Below, piece by piece: positions 1-64,000 of a stretch of DNA of 64,000 nt. Position 1 is the first letter of the stretch. Every line of letters starts with the position of its first letter. The notes under the pieces are model-generated. The model did not search any database, had not been told where the DNA came from, and saw only the letters and a program-made list of their open reading frames with translations. Made by a program: the position numbers and the translations under genes. Origin of the DNA: Gymnopus androsaceus JB14 (Eukaryota; Basidiomycota; Agaricomycetes; Agaricales; Omphalotaceae); the NCBI GenBank assembly GCA_009733575.1, contig ML769629.1, positions 39,241-103,240 of the forward strand. The letters are read 5' to 3'.

Positions 1-1703
1 GGATGCCTCTTATGTTTCCTTGTAACCAAGGGGTTTGCAGGAATTTAAGCACCCATATAGGGTTGGGAGGGGAGGGTGGGGTCAAGAGGCCTTAAGACTA
101 AAATTTCTGAACTGAATTTATTGCAGCAATATGGCCTGGAATCAATACTTTTACATGTTTTATGCATTTTTGGCACATTTGGCAGGCACAGGATAGTTTG
201 CCCATGGTTCTCTGACCCTCCTATGAGTTATTGTCTAGAATGCTTGGATTATACAAACAAATAAACATTTTCTACTTTAGTAACATCATCTAAAATGAAT
301 ATGTTTGTGCAAAATCCCAAAATATGACTGGTTTCATAATGATTAGAGGCAGTGTTAAGCAACAGAGATTTGACAGAGATCACTCAAAAAGAAGTAATTA
401 CTTCTGTGATATTTGAATTCAATGTCTGAAAATTTTGACAGCAGGGGAAGAGGAGGGTAGACCAGGAGCATAGCAAAGCAGATTGCATCTGTGGGATCAA
501 TTGGGGCAATGTCCCTGGGGATTTACTTATGTAACCATGGGAATCTTCTTCCCTATAAGGCAGGTACAGGAGGGGAGGGAGGGGCCGATCGAGCTTAAGA
601 TCAAATACAAGGTGATATATAATTTAGAATTTTTGCACACCACTTGCTTGTAACCCATGTCCTCAAGGGGGTGCAAAGTTTTGAAAAGATGACCACAAGT
701 TAAACTTTTTGGAACTGAACATCCGGTCGGACTAACTAACTAAGTAAGCATTCCCATGGTATATATATGGTATATCTAGATGAGATAACAATTACCACCT
801 GCGTTCACTGGATAATTAAATCAGTATGGCTGTCTAATGAAATTCAATATCACTTATTGATCACTGACCCCAACCATCTCGCAACCCTTTTTCCGACACT
901 GAACAGCTCTCTGTGGCACCTTGTCCTCCATGTTATGTATTCTCAGGCTGCAGCAGACTAGCACAAGGAGTCTTGGAATATCAAAGGTAAATATATCTTA
1001 TTAAACTATACATGGAACACTTTCTTGTATTCTCCACTTGTTTGTATCACCATCCCATGCACTCCACATCTATTGTCCGGCAGACTCCACTCAGTCTCTC
1101 GCTGTATCCACTTACTATCTTGCAGTACCCACTTTACCATATGCACATCAGCCACAAGTATTCATGCAGTAGCCACTTGCCTGATATATTGTTTGTACAT
1201 AGGACTGTATACAAGCCTAGGTACCATACCCTGTAATACTACCATTGTCCCCCATTGATCTGTGTGTTTGTTACTACTAATTCCTGTGTGGACTTACTGC
1301 TGCTACTTCCTATTTAGGAATACAACTCTAATAAGGAGTGTCTGTACCCTGCAATTGACTCTTTTCTTGTTGAACTTGATGTTTTCATAGCAGACTAATT
1401 TGTAAAGAGTCTCCAATTGCAACAAGTGAGCAGATCAGGAAGATAGCATACACAAAACAGCAGTGCAGGAGAAGAGGCTCTACAGCTGTGTGTATCTGTC
1501 ATACTTTTCAGTGAGGCTGTTTTGGATATGCATACAATGGACAAAAAATAATGCTCAAAATTATGGGACCATATTCCAAAGCAATCAGCAGACACATTTT
1601 TCAGAATTTTCAATAGCAATGCATTCAGTTATGATTCTCCTCATGGCCTTTTTGCAAGTAGATTAATGACATATATTGAACTCAAACATGTACTGAACAT
1701 GAA
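1..1703. other. Non-coding stretch, no gene recognised
   Basis: I see only short, low-complexity reading frames without recognisable domains. The sequence is AT-rich with no clear splice-supported exon chain. No RNA gene or terminal inverted repeat was found here. Confidence 0.5.
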
Positions 1704-2257
1704 CAGAAGCAAACTCAGAAGCGAAAAATACCCAGAAGCGAAATATTTGATATTTGAGTCGTATAGATTGTGTTTTAGGATGTGGTTTTTTTTTTACAAC
1801 CTCTAGAAGGGTTTCTGGACATGACTAGCATAGCTTAGATATAATAAATCCATTATAATATGATCATATATGAACACTATGCCAAAAATGCGATTTTTCT
1901 CAGTTTTGAAATATTATGAATTGTACCATGAAATCTGTGGTATTTTTGGGCATACAATAGATTCAATCTGCTCTATGAGCATGCAAAGCCATGCTAAAAG
2001 CAATCCCAAAGGGATGCGGATATGTAGAGGCCCAATTAGCCCAAAGTTTCGCTTCTGGGTTTTTGGCAGGTTTTGGCAGCAAAAGATGAATTAATTTATG
2101 ATGCCATTTTTAGGCCCTCAAAAATTCTGATAAAATCAGATCGTAGTCCTCGCATATTATAAAACCTATAGAAAAAAAAAGAATCAAGAGAAACCATGCA
2201 AAACTGCCCTGAATATATCAATTTCCTTAGAATTTTTTGCTTCTGGGTTTGCTTCTG
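1704..2257 (+). mobile_element. MITE-like element B, copy 1 (CAGAAGC ends)
   Basis: The element starts with CAGAAGCAAACTCAGAAGCG and ends with the inverted counterpart (…GCTTCTGGGTTTGCTTCTG), so each end carries the CAGAAGC(A/G)AA word more than once. It is flanked by AA on both sides, a possible 2-bp target duplication. A reverse-complement copy lies at 3765-4298. A 74-codon frame inside is conserved in both copies but looks like a by-product of the repeat. Probably non-autonomous; superfamily not assignable by eye. Confidence 0.6.
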
Positions 2258-2577
2258 AACATAGGCTATGATTCAACATAGAGTGGATACATGGTATGCA
2301 CTCAGATCAAATATGGACTGCAACATGGGTTGAACTGGGAACATGCACTGAACTCAAACATGCATTATAACTCAAGATAGGCTGTAAACATGGGATGCAC
2401 CAAGGTCAAATATAGAGTAGGCCCTACCAAACTAACTTGGATTTTCAGACCCCACTAACTTGTGCTAACTTTTGAATTCAAAGTTAACTTGTCTAACTTG
2501 TTCTAACTTGTTTTAACTTATCTAACTTGATCATTATAAAAGCATTTCTAAGGCTCTCTAGCACTCATGTAAGGGTT
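2258..2577. other. AT-rich spacer with repeated TAACTTG words
   Basis: From about 2430 to 2535 the word (C)TAACTTG recurs many times. Inverted counterparts (CAAGTTAG) occur at about 3150-3170 and 5350-5390. This may be the left end of an old inverted-repeat element, but no clean boundary or target duplication could be set. Confidence 0.3.
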
Positions 2578-2756
2578 CATCAGCAAAACCTGTATTTTCT
2601 CTGGAGAAAACCCATTCATTTGGGACATCTCTGGAGCAAGGTACCCTATTCCAGAGACCTCTAGAGATCTCTGGAGAAAATTGACAGTTTTTTTGACAGC
2701 TGTCAAGCTCCAGAGATCTCTGGAGACCTCCAGCAAAAATACAGGTTTTGCTGATG
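2578..2756. mobile_element. Foldback element E1 (CATCAG family, 179 bp)
   Basis: It begins CATCAGCAAAACCTGTATTT and ends with the exact reverse complement of this terminus. The interior is built of CTCCAGAG/CTCTGGAG palindromic words, so most of the element can fold on itself. TT occurs immediately on both sides (2576-2577 and 2757-2758), a 2-bp target duplication. The ends match those of the other CATCAG elements here, while the interior words are unique to this copy. Confidence 0.75.
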
Positions 2757-3764
2757 TTTAAGTCTCACTAGCATCACTACACAAGCATGATAATTGCATT
2801 ACAAGGCTGCTCACCACTGTTGTCACTGTATTCATGGAATATATGCATGTAATGAGTGCATACAGAGATATTTACATGTCCCATCTAGCTCTGGATGACT
2901 GTGTAGGCATGCCGCGGGGAGCAGGGAGGTCTACTGAGAAAGTAACTATGTTTACTGTACTTCAATACTCATAAATGTTGCACAATTATATTAGGCAATA
3001 TTGGCAATATACCCATGTACCACTCATGGAAACAGTGTAGAACATCTATACAAGACTTTATAAAGTCACTCTAGGTTGAAAGACTGCATATATGTAATAG
3101 AAATGATAAATTTATCATTGTTTTAAATGTATTTTTAATGGCGAACTTCGGTCAAGTTAGTGCAAGTTAGCGGACTTTGAATTTTTTGATGGGCCAAGTT
3201 AATGATAAATTTGCGTATATCTTGCGAGTTTGAAGCAATATACCGTGTCTAATGTATTGCATTACAGTTTGCACTCATTCCATGTCCTTACACAGCATAA
3301 GCACAAGGAATTCAATAACAATATATCTTCAAGCTGGTTGCAAGCAGATGATGAATGACGAGTCTAGAGCAACCTGAATTAAGCTTAATTCAGCTGCAGG
3401 GGCAACCTGTTCATTATTCCGCTCATATTATGAACATGATGACCATATACGGAATGATACAGTATGTGTATTACCGGTATTCGGCAACTGCGCTGCATTG
3501 ACAGTACCATGCATATATGGATGGTTCAGAGCTTATGTACAAGCTGGTACAATTCAAATTCACAATATGTATCACTTACATTCAGTGCAAGAGAATAGAT
3601 GGTTCCAGTCAATGGTAAAGCAAGTTGCAATCTGTGCATAGCTGTTATCATTGCTGAAGGAGCAGGTCCACCATAATGTTCCGGCTCTAACATTTCTACC
3701 TTTGTTGCTTTACTTTCCGATTGATCTATGTCTGAATTACTTAATTTAGCTACTAAATTGGATA
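2757..3764. other. Intergenic, no gene recognised
   Basis: Only short frames are present. A minus-strand frame of 99 codons at 3526-3825 runs into MITE copy 2 and shows no recognisable domain. Inverted CAAGTTAG words near 3150-3170 pair with those at 2430-2535. Confidence 0.4.
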
Positions 3765-4298
3765 CAGAAGCAAACCCAGAAGCAAAAATTCTAAGGAAAT
3801 TGATATATTCAGGGCAGTTTTGCATGGTTTCTCTTGATTCTTTTTTTTCTATAGGTTTTATAATATGCGAGGACTACAATCTGATTTTATCAGAATTTTT
3901 GAGGGCCTAAAAATGGCATCATAAATTAATTCATCTTTTGCTGCCAAAACCTGCCAAAAACCCAGAAGCGAAACTTTAGGCTAATTGGGCCTCTACATAT
4001 CCGCATCCCTTTGGGATTGCTTGTAGCATGGCTTTGCATGCTCATAGAGTAGATTGAATCTATTGTATGCCCAAAAATACCACAGATTTCATGGTACAAT
4101 TCATAATATTTCAAAACTGAGAAAAATCGCATTTTTGGCATAGTGTTCATATATGATCATATTATAATGGATTTATTATATCTAAGCTATGCTAGTCATG
4201 TCCAGAAACCCTTCTAGAGGTTGTAAAAGAAAACCGCATCCTAAAACACAATCTATACAACTCAAATATCAAATATTTCGCTTCTGGGTTTGCTTCTG
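3765..4298 (-). mobile_element. MITE-like element B, copy 2 (inverted)
   Basis: Reverse complement of the element at 1704-2257, with the same doubled CAGAAGC-type ends and the same interior. TA flanks it on both sides (3763-3764 and 4299-4300), consistent with a 2-bp target duplication. Together the two copies form a large inverted repeat around 1.5 kb of unrelated sequence, but separate flanks suggest two insertions. Confidence 0.65.
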
Positions 4299-5400
4299 TA
4301 TTTGACTTAAGTACTACACAAAATCACCTGCTTTGACCTTTATTACAATGATGCACCACAGTTGCACTAAACATTGATCTTATCACATTTCCAACCATTA
4401 CCTTGCTCTAATTGTTTGGAAATTCAAAAGGGTTCAACAATGAGCTCTAAGTACGAGTTGTAATAGTATCTAAGTAATAAACAAGAAGCTAATTAAATGG
4501 GTAGTGAGTAAGTAAGTAAATCCGAAAACAAGGGAAGGGATTTCGTTCTTACCAAGAGATGGTCTGCAAGTTAAATGTGCCATTGTATTCAAATAAGCTT
4601 GGAGCTCAAGTGAAACAGACTTTGAATAGGTATGTAGCTCATATAGATGATCTCATACTACATATGACATATTTTAATCTTAATGCAATGTACAGTAAAT
4701 GCAATTAAGTATTTCAACTGAAAGCTGCAAGCATTTCTGGGAAGAGAAATCACAGTAGCAGCTTACAGTACAACTGTGAAGGTGACTACTGTACCGTTAT
4801 GGTTAGAATTGCAGTGGAACTGATGTGTAATTAATTGAATACTTCAGTTGATCAATTCAACCACCGCGAGGCGTTGTGAAGGACATGAACTGAGTTCAAT
4901 TTGGGTGGCGCTGGCATAGCTGGCGAAGAAATATAAAGAAGTATATATGGCTCCATACCATATACAGGTACGGCCGTAATTATTATGGGTCGTATTTTGT
5001 ACAATGATCCCGTACCCATATCGTAATTTTCTCCAAAAAATGGATACAGTACAGGTATGAAGTGCCTGTATTATCCTATCGGGTGATATGTGCATGACTG
5101 TCCTGTACCCATACTGTCTTTGGAAAGCCTCGATCCAATGATGTTACAGTCATGGTCCCATATTATGGTACCCATAAGTGTATCAATATGGATATGATGC
5201 CGAGCCCTAGAAACCTAGTCTGGACTTGTGAAGGAGCTTCAGTAGAGTAATAATGGTGATCAAAATGTATTAAAACAGATTTACATTTGGTTGCTAGTAA
5301 AATGCAAGTTAGTTACATTTTGCCAAGCCTCAGCTGCAAGCGCGGAAAAAAAACAAGCTAACTTGACTGAATTGAACAAGTTAGTGAAACAAGTCACTTT
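4299..5400. other. Intergenic with GTACCCAT-rich palindromic segment
   Basis: No gene is recognised. Between about 4950 and 5210 the word GTACCCAT or its complement recurs and is bounded by a sequence resembling the last 60 bases of the window (GGGCT-GG…TATTATGGTACC), suggesting a second short repeat family. Its boundaries are unclear. Confidence 0.35.
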
Positions 5401-5403
5401 GCT

Positions 5404-5986
5404 CACACTCATAAAACAGTGAGCGACAGAGAGGAAATGAAAGTCATTGTGTTTTTTGCACTGCCAGCAAGTAGGTACATAAGTCCATTACAGTTCAGCA
5501 TTGTCTTTTGTTGGTTACCATATTGTAACAAAATATATTCTACCTCTGTTGAGCACCAGCTTGGCCCCAACTCTCAGACCATTTCTAATCAAAATCTCTA
5601 TAAAACGCATCACTCTAGGTCGATTATATGCTATATGTGATGCCCACTAGATGCTAAATGCTAAATGCCATTGACACAGTGTGCATAGGTATACGACTCT
5701 GGATGATTGATTCAACAATGTAAAAGGTTTAAAGTAGGAAGATAGGTATGTGGTATGCAGATCAGTCATAGCAGCATCAGACATAGCAACAGATCTATAG
5801 CTGGAAAGCAACTGACACTGACATGCAGCAAGTGGAAAGAAGGAAAAGTGGAAGCGCAGCTTCCACATGGATACAATCAGGTTGTACTGTTAAAGATGGG
5901 GAGGTGATTAAAAATGTAGGGAGTGGTATCTCAGGGCAGAATCAAATGTCCATGGGTGTTTGTTAAAGTAATGGTTCTTCATCCAT
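5404..5986 (-). repeat. 3' flank shared by GH16 copies A, C and F
   Basis: This segment, including the run near 5420-5480 and the block around 5720-5900, recurs downstream of GH16 copy C (18048-18620) and copy F (49997-50580). Its later part also recurs next to copies D and E. It marks the downstream part of the duplicated GH16 block. No coding potential is evident. Confidence 0.7.
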
Positions 5987-6473
5987 CTACTGAGAGTAGA
6001 TGTTGATACTTGAGATTTGCTGTGAAAAAGAAAGAGATTGAGGTCAGCATTCACTGAGCTAAGGCAAGGAGAAATGGAAGCTCACCCAGTATGCATCAGA
6101 GAAAGCAGATCCCATATTCTGAACATATGATGCAGCAGTCAAGTATCCAGTGGAAGATGCGCAACTAATCTGCTGACCACCTGCTCCGCTCATAGACCAA
6201 ACACCCTCAGTGAACATTCCACCAAGGTTGGTATCAATGATAAGTGCAAGGTTGGTAAAGTACATTCCAATTGCATAGTGGGTAACTCAGAAGAACATCT
6301 GAGCACCTCACAAGCTCAGATTGGGACTTCCATCAGTAGTATCACTCTGTACACTTCCCGCCGCCCAATATTTGGTGTAGATACTTGCCCGATGATCTGA
6401 ATGGCATGGGTACCACTTTGGGCATTAAACCCAGAGCCATAGGAGCTGGTCTGGGGAGAGGTAGCAGCATGTT

Positions 6474-6869
6474 CATCAGAAAAAACTGTTTTGGGCCCAG
6501 GAGGATCTCAGGTCACCTAGTCCTCTTAGGCAACCTGAGGCATCCTAGTTGGCCCAGGAAAAAGGGTAAAACTTTGGACACCTCAGGTATCCTAGTCATC
6601 CTAGGTGTCCTGGGGTATCCTAGGGCATCCTGGGGCATCCTGAGGCATCCTAGGATGGAAAACTTTATCCTAGGATGCCTCAGGATGCCCCAGGATACCC
6701 CAGGATACCCCAGGACATCCCAGGATCTCCCAGGACACCTAGGATGACTAGGATACCTGAGGTGTCCAAAGTTTTACCCTTTTTCCTGGGCCAACTAGGA
6801 TGCCTCAGGTTGCCTAAGAGGACTAGGTGACCTTAGATCCTCCTGGGCCTAAAACAGTTTTTGCTGATG
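6474..6869. mobile_element. Foldback element E2 (CATCAG family, 396 bp)
   Basis: Nearly perfect palindrome starting CATCAGAAAAAACTGTTTTG and ending …CAGTTTTTGCTGATG, with a core of CCTAGG/CCTGAGG/CATCCTGGG-type words. TT flanks it on both sides. Intact GH16 copies D and E show the uninterrupted sequence at this point, which defines the insertion site. It is almost identical to E8 at 60829-61223. No open reading frame of its own. Confidence 0.9.
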
Positions 6870-8110
6870 TTTGATCTTGGTCAGTATAAGGGTGGCATTC
6901 AAGGTTGGAGGCAACATTAATTGTTGGTCTGAGCAGCCTTCGGAGGTGTGGATGGACATGAATGTATCTGTTGACACCTTCGATGATGTTGATTTTGTCA
7001 GTGGGTACCAAGGAGCCAGAGGGTGGGCCAGCTGGAGCAAATAGTATGCATTGAAGTGAGGGAAGACAATATCAAAGATCATCATAGTACCAGCATTGAA
7101 GGTCTCAGAAGAACGTAACTTCATCAAGTTCTGGAGGCTTGTAGTCTCAGTTGTGTCAACCTACATGATGACATTGCCATCAGAGTCTGTGCAGATGAGG
7201 TTGTTGATGTAGTTGACTACACCACTGTCATTGGAGGCTTCAGAGGTGTTGGTGAAATGAGTGAGTATATGGGTGGTAGGAGAGGGAAACAGAGAGTTGC
7301 AAAGTAGTTGATGAGGTTCTGACCAGTGAGAGACTGGGAAAGAGTCCAGCCATTGAAAGAGGAGCCAGTAGCTACTGCAAAAGTGGTATTCACTGGATAT
7401 ACAAAACAGTCAGTGCCATGATTCAGCAGTCATGCATGGTCATCAACTCACAGGTTGAGCAGGCTACAGAAGTCAAAGTAGAGGTGACGGCAATGGAGGA
7501 AGAGACACTAGAGGTGGTAATGGCTTTGGCTACGCTGACAGAAGTGGGAGAAGAGGAGTCAACTGAAGAGCTGGAGACAAAAACAGAGTCTGAAGAGGCA
7601 ACAGAGACAGAGCTGCTGCTGTGGAGCTCGCCCAAGCCCAGGTGATGTTTACTGAAATAAAGTCCTCAACCACTGGATTCGGGAATGCCAGTCAGAAATA
7701 AGGGAGCTTACAGGTAGAACCATTCCAAGCACTAGTCAACAAGTAGAGGTTGCTATCTCCACAGACCTTGCAGTTATTGGTTGCAGTGACATTGATAAAG
7801 GCACCCGTGTCCATGTTAGTGATGGTCAGCTAAAGCCGAGTTAGAAACCAAAATCAAGTGAAAGTCAAATACACATATGTGTTACCAACAAACAGTGGTG
7901 TTGGTGCCAGAGATATAGGTGGCACTGAGGCCAGTAAATGTATCCGTGTTTGAGAGATGGTTCTGCAGAGGGAGAGAGACTAAAATAATCAAGAAAAAGA
8001 TAATGGATTGGAGAACGAGGCTAGAATCTGGACCAGAGGGATGGTGGTTGGTGAAGCTATGGTATTGGATGTTAGATACTGGATCCCGCGTGTGCAAGGC
8101 CCAGGATGGT

Positions 8111-8613
8111 CACCTGTAGCTGTAGTTCTAATGCATTAGATTGTGACAATAGTCCTAAGTGGTTAATGCGTTAAATCAGGACTGCTGTTGGAAATTGTGG
8201 CAGTGCTAAAATCTGCTATTGACCCAATTAGGGTATCTAAGCAATGTTTTGGTCAAAACATTGCCAAACATTGGTAAGCATAGGTTAGGGTTAGGGTTAG
8301 GGGTTGAAGATGATATTGGGGATGTGGGGATGTGGGGGCTTGCCCCACTGTTATGGTCATAGTGGGTTAGGGTGTTGGTTAGGGTTGGGGTTAGGTCCGG
8401 GTGGTCTGACAAATCCAAGGGGAGTGTCAGTTTTTTCCCACAGGTCCTTGTTCTCTCTGTATAAGCCTTTTAAGTTTGATTCACATGACCATGAGCCATA
8501 TACAGCTAGTAGTATATTTTGGCTGGTCAGACAGCAGTCCTGATTTAATGCATTAACCACTTAGGACTGTTGTCAAGGATTAATGCATTAAAGTTACAGC
8601 ATCCACTGGGATA
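8111..8613. mobile_element. TIR element with interstitial telomere repeats
   Basis: About 500 bp with imperfect terminal inverted repeats of more than 55 bp; the best matched part starts TAATGCATTA at 8129 and at 8590 on the other strand, and includes GTCCTAAGTGGTTAATGC. Comparison with GH16 copy D, which lacks it, gives the boundaries and a GT 2-bp duplication. The interior holds GGTTAGGGTTAGGGTTAGGG at about 8283-8303 and degenerate TTAGGG-like words to about 8400. It sits in the 5' part of GH16 copy A. Confidence 0.65.
8283..8400 (+). repeat. Interstitial TTAGGG repeats
   Basis: Three clean TTAGGG units near 8284-8303, then degenerate variants (GGTTAGGGTGTTGG, GGTTAGGGTTGGGG) to 8400. TTAGGG is the usual telomere repeat of Agaricomycetes. 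The tract lies inside the TIR element and is flanked on both sides by GH16 sequence, so it is not a chromosome end. Confidence 0.8.
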
Positions 8614-8688
8614 GTGTTGAATTATGCTGTTAAGATATAGCGCGAGGACAAACAATAGCAGGAGAGGCATAGCAGACACAAGCTCCAC

Positions 8689-9308
8689 AGTTTACTCGAG
8701 AATGCTTGGAAGCTGTGATTTAATGCACTTCAGGTTAACTCGCAGACTTGGATTTCAACACACTTTGCTCTTGAAGAACCACTCTTTAGCATGATGCAAC
8801 AAGATATCAACTGAATTCCAAAGGACTCCGCATTTCAGCTCAACCTGATCTGTGAAAAAAGTGGCAGTGGTAAAGTTGGAAGACAGGCAAATTGCAATTG
8901 GAAGATTTCCCTGGGTGTACAAGCTATGAACAAATGAATGGAAGAAAACTTGATTCTTTTCAATGTTTAGAGGCTGGATATTGCTGTTGAATTGATAAGA
9001 ATGGAAGAATCATCCACCAAGTATCAGACACATAGAATAAAAGATTGTGAAGAGTGATGATCAATGAAAGAAATGTGGTCATTGCTCAGACTCTATTAAG
9101 ACACCCAGACCCATTTAGCACTTGAAATTGAAAGCTTTGCCTTTATTTTGAACTGTGTGGTTTGCCGCTGGACAATATATCCTGCATGGCACTTGAAACC
9201 GGGCAATAAATTCAACCGCTTAATTATCAGAAAGATTACCAGAGCTGGCACGTTTAATTCTCAAACTTAATTCTTGCATGATGGCACTGGCAGCATTCTA
9301 CATGTGTA
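8689..9308 (-). repeat. Upstream region shared by GH16 copies
   Basis: The block at about 8860-9300 recurs upstream of copy C (20830-21230) and copy D (29400-29820), and partly upstream of E and F (about 37190-37480 and 62640-62870). It contains no long reading frame. As it is conserved just 5' of each GH16 start, it may contain the ancestral promoter, but no specific site can be named. Confidence 0.6.
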
Positions 9309-11726
9309 CCTCAGCAAAACCTGGGTGAGCTGGACAGAGCTAGACAGTGATGAGTTAGATTTGTGCTAGGTATGAAAACCAACCAAACAACAATCACCCC
9401 AATCAGATACAATCCAAAATGTTTAATTTAATGCAAGGAAGGAGGTTGTCAAAGGTTCCCTCGACTACTAATTGATTTGAAGAGAAAAGCACTTGAAAGT
9501 TGACACAGATAGTGTGAGATGAACAAGGTTCTATACTTGGAGGGAGGTTTTTGAAAAGCCAACTAATGTACGACGACATGCTGAACTAATCGAGGGGAAA
9601 GCAAACACCAAAGCACGGGTCAAGTATGCTGACTCAACAAATGACTTTGCATATCTAGGGAGCCTTTACGTCACCGTGCAATGATACTCCAACTCTCAGG
9701 GATTCCCATGAGTTACCTAACAAGCTTATACGACTGCCGTGCAAGTCACTCGAGTAGGCGTTTTTAACACACTCAGTGAAGAGTGGGCAAGGGGTAGAAT
9801 CTGTTGGTAAAGCTAGGTAACACTCTGAGAAGCTTCCTCCCTAAAACTAGACCAAGCCGACACCTGGGTCCAAGACCTTTCCTAATCAACAACGGGCTTG
9901 TCGAGGTGTGCACGTTAGGCTCCACCTGCAGTCCTAAGACTGATGTGACCTCTCTTCGAGATGAAAACCAGGAATGCTTGACTTAATAGCTGGGAAGTAG
10001 AATGAATTGCCTCAGTATTATCAAGGTTACAAGAAGGCCACCCATTTCAAAGGTTGCAGAGGAGGATGCAGATGCGTCTGAGTGTGTACGAATCACTACA
10101 GGTCCTAAGATAGAACTGTGTTTCAGGTATCAAGTCTAACTTGTTATTCCGAGATAGAATAGCTACCCTTATATACTGAGCGAGATATAATAAAATAGGA
10201 AAATGAGAGAAACTGAGCGAGATAGGATGAAACAGAGTAAGTAAAATAGAAAAAGATAAATAATGTCCATATATGCGTGTATACTATGGTTTTGCCTCGA
10301 TGTTTTCCTGCCTCATTCATTTGTCTTCCTTGATTGGGTCAACTTTTGGGATTTTGGTCCGAATCGACTCGAGTCATTTGCCCTTTTACAAGGCTCGCCA
10401 GTTACTTTAGCAGAACAGCCCTCGGAAGTATTTCTATGTTTTTCCTCACCAATGGGAGACTGGTTATTATCCCTAGTTCCGCGCAGTCTCGAGTCTAGAT
10501 GCCTGGTAGCATATGGATCTCGGTAAAACACTGAGGCTCAGATAGAAACACTCTGGTCCTTCCATGCTCTAGAAGTAGCTACAGCAAGTGGGTCATGCGG
10601 CTGCGTTGGACTGCCGCGGCTATCTGCCTGGGCATCTTCCAGTGAGTGTCAACTTTGAGGGCACCCGTTAGGGTACTTCCTCATCTCGGTCCACCTTGCT
10701 TGGTTTAATAAACTTGAGTGTCGTTTAGACTCCTCGGTGAGCTGATCGTGGAAGCGATGCCTCGTTAAGACTTTGATCCCTTGGGTATATTCTTTGATGA
10801 CCTAGCCTAGTATAACTGGTATGTGGGCTCGTTTATCTGCCTTGGTCAGCAACTTGTTATCCAACAAGCTTGCCTTGCTACACCATACCATGCATAGGAC
10901 TTTGATTGAGGCGCATTCACAAAGTTAAGTATGGTACCATTGCGCATACCATTACTCTGCAACCTCTTGGGTAGAATAGGTCCTTGGTAGATTTTAACTA
11001 TCAGCTCGGGCTCACTATAGTTCTCTTATTGACCGTGTTTTGTTACAAACAGAACCTAGGATTATTGGTTCTGCGCAGTTCTAGCCTTAGCCAAAAAATT
11101 GGCGTATCAACAGCTCTGTGCAGCGCTCATAGCAACCATAGCACCCATAGCAAGGTCCCCATGTGTCCAGAGCTATGGACTGCTATGGATCACTATGGAT
11201 TGTATATTTCATGGCATGTTGTCTGTCAGCCATTCAATTTAAAACCCAATTCAAAACTAAATATATCATTGTTTCACAATCACTTCCCTCACTCAGCAGC
11301 GGGGAAACTTGCTGAACCAAAATTCAAATAATCATAATATTATAATATTATATGGGCATGTTCATAGTAGTACAATAGTGTGGCGAAACTAGTATAACTA
11401 AAGTACTAGTTCTTATATATACTGAAGTAAGCAGTAGCCCTCGCCAAGATATTGGAGATGTCAAAAGAACCAAAAATATCCAAAACCAAAGTTGCAACTC
11501 AGTGTTGACTTGGAAAAAAAATTGGGGAAGTTGCGAGAACGCATCCTGGATTTGTCAACTCTTATATATGGTTGGTGGGAGAGAATGACAGCTGTCAAAT
11601 GCCTGACAGTTGGTTTGAACACTCAGAAATATCACAGGAGCTCATAGTAAGCCATAGCAGGCCATAGAAGCCATAGTGCTCTACAGTACTATGGCTGCTA
11701 TGACCATTACCCAGGTTTTGCTGATG
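9309..11726. mobile_element. Long CATCAG-family element E3 (2.4 kb)
   Basis: The left end reads CCTCAGCAAAACCTGGGT and the right end is the reverse complement of CATCAGCAAAACCTGGGT, with TA on both sides (9307-9308 and 11727-11728). The same locus in blocks C and D is continuous, so this whole stretch is inserted. Subterminal sequence at 11100-11200 and 11640-11710 is made of CATAGC/GCTATGG palindromic words. The 9420-11080 interior has no recognisable transposase; it has TATA-like sequence near 10170 and may be another element nested inside. The longest frames (60-115 codons) show no known motif. Confidence 0.6.
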
Positions 11727-11728
11727 TA

Positions 11729-12124
11729 CAATGCCATGCATCATCCATCAACTTCATAAAAGAATGCAGCTTGTAATTGCATATTCTACTCTCTCGACTA
11801 TCAGCTCAATGAGTTTTCCAGCGAGGATACTAGTCCCAACCACAGCCCTGGTTGAGTTAGGCTTAAAAGTATCATCACTTTGATTGCCACAACACCATCT
11901 ATGGTCACAATTTCAAAGTGGACTACCTACCTTTCTAAACCAGAGGATTTTCCACATTCCAAGTAGAGGTCCATGGTGGATTTAATAGGGACACCTTCAT
12001 TCCCTTGGTTGAATCCATCAGGACACGGATGCATGAGATGATGAAGCACGTAGCACATGAAGTTCATGATCTACTTGTTTCTTTTCATCACTGGCAGCAC
12101 AATAATCCAAGGGATGGCTATTGG
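11729..12124. repeat. Duplicated block fragment, matches 29830-30760
   Basis: Sequence resumes the duplicated block after E3. It matches block D: the stretch at 11880-11960 corresponds to 29990-30060, and 11975-12120 corresponds to 30620-30750. An intervening part present in D is missing. A plus-strand frame with the conserved stretch RMHE-MK-VAHEVHDLL is seen in both copies but I do not recognise the protein. Confidence 0.5.
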
Positions 12125-12402
12125 GGATAATTCTATTAACCAACCCCGCTGCTTGAACACAATCCTGCTACAACCCTCTTTCAATGAGTTGCCTCTGGAG
12201 CAGCCCTAGTGCAATAGGCGGAGCCCTCCGCAGAGCCCCGCCAAGAATGTCACAAGCAACAAATTAAATGAATTTATTTTAAAGAGGCTATATAGTTAGT
12301 AGCTTGAGTAACATCGGAGGCAGGAGTAACTAGTCTTGAGGCAGTGGTGACTGTGACCATAATCATAAAAGTCTCGGTAGCGCTACTGAAGCAAAGACAA
12401 GC

Positions 12403-12627
12403 TTAACGCATGCATTGGAAAAGAAGCCGCATGCATACCTTCTTCTGCCTCTCCTCAACACAGGCATAATACTGCATAGCACCTTTCAGTGTAAGTTCAC
12501 ACATGAGATTGAAAGTGGCTTGGGAAGAGGAATCATTTGGAATGTTGTTGCTGCTGTGTTCAGTATGTAGAGGTGAGCGTGAGGGTTGGGCTGTTGCACA
12601 GGGTGCAGAAACGCGAGTATCAGACAT
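12403..12627 (-). CDS. Small ORF within MULE-like element H
   Basis: A 74-codon frame starts at MSDTRV… (12627) and ends at 12403. It is Ser/Thr-rich in its first half and basic at the C-terminus. The open frame extends upstream to 12831, but that part passes into the nested MITE, so the internal Met is the more plausible start. I do not recognise the protein. It may be a captured gene fragment or a chance frame. Confidence 0.3.
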   Translation of the reverse strand: MSDTRVSAPCATAQPSRSPLHTEHSSNNIPNDSSSQATFNLMCELTLKGAMQYYACVEERQKKVCMRLLFQCMR

Positions 12628-12778
12628 TATATATGGTGAAATTATTGATGAATAATGTACAGAAAAGACAGAGAGAGCTCGATGAATGAGCACTTGCAGT
12701 GGTGATAATGGGTGTGGAAGCGAAGATGCAAGATTGTTTGTTTGTCTCACGGCATCTGACACATGTACTGGGAAAGAG

Positions 12779-12882
12779 TAGACTCGAGCCAGTCGCCGTA
12801 GTGGATGCAGCGACGTTTGATGAGGAGTCAATCAAAGTGCTGCAAACGCAGCAGCCCAAACTTCGATCGTCTTTCGAGTCTA
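12779..12882. mobile_element. MITE C copy 1, nested in element H
   Basis: About 104 bp bounded by TAGACTCGAGCC and the inverted TTTCGAGTCT, with an internal hairpin around GATCAAAG…CTTCGATC. GGAAAGAG flanks both sides (12771-12778 and 12883-12890). A longer copy with a 10-bp target duplication is at 63441-63577; this copy lacks about 36 bp near its right end. Confidence 0.7.
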
Positions 12883-13066
12883 GGAAAGAGATATTACACG
12901 TACAGTACTAAATTTGGATATTCTAATTCACCAGACATCAGTCACATCACTCTGAGCCTCCGCCGCCTCAGAACTTAATGAAAAAACTCTGTAGGCCGGG
13001 TTGTTATGATTTGCATCAAAATGAGGGATTGTGTTCAGGCAGCGGGGTTGGTTAATAGAATTATCC

Positions 13067-13489
13067 GGCTATTGGAGATGGGATGAAGTTAATGAGGTAT
13101 TGCTCAAGGCCTACAGCAAGTTGGCAACCATCGCTTGTAAAGATTCTAATATGTTGTGGCTGATAGTAATCATCGACAAGATAAACTCAAGGTGAATCAT
13201 GTTAATGTGGAGGAGGAGGAAGGAAAGGAAGAGCATACTGTGCTTGGATAGCACTAGGCCACTTTGACCCAGATAAGCTGCTCTGGCATCAATCAAGGGA
13301 CAGGGACAGGTTACTATTGAGCACTTGGGAGGTGCATTCGGTAGCAATATCTTGTAAATTACAGAAATGAAAGGTGGCTCAATGCATATTTTCTCCGCCA
13401 ACAAGCTTCCTACATTCCAGATATCCCCCGAAAAGGTCGTTTCCAGTAAGATTGAGGAAACGAGGGCTCTGAGATGATCAAGGAGCTCT
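13067..13489 (-). repeat. Duplicated block segment with hydrophobic frame
   Basis: A minus-strand frame (13111-13404) has a hydrophobic segment and matches a minus-strand frame at 30788-31009 in block D: both share a stretch of the form LSEH/KHS-LLLSFLLL followed by a charged tail. It looks like one exon of an unidentified membrane protein carried in the duplicated block. No start or complete exon chain could be set. Confidence 0.35.
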
Positions 13490-13975
13490 GTACTAAAAGA
13501 TTTAAAAGGTAGGAAAATGGTTATGTGGTGTGCAGATCAGTCATGACAACATCATACAATCTTTAGCTAGAAAAGAACTGACACTGACACTGACACGCAG
13601 CAAGTGGAAAGAAAGAGAAGGAGAACGGGGAAGCACAGCTTCCACATCAATCGTACCGTAAAGATGAGGAGTGGTTGAAATCTTCGATAATTTCAATTTT
13701 GCCTCCGGCGGGCTGGAACAGGGAATCAGTATTCAATAAAGATGAGATGGGAGGTAGGGTACTTACATTCCACATCTAGTAAGCATATGGACGATGTAAA
13801 AGATTGTCATAGTACCAACATTGAAGGTCTCTAAAGAAGACAACTTCATTGAGTCTTGGAAGAAGAGCCAGTAGCTGTTCCCTATATATAAGATATTTAT
13901 GTGATGATACACACTTGCAGGCTCAGCAGGCAACCTGCTTTGGACTTTCCTATCACATTTTCCTGGGCTCAATCC
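13490..13975 (-). pseudogene. GH16 remnant, copy B
   Basis: A strongly deleted relic of the GH16 block. The 3' flank (13500-13660) is followed directly by a catalytic-site fragment near 13680-13710 that reads GGKIEIIE, then by the intron and exon around 13720-13870 that precede the catalytic exon in other copies. Most of the catalytic exon and everything upstream is gone. Non-functional. Confidence 0.75.
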
Positions 13976-14432
13976 ATAGCTTATGCATTACAAAGTACAT
14001 CTACAGAGTGTTGTAGAGATTAGAACCCATTTTTACGAGCTACAGCTGTCGAACCATCGACTACACTGAAAATGCCGGTTTGGCCAACATTTTACTAGCA
14101 GCAATAATGCTGTTCAGTTGAAAATGATCATTGAACCGTTGTTAAACTTGGTTCAATGGCTGTTTGGCCAGTACAGATGGAGAGCTCTATTCAGACACAG
14201 TATGATTTAATGGTCTATTTAATGCCATTAAACAGGGCACAAGAATGCCTAAATTGGTACCATTGTTTAACATGTTTAACAAGATCTATGACAGGCTCAA
14301 AAGTAATCCACATAGACTGTACAAATAAGTAGCAGTTACCATTTAACAGAACTTTAATTGACCCCCTCATGTTTAACAAGGCTAATGATATTTTATCATA
14401 CCTAAGCTCTATAACCTAACAAGCCTAATTTT
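13976..14432. other. Intergenic, no feature recognised
   Basis: AT-rich sequence with several short inverted words (for example TTTAATGCCATTAAA near 14220) but no gene, clear TIR pair or RNA. It lies just downstream of the membrane-protein gene stop. Confidence 0.4.
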
Positions 14433-15496
14433 TTAGGTGATAATTAAGACTGAATTAATTTCCAAGGAGGGGCCATCTTCTAAATGAAAACTTTGCTCAT
14501 AGGTGTTTCCTGTTTGAATCAGGATGACAAGAGCAACTGGATTCAGGGCCTAAAGATCAATGAAAAAAAAAATTGAAAAATTCATGTCAAAGATTAAAAC
14601 TGGACGTTCAAATGGGCTCAGACTTACAGCACTGTACATATATAACTCTTCAAGAAAGGAATAGGCATTATCAACAGGGGAAAAATTGGCTGCATGAATT
14701 TCCAGTGCATTAAAGACAATGTTGGCTACCTTTTCATATAATAAGTTTCAACTTTGAGCATTTCCTAACACTTGAGAAAATCACAGACCTGTAATACACC
14801 AAAAATGGCACCAGATTCGACCATAAGTAGAAGGATTGCTTCCACTTGTGTTTTCTTGTTGCGCAATATTACACAGACTGATTGATGGTGCGTCCTAAAA
14901 CAAAACATAATCAATTAGTAAGCATCTTGGAGTATGCCATGCCCACCATGCCCGATGAGCTATCAGGAGTGTTGCAACAATATTTACTGTCAAATTGAGT
15001 GCAATACTTAGCCAATCCATGGTTACAGTATTATCATTCAAGCTAATATCTGCTTTAGTGTCAAGAACAGCATCAGCAATGACAGCACCTAAATAGTCTC
15101 CAATGTCAATATATGTCAGAGAAATATGGCAAAAGAGACCACCAATGTCTGCCAGTAGGATAATCAACAACATCCATTTAATTAGCCTATTTTCTTGCCA
15201 CAGTACCCAAGCTCTCCAAACAATAGCTATATCAGCAATTAAGATCTATATATGGGATAAAATATCAGCTCACATGCCCAAAAATAAAGTATTTATGTAG
15301 AACTCACAATGAAATTTTCAGACCAGACAGATAATATGTCCATTACAACAGCTTTTGAGGTGGCAGTCATTTCCTGTGCAATGAGACCTTCTGAAAGTGG
15401 CACCAACAAGCCAAACTTGACAAGGATCAAATTGAATGCAATATTTGTAGAGACAGCAAGAACTGTGAATGCAAATCCTGCCAGAAGGAGTGTAAT
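14433..15496 (-). pseudogene. Fungal multi-pass membrane protein, 5'-truncated
   Basis: Exons on the minus strand fit GT-AG introns: 15496-15308, 15226-14947, 14894-14789, 14729-14628 and 14549-14433 (stop at 14433-14435). The translation has several hydrophobic helices and motifs typical of a large family of fungal seven-TM proteins of unknown function: WRAWVLWQENRL, TLLIAHRAW and VEAILLLMVESGAIF, ending in a charged cytoplasmic tail. The reading frame is open through all five exons. The N-terminal part is missing because the frame stops exactly where an LTR begins (15497), and no continuation is found beyond the retroelement. A truncated gene of a plasma-membrane-type protein; function unknown. 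Confidence 0.75.
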
Positions 15497-15835
15497 TGTC
15501 GCGCCTCATACGCGTCTATACGCGTATGAGCGCGACAAGTCCTTCGGACTTGACGAAACGGACATTTTACCTACATTACTTATATAATACATAAAACGGA
15601 CAATTACTTACTCAGTGACAGAGTCTCGGTCTCGCCGAGACTCATTACCTTAGCACACTGACTGGTATACGCCGATGCCACCAACTGTACAGCTGGTGGT
15701 ATATACGACGACGCTACCTACAAAGAAAAATATCTTGTTTTTCCCCCATTCTTACCTAGTACTGAGCGAACTGCGAGAGTTTACCCCGCCGCACTCAAAG
15801 CATCGTCTCCTGCACACACGAGACCTAGCTTTACA
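15497..15835 (+). repeat. Putative 5' LTR of gag element 1
   Basis: Starts TGTCGCGCC at the exact break of the membrane-protein gene and ends TTTACA. It has a TATA-like TTATATAATA at about 15580 and is followed at 15838 by TGGAGCCCACCGCG, a plausible tRNA primer-binding site beginning TGG. No second copy is found downstream of the gag ORF, so the 3' LTR is missing or outside. Confidence 0.5.
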
Positions 15836-16173
15836 TCTGGAGCCCACCGCGAGGGGGTAATCCAGTGTAGTTCGCATAGTTTTTATTTCAACTTTTTACA
15901 AAAGTCGTAAAAACGCCTCGACATCGTCGAGAAGGTCTACGACCTCGTCCGGTTTCCCCAGAAACCCAAGCCCTTTTAACTTCCCTCCAGTCCGCTGAGC
16001 TCACCTACGAGACCTCGGACCTCTTTTCCCCAGTTCCAGACGAAGACGCCGTTCACAATCGTCTTTCGTTTCTCGATCCGTCAAATTCCTTCTCTCCCGA
16101 AAGAACTCCCTCTCCGGAAAGAACTCCTACTCCCGAGAGAACTCCCTCTCCGGAAGTAATTTCCTCCCCGTTA

Positions 16174-17820
16174 TTGTTCTCGCTGATCACTCCAGATCGC
16201 ACTCCTAGTCCAAGGAGACAGTCCCCGAGCCCTAGTCCAAGGGTTAGTTCAGATATCGAGCCTAGTCCAAGGCCCACTCACCAGTCCACTCCCATTCCTA
16301 TTCCATTTCCGCCGTCGATGGCCAACATACAACCACTCCCCGCTCGCAATGAGCGAAAAGCCCCCAAGTGGGACTCTCAGTACGAAGAACAATTGCCAAC
16401 GTTCTTCGAGGAGTTCGAAACCGTAGCAAAGGAAGCTGCTATCGACTCCGATGACCTGAAGATGAAGAAGGAAGCACTTCGCTATGTGGATGCGAAGACG
16501 ATGCGCTTCTGGAGATCCCTCGATACGTTCGAGGATGACCAGAAGACCTGGGACGAGTTCAAGAAAGAGGTCCTCTCGAACTACCCCGGGGCGGAGCAGG
16601 TGCCCGAGACCACGACAGATACCTTGAAGAAGGTTGTCACGAAGTTTGCGAAGTCCGGGGTGTCGAATAGCCAGGAATTGGCCGAGTACCACCGAGAGTT
16701 CGCTACAGTTTCGAAGTCGCTCACGAAGCACGGTATCCTGTCTGGCGTCCAGGTCGCGGGATATTATGTCCAGGTATTCCCCGATTCGGTCCGTGCGCAA
16801 TTGAATATGCGCCTCCAAGTCCAGCACACGACGAAGAAGAAAGGTGAAGCATACTCTTTAGCCGAACTGAAGGGAGCGGTGGACTTCCTCTTGTCAGATG
16901 CCAATACGTCACTGATAGTCGGAAATTTTAACGTAGGGGACCAGTCAGTGGCCCCCGTATCCTCCATCACCGCCGTGGTCGTTCCAAAAGTCGAACCCAC
17001 CGAGTCCAAGCTGGACCAGCTTACGCAAACGGTCTCCTCGCTAGCGCAGTTGATGGTGCAGATGGCTTCGAAAGGAGACGGGAATTCGAACAGGTCCAGG
17101 AATGACCGTTCTCCAAAGCCGAGTCGTTCCAACAAATGTTTTTGGGACGATTGCGACAGTCCAAAGTTCGACGATTGCGTGGATTTGCGCGAATGGGTCA
17201 ACCAAGGTCGAGTCGAAAGGGATGCCAACGGATTCGTCCAGTTGAGAGGTGGTCAGCGCCTTCCTCGAAACCAGAGATATACAGAAGGTACCTTGAAACA
17301 GCGGTTCGAACGCTATTTCGAGGACCATCTGTCCGAGAAGTCTTGGATGTGGGAATCTCCAGCGGGAGAACCGAACCCGTTTGGAGGCGTGGATGTTGGA
17401 GTTCACTCGAGGTATACTGTGAAGGGTTTTCAGGGTCCATCGATGATAGAGAAAGCGTCGACGTACCTGGCCGCATCAGTTGGCCCGGGAATTTTCAAAG
17501 GAGAACCTGAAGAGGAAGCAATCCGTCAGTTGCTGTTCAAAATTGAGACTCGTCGAGCCGCTAGAGATAAGGCGAATGAAGACGTACCTGAACGACAGTC
17601 CAAATCTAAAGCTCCTATTCCTCCTCCTCCTTCTGAGCCTTCCCCTCCGATTCCAAGGCCTGGTCCTGCTTGTCTTCCGAAGCCACTTATTGGCAAACTC
17701 CCTCCGAACTACGTTCCCCCGCAAGAGAGAACCGTTGGTGTCCCTCCAAAGGACGTCTCGACTCGGGGACGTTCCCCTTCATCCTCATCCGCATCGTCGG
17801 TGGTCCGAGACCTCTCCTGA
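16174..17820 (+). CDS. Ty3/gypsy-type Gag polyprotein (gag element 1)
   Basis: A 548-codon open frame. The first 60 residues are Pro/Ser-rich. Residues of about 65-250 form a helical capsid-like region. A Cys/Asp-rich knuckle (KCFWDDCDSPKFDDC) at about 328-343 is followed by the G-V-RD-NG-V-L-GG-LPR pattern seen after the knuckle in basidiomycete gypsy Gags. The C-terminus is Pro-rich. It would package retrotransposon RNA. No protease, reverse transcriptase or integrase follows, and the sequence leaves the element by about 18045. The first ATG at 16174 is used, though the internal Met of SMANIQ (about residue 48) is another option. The element is therefore non-autonomous or 3'-truncated; the ORF itself is intact. 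Confidence 0.75.
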   Translation: MFSLITPDRTPSPRRQSPSPSPRVSSDIEPSPRPTHQSTPIPIPFPPSMANIQPLPARNERKAPKWDSQYEEQLPTFFEEFETVAKEAAIDSDDLKMKKEALRYVDAKTMRFWRSLDTFEDDQKTWDEFKKEVLSNYPGAEQVPETTTDTLKKVVTKFAKSGVSNSQELAEYHREFATVSKSLTKHGILSGVQVAGYYVQVFPDSVRAQLNMRLQVQHTTKKKGEAYSLAELKGAVDFLLSDANTSLIVGNFNVGDQSVAPVSSITAVVVPKVEPTESKLDQLTQTVSSLAQLMVQMASKGDGNSNRSRNDRSPKPSRSNKCFWDDCDSPKFDDCVDLREWVNQGRVERDANGFVQLRGGQRLPRNQRYTEGTLKQRFERYFEDHLSEKSWMWESPAGEPNPFGGVDVGVHSRYTVKGFQGPSMIEKASTYLAASVGPGIFKGEPEEEAIRQLLFKIETRRAARDKANEDVPERQSKSKAPIPPPPSEPSPPIPRPGPACLPKPLIGKLPPNYVPPQERTVGVPPKDVSTRGRSPSSSSASSVVRDLS

Positions 17821-18047
17821 GAGTGACCATAAGACACCCTCCCTAACACTAAGGAGAGCTCTTATAGAGCCCGCTACCTCATTCGCTTACTGACCAGCCT
17901 GGGTCCGCCAGGGGTAAGCGGAGATGCCTTATATATAACGGTACATCAAACCATTATAAGTAACGCACCAAGACAAGACAAGAACATCTGGCTGATACAT
18001 GCCGGAAGCAGCCGGAAGCGCCGTCACCCTCCCGCAGCTCGGAAGTC
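17821..18047 (+). other. 3' remainder of gag element 1
   Basis: Follows the gag stop with no pol sequence. It includes TATATATAACGG near 17930 and ends at a CCGGAAG-rich stretch that abuts the GH16 3' flank. No LTR copy is visible. Confidence 0.4.
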
Positions 18048-18626
18048 GCGTTTGAAATTTGAAAGAGTGAGTGACGGAGAGGAAATAAAGGTCATTTCTT
18101 TTTTTGCACCGCCAGCAAGTAGGTACATGAGTTCATTCCAGTTCAGCACTACTTGCGTTGTCTTTTCTTGGTTACTCTACTGTGCCAAACTATGTTTTGC
18201 CCCAGAACCAGCCCGGCCGCGACTCTCAATCTATTTCTAATCAAGAACTCTATCAAACACATCATTCTAGGTTGATTATATGCTATGTGCAACATCCGTT
18301 AAATGCTAAGTAAATGCTAAATGCCATTGACACGGTGCGCGTAGGTATACGACTCGATCAATTCAACTATGTAAAAGGTTTAAAAAGTAAGAAATAGGTA
18401 TGTGGTATGCAGATCGGTCATAGCAGCATCATACGTAGCGACAGATCTATAGCTGGAAAAAAACTGGCACTGACACGCAGCGAGTGGAAAGAAATAAAAG
18501 AGAACAGGGAAGCGCAGCTTCCACATGGATACAATCAAATCGTACTTTAAAGATGGGGAGGTGATTAGAAATGTAAGGACTGGTATGCAGGTCAAATCGT
18601 CCACGGGTGTTTATCAAAGTCTTCAT
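18048..18626 (-). repeat. 3' flank of GH16 copy C
   Basis: Matches 5404-5986 and 49997-50580. Non-coding; defines the downstream end of the duplicated GH16 block next to the retroelement fragment. Confidence 0.65.
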
Positions 18627-20060
18627 CTACTGAGAGTAGATGCTGATACTCGAGATTTGCTGCAAAAAAGGAGACCGAGGTCAGCACTCGTTAAGCTAAG
18701 GAAAAGGAGAAACAGAAGCTCACCCGGTGTGCATCGGGGAAAGCAGGTCCCACGTTCTGAACGTAAGATGCAGCAGGAGAGTATCCAGTGGAAGATGCGC
18801 AACGAGTCTGTTGGCTACCTGCTCCATTCATAAACCAAACACCCTCAGCGAATGTTCCACCAAGGTTCGTATCAATAATAAGTGCAAAGTCAATAAAGTA
18901 CGTCTCAATAGCACAGTTGGTCGCCGAGAAGAACGTCTGAGCACTCCATGAGCTCGGATTTGGACTTCCACTGGTAATATCACTTGGTACACTTCCCGCA
19001 GTCCAATAGTTGATGTAGATAACCGCATCGATGATATGAATGGCGTAGGTACCACTCTGAGCACTGAACCCGGCGCCGTAGGAATTGGACTGAGTGGATG
19101 TAGCGGCGCAGGTTTGGTTTCTGGTCAGCATAAGCATAGCAGTCGAGGTCGGAAGCGACGTTAATGGTGGAGTCAACGAGGGCGTTGACGTTGTTCTGAG
19201 TGATGGAGCAGCCTTCGGAGGTGTGGATGGACATGACGTTGTGAACGTATTCGTTGACACCTTCGATGATGTCGATTTCACCTCCGGCGGGCCAGGTTCC
19301 CTCACCGAGAACCAGAAGGCGGGCCAGCTGGAACAGGGCATCAGTATTAAAGGTGAGATGGGAAGTGGGGTACTTACGTTCCACATCCAGTAGGCATATG
19401 GACGATGTCAAAGATTGCCATAGTACCAACATTGAAGGTCTCGGAAAAAGACAATTTCATCGAGTTTTTGGAAGAAGAGCCAGTAGCTGCTGCGGAAGTG
19501 ATGCTCGCTGGAAAAGGAACAAGTCAGTGCCTTGATTCGGGAGTCATGCACGGCTACCGACTCACAAGTCGAGGAGGCTACAGAAGTCGAGGTGGAGGTA
19601 ACAGCGACGGTGGAAGAGACGCTAGTGGCGGTTGGAGCAGGGGCAATGACTTCGGCTACGCTGGCGACAGTAGGAGAAGAGGAGGAGACAGAGGTCGAAG
19701 AGGAGACAGAGGTCGAAGAGGAGACAGATATAGAGCTGCTGCTGCTCGAGCTGGAGCTCACCCAATCCCAGGTGATGTCTACTGAGAAAAAACGAAAAGG
19801 CAAATTACTGCAACGGAACGCTGGCTGGAAATAAGGAGTGCTTACAAGTACCAACGTTCAACGTCCCTCCATTCAACGCCTCAAAAGTTCCAATTGACGA
19901 GTAGAGGTCGCTGTCTCCACAGACCTCGTAGTTATCCGTGGCAGTGACGTCGATAGAGGCATCAGTGTCCATGTTGGTGCCAGAGATGTAAGTGGCACTG
20001 AGGCCAGCGATCATATCCGCGTCTTGGTTTAGTATGCGTTAGTAGTTCCGTTCTACGGGC
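18627..20060 (-). pseudogene. GH16 glucanase pseudogene, copy C
   Basis: Same architecture as copy D. The stop corresponds to 18627-18629. The GH16 domain retains the full catalytic motif GGEIDIIEG followed by VNEYVHNVMSIHTSEGC, so both the nucleophile and acid/base Glu are present. A one-base insertion near 19118 (GACCAGAAACC versus GACCAAGATC in copy D) shifts the frame after YADQ. The Ser/Thr linker has a tandem 18-bp repeat at about 19676-19735. The double-psi barrel exon is shortened: the stretch containing ADCWQH is missing near 19980. The signal-peptide exon is not found upstream. Non-functional as it stands. Confidence 0.85.
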
Positions 20061-20434
20061 TGCGGTGAGCGACGGAAAGGAAAACCAAAACTTCACTGAC
20101 CACCAGTGCTACCCATGATACGTAATTCCCTCAGACCGTCAGACGCACGAGCACGAAGCTTGTGCATGCGCCTATGCAGTCCTGCACTGTTGCGCTGCGA
20201 ACTGGCTCTAGCGAGTGTTGTTGATGCATTTGTTCGCATTATGAATTGTGACTAGAGCGATAATCCAAGATTCGATGAGTGAGGGAGTGAGGGAGTGTGA
20301 GATATGATCAAGATTGGGACTGGAGAGCGAGGCTCTTCGTCGTTCGTGGACGGAATCTGGACTGGAGGGTAGTGGTTGGTGAAGCTGTGATATTGAACGT
20401 TAGATCGTAATATAAAAAAACATAGCTTGACCGC
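20061..20434 (-). other. Degenerate first-intron region of GH16 copy C
   Basis: The part at 20290-20400 matches the first intron of copy D (GGTGGTTGGTGAAGCT-like sequence). The rest of 20061-20290 has no match in the window and no frame. The signal-peptide exon expected here is absent. Confidence 0.5.
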
Positions 20435-20760
20435 TCACGCAAGCAGATACGTCTGGAAGAACCCATTCCTCAAGACCGCTAATTCAGGGAACAGTCTAAC
20501 GCTCTTGACATCTCCGGGGCCGCAAACATAATTCCATATAAACGGCAGACTCCCAACAGTCACAATAAAGCTCGAAATCGTAGTGAGAATCCATGCAACC
20601 TGCTTCGTAGCAGTAAAGCCGAGCGACCAGCGAGTACATGATGCACCGATACAAGGCCAACAAAAGAAAACACGAAAATCGACCATTGGGATTCCTGCAA
20701 CGGGATGGTGATTGAATCCGAATCGTACCCAGGAAACAAGGACATCGGGGAGAACAAGCT
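20435..20760 (-). pseudogene. Possible TLC-domain-like membrane protein fragment
   Basis: Two overlapping minus-strand frames join at about 20640-20690. Together they give a hydrophobic sequence containing LQESQWSIFVF and ATKQVAWILTTISSF, which resembles the N-terminal region of fungal TLC-domain-like proteins. The rest of such a protein is absent. It replaces the signal-peptide exon of GH16 copy C. The assignment rests on memory of the motif only. Confidence 0.3.
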
Positions 20761-20799
20761 TAGACGGTCCTGGAAAAGGGATAAATGTCGTGTCTAGAC

Positions 20800-21260
20800 T
20801 CGGAGCAGCTTGGTCAAATACCGATTGAATCCTGAAAGAACCCGCAATGCAGCTCGATCTGATCTAGGAAGAAAAGTGCTACCTCGGTGAACAAAAGTTG
20901 CCAGGAGGAAAACTTGATTTCCGTCAATGTTTAAAGTCTGGATATTGATAAGAATAGAGGAGTCATTCGCTGAGTATTGGACGCGTAGAACAGGCAATCT
21001 GAACAAGGGAAGAAGACTGAAGAGCGATGATGAAAGAAGCCCAGCGCTTAAAATTGGACGCTTTGCCTTTGATTCGACTTGTGGCCGCTGGACTGAAACT
21101 TTTGCATGAAGCTTGAAACCAGGCGATAAATTCAACGGGTTAACTAGCAGAAAAACACCGCTAGAATTGGCACGTTTATTATTAATTCAAACTTAATTCC
21201 ATGATAGCACCGGCAGCATCGTACGCGTACGTTCCAGATCATCCTTCAACCTCCTAAAAG
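20800..21260 (-). repeat. GH16 upstream region, block C
   Basis: Matches 8860-9300 and 29400-29830, including the stretches around 20930-21100 (matching 29520-29690) and 21130-21210. No reading frame of interest. Confidence 0.65.
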
Positions 21261-21277
21261 AATACAGTGTAGAGGAG

Positions 21278-21600
21278 TTGGTCGCTTCACTCATTGATAT
21301 AATCATTTCTCGATTCGTTCTACGATACTCCATAATTTTCTTAACTCTCAATGTCCTTCACTCCCTTTCTTTTCCCTTTCCTCACTACTTACGCTTCAAG
21401 GGATACGAGGAGAATGTGAAGGAGAGTCCGGGCCTCCACTACGACGCCAGAGCCTTGCCAACTCTGCGGAGAGCTTTGTCCACTCTCTATCGTCGTAGGG
21501 GAATGCGTCAAGAGGTACCCCGACTCTTCCTGATCCGGAACCGAGTTGAACTATCAAAGAAGCCCGACGTCAATCCTTAATTAAAAAGTCACGCACGAAC
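21278..21600 (+). repeat. Segment shared with the arms of the giant inverted repeat
   Basis: The part at 21430-21545 resembles 41540-41640 and 49140-49240 (minus). In all three a frame reads roughly PEP-QLC-E-CPL followed by KRY. I do not recognise the protein. Sequences diverge after about 21550. Confidence 0.4.
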
Positions 21601-21982
21601 CTTATTTTTTGTCTTTCTTATACTACGTCGATTCTTCCCCAATTATTATCTCTTTTCCCCCCAAAACCACCACCTGCGTGAACGGTAGTTCAGCTGAATC
21701 CCTTCGACACTGACTGTCTACGGAGTAGCAGCTTTCTTCGAAGTATTTTCGTTCGAGATCTCACTTAAGAAGCTTAATCTCACTATCTTATTGATCTCTT
21801 CGTGACCGTGTTCTCATCGCCACTCTCGACACGTCGAACATATAATTTGTTCGACCCTACTTCTACTTCTTCGATATCCGAGCCTGTAGACTCGGATAAT
21901 CGCTACCTACTATAGGTGAAGCGTTGCTTCGACCCGACTAGCGCTCTGCTTGTTCTTTCTTAGGACGATACTCTCTTCTACA
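21601..21982 (+). repeat. Putative 5' LTR of gag element 2
   Basis: The right end is CTTCTACA (21982), followed by GTGGTGACCACCGCAGGG, which resembles the primer-binding region after LTR 1. The left boundary is uncertain; TGTCTTTCTT at 21611 is one candidate start. A TATA-like CATATAATTT occurs near 21838. Confidence 0.4.
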
Positions 21983-22174
21983 GTGGTGACCACCGCAGGG
22001 GGCTAGTATCCCGCGGTCAAGCTATCTGTTCGTTTCGCCTTCGAACTGTCCCCTAGACGGTCATTCTCACCAAACAGCTCGTCTTGCGCGTCTCTCCAAA
22101 CTGAGTTGGCGCCAAGCTCCGTCTCCAGGAGGAAACTCTGGTTCCTCTGACTCTTCTGCTCCGTCTGCTTCTAC

Positions 22175-23800
22175 ATGTCCGCTTCCTCGCTTAGCTCGAT
22201 TTCCAGCACCTCGCAGATTCTCTCTCAACTGCCTCAGTCCCCTTCTGTTTTTCAATCGACACCTTCAATTTCTTTGATAATGTCTAACCCTACTCCAGTC
22301 GTCATTCCGGCTGTTCCCATAATTGTTCCTATGCCTGTTCCCAGGTGCTGCAGATGCACCGAAGTTCAACGGACGAGACGTCGATCGCTTCTTAAAGAGA
22401 GTTCTCTTTCATGGGAGAAAAGCGAACATCAATGACGAGGACCAACTCGTCGACTACCTTCTCGAATACTGCGACCGTACTCGATACGAGGATCTTTCGC
22501 TACGAATCCGGCGTTCCAAGCTGGGAAAGCCAATAGGACGTGGGTACTGGCCACAGATCGCCTAAGACTCCTCTATCTGGCTCTGAACGAACCTGAAGAA
22601 GTGACTACCGACGATCTCAAAGAGTACTGCCAGAAATCATTCTTTTCTGGTACCTTCGAGACGAAGACCGATATCCACAACTACGCTATCGGATATCGTC
22701 GAATCGCTAACGCTCTCTTGAACTCTCAGGAGATCACCGAACTAAGCATGAAGCAAACGTTTCTGACTGGTCTTCCGAAACACCTTGCTACGTTCGTTAT
22801 GGAAAAGGTCCCTGAGGCGAATCGAAAACGCAAGAATCCTCCGACTATTGAAGAAGTCATGACGATCCTATACGACAGACTCGGGAAAGAGGCTCTCGAC
22901 TGGAACCCTTACGAATACGCTAAACGCAGATCCACAAAAGGTTCGAAGGTCCATTTCGATGACGAGGATTCGGAAAGTGACGACGACACCGAGACTGACA
23001 CAAAACCTGCTGTCACTCCCAAGAGTACTAACACGGGGAAGAAGGTAACCCCTGCTAACGAGCCGACTATATCGGAACACGACAAATACGAAGCTCTCGT
23101 CAGGAAGATGAATGAGATGTCTATTGCTCTTGCCAACGCCAACCGAAGACCACCTTCTCCTAGATACGATGCTGAAGGTCGAAGATGTTTCATATGCGGT
23201 CAAGTCCATCAATACCCGCTTAGTCCTGGTAGGTGCGCCGAGACTGGTAAGCTCGTACGCGAAGGTATTCTTGTTCAGGATCAGAACGGTCGTTATACCT
23301 TACCGAACGGTATGGAACTGCCGAGGTGGGATGGTGTTGCGCCTGGCGGTCTCGCAGAGATGCTACGTGCTGAACGACTTGGTACAAACACGAGGAGAAA
23401 CGCTAGAGATGCACCTCCTCACCAAGTGAACATGGCGATGACAAACGCCGTTACCCTCTCTTATGGAGACAAGTGGCAGAACGGAGTCTTAGATGGCGAT
23501 GTGTTCGCTGTCTCACCGTATTACGAAGACGAATACGAGTACGACGAAGAGGCTGCATACTACGAGAACGTTTATAATACTGACGCTGCTACTCGTTCTA
23601 ACAGAAATAACGATAACAGATACGACCCCGCAGATCAAACTGGACAACACAACCGTAGGCCTGACAACTTAGGACCCGCGCGACAAGTACTTCCTCCGTC
23701 GTCGAACACTCAGAACAAACAACCACAACATCCTCAGCAGTCTCGCCAACCTCCTCCGAAGATAATTTCACATCGAACCCAGTTAAAACCACTGAAGCGC
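22175..23800 (+). pseudogene. Ty3/gypsy-type gag pseudogene (gag element 2)
   Basis: Three consecutive frames make up one Gag. 22175-22340 gives the Ser-rich N-terminus. An extra C near 22337 shifts into the frame containing PGAADAPKFNGRDVDRFL, typical of basidiomycete gypsy Gags. A second shift near 22530 leads to the main frame (through 22601-23815). The main frame has helical capsid sequence, an acidic patch, and the knuckle CFICGQVHQYPLSPGRC at about 198-214, followed by the NG-Y-LPNG-ELPR pattern. It ends in a Gln/Pro-rich tail. The last codons (23778-23812) match sequence near GH16 copy D (28739-28771), so the tail is chimeric. No pol follows directly. Confidence 0.75.
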
Positions 23801-23815
23801 TGGTCGGAAGAATGA

Positions 23816-24190
23816 AGCCGCCGCACACCGGCACGCCGCGCCGCCCCCGCGCCGCGCCCACCCGATTTTTTGATGTGAAACGGCGCATATTTCGAAGGGA
23901 CGAGAACGATCCAATCAAAACCAAAACCGATGTAGTAAATAAAAGAATCTGGGGCAGCTTGGACTCGAAGGATATACCGACTGACTACATCGGTGTGTAA
24001 GCATGCATCATCATATATGGCATGTTTGCATGAAGAAGGGGGCAGTGCCTCAGATTTCCATTTCAACGTAGTAAAAGGAGAGAGGATCCGAACTAAGTTT
24101 GCTGGTAGGCTAGTTGGGCAAGTGGGAGCGTAAAAAGAGGTGTATGTAAAGTGGTAGTGAATGTGAATTGATTCAGTATGTTTTGATTGT
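23816..24190. other. Junction segment, GC-rich start, no gene recognised
   Basis: Begins with a CCGCGCC-rich stretch (23818-23865), unlike its surroundings, and passes into sequence without a recognisable frame before NACHT-related sequence begins near 24195. It may be the edge of another element. Confidence 0.35.
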
Positions 24191-24949
24191 GTCTGCCAAG
24201 TTGTTGGGATAATTTTTGTTGTCATGAAATTTTATGCTGGGTGGATGCAATAGATGATGGCAGAGGACTTGGGACACAGTTTATCAAGTCATTGGGTAGA
24301 GGCCTGGTGTGATATTGGCTATAGTTTGTGTTATGATGTTTGTGCAATTATGCACAGTATTTTCGGACATCATCAATGAGCTCCACATTGAGTAGACGGC
24401 ATGAACATGGTAAGTGGTGATTCAAAATTCCTGAATATGAGGTTCTGGTCTGCTGGCAATGATAAATTGAAGAGGGAGATGTTTCTGCAAGGAGTTCCTG
24501 ATTTGCAAGAGTATTACAGATGAACATGATGACCTTAACAGTATCAGCCATGACATGTGGATTGTAACAGGGTCCCCGATGTTCAGAAGTACAACAAGGT
24601 TAAGAAATCAGCTTACGGAGCTGGTTTCAATGGATCTGCCAACAATAGATGGATGTTTTCCACAATTTGGGAAATTGACCTTTCAGCCAGGGAACACCAA
24701 TTGCAAGCTGATAAGCAATGGTTGCAAATAGTGCTCTTGCATTCCCACGTGTAGCATGCCCTCGTTTGAAAAGAAGCAACCTCCAAGCCTGCCTGCATCC
24801 TGCAATTGGCAGGAGAGTGTTTGCATAATAGCAGACTTTCCTGCACCTGCAGGACCATACAGCCAAAGAATATTATCACTTGTTGGGTCTGTCCCCAGTG
24901 TCCATTCCTGCAGATCTTTGAGCATTTTCTCACGTGTTTCGGGATGAAT

Positions 24950-25368
24950 NNNNNNNNNNNNNNNNNNNNNNNNNNNNNNNNNNNNNNNNNNNNNNNNNNN
25001 NNNNNNNNNNNNNNNNNNNNNNNNNNNNNNNNNNNNNNNNNNNNNNNNNNNNNNNNNNNNNNNNNNNNNNNNNNNNNNNNNNNNNNNNNNNNNNNNNNNN
25101 NNNNNNNNNNNNNNNNNNNNNNNNNNNNNNNNNNNNNNNNNNNNNNNNNNNNNNNNNNNNNNNNNNNNNNNNNNNNNNNNNNNNNNNNNNNNNNNNNNNN
25201 NNNNNNNNNNNNNNNNNNNNNNNNNNNNNNNNNNNNNNNNNNNNNNNNNNNNNNNNNNNNNNNNNNNNNNNNNNNNNNNNNNNNNNNNNNNNNNNNNNNN
25301 NNNNNNNNNNNNNNNNNNNNNNNNNNNNNNNNNNNNNNNNNNNNNNNNNNNNNNNNNNNNNNNNNNNN
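24950..25368. other. Assembly gap (419 N)
   Basis: Run of undetermined bases. Flanking sequence is NACHT copy 1 on the left and gag C-terminal sequence on the right. Open frames that appear to cross it are artefacts. Confidence 0.99.
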
Positions 25369-25795
25369 AATCCGAACATGACGACCACAATCCCATGGAA
25401 GGTGTCGAAAGGACTCCTCAAAAACCGTCGCAACCTCCTCCGTCACAGCACCAACAACGTTTGCCAGCCCCGCCTAACCCATCTACGAGCAAGATTCCTC
25501 CTCCTCCAAATCCGATAAACAGAAAGGATGGATGGAAAGACTCGCTACCCTCGAAGAACTCCGACAATTATCAAAGCTCGAAACCTCCGAACCAACAGCA
25601 ACAAACTCTTCCTTCCGGAACCCATTATCATTACACGTCCGATATACAAGAACGAAACTGATCCCAGCAAAATTATGAATCAGCTACTTCAAACGAAGGT
25701 CGAGATCACGATGGGCGAACTCATAGGGGTCAGCCAACCCTTACAGAAGTTGGTCTCAGATAAAAAAAAAAAAAAGTATAAGAAGGAAAAAAACG
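25369..25795 (+). pseudogene. Gag C-terminal / pre-protease fragment
   Basis: Two frames joined near 25630 read a Pro/Gln-rich linker and then RPIYKNETDPSKIMNQLL and ITMGELIGVSQPLQKLVSD, the conserved region preceding the protease in basidiomycete gypsy polyproteins. It ends in an A-rich run at 25760-25790 and then switches to NACHT sequence. It is likely the missing C-terminal part of a Gag like that at 22175-23800 and lies inside NACHT copy 1. Confidence 0.7.
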
Positions 25796-26640
25796 TGGTT
25801 GGGGAAAGCTCTCCACCGAGTCATGAAGAGCTTCCAATGCTACCACACTATGTAGTATGTTGATTCCTGTACTCAGTATTCAGTTCTATTAGGGGGCCAA
25901 ACTCATGTAAGGGCTCAACATGCCTTTTTTCTCCTTGGCACTGAATGCTATGGCTCACAAATGTTCCACCATTTATGGTTGTTGGCAGTTCAAACTGTGG
26001 AGGTCCCCACAATGGAGGTAGATATCCACCCAAGCGTTCGGTTCCCTGAATGGGAAAATTATTGAATCCCTGAATTCTCGGAATGGGAACTGAGAGATGT
26101 GGTAGACTCCGATCTTGCAGATGAAAATTGGGATCAATAGATGTCTCGGTGTGCTCGCTGTGATGAGGAGCGGCATGATAGGTTGATTTGTCCCCGAGAT
26201 GAATTATCTGCAAGAGGGGAGTTTAATCAGTATTTAAGTACAAATCAAGTCAAAGGCTAAAGCGCACGATATGGCATGTGTCGAGTCTGTCCGTGTTTCG
26301 AATACTTCTTTGTACTCCAGATACTCCGACATTGGAGGTGCCAGTCGAAATATCGTCTACTGGCCTTCCCCGATCCCATGAGTGACTTGCTTCGTCTGGA
26401 GGGGATTGCTGATTGACTCGGACTGCCTGGGCATCCTGCTCGATATATATGTCACCATTCGCAGTACAGAAGATTCCTCCATTAACCTGAAAGCCATGAC
26501 TGCGTTCAAAGAAGGCCATCGATGGGGAGACAGATGTGGGTAGAGCAAGAGAAGGTTCAACAGCAACGTCTCAGTACTGCCATGATTCTGATCATCATCC
26601 TCGTGGTATCTGGCAGCACTGGACGTGATTAATGCTACCA

Positions 26641-27130
26641 CGCCGTCACTGCATTGTTTCTCATTGTACCTAACTGTTGCTGTAAGTACCGATATACTCT
26701 ATAACGTTTCTCCTCAATATATCAATAACGAGCCAACGCGCTACATGCTATCCCTTACATCCATTTCAAGTTTCCTCCATTAATCCGATTCTGAAAGCTG
26801 TGACTGTTTTTGAAGAAGGGCATGGATGGGAGAGATGTGGGGAGGCGCTGCCATGATTTTAAAGATCATCCTCGTGTTATCCTCGTTCCCCCTGGCGTAC
26901 AGCATCCCCCTGGCGTACAGCACACTATCACTTGCGTTTGCCTTTTCGTTGGAAGTTATAGAATCGTACTATTCTTCGTCACGGCCCGTCCCTATAATGC
27001 GCCAACGTGCTATGCATCCACATCCAATCAACTGGGCCTTTCAACTTTTCTGCAACAGATTCTACTTTCTATATGCAACGTCCGCTAGATGTCATTGACG
27101 CGGTAGGTATACGACTCCAAGTGGTCAAGT
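26641..27130 (-). repeat. NACHT upstream region with vestigial exon 1
   Basis: Matches 34540-35000. Near 26760-26825 the minus strand encodes a second, degenerate NACHT first exon of the form MPFFKNSHSF…INGGN, resembling the real exon 1 just downstream. The rest links the NACHT promoter side to the 3' flank of GH16 copy D. Confidence 0.6.
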
Positions 27131-27359
27131 CAACTATGTAAAAGGAAATCCAGGTTTAAGAAATACTAGGTATGTGGTATGCAGATCAGTCATAGCAGCA
27201 TCATACGTAGCGACAGATCTAGAAAACAACTAGGAACGAAAAGAAAGCAGGAAACGCAGCTTCCAGATGGATACAAATCAATCGTACTGTAAAGATGGGG
27301 AGGTGATTAACAGGTCAAACGTCCACGGGTGTTCATCAAAATAATGGTTCTTCATCCAT

Positions 27360-29292
27360 CTACTGAGAGTAGATGTTGATACTCGAGATTTGCTGCGAAA
27401 AAGGAGATCAAGGTCAGCATTCATTGAGCTAAGGAAAAGGAGGAACGGAATACTCACCCAGTATGCATCAGAGAAAGCAGATCCCACGTTCTCAACGTAT
27501 GATGCAGCAGTAGAGTATCCAGTGGAAGAAGCGCAACTAGTCTGCTGGCCACCTGCCTCGTAGACCAAATACCCTCAGTGAACGTTCCACCAAGGTTCGT
27601 ATCAATGATAAGCGCAAGGTCAGTAAAGTACGTCCCAACCGCACAGTTAATCGCCGAGAAGAACGTCTGAGCACTCCACGAGCTCGGATTGGGACTTCCA
27701 TTGGTAGTATCCCTCGGTACACATCCCGCCGCCCAATATTTGGTGTAGATACCCGCTTCGATGATCTGAATGGCATAGGTACCACCTTGTGCATTAAACC
27801 CAGAGCCATAGGAGTTGGTCTGGGTAGAGGTAGTGGCGCACGTTTGATCTTGGTCAGCGTAAGGGCAGCAGTCGACGTTGGAGGCAACGTTGATGGTATA
27901 GTTGACGAGGGCGTTGACGTTGTTCTGAGTGATGGAGCAGCCTTCGGAGGTGTGGATGGACATGACGTTGTGAACGTATGCGTCGACACCTTCGATGATG
28001 TCGATTTTGCCTCCGGCGGGCCAGGTTCCGCCACCGAGGAGCCAGAGAGCGGGCCAGCTGGAACAGGGAATCAGTATTAGAGATGAGATGGGTAGGGTAC
28101 TTACGTTCCGCATCCAGTAGGCATATGGACGATATCAAAGATCATCATAGTACCAACATTAAAGGTCTCGGAGGAAGACAACTTCATCGAGTTTTGGAGG
28201 TTCACGTTCTCGGTGGTGTCGACCCACATGAGGACGTCGCCATCAGAGTTGACGGAGATGAGGTTGTCGACGTAGTTGGTGACACCGCTGTTGTCAGAGG
28301 CACCGGAGGAACTGTCGGTGGAAAGACGAAGTGAGTATAGGGTGGACGGGGTATGAGAAACGGAGAGTTGCTTACGCAGTAAAGTAGTTAATCAGGTTCT
28401 GACCGGCGAGAGATTGGGAGAGAGTCCAGCCGTTGGAAGAGGAGCCAGTGGCTGCTGCGGAAGCGGTACTCGCTGGAAAGAGAACAAGTCAGTGCGTTGA
28501 TTCAGGAGACATGTATGGCTATCAACTCACAGGTCGAAGAGGCAACCGAGGTCGAGGCGGAAGTGGAAGAGACACTAGAAGTGGTTGGAGCAGGGGTAAC
28601 GGCTTCGGCTACGCTGACGAATGTATGAGAAGAGGAGTCGGCTGAAGAGCTGGATACGGAGACAGAGTTCGAAGAGGAAACAGGGACAGAGCTGCTGCTG
28701 CCACTAGAGCTCGGCCAAGCCCAGGTGATGTTTACTAAACCAAGTTAAAACCACTGAAGCGCTGGTCGGAAATAAGGTACTTACAGGTACCAACGTTCAA
28801 GGATCCAGCATTCAACGCCTTGAAAGCGCTAGTCGACAAGTATAGGTCGCTGTCTCCACAGATCTTGCAGTTATCGGTCGCAGTGACGTCGATAGAGGCA
28901 CCAGTATCCGTGTTGGTGACGGGAAGCTAAAGCCAAGTTAGAAACATCAAAATTATGAGCAACCAACACACGTACGTGTTGCCAACAATCAGCAGTGTTG
29001 GTGGCAGAGATATAGGTGGCACTGAGGCCAGCAAACGTATCCGTGTCTTGAGAGACAGTTCTGCAGAGGGAGAGAGACTGAAATAATCAAGAAAAAGATA
29101 ATGGATCGGAGAACGAGGCTAGAATGTGGACTAGAGGGATGGTGGTTGGTGAAGCTATGGTCTAGTATGGTATTGAACATTAGATTATCGAATCACCCGC
29201 GCGCAAGGCTCAGGATGGTGTTGAATTATGATGTCGAGATATAACGCGAGGACAAACGGTAGCAAGAGAGGCATAGCAGACACAAGTTCCAT
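27360..29292 (-). pseudogene. Secreted DPBB-linker-GH16 glucanase, copy D (reference model)
   Basis: Eight exons fit GT-AG introns: 29292-29197, 29077-28976, 28926-28785, 28734-28531, 28472-28376, 28311-28105, 28057-27458 and 27392-27360. Exon 1 gives a signal peptide (MELVSAMPLLLPFVLA). Exons 2-3 give a Cys-containing domain with ATDNCKICGDSDLYLSTSAF and NITWAW, like a short RlpA/expansin-type double-psi barrel. Exon 4 is a Ser/Thr-rich linker. Exons 5-8 form a GH16 domain of the Lam16A (endo-1,3(4)-beta-glucanase) type, with PTGCGTWPALW and HTSEGC, ending in YWQISSINIYSQ. Two defects: the nucleophile Glu of GEIDIIEG is Lys, and a 4-bp deletion at about 27553 shifts the frame. Without it the protein would be 494 residues. 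Predicted role before decay: cell-wall beta-glucan remodelling outside the cell. Confidence 0.85.
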
Positions 29293-29830
29293 CGAGTAAG
29301 ATTAATTCTTTGAGAATGAAGAGATTTTGGATGGTAGGATTTAGCGCACTAAGCGAAACAAATTTTCAATGCGACGCAACTAATATTGATTGAATTGACC
29401 CGATCTGTGAAGAAAAGTGGCAGTGGTAGAGGCAGAAGACAGAAACTCACCTGAGCCCTACAAACGAATCCCAGCGAAAAGTTTCAAACTTGCCAGGAGG
29501 AAAACTTGATTTCCGTCGATGTTTAGAGTCTGTATATTGAGAATAATAGAAGAATTATCCGTTGAGTATCGGACACGTAGAATAAAAGATCTGAACAACA
29601 AGGGAAGAAGACTGAAGAGTGAAGATGAAGGAAGCCCAGCGCTTAAAATTGGACGCTTTGCCTTTGATTCGATGACTTGTGGCCACTGGACGAGAAATTT
29701 TGTATGAAGCTTGAAACTGGGCGATAAATTCAATGGATTAACTAGCAGAGAAAACCCGCTAGAATTGGCACGTTTAATTCAAACTTAATTCCATGATGGC
29801 ACCAGCAGCATCGTACACGCGAACATTCCA
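29293..29830 (-). repeat. GH16 upstream region, block D
   Basis: Conserved upstream of copies A and C (8860-9300, 20830-21230). Starts just 5' of the GH16 start codon. Non-coding; presumably includes the former promoter. Confidence 0.6.
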
Positions 29831-31010
29831 GATTATCCTTCAGCCTCTTAAAAGAATACAGCTCGCATGATTGCGTATTTCACGCCCTTAACAATCAACT
29901 CGATGCTTTCTCGAATGAAGCGACGAGCTACACTGTTCAGACTAGTCCCAACCACAGCCCCAGTCGAGATAGGCATATCACTTCGGATGGAACGACACCG
30001 TCTATCGTCACGATTTCGAAGTGGACTATCCAGTTTTCCAAACCAGAGTCTTTTTCACAATCCATCATCTAGAGCGCCCACATTCACTCGGTACAGATCA
30101 TGGTCTTCATTCAAAGATATCAAGAAATTCATCGGAAATTTCGTCATTGGCTCTAGAATTCCTGGACTGTACAACAGTGTTCGAGAAAATATCCCGAGCT
30201 AGAGAAGACTTACGGGCCTCTATCGAACCTGAAGGCATTCCCGAATCAACTCGGCCAAGCCTGAGGGTGTGCATTGTCTGGGGCATTGTTAGCAGTCTAA
30301 GTACGTACATGATTTCTTTCTTCTCACTCTATTTTCATTTATATCTGGTTTGTGGCTCACGCAATGATATTTAATATTCTTATACACAATACGGGATGGT
30401 TTGGCATCGATGGAGGACAGAATCAAATATCGTAGATAGATGCCCAAGCATTTTCTTCCATTGACTGGGACAATGCCGTTCATGCGTATACTTTTGGTTT
30501 CTCGTTAGTCCGCGTTGTGAAGAAATTTTTGCCTAACAAGGATGAGGATAGTGATTATTTGGCTAGCTTTCTCTGCAGTGACCAGGGATGAGGTGTTGAA
30601 ATTTCGATCTCTTCCCAGTAGATCTCTCAATAGTATTCCCTTGGTTGACTCCGCGAGGAAACGGATGCATGAGACGATGAAGCGTGTGGCACATGAAGTT
30701 CATGACCTACTTATTCCTTTTCATCACTGGCAGTGCAATAATCCAAGGGATGACCATTAGAGAGAGGATTAAGGTATTGTTCAAAACCTATAGTGAGTTG
30801 GTGGGTGTTGCTTGTGAAGTTTTTAATTTCTTGCGACCGATGGCAATAATCTCAGACGAGATGAATTTAACATGAATGAGGTCGATGCAGAGGAGGAGGA
30901 AGGAAAGGAGTAGCATCACACCGTGCTCGGATAGAACTACCAATACCTTTTCGTCCAGATGAGATGCTCTGGCTTCAATCTCATAATACAGTGTAAAGTA
31001 TACAGCCATA
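29831..31010. repeat. Duplicated segment with unidentified coding remnants
   Basis: Parts recur at 11740-12120 and 13070-13440. Plus-strand frames at about 29870-30310 and 30540-30760, the latter with RKRMHETMKRVAHEVHDLL, and a hydrophobic minus-strand frame at 30788-31009 look like exon remnants of one or two unknown proteins. No complete exon chain could be assembled. The NACHT-GH16 block boundary lies beyond its right end. Confidence 0.4.
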
Positions 31011-31346
31011 ACAGTATATGCTACGGTGCAGATCCCTACCTAGAGTCCCCTTTCCCGAAATTGCGAAAAAATGATATAGCGTTAGAAGAGAGAGATTAAA
31101 AAGTCACTTGCGTTGCTTCTCGTCGCGCTGGTACTAATACCTTGAAACCGTAGAATCTCAATCGTTGTCCGTCGACAAGTTGTGTATACCAGTATCGGAT
31201 ATCCATATCATAAACATATAACCAACTTATAATGAGCCAGTGGTCAAGTCCTTTGCAATGCTTCATACATTGGTGCTAAACGTCCCAAATCCACATGGTT
31301 CCATGTATTTGTAATAGACTATAGTAGGCTTTGAATCAAAACGGAC
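31011..31346. other. Intergenic, no gene recognised
   Basis: Short AT-rich segment between the unidentified remnants and the NACHT 3' end. No frame or repeat of note. Confidence 0.4.
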
Positions 31347-34300
31347 CTAGACATTTGTAAGAGTCTTCTGAACCGGACTGCGGCAACGCTGAAAGGATAA
31401 CTTTATATCATTAATCCATTTCTGTCTATGTGTCCACTTGTCTTCAGCTGTAGATGGATAGAACTTGTAATTTGGGCTTCTTTCAGACAAGTATTGTGTC
31501 CATTGTGCGATTACTTCGAGTGGGGGATCAGGAAATGACTGAGTCAAAAAATGCTTTCAATAACAATCACAGTGCCTGAACATACTTGGCTCTCACCTCA
31601 AGCCACTTTAAAACATGGTAGATATCATCTGCACGAAGTGGGAACTTCAACGGTTGGAAGGTCTGGTGATCGCGAAGAAGTTCAGGGCAAGGTGGGGATG
31701 ACCTAACTTCTAAACTCCAGTTGTCCCTCGGGAGTTTTCTACAGGATTATGAGGAAAATTGTGTTTTCGTAATACCATCACCAACCTGAGCATTTCCTTT
31801 GGTAGCTCACCAGCATGAACACCCTTTGAAATGTGGATACATCGACATGCTATGTCCCGGGATACTGATGGCCAAGGGAAAGGCTCCCCAGGGAGTGATG
31901 GATGTGGCAAGGATGTCCAAAGTTCACTAAGCTTTGTTACATCTCTGCCAATGATTGAGCGAAGGCCACAAATAGCTGTCTTGAGGTCAATCCAGGAGAT
32001 ATCTAACAGCCAACGGAGATCGTTGAGATTGAGATAGTAAATAGGATGCTCCAACATTCGGACTTGAAGAAGACGAAAGACTAAAGGAGACTCCAATTGA
32101 ATATGGTGGGCAAGTGAAACAGACACATCACTACGCATCCCAGGCATCAGTGGCGTATAACACAGTGGTTGTTCACAAATGAAATCCATATAAACATAGT
32201 CCTCCCAAAGTCCTATCAAATCTTCAGGTGCTGGATGAATTTTCTGGGTGCATGTCAGAATCATTATGCACACTGAAAGGTATGAAACTAACTTTCATCC
32301 AAGGTATCATCATTTCCAGTTCTTGAAGTTCAAAAATATAATCTGGATTCATAGCTTGAATCAGAGGCAATAGTTCCGCAGATGGAGGTAATGAGGTGAT
32401 AAATGGGATAAAGCGGTATAGGGGAGATCTTAAAGGATAATTAAACCATGAAGTTCAATATCTTTGTGAAAAAGACTTACATTCCCGGGTAATCTTCACT
32501 ACATTCATCTCGATAGTGACAAGCAAATAATTTCAGAAGGGAACGAGCCAGATCCATCCGATGGTCCAAGCTACCAACATAGAAAATCTGGGAGCGCCTT
32601 GAATCACGCAGGAAATCATAGAATGATGCATGGTGTGTAAGAATGACATCATCATCATCAAATGGCACTTTGAACACTGAAGAAAGGCCACGCAGGACCA
32701 ACCGTGCATCCCCGCTTTCCATTTCAAACAGTAGATCAAGGGCAAGGGGAGTCAAATCAAAGTTTGCCAGAGCACATAGGATAGCAATTAGTTGGGCCTG
32801 CCTGGGAGCAGTAGAAAGGATTGTCATGTAAAGCTGGTCCAATGAACCAAATGCTGAATCTGATTCAGTACTGTTTTGATCTGTGACAATCCTAGCCAGA
32901 CGGCTTGTTGGGAGATAATTTTTGTTGTCAATGAATTTTATGATGGTGGATGCATAGATGAAATAGCCAGAGGACTTGGACACAAGTTTATCCAAGTCAT
33001 TGGGTAGAGGCCATGGATGTGGAATATTGGCCATAGTTCTGTGTTCATGATGAATTCGTGCAAATTCACTGAACAGATATTTTCGGACATCATCAAATGA
33101 CCGTTCCACATTGTATAGATGGCAACAACCATGGTAGAGTGGTGATTCAAACATCTCCTGTATATGGGCTTCTGGTCTGCTGGCAATGATAACTCGAAGA
33201 GGGAGGTGATCTGCAAGAGAGTTCCTGATTGCACGCAGTATTTCCAGATGAACATGATGACCTTCACACTCATCCAGACCATCAATGAGGATTGTAACAG
33301 GGTCCCGATGTTCATAAGTACAACAAGGTTCAGAAATCAGCTTCCGGAGCTGAGTTTCAATGGATCTGCCAACAATAGATGGATTGTTTTCCACAATTTG
33401 GGAAATTGGACCTTTCAGCCAGGGAACACCAATTGCAAGCTGATAAGCAATGGTTGCAAATAGTGCTCTTGCATTCCCACGTGTAGCATGCCCTCGTTTG
33501 AAAAAGAAGCAACCTCCAAGCCTGCCTGCATCCTGCAATTGGCAGGAGAGTGTTTGCATAATAGCAGACTTTCCTGCACCTGCAAGACCATACAGCCAAA
33601 GAATATTACTACTTGTTGGGTCTGTCCCCAGTGTCCATTCCTGCAGATCTTTGAGCATTTTCTCACGTGTTTCGGGATGACATCGTGGTTGGGGAAAGCT
33701 CTCCACCGAGTCATGAAGAGCTTCCAATGCTACCACACTATGTAGTATGTTGATTCCTGTACTCAGTATTCAGTTCTAGTGGGGATGTATCTCATTTAAG
33801 GGCTCAACATGCCTTTTTCACCTTGGCACTGGATGCTATGGCTCACAAATGTTCCACCATTTATGGTTGTTGGCAGTTCAAACTGTGGAGGTCCCCACAA
33901 TGGAGGTAGATATCCACCCAAGCGCTCGGTTCCCTGAATGGGAAAATTATTGAATCCCTGAATTCTCGGAATGGGAACTGAGAGAGATGGTTGACTCCAA
34001 TCTTGCGGATGAAAATTGGGATCAATAGAAGTCTCGGTGTGCTCGCTGTGATGAGGAGCTGCATGATAGGTGATTTGTCCCCGAGATGAATTATCTGCAA
34101 GAGGGGAGTTTAATCAGTATTTTAGTACAAATCAAGTCAAAGGCTAAAGCGCACGATATGGCGTGTGTCGAGTCTGTCCCGTGTTTTGAATACTTCTTTG
34201 GACTCGAGATACTCCTGCATTGGAGGTGCCAGTCGAAATATCGTCTACTGGCCTTCCCCAATCCCATGAGTGACTTGCTTCGTCTGGAGGGAGCACTAAC

Positions 34301-34416
34301 TGCTGCTGATTGACTCGGACAGCCAGGGCATCCTGCTCAATATTTACGTCACCACCTGTAGCAATGAAGTTTCCTCCATATATCTGAAAGCCGCGACTGT
34401 TTTCGAAGAGGGACAT
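31347..34416 (-). CDS. NACHT-type STAND NTPase (NLR-like), copy 2
   Basis: Multi-exon minus-strand gene. The first exon (34416-34144) begins MSLFENSRGFQIYGGN and has the GG-N-F…GDVNIEQ pattern of fungal NACHT proteins. A Pro-rich exon follows at about 34100-33800. The core exon (33736-32477) has the P-loop GLAGAGKS at frame residues 50-57, Walker B TILIDGLDEC at 148-157, IIASRPEA at 183-190 and the late motif HHASFYDFLRD. Downstream exons (32273-31710 and about 31640-31347) encode the C-terminal region; no WD40, ankyrin or TPR repeats are seen. It would act as a cytosolic NTP-dependent switch. The core is open, but the second exon differs slightly from copy 1 and I could not confirm every splice site, so functionality is unproven. 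Confidence 0.75.
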
Positions 34417-35000
34417 AGAAGGGGAGAGATATGTGGAAGGGGAGAGAGATGTGGATAGAGCGAGAGATGGTTCAACAGCAACGTCTCTGTACTGCCATGA
34501 TTCCGATTCTGAACATCATCCTCGTGGTATCTGGCATACACAATGCTACCACGCCGTCACTGCATTGTTTCTCATTGTACCTGATTGTTGCTGTAAGTAC
34601 CGATATACTCTATAGCGTTTCTCCTCAGTATATCGATAACGAGCCAACGTGCCAGATGCTATCCCTTACATCCATTTCAAGTTTCCTCCATTAATGTGAA
34701 AACTGTGACTGTTTTTGAAGAAGGGCATGGATGGGAGAGATGTGGGTAGCGAGGCGCTGCACATCATCCTCGTGGTATCCTCGTTCCCCTTGGCATACAG
34801 CACGCTAGTACTTGCGTTTGCCTTGTCGTTGGAAACTATAGAATCGTGCTATTCTTTGTCAAGGCCATGTCCCTATAACGCGCCAACGTGGTATGCCTCC
34901 ACATCAATCAACTGGGCCTTTCAACTTTTCTGCGACAGATACTACTTTCTATATGCAATGTCCGCTAGATGTCATTGACGCGGTAGGTATACGACTCCAA
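34417..35000 (-). repeat. NACHT upstream region with vestigial exon 1
   Basis: Matches 26641-27130. On the minus strand near 34690-34730 there is a second degenerate first exon (MPFFKNSHSFHINGGNLKW), duplicated relative to the real exon 1. The rest joins the 3' flank of GH16 copy E. Confidence 0.6.
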
Positions 35001-35255
35001 GTGATCAAGTCAACCATGTAAAAGGAAATCAAGGTTTAAAAAGTACTAGGTATGTGGTATGCAGAACAGTCATAACAGCATCATACGTAGCGACAAATCT
35101 AGAAAACAACTAGGAAAGAAAAGAAAGCAGGAAGCGCAGCTTCCACATGGATACAATCAAATCGTACTGTAAAGATGGGGAGGTGATTAAAAATGTAGGG
35201 ACTGGTATGTCAGGTCAAACGTCCACGGGTGTTCGTCAAAGTAATGGTTCTTCAT

Positions 35256-37122
35256 CTACTGAGAGTAGATGTTGATACTAGAGATTTGCTGCGAAAAAGA
35301 AAGAGATCGAGGTCAGCGCTCATTGAGCAGACAGGAAAGGAACGGAAGCTCACCCAGTATGCATCAGAGAAAACAGATCCCACGTTCTGAACGTAAGACG
35401 CAGCAGTAGAGTATCCAGTGGAAGAAGCGCAACTAGTAAGACTTGTTGGCCCGCTCGTAGACCAAACACCCTCAGTGAATGTTCCACCAAGGTTAGTATC
35501 AATGATAAGCGCAAGGTTGGTAAAGTACGTTCCAATCGCACAGTTGGTTGCCGAGAAGAACGTCTGAGCGCTCCACGAGCTCGGGTTGGGGCTTCCACTG
35601 GTAATATCACTCGGTACACTTCCCGCCGCCCAGTAGTTGATGTATATCCCCGCATCGATGATCTGGATGGCATAGGTACCTCCTCCAGCATTAAACCCAG
35701 GAGCCATAGGAATTGGTCTGGGAAGAGGTAGCAGCGCAGATTTAATCTTGGTCAGCGTACACGTAGCAGTCGAGGTCGGAAGCGATGTTGATGGTGGAGT
35801 CGACGAGAGCGTTGTTCTGAGTGATGGAGCAGCCTTCGGAGATGTGGATAGACATGACGTTGTGAACGTATTCGTTGACACCTTCGATGATGTCGATTTC
35901 ACCTCCGGCGGGCCAGGTTCCGCCACCGAGGAGCCACAGGGCGGGCCAGCTAGAACGAATATTAAGTATTGCAGTGAGAATAGGAAGGCAGGTTCCTTAC
36001 GTTCTACATGCATATGGACGATATTGAAATCATCATAGTACCAACATTAAAGGTCTCGGAGGAAGACAACTTCATCGAGTTTCGGAGGTTCACGTTCTCG
36101 GTTGTGTCGACCCACATGAGGACATCGCCATCAGAGTTGACGGAGATGAGGTTGTCGACGTAGTTGGCGACACCGCTGTTGTCAGAGGCGCCGGAAGAAC
36201 TGTCGGTGGAAAGATGAAGTGAGTATGGGGTGGACGGGGTATGGGAAACGGAGAGTTGCTTACGCAGTATAGTAGTTGATCAGGTTCTGACCGGTGAGAG
36301 ATTGGGAGAGAGTCCAGCCATTGGAAGAGGAGCCAGTGGCTGCTGCGGAAGCGGTACTCGCTGGAAAGAGAACAAGTCAGTGCGTTGATTTAGGAGACAT
36401 TCACGGCTATCAACTCACAGGTTGAAGAGGCAACAGAGGTCGAGGCGGAAGTAGAAGCGATAGAAGAGACACTAGAGGTGGTTGGAGCAGGGACAACGGC
36501 TTTGGCTACGTTGACGGAAGTGGGAGAAAAGGAGTTGGCTGAAGAGCAGGAGACGGAAAGAGAGCTTGAAGAGGCGACAGAGACAGAGCTGCTGCTACTG
36601 CCGCTGGAGCTCGCCCAAGCCCAGGCAATGTTCACTGAAATGAAGTCGTCAACCACTGAAACGCCGGTCGGAAATGAGGGTGCTTACAGGTACCACCGTT
36701 CAACGTTCCGGCATTCAACGCCTCGAAGGCGCCAGTCGACAAGTAGAGGTCGCTATCTCCACAGACCTTGCATTTATCGGTGACAGTGACGTCAATAGAC
36801 GCACCAGTGTCCGTGTTAGTGACGGTCAGCTAAAGCCGAGTTAGAAACATCAAAATCATGAGCAAGCAACACACGTACGTGTTGCCAACAATCAGCAGTG
36901 TTGGTACCAGAGATGTAGGTGGCCCTGATGCCAACAATCGTATCCATGTCTTGAGAAACAGTTCCGCAGAGGGAGTGAGAGTGAAGTAAAGCTGTGATAT
37001 TGAACGTTAGATTATCGGATCGCCCGCGGCAAGGCTCAGGATGGTGTTGAATTATGATGTCGAGATATATTTGAATGCGCCAACGCGAGGACAAATGGTA
37101 GCAAGAGAGACACAAGCTCCAC
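35256..37122 (-). pseudogene. GH16 glucanase pseudogene, copy E
   Basis: Same exon order as copy D. The catalytic motif GGEIDIIEG is intact near 35890-35920. Defects are a one-base insertion near 35700 (CCCAGGAGCC versus CCCAGAGCC), which shifts the frame downstream of the catalytic motif, a 6-bp in-frame deletion near 35812, and a GTG at the position of the start codon (37122). The Ser/Thr linker is at 36430-36610 and the barrel exon at 36690-36830. The C-terminal region reads SSTGYSTAASYVQNVG and ends like D. It is the closest to catalytic competence besides copy C but cannot make the full enzyme. Confidence 0.85.
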
Positions 37123-37479
37123 GAGTTACTCGAGAATGCTTGGAAGCTGTGATTTAATGCACTCAGGTTAACTTGCATACTCGGAGCAATTCTTCAATGC
37201 ACTTTTACCCGATTGAATTCCGAAGGACTCCGCATTGCAGCTGGACCTGAACTGCGAAGAAAGGATGGATTGGCAGTGGTAGAGGCGGAAGACAGAAAAC
37301 TAGGCTGGATATCGCTATGGAAAAAAGGAATTGTTCTTTAAGAACAAGAAGAAGCGAGTGCTAGTGATGAAGGAATGAGGTCATTGTTCAATTCTAGTTT
37401 AGACGCCCTTGTTCGCTCGTTTAGCGCTTAAAACTGAACGCTTTGCCTTTCAAATGCATGCGCCTACGCAAATTAGAAG
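37123..37479 (-). repeat. Degenerate GH16 upstream region, block E
   Basis: Resembles 62640-62870 (block F) and, more weakly, 29400-29700. It ends in the reverse-transcriptase fragment. Non-coding. Confidence 0.5.
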
Positions 37480-37860
37480 CTTGGTTTACGGATAACTTGT
37501 TGAAAGTAGACGCAAAGAATCAAAATTCATGAAATTTGGTCGCCTACCGCTTTGTCTACCCCAGCCTACTACTGTATCGACACCACCGCTCTCAATCTTA
37601 TAGAAACCTGGCCATACGTAGGCGTTCACTTTCAGTCCACCATGCGTGTCCTTTTCTCCTATGATTCATAGGCAGTCAACATAGTAGACAAATTCATAGT
37701 GACGCTGATCTATATGCGACAGACCAGTGAAGATGAAGCTGGTGATTTACTTGCAGCTGGACTCGTACTGTAATTACCCGGCATTCAAATTGCAAAGAAC
37801 TTTGGCTATCCAACAACTTCAATTCTGCGAGCTGGTCTTCGATATTATACCCGGTAATTC
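37480..37860 (+). pseudogene. LINE reverse-transcriptase fragment
   Basis: The translation resembles the post-catalytic part of fungal LINE RTs: a Lys-Ser-Lys-F-M-I-FG-L segment, then YVGVHFQSTMRV. The frame has stops. A second copy is at 62880-63215, where the frame is longer (VDAKKSKFMIFGRL). Both copies lie beside an ADH exon fragment, so they were duplicated together. Confidence 0.5.
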
Positions 37861-37909
37861 ACTGAGTATCTCGGTGAGCCTCAACTCTTCACTACCCACT
37901 AATATCATC

Positions 37910-38330
37910 ATGCAAGGAATAACTTTTCACGGATCGAAGGAAGGGAAGGTCGTAAAATCGTCTCTAATTCGTGAAAAACTAGAGTCTGATGAATTCCTTG
38001 TTCAAGTCACCCATTCGTGAGTGGCATCGTGTTTACCATTATCAAACTTACAGACTACTAACCTCTCCGTCACAAAAGGGGCTCTGTGGCACCGACTTGC
38101 ATTATGTGAATCAAGATATAGCACTGGGGCAAGAAGATGAGATTCAAGGTTCTGTTCGACGCATCCGCGTGAACTACCTGTGTTTTCTTTAGCTGTTGCA
38201 ATTGTCAAAGCTGTGGGAACCTCCTGTACCTTGCTCAACTGTCTTCACGCCTTCGATTGAATACTGCAGGCCTATCGATTGAGTCGGGATTGTGGGTATT
38301 GGTGGTCTTGGTCATCTTGCAATCCATATA
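37910..38330 (+). pseudogene. Zinc-type alcohol dehydrogenase fragment (MDR family)
   Basis: Exon 1 (37910-38016) starts MQGITFHGSKEGKVVKSS; a GT-AG intron leads to exon 2 at 38079 with GLCGTDLHY and VNQDIALGQE, the zinc-binding N-terminal part of medium-chain dehydrogenases (the usual His of LGHE is Gln). Near 38286-38325 the NAD-binding glycine motif VGIGGLGHLAIHI appears. The intervening 100 residues and all sequence after are missing. It cannot be functional. Exon 1 is repeated at 63736-63795. Confidence 0.75.
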
Positions 38331-39200
38331 ATGCATGATGTGCACCTCCCTCCCAGTCGGGGGTGGGGGAGATAGTCCCCCTCGCTAGCCTGGATTATCG
38401 GAGAACATGCCGGGTGTTCCTTCGGCCAGAAGGGAGCAAATGCTGGAGTTGTAGGCTGTGTGGTTTAGTACTATTGGAGCGAAGAACGCGGCGTAGAGAT
38501 GTATAACGTTGACATGTGAGGAGGCAGTCCCTCACGGTTTCTGGTACATTGCGAGGAGTTGGCCAGCTTGTTGACAGCTGTTAGTATAGCTCTGAATACC
38601 TAGCTCTACAGCCATGTAACCTACTCCCTTTCAACTCAGTCAAATATTGAAGTAAATTAGGCAGATTTTGTTTTGTTTCCACCTAAATGACTAGCGCGTC
38701 CAGGACCAATGTGTTCAGTTGTGGCACATCAGCGCTTGCAAAAATATTGCATGAATTGACAATGAAAGCTAAGATTGACCAAATGTTCAATAAGCACATA
38801 CACTTATTTTGCAATTTATAGATCCGGATCCGTTAAGCGTGCCGTGAATACGATACTCCTACTAATGTCAGATTGGCTATCAAATTCAGAGAATCCTCCA
38901 ACAGAATAGGTCACTGATATATTCATCGCCTGGCGGATGTGAAGCACGATTCGACTGGTTGTAATAGAGTGAAAGACACGCAGCAAGCTATAAGAGAATT
39001 TTATCAGCTGTAATGGTCTTTAATTGATATGACTGAGTACTCCTACGGCATGCAGACGTAGCCTAGATCAATCTGTATATCAAGGTTAGAGATGTGCCAT
39101 GAAGTGGAATGGATCTCACCGATACACCAAAGACTATGGCAATGTTGATCCCGGCCATTGCTTGTATAGGGTCAAAGAGGAGGCTAAAAGTCGAGCAAAG
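38331..39200. other. Intergenic, no gene recognised
   Basis: No frame with recognisable features. A GGGGGAGATAGTCCCCCTC inverted word is seen near 38367. The last part may be the 3' end of the membrane-protein gene. Confidence 0.35.
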
Positions 39201-39229
39201 TTCAGAACTTACCAAAAAGGAGGATGTAC

Positions 39230-40000
39230 TGGAATACACCTAAAAAATTAAATTTAGGGCGGTGTATCATACAGCATCATTCGGAAGATAACTACTTACC
39301 GTCCTGATACACAGGGTCATAAAGATACGACAGTTTTTTGTTCTTGACTTATATATTTGTCTGGCTCAGATGATAAGTTGGACACAGGTAAGCTATTACT
39401 CACATTGCGAAATCGCGGGATGGATGATGAGCAGGAAACAACCTTCATAGCATTGTATACAGGTTAGTTTTTGACAAAAATGAAATGCAGAAGCTCCTGC
39501 CGCGCACCGCATTCATATAGCACAAATATTCCAAATCCCAATGCAAATCCTATGGGGCTCTGTGTGTGCAGACAACCTCGCAGTGGTTCTGGGAGCGGAA
39601 GTGGAGCATCTGTGCATACGGTGTCAAAGAAAAAAAGGAGAATTGTAAAGAATGATATACAGTCTGTTCTGTTGGAGAATATACCTGTTACAGTGAATGT
39701 CGCAATGAAAACACCAACAAGTGAGGCAGATAAGATATAGGCAAAATGGTGTCGAAAGCGATCTCTGGATATGGCCCACACTCGCATCGATAGCACCACT
39801 ATGTATGATTGAATTCAAGAGAATATGATATCAAATGATAACAGAGCACTCATACCTTCCGATAAACATATTCCTCCGGTATGCATCCCTGGACACAGTT
39901 ATCAGTATTGGTAGCCTATCAAAGAAAGTCACGCACAGAGGCCAGCATTGAGCACAATGTAGCAGTATTTTTCGTCGAGGTCAGATGCAAAGGTGCCTAG
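39230..40000 (-). CDS. Fungal multi-pass membrane protein, partial model
   Basis: Minus-strand exons separated by short introns. One at about 39990-39935 contains DLDEKYCYIVLNAGLC. One at about 39895-39860 reads GCIPEEYVYRK. One from 39800 starts VVLSMRVWAISRDRFRHHF, followed by a hydrophobic helix (ILSASLVGVFIATF). After an intron, FALGFGIFVLYEC lies near 39540. The RVWAI motif in front of alternating helices is typical of the same broad class of fungal seven-TM proteins as the gene at 14433-15496. Neither terminus is established. A further minus frame at 40330-40430 (MSMIYVDPSHDS…) could be part of it or of another gene. Confidence 0.5.
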
Positions 40001-40449
40001 TAGTAAATTGAGTCACTGGCCATCACTTCAAGTTGTGCCCTCAGCTCTCACTTGTAAGCAACAGAATCATGTCAAGAAAGGGCAGGTATCTTTGTATCAG
40101 ATACAAAGCATTGGACCATCTGCGCAGGTTAGACCATACAAATTCACATTCCAGATCCAAGGTCAAGCAGTAGTCGTAAACAAGCAGAGTGGCAGCTAAT
40201 ACTAGAGAAATATTTGATATTGAGGTTTTATCAGTGTTTTGTTATGTAGTGGTGATAACACGGACCTAGAAAGTACTGTAAAATATGTTGAGTTAGGAGG
40301 AAACATGCTTCATGATTCTGCCTCACGCACCGAGACAAGGGATTCGTAATTTGGTGTTTTTGCAGTCAACTCTGGAGTCTCGATCGAGTCGTGAGAAGGA
40401 TCCACATATATCATGGACATTGGCCGGGTTCTGAGAAAGGTTAATGTGG

Positions 40450-41465
40450 CGTTTCGTAGGAGAGTCGAGGATAGAAGAATAGCATGCACTAAGAGGGATT
40501 GAGAAATCTTGTCAGAGTTAAAAGGAACTGCAAGACGGTGATGGCCTGTTCGTCACTAGTCGAATACTAAGTGCATTTGCCAACCCAATCTTGTAGTATC
40601 TGTTGCAAGCTGTTGCATATGCGCTGCAACAAACTTTAACACTGTAAGTATTCACTGAAATCAACTCCCCATCATCCATGTCATACTTGGAGCTCCCGCG
40701 GAGGCGGGGAAACCCAGCCTCAGTGAGATGTGGTTGCAGAGAACGCGAGTGTATACAACTGAGTAGCTACGAACATGCATGACCAAGCCTATATACGAGC
40801 GCCAACTCCGGGCCGAGACATCGGGATGCCCTACTGATCCACTTAGACTCGCCAGTTCCGTTCGGTCGCCATCTATTTCAAATAAATGCGCTTTGACAGC
40901 TCAGTTGGAGTCGGCTGACCGTTGATCGCATCAACATCTGGAACCGGGACGAGCCTAATGAGGGATGACTTCCCGTAAGGTTATTTCCAAATAAAATCGC
41001 CAATAAACAGTCCAAGTGAGTCCTCCGATCAACGGAATCCATCAAAAACCGTTTAGAAACGTTTACAGAGGGGTCGGGAGGCCGTTCTAAACAGTTTTTG
41101 ATGGCAATTGCACGAAGCCGCTGACTCGGCAGCCTCGCTTAGCATCCCTCCGCATGGCGCACTCCATTAATTGACCATCCTCTTATTTTCAATTGTTACA
41201 GGATGCGGAGTGAATGGCTTCAAGGTGACTGCACATAACAAGGCTAAGAGCATTCAGGCCACTACGCTTCTCTGTGCAAACCAACCAGCTTGTCACTGGA
41301 GTTGTAATGAGTTTTCTGCAAGAATGATCTAATGAGTAAAAGGACTTGCCTATCATCATCAATAGTTTCAGAATGATTGTTATCCTGAGTGGTGGTCACT
41401 GTTAGGATCTCAAAGAGTGGATATCCCTGGCTTTGGGCATAATCTTGAGTAGAAGGAAAGAGGAG
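40450..41465. other. Intergenic with one short hairpin
   Basis: No gene recognised. A hairpin at 41039-41104 pairs CCATCAAAAACCGTTTAG with CTAAACAGTTTTTGATGG; its ends loosely resemble the CATCAG foldback family but lack the G of CATCAG. Confidence 0.45.
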
Positions 41466-41874
41466 ATGACCTCTCGTTACAATAGTCTAATCTACGCTAG
41501 AAGGATTGATCGAGAAGGGGGGATAGTTGTCGTCGGGCCTCCAGCCGTCGCCAGAGCCTAGCCAACTCTGCAAGGAACGTTGTCCACTCCTTATCGATGT
41601 GGGGGATTACCCAGAGGTACACCTACGCAACTGGAACTAAACAGATTCTGATTCGGATGGCTCGGCCTCGGTCTTATCTTATATAGCATTTTTACCCGAC
41701 AGTTTGTACCCCGCATTTCAGGCATCTAATCAAGTTATCATCTTGCTCTCAGCAACACCAAGATCCGCGCACAATTGAATTTTTTGAAGGAATGGAAGCT
41801 TTCCAGGCAGATTTTGGCAGTGAACGGTACAGCACTACTGGAAAGATGTTGTCAATTCTCAATCTCTCATTCTG

Positions 41875-42234
41875 CATCAGGAAAAACTGTTTGGGCCTTG
41901 GATGGCCTGAAGTTAACCTCAAAGTAACTCAAAGACACCTAGGCCACCTAGGCCACCTAGGTTGCCTAGGTTCCTTTAGGATGACCTAGGAATTAGGGGG
42001 TGGACTTTTGACAACCTGAGTCACCTGAGAATACCTGAGAAAACCTGAGAAAACCTGAAGAACCTGAGAAAACCTGAGGAAACCTGGAAGAACCCTGAGG
42101 AAACCTCAGGCAGCCTGAGATAGTCCTAGGTAACCTAGGAGGCCTAGGCTGCCTAGGCCATCCCAAGTCCAGCCCCTGTAACCTAGGAGGCTTAGGTTAC
42201 CTAGGCTATCCTTGGCCGACCATTTTTCCTGATG
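41875..42234. mobile_element. Foldback element E4 (CATCAG family, 360 bp)
   Basis: CATCAGGAAAAACTGTTTGG at the left, reverse complement of CATCAGGAAAAATGGTC at the right, with CCTAGG/CCTGAGAA words inside. TG flanks both sides. Mirrored as E7 at 48526-48892. Confidence 0.8.
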
Positions 42235-42496
42235 TGTTACCTTTAGCAATTCAATTTTCAAAAATAGATGCCACTTCAAGATTTTTGGCGGACAATTCAA
42301 CAATATCGGTAGAGACCAGCATATAACTCATATTCATAACAGATTCGCTCTCACAAAGAGTTGGCAACTGTATCTGGGAATTGTGTGCATCGTTTTGGGA
42401 CCATCTCAGTTGGATGCTAATGATGTAGATTCTAGTACCGCTCTATCCCTTTGGAGATATGAACATCCTTCGTACCATATCCCGGACTGCTTCCTG

Positions 42497-43552
42497 CATC
42501 AGCAAAAATGGTCTGGGCCTTGGATGACCTGAGGATACCTAAGGACTACCTAGGTCTCCTAGGACACCAGGACACCAGGACACTAGGTCTCCCAGGCTTT
42601 CATAAGTCCACCCCCTTATTCTGGGCTTCTTGAAGGAATCCTGAGGAAACTTGAGGGAGCCTGAGGAAACCTGAGGAAGCCTGAGGAAGCCTGAGGAAAC
42701 CTGAGGAAGCCTGGGAAGCCTGGAAGCCTGAGGCAACTTGAGGTAACCTAGGGATACTTCTGCTGAGTTATAACAACCCAAAAAATAATTCTCATACTTT
42801 ATTATTCAGCTGTATCTTTTTGCTCAATTTCCACATTTATATCACTTAAACCTTATTATCTTATTAAACTCATGCATTTTTGACTTATTTCAAAGTGAAC
42901 TTATTTTTCGAGACTCATTAATGTTTTACTGGCCTTAACTTATGACTCGGAACACCTCACTTAAGTATTTTTAACTCAAGTTCAAGTAGACTAACATATT
43001 TATCAAGTTAACTGTTACTTCATGATGAATCTGATTTGACCCCATCAACAGAGTTTTAATTGTACGCAGTCTACAGGCGCCCACGCGGTTTGGCGCTTAT
43101 TTGGGCGCTTATTTTACGCAATTATATGTTGATAAATTCCAATAATTGGGGTGTCTACTGTTCTTTTAATGATATTAATACACATTATAATTCAATGTAC
43201 TAGTTTATTGAAGCTATTTAGCTTGTAATCCTAGTTCTAGATAAATCTCAGGCTGTCCCAGGCTTCCTCAGGCTTCTCAGGCTTGTCCAGGCTGCCCAGG
43301 TTCCCTCAGGTTGTTACTCAGGTTGTGTTCAGGTTGCACTTAGGTTGTGCTCAGGTTGTGTTCAGGCTGCAAGGAGGCTCCCTCTGGTGATATCAGGATT
43401 TGGGCATATTCCTAGGTAGCCTAAGTCACTCTCAAGTGATATTAGGATTTGGGCATATTCCTAGGTGGTCTAAGTCACCCAGGTTGCCCAGGTTGCCAGG
43501 TCATATTAGTCTAACCTATAGGCTATCCAGGCCCAGACAATTTTTGCTGATG
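42497..43552. mobile_element. CATCAG-family element E5 (1.06 kb)
   Basis: The ends are CATCAGCAAAAATGGTCTGG and the reverse complement of CATCAGCAAAAATTGTCTGG. Subterminal regions are rich in CCTGAGGAA and CCTAGG words, and the middle 42780-43240 is AT-rich and unique. TG flanks both sides. Removing the element plus one TG rejoins an open frame, confirming the boundaries. Mirrored as E6. Confidence 0.85.
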
Positions 43553-44237
43553 TGCGGAATGGTCACTCTTGACCATCCCCTCAATCATGTCAAGATAATA
43601 GTCAAGACTTCTGTCTGTGTGGTTGATACTGTGGAACTAGTGGATTTCCTAATACATGTTTCACTGCTGTGATGTATGATGGTCTTGGAGCAGATGGGGT
43701 ATGGCCTCTGTTGATGTTCCTGCGTTTTTTTGTTCATAAAAAAAAACAGGTATTCATGAGTGACTTGGATTTTTACTCTGCACATCGGCAAGTTCATGAG
43801 AAGTACTCAGGCATCTCACCAATTGAATCTCTTTCAGATCTCTGGACTTGCACAACTTTTTGGAGTTGTACAAGGCAGCATACCAGCATTAATCTTTCAC
43901 AGTGGTCAGTCCATATTTCATGTTGACTTTGTTGGCAACCATAATGCTTTCAATTTGCTCTTTGCTCACAAATCTCACAGAATTGATTCCACTGCAACAC
44001 TTGCTGCAGCAGTTTCACAGAAATCCATTAGTCATGATTTATCTATGGCACCGCTATGTAAGTGTTGCAATACTTGTGACCTATACAATTCTTAACAATT
44101 CCATCTCCAAGGCAACTGACATAGGCACTGCAAGAATGTTACTGCCTAATTGGAGTGTCAGTGCACTTGGGTAGGTACAAGTTAAGTATATGCAGCTTGA
44201 ATTCTCCCTCTCTTACTCCCTTTTAGCCCCTGGATTA

Positions 44238-44385
44238 CTGTACTCTTCCGACCAACTGTTCACAGATTTCGGAAAAATACAAAATAAAAATACCGAAAAA
44301 ATCCGAAAATTCGAGAAAAAATTAAATCCGATGTCCAATTATTTGGACGTGACGCGTGACTGAACAGTTGGTCGGAAGAGTACAG
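44238..44385. mobile_element. MITE D, left-arm copy (148 bp)
   Basis: Perfect terminal inverted repeats of about 24 bp starting CTGTACTCTTCCGACCAACT; TA on both sides. The interior is AT-rich with GTCCAATTATTTGGAC. TA target and size suggest a Tc1/mariner-type MITE. Mirrored at 46359-46507. Confidence 0.8.
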
Positions 44386-44986
44386 TATGTCATCCCAGAA
44401 GTCATCACTGGGCCGCTGTATACCCCCTAGAAGAAGATTATGTTTGGCTACAGCCGGCTTCAGGCCTCTTATGCTTAGGCCCTTATGGTCCATTGGCAGA
44501 GCCTGGGGAACAATCATTCTCAATATTCTCACACCTTGTTGTCCATGATATTCCTGCACTGCATTTTGCAGATATGCAAATAGCCATGAACATTGTTGAT
44601 CATGTGGAAAAACTCTTCTCCATTCCTCGAATACTTAGCTTCCCAGAAATTGATGCATGGAATGATCAGGAAGTCTCGCAGTGAAGAAGCTTCAATTTCT
44701 CTGGAAGTTGTCTATAAATACATACACACAAAGTTGTGCCAGTTGCACAGCTTCATCCAATCCATGAAAAATTTTATACAATTTCAGAGTGGGTCCCTCC
44801 CGATATGACCTCCCAACAACCAAAACTGATGGCTGGACAAGGCAAGTGACAAGAATCTTGCTCAAAGAAATTTATCTGATCATTTAACTCAGGATTAAGG
44901 ACGACATATAACGTTTTGACTTCTTTGAAGATTAGTTCACATATTAAGATGACTTTAATCAGGTGTTGCGAATACCATTACTCAGG

Positions 44987-45244
44987 AGGAAAATACTATT
45001 ATTTGCCAATCTGGGAAATTTATACTGAAGAAAATATAATTTGAATTGCAGCTGTGAATTGGGGAAATCTGGAAGAAGCTATGAGTTCAATCACAATGCC
45101 ACATTTAAACTCAACAATAATCCTCAAGATTGTCAACTATCAGTTTCTTTGAAAGATATACTGTGCTTGTGCAAGTCATGCCGAGAGTTTGGGAATCTTT
45201 TATTTGTACTTTTTCTTGATATGGGCACTGTAAAATGTTTTGTA
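44987..45244 (+). repeat. Central direct repeat, copy 1, next to gap
   Basis: Matches 45561-45812 in the same orientation, with extra single bases mainly in short homopolymers. It abuts a 25-base gap. This pattern suits an assembly duplication made from a low-quality contig end. Confidence 0.7.
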
Positions 45245-45269
45245 NNNNNNNNNNNNNNNNNNNNNNNNN
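45245..45269. other. Assembly gap (25 N)
   Basis: Undetermined bases in the spacer between the arms of the giant inverted repeat. Confidence 0.99.
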
Positions 45270-45560
45270 ATCCCCCCCAAATCCCTTGTATTTCATGTAT
45301 TCAGCTGCTGCTTGAAGGATTAAGTTGGTTCCCTGAAAGATTGTTATCAGTCCTACGCCTGTGAGTTAACTGGGATGACACTTACATCCTGCTTGACCCA
45401 ATGGACAAAAGGAGTAAATGATGGGAGGGCAAGTGCTTCCACCTTGTCTTGAGTCAATGCCTCACAACCATCTGGTGATGAGGACCAAAAGTAAGATGGG
45501 TTGTTGAAGGAGAAATAAGTCCTTGTATCAACTACAGTGACCTTTATGGGTGCAATACAG

Positions 45561-45812
45561 AGGAAAATACTATTATTTGCCAATCTGGGAAATTTATACT
45601 GAAGAAAATATAATTTGAATTGCAGCTGTGAATTGGGGAAATCTGGAAGAAGCTATGAGTTCAATCACAATGCCACATTTAAACTCACAATAATCCTCAA
45701 GATTGTCACTATCAGTTCTTTGAAAGATATACTGTGCTTGTGCAAGTCATGCCAGAGTTTGGGAATCTTTTACTTGTACTTTTCTTGATATGGAGCACTG
45801 TAAATGTTTGTA
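45561..45812 (+). repeat. Central direct repeat, copy 2
   Basis: Second copy of 44987-45244, without the extra bases. It contains parts of an unidentified exon (LPNLG-like frame) and runs up to the start of the right arm. A minus frame at 45353-45583 in between is unrecognised. Confidence 0.65.
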
Positions 45813-46358
45813 TAGACGATTTTCAGCAAGATCAAAGTATGGAATCCTGAGTTAAATGATCAGATAAATTTCTTTGAGCAAGATTCTTGTCACTTGCCTT
45901 GTCCAGCCATCAGTTTTGGTTGTTGGGAGGTCATATCGGGAGGGGACCCACTCTGAAATTGTATAAAATTTTTCATGGATTGGATGAAGCTGTGCAACTG
46001 GCACAACTTTGTGTGTAGTGTATTTATAGACAACTTCCAGAGAAATTGAAGCTTCTTCACTGCGAGACTTCCTGATCATTCCATGCATCAATTTCTGGGA
46101 AGCTAAGTATTCGAGGAATGGAGAAGAGTGTTTTTCCACATGATCAACAATGTTCATGGCTATTTGCATATCTGCAAAATGCAGTGCAGGAATATCATGG
46201 ACAACAAGGTGTGAGAATATTGAGAATGATTGTTCCCCAGGCTCTGCCAATGGACCATAAGGGCCTAAGCATAAGAGGCCTGAAGCCGGCTGTAGCCAAA
46301 CATAATCTTCTTCTAGGGGGTATACAGCGGGCCCAGTGATGACTTCTGGGATGACATA

Positions 46359-46507
46359 CTGTACTCTTCCGACCAACTGTTCAGTCACGCGTCACGTCCA
46401 AATAATTGGACATCGGATTTAATTTTTTCTCGAATTTTCGGATTTTTTCGGTATTTTTTATTTTGTATTTTTCCGAAATCTGTGAACAGTTGGTCGGAAG
46501 AGTACAG
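46359..46507. mobile_element. MITE D, right-arm copy (149 bp)
   Basis: Mirror of 44238-44385 with the same perfect inverted repeats and TA flanks. It supplies the first residues of the frame 46388-45852. Confidence 0.8.
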
Positions 46508-47198
46508 TAATCCAGGGGCTAAAAGGGAGTAAGAGAGGGAGAATTCAAGCTGCATATACTTAACTTGTACCTACCCCAAGTGCACTGACACTCCAATTAG
46601 GCAGTAACATTCTTGCAGTGCCTATGTCAGTTGCCTTGGAGATGGAATTGTTAAGAATTGTATAGGTCACAAGTATTGCAACACTTACATAGCGGTGCCA
46701 TAGATAAATCATGACTAATGGATTTCTGTGAAACTGCTGCAGCAAGTGTTGCAGTGGAATCAATTCTGTGAGATTTGTGAGCAAAGAGCAAATTGAAAGC
46801 ATTATGGGCTTGCCAACAAAGTCAACATGAAATATGGACTGACCACTGTGAAAGATTAATGCTGGTATGCTGCCTTGTACAACTCCAAAAAGTTGTGCAA
46901 GTCCAGGAGATCTGAAAGAGATTCAATTGGTGAGATGCCTGAGTACTTCTCATGAACTTGCCGATGTGCAGAGTAAAAATCCAAGTCACTCATGAATACC
47001 TGTTTTTTTTTTATGAACAAAAAAACGCAGGAACATCAACAGAGGCCATACCCCATCTGCTCCAAGACCATCATACATCACAGCAGTGAAACATGTATTA
47101 GGAAATTCCACTAGTTCCACAGTATCAACCACACAGACAGAAGTCTTGACTATTATCTTGACATGATTGAGGGGATGGTCAAGAGTGACCATCTCGCA

Positions 47199-48261
47199 CA
47201 TCAGCAAAAATTGTCTGGGCCTGGGATAGCCTATAGGTTAGACTAATATGACCTGGGCAACCTGGGCAACCTGGGTGACTTAGACCACCTAGGAATATGC
47301 CCAAATCCTAATATCACTTGAGAGTGACTTAGGCTACCTAGGAATATGCCCAAATCCTGATATCACCAGAGGGAGCCTCCTTGCAGTCTGAACACAACCT
47401 GAGCACAACCTAAGTGCAACCTGAACACAACCTGAGTACAACCTGAGGGAACCTGGGGCAGCCTGGACAAGCCTGAGGAAGCCTGAGGAAGCCTGGGACA
47501 GCCTGAGATTTATCTAGAACAAGGATTACAAGCTAAATAGCTTCAATAAACTAGTACATTGAATTATAATGTGTATTAATATCATTAAAAGAACAGTAGA
47601 CACCCCAATTATTGGAATTTATCAACATATAATTGCGTAAAATAAGCGCCCAAATAAGCGCCAAACCGCGTGGGCGCCTGTAGACTGCGTACAATTAAAA
47701 CTCTGTTGATGGGGTCAAATCAGATTCATCATGAAGTAACAGTTAACTTGATAAATATGTTAGTCTACTTGAACTTGAGTTAAAAATACTTAAGTGAGGT
47801 GTTCCGAGTCATAAGTTAAGGCCAGTAAAACATTAATGAGTCTCGAAAAATAAGTTCACTTTGAAATAAGTCAAAAATGCATGAGTTTAATAAGATAATA
47901 AGGTTTAAGTGATATAAATGTGGAAATTGAGCAAAAAGATACAGCTGAATAATAAAGTATGAGAATTATTTTTTGGGTTGTATAACTCAGCAGAAGTATC
48001 CCTAGGTTACCTCAAGTTGCCTCAGGCTTCCCAGGCTTCCCAGGCTTCCTCAGGTTTCCTCAGGCTTCCTCAGGCTTCCTCAGGTTTCCTCAGGCTCCCT
48101 CAAGTTTCCTCAGGATTCCTTCAAGAAGCCCAGGAATAAGGGGGTGGACTTATGAAAGCCTGGGAGACCTAGGTGTCCTGGGTGTCCTGGGTGTCCTAGG
48201 AGACCTAGGTAGTCCTTAGGTATCCTCAGGTCATCCAAGGCCCAGACCATTTTTGCTGATG
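47199..48261. mobile_element. CATCAG-family element E6 (1.06 kb)
   Basis: Mirror of E5, with CA on both sides (TG on the other strand). A few indels distinguish it from E5. Confidence 0.85.
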
Positions 48262-48525
48262 CAGGAAGCAGTCCGGGATATGGTACGAAGGATGTTCATA
48301 TCTCCAAAGGGGATAGAGCGGTACTAGAATCTACATCATTAGCATCCAACTGAGATGGTCCCAAAACGATGCACACAATTCCCAGATACAGTTGCCAACT
48401 CTTTGTGAGAGCGAATCTGGTTATGAATATGAGTTATATGCTGGTCTCTACCGATATTGTTGAATTGTCCGCCAAAAATCTTGAAGTGGCACTCATTTTT
48501 GAAAATTGAATTGCTAAAGGTAACA

Positions 48526-48892
48526 CATCAGGAAAAATGGTCTGGGCCAAGGATAGCCTAGGTAACCTAAGCCTCCTAGGTTACAGGGGCTGGACTTGGG
48601 ATGGCCTAGGCAGCCTAGGCCTCCTAGGTTACCTAGGACTATCTCAGGCTGCCTGAGGTTTCCTCAGGGTTCTTCCAGGTTTCCTCAGGTTTTCAGTTCT
48701 CAGGTTTCTCAGGTTTTCTCAGGTTTTCTCAGGTATTCTCAGGTGACTCAGGTTGTCAAAAGTCCACCCCCTAATTCCTAGGTCATCCTAAAGGAACCTA
48801 GGCAACCTAGGTGGCCTAGGTGGCCTAGGTGTCTTTGAGTTACTTTGAGGTTAACTTCAGGCCATCCAAGGCCCAAACAGTTTTTCCTGATG
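48526..48892. mobile_element. Foldback element E7 (CATCAG family, 367 bp)
   Basis: Mirror of E4, with CA on both sides. It carries the same CCTAGG-type palindromic words. Confidence 0.8.
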
Positions 48893-49312
48893 CAGAATGA
48901 GAGATTGAGAATTGACAACATCTTTCCAGTAGTGCTTGTACCGTTCACTGCCAAAATCTGCCTGGAAAGCTTCCATTCCTTCAAAAAATTCAATTGTGCG
49001 CGGATCTTGGTGATTGCTGAGAGCAAGATGATAACTTGATTAGATGCCTGAAATGCGGGGTACAAACTGTCGGGTAAAAATGCTATATAAGATAAGACCG
49101 AGGCCGAGCCATCCGGAATCAGAATCTGGTTTAGTTCCAGTTGCGTAGGTGTACCTCTTGGCGTAATCCCCCACATCGATAAGGAGTGGACAACGTTCCT
49201 TGCAGAGTTGGCTAGGCTCTGGCGACGTGCTGGAGGCCCGGACGACAACTATCCCATCCCCTTCTCGATCAATCCTTCTAGCGTAGATTAGACTATTGTA
49301 ACGAGAGGTCAT

Positions 49313-49996
49313 TGGCCGGAAGATGCAATATATGGCAGAGGAGAAAGATAATAATGGGTACATATCTATGAGTAGACCATGTATCTCTACTACACAGCTT
49401 AGAAGCCTGAAGGTTTACTTCCTTTTTAGAATACAGGTTGAATACAGGCTTGAACCGCATCAGTAGTCGGTCCCAGAGAATACACAGGGCCCCAGGCTAG
49501 GTATCTGAGAAGGCTAGCCACCACACAGGATGAAGCAGGTTTCTAAATGCGGCCAGTCGCAGAAAAATTAGATTTCATAGATGTTCATGTATGCAATAAC
49601 AACAGATCTACAGCTCCTCCAGGCACATTGCACGATGATGAATTACGGTTTTGCGCGATAAATCTTCCTTCTTTCCAGTCCTAAACATTGGGACTTCGAC
49701 TACTTTCATTTGAAACTCTTCCTGCTGGTACTGAATAGTATGAACGATTCGTGTACTGCAGTCTTTAATTTCATGTGTTCGATAATACTAGCACCAATGT
49801 TCTCATTCTGGCAGGCTGGAGTTGACCAAGACACTGATATCAGCTAGTTGCGTACGAGGTATCCTCGTGCTGAGGACAATGAGACTGATCTTTAATTGAA
49901 CTGTGGAGCTAGCGCGACTGAGCGCAAGCTACTTTCAAGTCAGATGTGTCTGGTGATACTTATTGTTAAGGGCACTGCAGCTTCAATTGCTAGGAG
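49313..49996. other. Intergenic, no gene recognised
   Basis: Sequence between the right arm and the 3' flank of GH16 copy F. No recognisable frame, RNA or repeat. Confidence 0.4.
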
Positions 49997-50581
49997 GTTG
50001 CGTTTGAAATTTGAAAGAGTGGGGAGAGGAAATAAAGGTCGTTTCTTTTTTTGCACCACCAATAAGTAGGTACATGAGGCCATTCCAGTTCAGCACTACT
50101 TGCGTTGTTGTTGTCTTTCGTTGATTATTGTACTGTACTGAACTATGCTCTACCTGTCGAGCAGAGCCAGCCTGGGCCCGACTCTCAGTCTACTTCTAAG
50201 CAAGACTTCCACAAAATGCATCATTCTATATGCTATATGCGACACCGACTAGATGCTAAATGCTAAATGGTGGGCGTAGCTATACGACTTGGATGATCAA
50301 TTCAACTATGTAAAAAGTTTAAAAGTAGGAAGATAGGTATGTGGTATGCAGATCAGTCATAGCAGCATCATACGTAGCGACAGATCTATAGCTGGAAAAC
50401 AACTGACACTGACACGCAGCGAGTGGAAAGAAAGAAAAGATAGCAGGAAGTGCAGCTTCCACAGGGATACAATCAAATTGTACTGTAAAGATGGGGAGGT
50501 GATTAAAAATGTAGGGACTGGTATGTCAGGGCAGAATCAAACGTCCAGGGGTGTTCATGAAAGTAATGGTTCTTCATGCAT
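49997..50581 (-). repeat. 3' flank of GH16 copy F
   Basis: Matches 5404-5986 and 18048-18626. Non-coding. Confidence 0.65.
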
Positions 50582-52252
50582 CTACTGAGAGTAGATGTTG
50601 ATACTCGAGATTTGCTGCAAAAAAGAAAGAGATCAAGGTCAGCATTCGTTGAGCTAAGGAAAAGGAGGAACGGAAGCTCACTCAGTATGCATCAGAGAAA
50701 GCAGATCCCATGTTCTGAATGTATGATGCAGCAGTAGAGTATCCAGTGGAAGAAGTGCAACTCATCTGTTGGCCACCTGCTCCGCTCGTAGACCAAACAC
50801 CCTCAGTGAATGTTCCACGAAGGTTGGTATCAATGATAAGCCCAAGGTCAGTAAAGTACATCCCAATCGCACAGCTGGTTGCCGAGAAGAACGTCTGAGC
50901 ACTCCACGAGCTTGGATTGGGACTTCCACTGGTAATATCACTCGGTACACTTCCCGCCGCCCAGTAGTTAATGTAGATCCCTGACTCAATGGGCTGAATG
51001 GCATAGGTACCTCCTCCGGCATTAAACCTAGACCCATAGCAGTTGGACTGGGTAGAGGTAGCAGTGCAGGTTTGATCATGGTCAGCATAAGCGTAGCAGT
51101 CGAGATTGGATGCAACATTGATGGTGGAGTCGACGAGGGCGTTGACATTGTTCTGAGTGATGGAGCAGCCTTTGGAAGTGTGGATGAACATGACGTTGTG
51201 AACGTATTCGTTGACACCTTTGATGATGTTGATTTTACCTCCGGCGGGCCAGGTTCCGCCACCGAGGAGCCAGAGGGTGGGCCAGCTGGAACAAAGAGTA
51301 AGTATTAGAGTGAGGATGGGAAGGCAGGTTCCTTACATTCCACATCCAGTAGGCATATGGACGATATCAAAGATCATCATTGTACCAACATTGAAGGTCT
51401 CGGAGGAAGGTCTCGGAGGAAGGTCTCGGAGGAAGACAACTTCATTGAGTTTCGGAGGTTCACATTCTTGGTGGTGTCGACCCACATGATAACATTGCCA
51501 TCAGAGTAGACGGAGATTAGGTTGTTGACGTAGTTGGTGGCACCACTGTTGTCAGAGGCACCGGAGGAACTGTCGATGGAAAGACGAAGTGAGTATAGGG
51601 TGGACAGGTTATGGGAAACGGAGAGTTGCTTACGCAGTAAACTAGTTAATCAGGTTCTGACCGGTGAGAGATTGGGAGAGAGTCCAGCCGTTGGAAGAGG
51701 AGCCAGTGGCTGCTGCGGAAGTGGTACTCGCTGGAAAGAGACCAAGTCAGTGCGTTGATTCAGGAGTCGTGCACGGCTATCAACTCACAGGTCACAGAGG
51801 CAACAGAAGTCGAGGCGGAAGTAGAAGCGACGGTGGAAGAGACACCAGAACTGGTTGGAGCAGGGGCAACGGCTTCGGCTACGCTGACGGAAGTAGATGA
51901 AGAGGAGTCAGCGGAAGAGCTGGAGACGGAAACAGAGCTCGAAGAGGCGACAGAGACAGAGCTACTGCCACTGGAGCTCGCCCAAGCCCAGGCAATGTTC
52001 ACTGAAATGAAGTTGTCAACCACTGAAACGCCGGTTGGAAATGAGGTTACAGGTACTACTGCTCAACGTTCCAGAATTCAACGCTTTAAAAGCACTAGTT
52101 GATAAGTAGAGGTTGCTGTCTGCACAGACCTTGCAGTTATCGGTGGCATTGATGTCGCTAGAGGCACCAGTGCCCGTGCTGGTGACGGTCAGCTAAAGCC
52201 GAGTTAGAAAAAATCAAAATCATGAGCAAGCAACACACGTACGTGTTGCCAA

Positions 52253-52263
52253 CAATCAGCAGT

Positions 52264-52266
<3 letters not shown>
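52253..52266. repeat. LINE target-site duplication, left
   Basis: CAATCAGCAGTGTT, repeated exactly at 58943-58956. Copies D and E contain a single uninterrupted copy of this site. Confidence 0.9.
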
Positions 52267-52327
<61 letters not shown>

Positions 52328-52827
52328 TATCTTTGTTTATTGCCCTTTGTCCTGAGGGATATGGTAGGCATTACTCTACATCTTGTATGTATGGTAGGGT
52401 GGCTGTCTATGTATTGTACTAATCAAAGTGGTATCTCTATGTCAAAGTGCGTTGAGACTAAAAGTGTCTCGCAGCGAAGAAATTGCTGTGGGGGTGTATA
52501 CTCCGTGCGGAGTGGCTGTAAAGTAAGTATTATGCATGTGTCGTGTGGAGCGTTTGCGGTGTATAGTAGCGGGAAAGGTAAGGTAAAGAGAGCGGAAAGA
52601 ACCGGCGAGAAAGGAAAGAGAAAAAAAAAGGGTAAAGTCTGTTAGAGTGACCTTCAGTGTGTTCCATCCTTGTCATCGTTGTCTGCAAGTGGTGGGAGAG
52701 TGCCAAAGGTGTTTCTGAACCTCCCTGTGTTGTTGATGAACTGGAAGAGTGATCTCAGCGAGTCTTTATTGTTCAGTAGCTTCTCACAGTTCATGTTTCT
52801 GGATCTGACTTTGGCTCTCAAATGGGC

Positions 52828-55800
52828 TCAGGCTCTTTGGTGCGCTGGACATTGTAGGAGAAAGTGGTAGACTGTTTCTGGCTCTCGTTTGCATGCCAGG
52901 CAATGCAGTGAATCAATCTTTCCTATGCGATGGAGATGGGAGTAAAGGTAGCAGTGGCCGGTTCGCAGGTGTACGAGTATGCTGATATGGGGTTTCACGA
53001 GGTCTTTGGTGATGGTTTGAAACTTCCGTGCTACCGACGTTGCGTCTCCCTCTGCTACTTTCTGGAATCTCATGAATCTGGGGGATTGGCGGAACATGTC
53101 GTCTCGGGTTTTGTTGAGTTCTTTCGCGAACATCTTCCGGGCAGCTGAGCTACTCATTGGAAGGGATTTTCGGAAGGTATGGGGTAGTAGCTGTTTTGGG
53201 CTCGACCCGCGTACAGCTGCTTCCTTGGCCTCCTCATCCGCTGCCTCGTTCCCTTCGACACCTTCATGTCCTGGTACCCATCCCACCGTGATCACAAGAT
53301 TTGGATGATGTCGTTTAAGTCAAGAGTATAGGGAGTGGAAGTGGTCCATTAAGTAGTGCGCTGGTCCAGTTGCCATTGAGCCCGTTGCTGAGATTGCCGC
53401 TGTGTTATCTATCCAGAGGGAGACTGTTGAGACATTACGTTCCTTCTTCAGCAGCTCCAGACCCAGGGACGGGCCCACCGACTCTCCTTCAAACACCTCG
53501 TGCTCTGTTTCCTTGCCTAGCTGCATCCGTAGGGATGATATCCTCCTTCCTTCCTTGCACAACACTGCTGAGCTTCCCACCATTCCTTCGATCCCTGATC
53601 CGTCTGTGAAGAGTTGGTGCTCTGCATCATCTTCCTCAATCTGCTTCAGAGCGTCTTCCTTCCCTTCCCATTGTCGAATCCGAATCTCCGATTCCCAATC
53701 CGCACACTTCCTTACTGCCTGTCTCTTCTCCATCTTCTTTGGGTTTAAGTTGTACGTGTTCATCAGGTCGTGGAGCGGCGAGAAGTGCGATTTGATGAAC
53801 TTTCTGCTAGCTGCATCCTGGGCGTGACTGTTGAGTGGGTGCGTGGGCGGGAGTGTGGCTATTCGGACAGCTGCTCTTTGGCGGGTCATGTCTATGGCTA
53901 ACGGCATGGGTAAGAGATTTGGTTGGATATCGAGCAGGTTGGTTGGGGTGGATGGGAGAGCTCCTGTGATCATGAGTGAGACTTGTCGTTGGATGGAGGT
54001 GAGTTTTCGTGTGATGTCGCGCCCAGCTTCGCGTTTCAGCCGCTTCTGTCCTTTGTTTGTCCCCGGGTGTCGTTGTGGAACGAGAAAGACATCAGAGGCG
54101 TACAGCATCCCGCTGCGTAGCATCGCAATGTACCATTCCCGCGTATACTCGGAGGTGGCCCCTGCCGTCACCCTTGATAACCGTCTGAATTGTGCGAGCC
54201 AAGCCTGTCCTTTGGCTATCGCTGCTGAACCCTGCTCTTTGAATCGTAACTCGCTGTCCAGTATCACCCCTACCAGCTTTATTCCTTCTTTTCTCTTTAC
54301 CACCTTCCCTCCCACCTTGATATCTGTTCCTCGGAGCGGGATTGTCTTTTTGGGGTGGACCAGATGGCGGGTGCGCTTCCTGGTGTAGTTGGCTAGTTGG
54401 AACTTCTCCAGACCAAAGGAGCAGTTATGCTCCCTGGCCCATTCAAGGACTCCCCCTGGATCGTTCATCAGTTGTTCGAGTCGGGCGTGGGTTTCTGAGA
54501 ATGAGTCGCCCTGTGCGACGAGTTTTGCGTTGTCCATGAAAAGGAGGCCAAGGTCTTTCGTTTTTTGGTTTATGAGTTTGAGCAGACCTGCGTTGTAGAA
54601 GAGGTATTAAACGACTGTGAATGGGTCTCCTTGGTCTAGACCTCCTGGGGGTTCGAATGGTTCGGAGGTGAAGTCGTCAAATAGGATGCAGGTCTTCCTG
54701 CTTGCGTATCTCCTCCTTATCCATTCGACTATCTCCTTTGGGACACCAGCCATCCTCATCTCGTGGTATAGCACTTCCAGGTCCACACTGGGATAAGCTC
54801 CCTTGACATCCAGTGCTAGCGCTGAGACCACCTTGCCCTTCCTCCATGCCTTCTTAACCGTTGATATGAATAGGTGGAGCGAGTTGGTTGTACTTTGCCC
54901 TGGCCTTCCACCAAACTGCATTTGTGGGAGAAGGCCATGTAGTTCTGCTCCCCTGACCGTGATATCTGCGATGACGCTGTTAGAGGGACGGCCCCAGCCA
55001 CTGGACAAAACCAAAGGCCTCCACATTCCCAGAAGCTGGTAGTTTGGTTTTCCTGGTCTTTGAGCGACGAAGGTCTTGTTCGACTGCCAGTCATTGGGAT
55101 AGTGTGGGATGGTGAACGTGGCTCGAAGGAGGGGGCCAAAATGGGGTGCAACAAGCTCAGCACATTCCCTAAATAGGATGTTGGGAAGGGAGTCACTTCA
55201 AGTCGCCTTGTAGGGTTTCATTCTTCTAAATGCCCTGATGATCTGGTGGTTGGATGGTAATTGGAACTTCCAGGCTGCTGAGGGGTATTCTGCATCTGCT
55301 GGAGCTAGGGGAGCGGGAGGGGCTGGGGGAAAGAATGATTCTTTGAATGCCTCGGCTTTACTCGCATTGTCCGATACCAACTTCTTGCGACCTCTTTCCA
55401 CAACCTCCAGATCTGGGACTCGGGACATTCCCCCATCCGTGAAGCCTCTCTTCGTCAGCTTTGCTGCATCCCAGTGGTTGTCACTACGTAGCTCTAGTAG
55501 GAAATTATCCCAGTGTCTCTTCTTCGTATATTCCATCTCCCTGGCCAAATCCTGTCGCGCTCTTCGGTACTCCTCATGGATAGGGTGAGCTGGAATGTGA
55601 CGCTTGTGGTGGGATTTGTTTGCTAAGTTTTTCTTTTTTGTGTTTAGTTGTTTGAGCTCCTCATTGTACCATCGTCACGCATACGGGGATGGTTTCACCA
55701 TGGGGACATGTTTCTCGATGAGCTTCACGATGGTCTCATCAAGGACTGCAAAACCTGCGTCGAATTCCTCTCTCGTCTGGATTTCAGCTGGTGCGTCTAA

Positions 55801-56660
55801 TTTCTCAAACTCGTCTTTCAACTCCTCTCTAAAGGTATCCCAGTCTACCTTCCTCCAGTTCCTCTTGGGATGCTCCGCCGCTAGATCAACTGCCAGAGAG
55901 ATTTTTGTGATGATTGCATAGTGGTCGGTTAAGGGGGGTGGAGGGAGGGGTCAACGGTGCAGCTTAGGATTTGGTCGAGGAGGTGCATGCTACAAAAGAC
56001 ATTGTCCACACGCATCTCGTTTTTGGTTCTGAGGGATTCGAGGGTTGGGGTACCTGGGGCTAGGGTCATCTGCATGTTGTTGGAGGAGAAGAGGTCAATG
56101 AGGAGTTTGGCAGCTCTCAGGTTGGCTGGAGTGAATAGGTGCGAGTTATGTGGTTCGTCCCACATGGGATGGTGTCGGTTGAAATCTCCTAGCCAGACAT
56201 AATGGAGTGGGGCGCGAGTGGTTAGGTGAGCGTCGGTACTGCGTAAGTAGTCTCGCAGGGTTATCAGGGCACTGTCGTGTTCACTGTCAACGTATAAGTT
56301 GAAGAGTCATAGTGTGCCGTAAGTTCCTGAGATTTGGACCGCAGTGATATCGGGATGGCGGATCGGGATTGGCTTCCAAGAGCCGGTGGATAGCCTCTTG
56401 CTTATCAGCAGGACTGATCTCGTTTTTGTTTTGCTTTCTTCGCTATCGAGGTGTGTGGCGGGGTAGATGGAGTGGAACTTGTAGATAGATTTTGTGTTTC
56501 CAAACTTGTTGATGTTTGGCTCCTGCATCGCCAGGATGTCAAAGGATTGGTCAGTGTTAAAGAGCATGTTGAATTGGGCTTGGGGGGATTTGTTGAGGTT
56601 TTGTTGCCAGATCTTTAGGTGCTGCATCGGTGCGTGTTCGTTTTGTTGTTCGTTATTCAT
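52828..56660 (-). pseudogene. LINE ORF2 (endonuclease, reverse transcriptase, RNase H), inactivated
   Basis: The start MNNEQQNEH at 56660 overlaps the end of ORF1. APE-type endonuclease motifs are LAMQEPNI, WLGDFNRHHPMWDEP and LTDHYAI. RT motifs are FGGRPGQSTTNSL, LALDVKGAYPSVD and GGLDQGDPF; the catalytic box reads FMDN instead of FMDD. RNase H has LFTDGSG, LWIDNTAAI and GHEGVEGNEAADEEA. In-frame stops lie at about 56305, 55678, 55206, 54607 and 53318, and one frameshift in a C run near 55930. All five stops can be explained by C-to-T changes of CGA or CAA codons. Enzyme role when active: target-primed reverse transcription. Confidence 0.9.
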
Positions 56661-58789
56661 TCTGATGGAGTGTTTCGGCGCGCTGGGCTAGGGGGGAGGG
56701 ATGTGGATCTCATTCTGGTGGGGAAGGTTGGAGGGGGAGGATTTCGTGTATCCTCTCGAACATCGTCCTGGGTACGAAGCCAGTCGCCATATCCCTGTCG
56801 TTCCAGCTCTTCCAGTTCTCTAATCTCCTGTGTGGATCGTCCTGCTCTGATCATCCAAGGACCCATATCCGCTAGAAATGTGTCCATTGTACGTTGTTTG
56901 CCAAAGTTTCTGGGTGTGACAGTGGCGGCTGCGCGTGTTTTTGGGTTTTGCGATCCGCCCCCTTCGCCTCTTATGCCCCCTGCTAGTCTCCCTGTGCCGC
57001 GTCTTTCAACTCTTTGCCAGCCTTCATCCCTCTGGCGTACTTCTTCCCTCCACGAGTCATCGAAGTCTTCTTTATGATACGACTTCACTTTTGTCCAGGT
57101 CTCAGGCTCGTTGGTGACAAAGAGCCTGTAGTTCGAGCCTGCTCTTCGGTTGTGGAGGGATGCTACTCGGCGGGTGAATACTGGGCAGTTTCTGTCGGAT
57201 GCTGCGTGTCCCCTGCGCTCGCACAGGACACATTTGAGCTCTTCTATAGGTGCCGTACATGTCGAGGTTTGATGTGGTTCAGCGCATCTGGCACACACAT
57301 CGCCGCTGTGTTTGCATTCCCTTGCAAAATGGCCGAACCTCTGACATTTCAGGCATTGTTTGGGGTCGGAGAGGGACTTGTGCGTTTCGAGGGATTTGTT
57401 CTGGACAATGACTCCGTTCTGGAGGATGTGGTTCGCTGTCTCTGGTGAGTTGAAAGTGAAGATTGCATGTGCGACTTTCTGATTGGTTTTTCTGCGTTCG
57501 GGTGGTTTGATCCAGCACGCCCTTAGAATCGAGCCTCCTTGCAAGCTGTTATCTGTTTCGATCAACCTCAGCACATTGTCTTCATCCAGTTCCTCAGAGA
57601 CTGGGACCATCTGCACCACCACCTCGTACGAGTCGAAGTGAGCTGTGATCTCTCCCTCCCACTTCTTCGACCATTCGTCTAGTCTGTTTGCACTCCTTAG
57701 CCATTCCATCCCTTCCAGTGTTGCCATATACAGCAATGCTCCCCCGGGAATCTTTCTGGCTGAGATGAATTTGGTCGTGGATGTGCCGTTCGTGGCGCCC
57801 ATAATGCCAATCTCCTCGAGGCCGTGGTTTGCTCTTTCCACAAGCTGCTTCTCTCCCATCCCTTCTAGGAGTTCTGTCCCGCTGGTGCGGTCCTTGGGTT
57901 GGATGATTATCTTCCACTGGTCGGCGTCAGCTTCCAGAATGGCTCGGGTGTGCTGAGCGCGAATCACATTGCCCACGGCCTTGTTGGCTACTCTTTCTGC
58001 TCGTGCTTCAGCCCCTACTTTCAGAGCTTCGGCAAAGGTCATGTTGAGTTCGCCGTGCGAGTTAACGACTGTGTCGAGTTTGTCTGCTGCTTGGACCCAT
58101 CTCCCAAACAATTCCCTGTCTATCCCGCTGGTTCCCATCATCTTTTCCTCGAGCTGTTTCATCTTTGCCGTGGCCTCTTTCATCTTCTTCGCCGCTTCAT
58201 TGACCCGTTCGTGAGCTCTAACTGCGATGGATGCTGCTGCCGATTCCACTGATGATAGTTTGTTTTCCAGCGATTCAATGGTGTTGTCAAGCTGTTTTTT
58301 GACCTGGTCACCCACTATGTCTGCGAAGTGGGCTTCATCTTGTATTTTGAGGGTTGTGTAGCTTTCTGCGATTGAGTCTAGTTTGTTTTCAAAGGACGTG
58401 ATGACGGCATTGGCCAGGCTATCCGCGACATCTCCTGACAGGAGACCTTTGGGAGAGGGGGATTCGCTTGCTCCCATGCACCTCTCTATGCCCTTGTAGA
58501 CCTTCTCCGTGATCCGTTTGACCATCTCGTCTTCCTTCGCGTTTTCGAATTGTTCTTTCAGGAAGATGGCTGCCCACTGTACTCTCTGCCATTCTTCCTT
58601 CTTTGCTCGTATGGTTGCGCTGCCATCCGAGTATGTCTTCGCCGTTTCGATCATTCTGCCCAGGCAGTCTTGGACCTCATTTCTATGGTCCGAGATCCAT
58701 CCGCATTTCCGAAGGTTTTTCTCTGCTTCTTGCGTTCTCTGACTGGGTGTGCGCTGCGAGGACAGCGGTGTGGATGGCGCTGTGTCCAT
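56657..58789 (-). CDS. LINE ORF1 protein (zinc-knuckle RNA-binding)
   Basis: A 710-codon open frame starting at MDTAPSTPL. The N-terminal half is rich in predicted coiled coil (about residues 125-225). A central RRM-like fold is plausible at 290-460. Three zinc knuckles lie at 479-535: CLKCQRFGHFAREC, CARCAEPHQTSTC and CVLCERRGHAASDRNC. The C-terminus is basic and disordered. It would bind LINE RNA and form the ribonucleoprotein. The stop is at 56657, overlapping the ORF2 start by 4 bases. Intact although ORF2 is dead. Confidence 0.85.
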   Translation of the reverse strand: MDTAPSTPLSSQRTPSQRTQEAEKNLRKCGWISDHRNEVQDCLGRMIETAKTYSDGSATIRAKKEEWQRVQWAAIFLKEQFENAKEDEMVKRITEKVYKGIERCMGASESPSPKGLLSGDVADSLANAVITSFENKLDSIAESYTTLKIQDEAHFADIVGDQVKKQLDNTIESLENKLSSVESAAASIAVRAHERVNEAAKKMKEATAKMKQLEEKMMGTSGIDRELFGRWVQAADKLDTVVNSHGELNMTFAEALKVGAEARAERVANKAVGNVIRAQHTRAILEADADQWKIIIQPKDRTSGTELLEGMGEKQLVERANHGLEEIGIMGATNGTSTTKFISARKIPGGALLYMATLEGMEWLRSANRLDEWSKKWEGEITAHFDSYEVVVQMVPVSEELDEDNVLRLIETDNSLQGGSILRACWIKPPERRKTNQKVAHAIFTFNSPETANHILQNGVIVQNKSLETHKSLSDPKQCLKCQRFGHFARECKHSGDVCARCAEPHQTSTCTAPIEELKCVLCERRGHAASDRNCPVFTRRVASLHNRRAGSNYRLFVTNEPETWTKVKSYHKEDFDDSWREEVRQRDEGWQRVERRGTGRLAGGIRGEGGGSQNPKTRAAATVTPRNFGKQRTMDTFLADMGPWMIRAGRSTQEIRELEELERQGYGDWLRTQDDVREDTRNPPPPTFPTRMRSTSLPPSPARRNTPSE

Positions 58790-58942
58790 GATACTACAAA
58801 CTGCTCAATTTAGGTATATATTTGCTGTACTAGCTCCTAAATAGTACAGAGAATATATATTTTGGGTTTTGTCGGTCAGATTGTCGCGTTAGTGGCATGT
58901 GAATTTTGTCGGGATGATGGTAGTTAAGGATGAAGGAGCCTC

Positions 58943-58956
58943 CAATCAGCAGTGTT
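58943..58956. repeat. LINE target-site duplication, right
   Basis: CAATCAGCAGTGTT; exact copy of 52253-52266. GH16 copy F resumes directly after it. Confidence 0.9.
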
Positions 58957-59055
58957 GCCAGATATAGGTGGCACTGAGGCCAGCAATCGTATCCGTGTCT
59001 TGAGAGACAATTCCGCAGAGGGAGTGAGAGTGAAATAACCAAGAAAAAGACAATA

Positions 59056-60668
59056 CAGTGGGTCAAAAAATTGTCCACATGTTTGACACTTTTGGAAAGA
59101 TCCAGGATTTGCGAGATAGATATTATATATATCAAAAAGTGATTAGTAAGAACTAAAGAGCCCTGGATCCTGGCTCCATGTAAATATCTGGTTTACCTTG
59201 TTTGGATCAAAACTCACTGAGATATAAGCAATTCAATTCAATGACCCATGTGGACAATTTTTTGAGTTTGTATTGTAATAACTTTGCTCCACAATTGTGA
59301 GCCTCATCAATGACATCATGACTCAGACTGTATGGTGATGTCATATAGACATCATAATGATATCATACAAGCTATCTGACATATATATAAGCATATCTCA
59401 CTGATTTATGGTTCTAACAAAATTATGAGACCTCTCACACCCTCTCAGAAACACAATGTCCTCTCTCTGCTCCACACTGGAGCTTCTACCAGGGAAATCT
59501 CTGCTCAGACAGGTGTATCCAAGTCAAAGATTGCTTCTTTGGCCAAAGAAGCACTCCCAGACAAGGAGAGCCATCCAGCAGGCCGCCCTAGAAAGCTCTC
59601 TACTACTGATGAAAATGCTGTCATCAAACAAATCTCCACTGGCAGGGCCAAGAATGCGGCCCAGGTGGCCAAAAACATTAATCCACTCCTCCCCCATCCA
59701 GTCCCTACTCAGACCATAAGAAATACCCTTCACAAAGCCAATGTACAACCTCACAAAAAGCAGAAAAAGCCCAAGCTCACCCCTGGTCACAGGAAAGCTC
59801 GTTTGGCATTTGCTCAGAAGTATCTGGAATGGACTGTAGATGATTGGAAGAGGGTTGCTTGGTCAGATGAGACCAAAATCCGGCTCAGATGGGCAGCAGT
59901 ATGTATGGGGAAGAAAGGGGAATCAGAAGGAGAAAGAGGCATCAAGGAAACTGTAAAGTTTGGGGGAGGAAATATTATGGTGTGGGGATGTATGGGATGG
60001 GAAGGTGTGGGGAATTTGGTGGATGTTGAGGGGAGGATGAATGGGGAGCAGTATGTTGACATTTTGGATGGCAATCTCTTGGAAAGCATGGAAAATCTGC
60101 TTCTTGATCCAGAGATAGCCATCTTTCAGCAGGATAATGACCCTAAACACACCTCCAAAGTTGCTGCCAAGTGGTTTGATGACCATGAGATCAACTGTAT
60201 GGATTGGCCTGCAGTCCCCTGATCTCAATCCCATTGAACATCTCTGGACAACCCTCAAAAACAAACTTAATGAATATGACAAGCCACCCTCTGGAGCTTG
60301 GGAGTTGTGGGACAGAGTGGCAGAAAAATGGGGGAAGTTACCGAGGAAGATTGTCAGAGGTTAATTAGGAGCATGCCAAGAAGGCTCAAAGCAGTTGTGA
60401 GTGCACATGGAGGTCATACCAAGTATTAGACTACCTTTTCTGTATTTCAATGTGCATATCAAAAAATTGTCCACATGGATCATTGAATTGAATTGCTTAT
60501 ATCTCAATGAGTTTTAATCCAAACAAGACAAACCAGATATGTACATGGAGCCAGGATCCAGGGCTCTTTAGTCCCCGCTAATCATCTTTTGATATATATA
60601 ATATATATCTTGCAAATCCTGGATCTTTCCAAAAGTGTCAAACATGTGGACAAATTTTTGACCCACTG
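59056..60668 (+). mobile_element. Tc1-type DNA transposon (1.6 kb)
   Basis: Terminal inverted repeats of about 210 bp (59056-59265 and 60459-60668) starting CAGTGGGTCAAAAAATTGTC, flanked by TA at 59054-59055 and 60669-60670. Copy D of the GH16 gene shows the empty site. The inner end of each TIR carries an inverted copy of the outer end (CATGTGGACAATTTTTTGA), giving a double transposase-binding arrangement. It contains one damaged transposase gene. Confidence 0.92.
59425..60429 (+). pseudogene. Tc1-type transposase, two frameshifts
   Basis: Starts MRPLTPSQKHNVLSLL with a helix-turn-helix of the form GASTREISAQTGVSKSKI. The catalytic domain shows WSDETKI, FQQDNDPKHTS and, after a shift, SPDLNPIEHLW, giving a DDE triad with the 34-residue spacing of Tc1. 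A 2-bp deletion near 60216 (PAVP instead of PAQSPD) and a second shift near 60345 break the frame; the C-terminus MPRRLKAVVSAHGGHTKY is read in another frame to the stop at 60427-60429. It would cut and paste the element at TA sites; now probably inactive. Confidence 0.9.
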
Positions 60669-60828
60669 TAGATTGGAGAATGAGGCTGTTCGTTCATGGA
60701 CTAGAGGGATGGTGGTTGGTGAAGCTGTGATATTGAATGCTGGATTGCCCACGCGCGCAAGGCTCAGGATGGTGTTGAATTATGTTGTCGAGATATATTT
60801 GAATGCGCCAACACAAGGACAAATGGTA

Positions 60829-61223
60829 CATCAGAAAAAACTGTTTTGGGCCCAGGAGGATCTAAGGTCACCTAGTCCTCTTAGGCAACCTGAGGCATCC
60901 TAGTTGGCCCAGGAAAAAGGGTAAAACTTTGGACACCTCAGGTATCCTAGTCATCCTAGGTGTCCTGGGAGATCCTGGGGTATCCTGGGGCATCCTGGGG
61001 CATCCTGAGGCATCCTGGGATGGGAATTTTATCCTAGGATGCCTCAGGATGCCCCAGGATGCCCCAGGACATCCCAGGATCTCCCAGGACACCTAGGATG
61101 ACTAGGATACCTGAGGTGTCCAAAGTTTTACCCTTTTTCCTGGGCCAACTAGGATGCCTCAGGTTGCCTAAGAGGACTAGGTGACCTTAGATCCTCCTGG
61201 GCCCAAAACAGTTTTTGCTGATG
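60829..61223. mobile_element. Foldback element E8 (CATCAG family, 395 bp)
   Basis: Nearly identical to E2 in ends and interior. TA flanks both sides (60827-60828 and 61224-61225). Copy E shows the unoccupied site. Inserted 31 bp after the GH16 start codon. Confidence 0.9.
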
Positions 61224-61342
61224 TAGAAAGAGAGTCATAGCAGACACAAGCTCCATGAGTTACTCGAGAATGCTTGGAAGCTGTGATTTAATGCACTTCA
61301 GGTTAACTTGCAGACTCGGAGCAATTTTTCAACGCACTTTTA

Positions 61343-62543
61343 TGATGTCATTCCTCATTGGAAAAAGAGGCCACATGACATTACAATCTACTTGATGTAC
61401 TTGGTGAATTGTACTTGTACATCCTACTTTGTTAGTGATCAATGTACTTTGTTTGCTTAATTTATATACATTGTAGGCTGTTAAAGTACTTGGGACATGC
61501 TAAACTTGTGCTAAACTGTACATTTCAATTGATTTGGCGGGCCCTTGTGACTGTGACCAAACCATTTTAGACCGAGATTTTTGCAATTTCGGGCATGTCA
61601 CACCCAAAGAGTTTAAAATGTGACCTGTGACCTGGTTAAAATAGTACAGTATACCTAGTTAAAAGTAGATATAATCACAAGTAAGCTCCAGTAGCAGAGG
61701 GACATGTGCCAGATACAATGGTCTTAAGTGAGAATGAAGTAGATATTTCTAGACACAATGTACGCAAGAGGAGCATGATCACGATCATGTACACACACAG
61801 AGTAGAAATACGCACTCAAAGTACGTCAATCAAGTAGAATCTATGAAGTCATTTTTCATTGTAAATTGATCGATGTGATCAAAAATGACATTAATGTACA
61901 CCCTCTAACGTTTGACGTGCTCGCTTTTCTACTGATTGTTCTATGTTGAACGTTGAACGTTGCAAAAAAAGGATTATCTATCTGTAATACAATGTCCCCT
62001 ATATCATACTTGAGCAATCAAGATATTACAAGCATATTGTAATGAAGGATAAGCCTCTTTTGATGGACTAGCTGTGCTCAACTCTGAAGGGTACTCACAT
62101 TGTATTCACCAGCATGGAGTAGCTTCTAAGTCTCTTTTGATTGTCCAGTTGCTGTCTGTTGACTATCTGTTTCACATACAATGCGACATATTATAAATTA
62201 CCGGGCACTTAATTTGATGTTCCTCAATTGGGATGCCGACGCGTGATGCGCCTTTCAGTTTTACTACATATTTTGGTCAAAAGAGTCAGTTGATAATCCA
62301 TAAGGCAGACAACATTTGGACAATCAGGAGACAGTGTACAATTAGTCAACAGACAACACATAATATCATTAATTTTTGCATTTGGTTGAAGCAATAATAA
62401 TATATTTGGAGATGTAGGAGGGTTAACAGACAGTACAGTGAACCAACAGCAAACAGTGAAGTGAACGTTCAACAAATGTTACCTGAATGTGGAACCGATT
62501 ACCCCAATCACGTCTCTCCTTTTTCCGATGAAAAATGATGTCA
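61343..62543. mobile_element. Candidate TIR element G (1.2 kb)
   Basis: Imperfect terminal inverted repeats of about 26 bp (TGATGTCATTCCTCATTGG versus TGACATCATTTTTCATCGG), with TA on both sides. It lies in the upstream region of GH16 copy F, where sequence is continuous in the other blocks. No recognised coding sequence; a minus frame of 83 codons is at 62224-62475. The right boundary is less certain, since block-F sequence resumes clearly only near 62615. Confidence 0.45.
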
Positions 62544-62614
62544 TAAGAATCATCATATTTTGATCAAGATCATGATGTACATTAAATGATGAGAACTGAC
62601 TTCATACACTTTGC

Positions 62615-62880
62615 TCTACTCTTCAATGCGACACAACTGAATATCAATTGAATTTCGAAGGACTTGACCTGATCTACGAAGAAAGGATGGCAGTGGTAGA
62701 GGCGGAAGACAGAAAACTAGTCTGGATATTGTTGTAGAATCTAGAGGAAAAAAGGAATTGTTCCTTTTAAAAACAAGAAGAAGCGAGTGCTAGTGGTGAA
62801 GGAATGAGTTCACTTTAGACGCTTGTTTAGCGCTTGAAATTGATAGCTTTGCCTTTCAATTCCATGCAGTATCATCACCT
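62615..62880 (-). repeat. GH16 upstream region, block F
   Basis: Matches 37190-37480 and part of 29360-29700. Non-coding. Confidence 0.55.
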
Positions 62881-63215
62881 ACGCAAATGAGAAGCTTGGC
62901 TTACGGATAACTTGTTAAAAGTAGACGCAAAGAAATCAAAATTTATGATATTTGGTCGCCTATCGCCTCGTCTACCCCAGCCTACTACATACTGTATTGA
63001 CACCACCGCTCTCAATCTTATAGAAACCTGGCTATACGTAGGCGTTCACTTCCAGTCCACCATGCGTGTCATTTTCTCCTATTATTCCCAGAAGCTGTTG
63101 ATATACTTGCAGCTGGACTCGTACTGTAGCTACCCAGCATTAAACTTGCAAAGAACTTTGGCTATCCAACAACAAGTCTGTAAGCTGGTCTTCGACCCGG
63201 TAATTTGCTGAGTAT
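62880..63215 (+). pseudogene. LINE reverse-transcriptase fragment, copy 2
   Basis: Same as 37480-37860. The 99-codon frame contains VDAKKSKFMIFGRL and ETWLYVGVHFQSTMRV, similar to the thumb-proximal part of fungal LINE RTs. No catalytic box. Confidence 0.5.
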
Positions 63216-63430
63216 CTTGGTGAGCCTCAACAAACATCTGTGCGAAATTCGGAAATTCCCCGACTCTTACACAATATCATATCCGGTGATACAGTGTTCA
63301 CCTCTTGGCATCTCAATCCTGGAACAGAAATTCTTGATTTCTCTCCATCAAGAAGCATAAATTTACTAGGTATCTCGGTGAAGAGCCTCAATTCTCGAAA
63401 GGGGCACCTGTGCGAATTTCCGAATTTGTA
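63216..63430. other. Spacer, no gene recognised
   Basis: Contains GGTATCTCGGTGA-like repeats also seen near 37865, between the RT fragment and MITE C. Confidence 0.35.
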
Positions 63431-63440
63431 ATATCAGGAC

Positions 63441-63577
63441 TAGACTCGAGCCAGTCGCCGTAGTGGATGCAGCGACGTTTGATGATAAATCGATCAAAGT
63501 GCCGCAAACGCGGCACCGAACTTTGATCGTCTTTCATTGAATGTCACCGGGCCAACACAGCCGGCTGGTTCGAGTCT
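63441..63577. mobile_element. MITE C copy 2 with 10-bp target duplication
   Basis: 137 bp, starting TAGACTCGAGCCAG and ending CTGGTTCGAGTCT, with an internal hairpin GATCAAAGTGCCGC…ACTTTGATC. ATATCAGGAC occurs exactly on both sides (63431-63440 and 63578-63587). Target duplications of 8-10 bp at two loci suggest a Mutator-like origin. Confidence 0.8.
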
Positions 63578-63735
63578 ATATCAGGACGCACATGTAACAC
63601 TTGCCAGTATCACTCCACTGTACTGAGTACTCCTCATTTCTGCTCTTAGGAACTTATCCCCAATCGATTCATGACATGATGGCGGAAGCGCTTTAGCTAT
63701 CATCCAAGAACTCTTCATTCCCACTACTTATCATC

Positions 63736-63795
63736 ATGCAAGGAATAACTTTTCACGGATCAAAGGAAGGGAAGGTCGTAAAATCTTCTTCAAGG
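63736..63795 (+). pseudogene. ADH exon 1 fragment, copy 2
   Basis: Reads MQGITFHGSKEGKVVKSS, as at 37910, then diverges. No further ADH sequence is visible to the end of the window. Confidence 0.65.
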
Positions 63796-64000
63796 GGCCG
63801 GGTTGATCTTGCACTCCCATCATCTCGCGAGCGCTTATTTAGCGTTATCCCCCGTCGCATGAAATAAGTCGACAGAGAGCTCCAGGAGCTCCCACTACAC
63901 TGCTATAGCTCGTAGAAACCCTGAATGTGTCAGGAAGAGCCCGATGTAGGGCTGGGACCAGGTATTATGGTACCCAACTGCTCGCAGGAGTAAATAGATG
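63796..64000. other. Window end, possible repeat edge
   Basis: The last 60 bases (GGGCTGGGACCAGGTATTATGGTACC) resemble the complement of 5150-5210. No gene. Confidence 0.3.

Follow-up and report, generated by a model that had tools for sequence, protein, structure and literature searches.

Eight elements with CATCAG(N)AAAA ends were located in the window, by which we refer to the entire stretch of 64,000 nucleotides analyzed here from Gymnopus androsaceus JB14. Inspection of the positions confirmed that all eight have these ends and are flanked by 2-bp duplications, exactly as in a preliminary description of the sequence, including the deviating left end of the element at 9309, which reads CCTCAG. 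The duplications of the six independent insertions were TT, TT, TA, TG, TG, and TA. The features are listed below.

2578..2756, unstranded: non-autonomous element, 179 bp, of the CTCCAG/CTCTGGAG word subfamily; duplication TT
6474..6869, unstranded: non-autonomous element, 396 bp, of the GGGCCC / CCTAGG-CCTGAGG subfamily; near-complete inverted repeat; duplication TT
9309..11726, unstranded: non-autonomous element, 656 bp, with a nested repeat; CATAGC/CCATAG words; duplication TA
9348..11109, unstranded: nested high-copy repeat, 1.76 kb; TG..CA ends; flanking 4-bp ACAG repeat
41875..42234, unstranded: non-autonomous element, 360 bp; CCTAGG/CCTGAG words and a 10-bp-period array; duplication TG
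42497..43552, unstranded: non-autonomous element, 1056 bp; CCTGAG words and 10-bp-period arrays; duplication TG
47199..48261, unstranded: mirrored copy of 42497-43552, inside the inverted duplication
48526..48892, unstranded: mirrored copy of 41875-42234, inside the inverted duplication
60829..61223, unstranded: non-autonomous element, 395 bp, of the GGGCCC subfamily; 97% paired arm to arm; duplication TA

With at most one mismatch allowed, CATCAGVAAAA occurred 22 times in the window, against an expectation of 5.9 and a maximum of 12 in 100 shuffles. No transposase was found in the window copies, which range in size from about 0.18 to 1.06 kb when the nested repeat is excluded. The 2.4-kb copy at 9309-11726 consists of a 656-bp element and the 1.76-kb insertion, which is separate from the CATCAG element that it interrupts and is probably a solo LTR, with at least 39 further copies among the matches listed. 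The mirrored element pair is carried by a 3.4-kb inverted duplication, in which positions 41466-44896 and 45843-49312 are 98.5% identical.

The differing short words described for the interiors are real, in that they are subfamily-specific and partly palindromic. The suggestion that only 15-25 terminal bases are conserved holds between subfamilies but not within one, since the elements of the hairpin subfamily align from end to end. It was also noted that the word arrays have a 10-bp period and are partly palindromic in several subfamilies.

Element ends and target duplications across the genome

A 16-base end sequence occurred 1114 + 1139 times across the 83.3 Mb genome, compared with 0 + 1 times for the reversed control. 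A matching 2-bp flank was present in 47 of 66 distinct end pairs, whereas shuffled partners gave a mean of 6.2 and a maximum of 16, and the duplication was retained in 45 of 64 pairs once the two mirrored copies were removed. The flanks matched over 3 bp in a single pair, and 19 of the 66 pairs had no 2-bp duplication. The preliminary description was right in proposing a true mobile family, with CATCAG ends that stay constant and target duplications of 2 bp. The 66 copies fell into 20 sequence clusters, with the remaining subfamilies clustered at 75% identity over 60% of the length. Tc1/mariner elements are not known to target dinucleotides other than TA, and this group was rejected because the duplications were mostly other than TA (TA in 7 of the 47 matching duplications).

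Empty sites were compared for three of the window elements, one of which gave a clean result. This was the element at 60829, for which each of three paralogues (near 37100, 29258, and 8655) contained a single TA. Paralogues without the element at 6474 were identified near 19107, 27842, 35735, and 51064, with flanks too diverged for a clean view of the duplication, and the comparison for 9309 was not clean either.

Probable relationship to the Plavaka transposons

PlavakaB is a group of cut-and-paste DNA transposons with CACTA/EnSpm-like DDE transposases, in the CMCT clade. According to the portion of Kojima (2025, PMC12730594) available to us, PlavakaB elements have CATCA..TGATG termini and 2- or 3-bp duplications, and their hosts are Agaricomycotina, including a Gymnopus species. 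The window elements, likewise from an Agaricomycotina host, have the same termini, with CCTCA at the corresponding position in the left end of 9309, and the duplications in the census were of 2 bp or, in the single pair mentioned above, 3 bp. The TGT..ACA termini of PlavakaA were not seen in the window elements, and neither was the combination of CAC..GTG ends and a 3-bp duplication that defines fungal EnSpm/CACTA membership.

The genome contained 150 matches to the Plavaka transposase domain PF18759 (123 of 255 candidates scored). Elements of 6.5 to 6.6 kb with CATCAGGAAAA ends, similar to those of the window elements, enclosed such a transposase in C183, C128, and C646, with a 2-bp duplication in two of the three. 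The C183 element (C183:36183-42800) is 6618 bp long, has the ends CATCAGGAAAATCG / CATCAGGAAAACCT and the duplication AA, and contains a 571-aa frame that matches PF18759 at 6.6e-81. The C646 element (C646:3323-9872) is 6550 bp long with the duplication TT, and the full-length C128 element has none. A second Plavaka lineage has CATCAGGAAAAG ends located 1560 and 1708 bp past the transposase match. In the L033 frame, reading by eye gave the strings CAEC and HFLNH, which fit the patterns of two motifs of the PlavakaB transposase, C(2)C and H(3-4)H. Of 7997 candidates scored, 2998 proteins were homologous to PF18759 at E <= 0.001, and the species among the best 120 of these are presumably agaricomycetes.

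The ends of the full-length elements also contain repeated words. In C183, the words TATGCA/ATGCAA were present seven times per terminal 220 bp, all of them pointing inward, and four times elsewhere; the end words of C128 were also found 12 times elsewhere. The ends in C127 and C119 contained differing, partly palindromic words, although their transposase regions align at 65.5%. The repeat-word score was unexceptional at two of seven full-length ends, namely the 5' end of C183 (reached by 54 of 300 shuffles) and the 3' end of C646 (44 of 300).

The eight elements are very probably non-autonomous, MITE-like copies of PlavakaB, with the B label assigned from the termini and the duplication length, and we infer that they were moved by a Plavaka transposase. 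The weight of the assignment lies with the full-length elements and with the duplications counted in the census. The preliminary description had held that the elements fit no known family, and it named as a refutation a match of their ends to a known family with a described transposase. PlavakaB is such a family, and the claim fails because its published ends and duplication length match and because the genome holds elements with a Plavaka transposase and a similar tip. The window elements differ from PlavakaB in their small size and in that their longer ends and words matched no single autonomous element in those stretches of the genome that were read.

Alternatively, the elements could represent a previously undescribed superfamily that has an unrelated transposase and shares its CATCAG ends with PlavakaB by chance. 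In line with this, only about 11 terminal bases are common to the window subfamilies and the full-length Plavaka copies, and neither a Plavaka element nor any other copy encoding a transposase was met with the extended ends seen in the window (CATCAGCAAAACCTG, CATCAGMAAAAACTGTTTTGGGCC, CATCAGSAAAAAYKGTYTGGGCC) in the stretches of the genome that were read, the places of the ends having been taken from the first 100 listed. However, the tip, the duplication length, the genome, and the layout of tip plus family-specific words are all shared with Plavaka, and we consider a new superfamily very improbable.

An autonomous copy with the CATCAGCAAAACCTG end was sought among ends located 3' of Plavaka matches in C183, C184, and C622. 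The end at 22205 in C183 was rejected as that of an autonomous element, because the complete element that it bounds is 270 bp long, with TA duplicated at its flanks; the end in C184 begins like it, and no partner was identified. No 5' end was paired with the CATCAG ends at C60:96981 and C129:124804, and in C119 the CATCAG ends at 77232 and 77721 lie beyond 78173, which was taken as the 3' end. A 6.2-kb candidate (C7:50460-56681) was discarded, since its ends and flanks were unlike and no duplication was present. An internal CATCAGAAAAA site resembled the end of the elements in C326 and C128, and for C128 an alignment to C183 and C646 placed the true end further outward.

The genome has 33 matches to PF02992, as would be expected if the elements were non-autonomous EnSpm/CACTA copies mobilized by this transposase rather than by that of Plavaka. 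We regard this as highly improbable, given that, in the available part of Kojima (2025, PMC12730594), the EnSpm families described from rust fungi end in CAC..GTG and duplicate 3 bp of the target, as opposed to CATCAG ends and a 3-bp match in one of 66 pairs here. In another species, Marasmius oreades, non-autonomous DNA elements were likewise assigned to autonomous families from the end motif and the length of the duplication; that genome is rich in Plavaka, which was called understudied in the sections accessible to us (PMC8290104).

Palindromic interiors and a proposed mechanism

It had been suggested that an element can fold into a hairpin over almost its full length. This is the case for the elements at 6474 and 60829, with 88% and 97% of the bases paired arm to arm, but not for those at 2578 and 41875, with 40% each. 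In the folding run, which left out 42497 and 9309 for excess length, arm-to-arm pairing of at least 0.88 was observed in 10 of 54 folded elements. Among nine copies of the hairpin subfamily, the same arm had a mean identity of 94.8% between copies, and the two arms within a copy were less similar (0.922 versus 0.948). The arm changes comprised 12 fixed left/right differences, 82 changes in one arm, and 1 shared change. Of the two processes put forward for growth of the interior, hairpin repair is disfavored in this subfamily because the arms mutate independently, and slippage is supported only as the gain or loss of units of about 10 bp, by which some copies differ. The near-perfect hairpins probably represent mainly one subfamily amplified from a master copy, with no fresh formation in each copy.

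These results also bear on whether the elements are foldback-like hairpins, with interiors made palindromic by hairpin repair or slippage independently of a transposase. The extensive pairing in one subfamily and the indels of about 10 bp would agree with this, but the independent evolution of the arms, the small fraction of elements with such pairing, and the exact 2-bp duplications argue against it, and we judge it to be extremely improbable.

For non-autonomous PlavakaB copies, we propose that Plavaka transposases encoded elsewhere in the genome would recognize the constant tip CATCAG(N)AAAA, excise the element, and integrate it at a dinucleotide that is mostly rich in A/T and would thereby be duplicated. 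The words inside the tip are likely to be subterminal repeats to which a protein encoded by the transposon binds. They differ by subfamily and are present in both direct and inverted orientation, which gives the interiors their palindromic look. Among CACTA transposons, tips that stay constant and subterminal words that are specific to each family are a known combination. In the available portion of PMC2613891, plant CACTA/EnSpm elements such as En/Spm and Tgmt have short conserved termini and family-specific subterminal repeats that are able to form palindromes, although Tgmt has a CACTA tip and a 3-bp duplication instead of CATCAG and 2 bp. More tentatively, and with some doubt on our part, the tip may stay fixed while the subterminal word arrays, or "addresses," are repeatedly replaced, such that one transposase class could support many distinct MITE families, each dependent on a word-binding protein of its own.

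Among the open-access papers searched, none was found to describe these MITEs. The assignment places an abundant set of repeats in G. androsaceus, with more than 2000 exact 16-base ends, in Plavaka. The combination of constant tips and varying subterminal words provides a natural series with which to examine the requirements of a CACTA-type transposase beyond the tip itself.

Terminal sequences and target-site duplications

The 8 elements that the preliminary description had proposed as a new transposon family (6 independent elements at 2578-2756, 6474-6869, 9309-11726, 41875-42234, 42497-43552, and 60829-61223, and 2 mirrored copies at 47199-48261 and 48526-48892) were recovered with CATCAG(N)AAAA on either end and matching dinucleotides outside; the left end of the 9309 element reads CCTCAG. 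The motif CATCAGVAAAA, with at most 1 mismatch, occurred 22 times in the window versus 5.9 times in shuffles (maximum 12, 100 shuffles). The assembly to which the window belongs comprises 83.3 Mb in 934 contigs. In it, the 16-base end pattern CATCAGVAAAAMYKGT was found 1114 times in forward and 1139 times in reverse orientation, versus 0 and 1 for the reversed control. The subfamily ends CATCAGMAAAAACTGTTTTGGGCC (186 and 177), CATCAGSAAAAAYKGTYTGGGCC (250 and 268), and CATCAGCAAAACCTGGGTGARCTGGA (61 and 53) were also identified genome-wide, with 0 for each control. The window elements and their relatives are a real and abundant set of transposons.

Facing ends were paired with the nearest partner within 1.3 kb, or 3 kb in the window, both in the window and in the genomic stretches L001-L126 from the assembly, 40 of which were chosen for the pairing. 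The flanking dinucleotide was identical in 47 of the 66 distinct pairs, a count that retains a few pairs with unlike ends that may be mispaired, whereas 1000 partner shuffles averaged 6.2 matching pairs and never exceeded 16; without the 2 mirrored window copies it was 45 of 64. Identity over 3 bp was seen in 1 of the 66 pairs. The most frequent dinucleotides among the 47 matching pairs were AA (9), TT (8), TA (7), CA (6), and TG (5).

Three window elements were compared with element-free paralogous stretches. The 60829 site is a clean 2-bp duplication, since 3 paralogues (near 37100, 8655, and 29258) contained a single TA, versus a TA on each side of the element. The comparison of the 6474 element with 4 element-free paralogues does not show a duplication, because the bases adjoining the site have diverged and the flanks joined with both TT copies equal the paralogues in length. 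For the 9309 element, the site was too diverged in the paralogous stretches for an empty site to be judged.

The nested repeat and neighbouring features

With 9309-11726 as genome query, positions 40-1801 proved to be a separate repeat, present at no fewer than 39 other loci with 91% to 95% identity over most of it (40 of 1282 candidates scored).

9348-11109: nested high-copy repeat, 1.76 kb, TG..CA ends, inside the 9309 element

The TGATG start, the TATCA end, and the ACAG flank on each side suggest a solo LTR. Without this repeat the 9309 element is 656 bp and clustered with copies of 655 and 659 bp that lack such an interruption. Around 239-481 in stretch L045, a 142-bp element with a TG duplication lies within what appears to be another short CATCAG element, and looks like a nested insertion of the same family.

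The arms of an inverted duplication at 41466-44896 and 45843-49312 (3.4 kb, 98.5% identical, 0.95-kb spacer) each contain 2 CATCAG elements; the duplication may be genuine or may have arisen in assembly. Five paralogous gene-like stretches are located at approximately 5974-6473, 18624-19107, 27347-27833, 35253-35735, and 50569-51064, with 80% to 87% identity to the first, and the open frame 18691-19404 had no Pfam match at E 0.01. Other features in the window were:

32477-33766: NACHT / NPHP3_N NTPase frame
52828-58801, minus strand: possible non-LTR retrotransposon pieces, with matches to 3 profiles (RNase H, zf-RVT, and CCHC zinc knuckle), each under the Pfam curated cut-off
59380-60219: frame for a Tc1-like transposase (HTH_Tnp_Tc3_2), separated by 0.6 kb from the 60829 element

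Near 24.7 kb, another frame, which includes a run of N, looked related by eye to the NACHT / NPHP3_N frame.

Interiors and hairpins

The 66 copies fell into 20 clusters, of which 11 consisted of one copy and 9 ranged from 3 to 15 copies. Hairpins spanning nearly the whole element, as first proposed, apply to a part of the set: arm-to-arm pairing was at least 88% in 10 of the 54 elements of up to 700 bp and at most 75% in the remaining ones. On folding, all 54 fell below the mean of their own 8 shuffles.

In the hairpin subfamily (9 copies of GGGCCC-type near-complete inverted repeats, 6474 and 60829 included), identity was 94.8% for the same arm between copies, 93.4% for opposite arms between copies, and 92.2% for the 2 arms within a copy. 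Furthermore, 12 columns differed consistently between left and right arms, and 82 copy-specific changes affected one arm versus 1 that affected both. The arms are therefore not homogenised, which speaks against the suggestion that interiors grow by hairpin repair. Growth by slippage, also suggested, was retained in part: gains or losses of about 10-bp units fit slippage in an array of 10-bp period, but were seen only in some copies of this subfamily. About 100 bp of the centre was missing in one copy.

Full-length Plavaka elements and subterminal words

Plavaka is a class of fungal DNA transposons related to plant CACTA. Kojima (2025, PMC12730594) describes PlavakaB families with CATCA..TGATG termini and duplications of 2 or 3 bp, and PlavakaA families with TGT..ACA termini. 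The Pfam profile of the Plavaka transposase, PF18759, had at least 150 matches in the genome (123 of 255 candidates scored), and tracing of ends around the top lineage yielded full-length elements on 3 contigs of the assembly:

C183:36183-42800: 6618 bp, ends CATCAGGAAAATCGTTATATGC / CATCAGGAAAACCTTAATATGC, duplication AA
C646:3323-9872: 6550 bp, duplication TT
C128:177041-183645: 6605 bp, without duplication

The C183 element contains a 571-aa frame with a PF18759 match of 6.6e-81, in which C(2)C and H(3)H motifs were identified by eye. In a second lineage, the end CATCAGGAAAAG was located 1560 bp (contig C119) and 1708 bp (contig C127) beyond the transposase match; CATCAGGAAAAGSMTCC occurred 3 times genome-wide, and the opposite end of the C127 element was looked for and not found.

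The word TATGCA/ATGCAA was present 7 times per terminal 220 bp of the C183 element, always pointing inward, and 4 times in the remainder. In C128, the inward direction held for 10 of the 11 words in the 5′ terminus and for all 6 in the 3′ terminus, but another 12 words were located elsewhere in the element, 10 of these within one 0.9-kb stretch. We scored repeated 7-mers per 200 bp against 300 shuffles for ends and 60 for internal control bins. Three of 7 full-length ends scored above all 300 shuffles, 2 were reached by 1 and 3 of them, and 2 were ordinary (C183 5′ end, 54 of 300; C646 3′ end, 44 of 300). None of the 58 internal bins scored above every one of its 60 shuffles; in 4 bins, no more than 3 of the 60 attained the observed score. 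All 12 end stretches of the 6 window elements scored above every one of their 300 shuffles; for the 2578 element, both end stretches cover the same 179 or 180 bp. The C127 and C119 elements had differing, partly palindromic end words, with only 42 bp aligned out of the first 500, although their transposase regions were 65.5% identical over 1355 bp.

Constant ends with changing palindromic interiors had been regarded as an unfamiliar layout, but plant CACTA elements share it, being described as having conserved tips and subterminal repeats that vary between families and form palindromes, and that in En/Spm are bound by TNPA (PMC2613891). A transposase-bearing partner of the window's own subfamilies was not identified in the part of the genome that was read. 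The transposon set is best read as non-autonomous PlavakaB families, which, judging from the common tip and duplication, may be mobilised by Plavaka.
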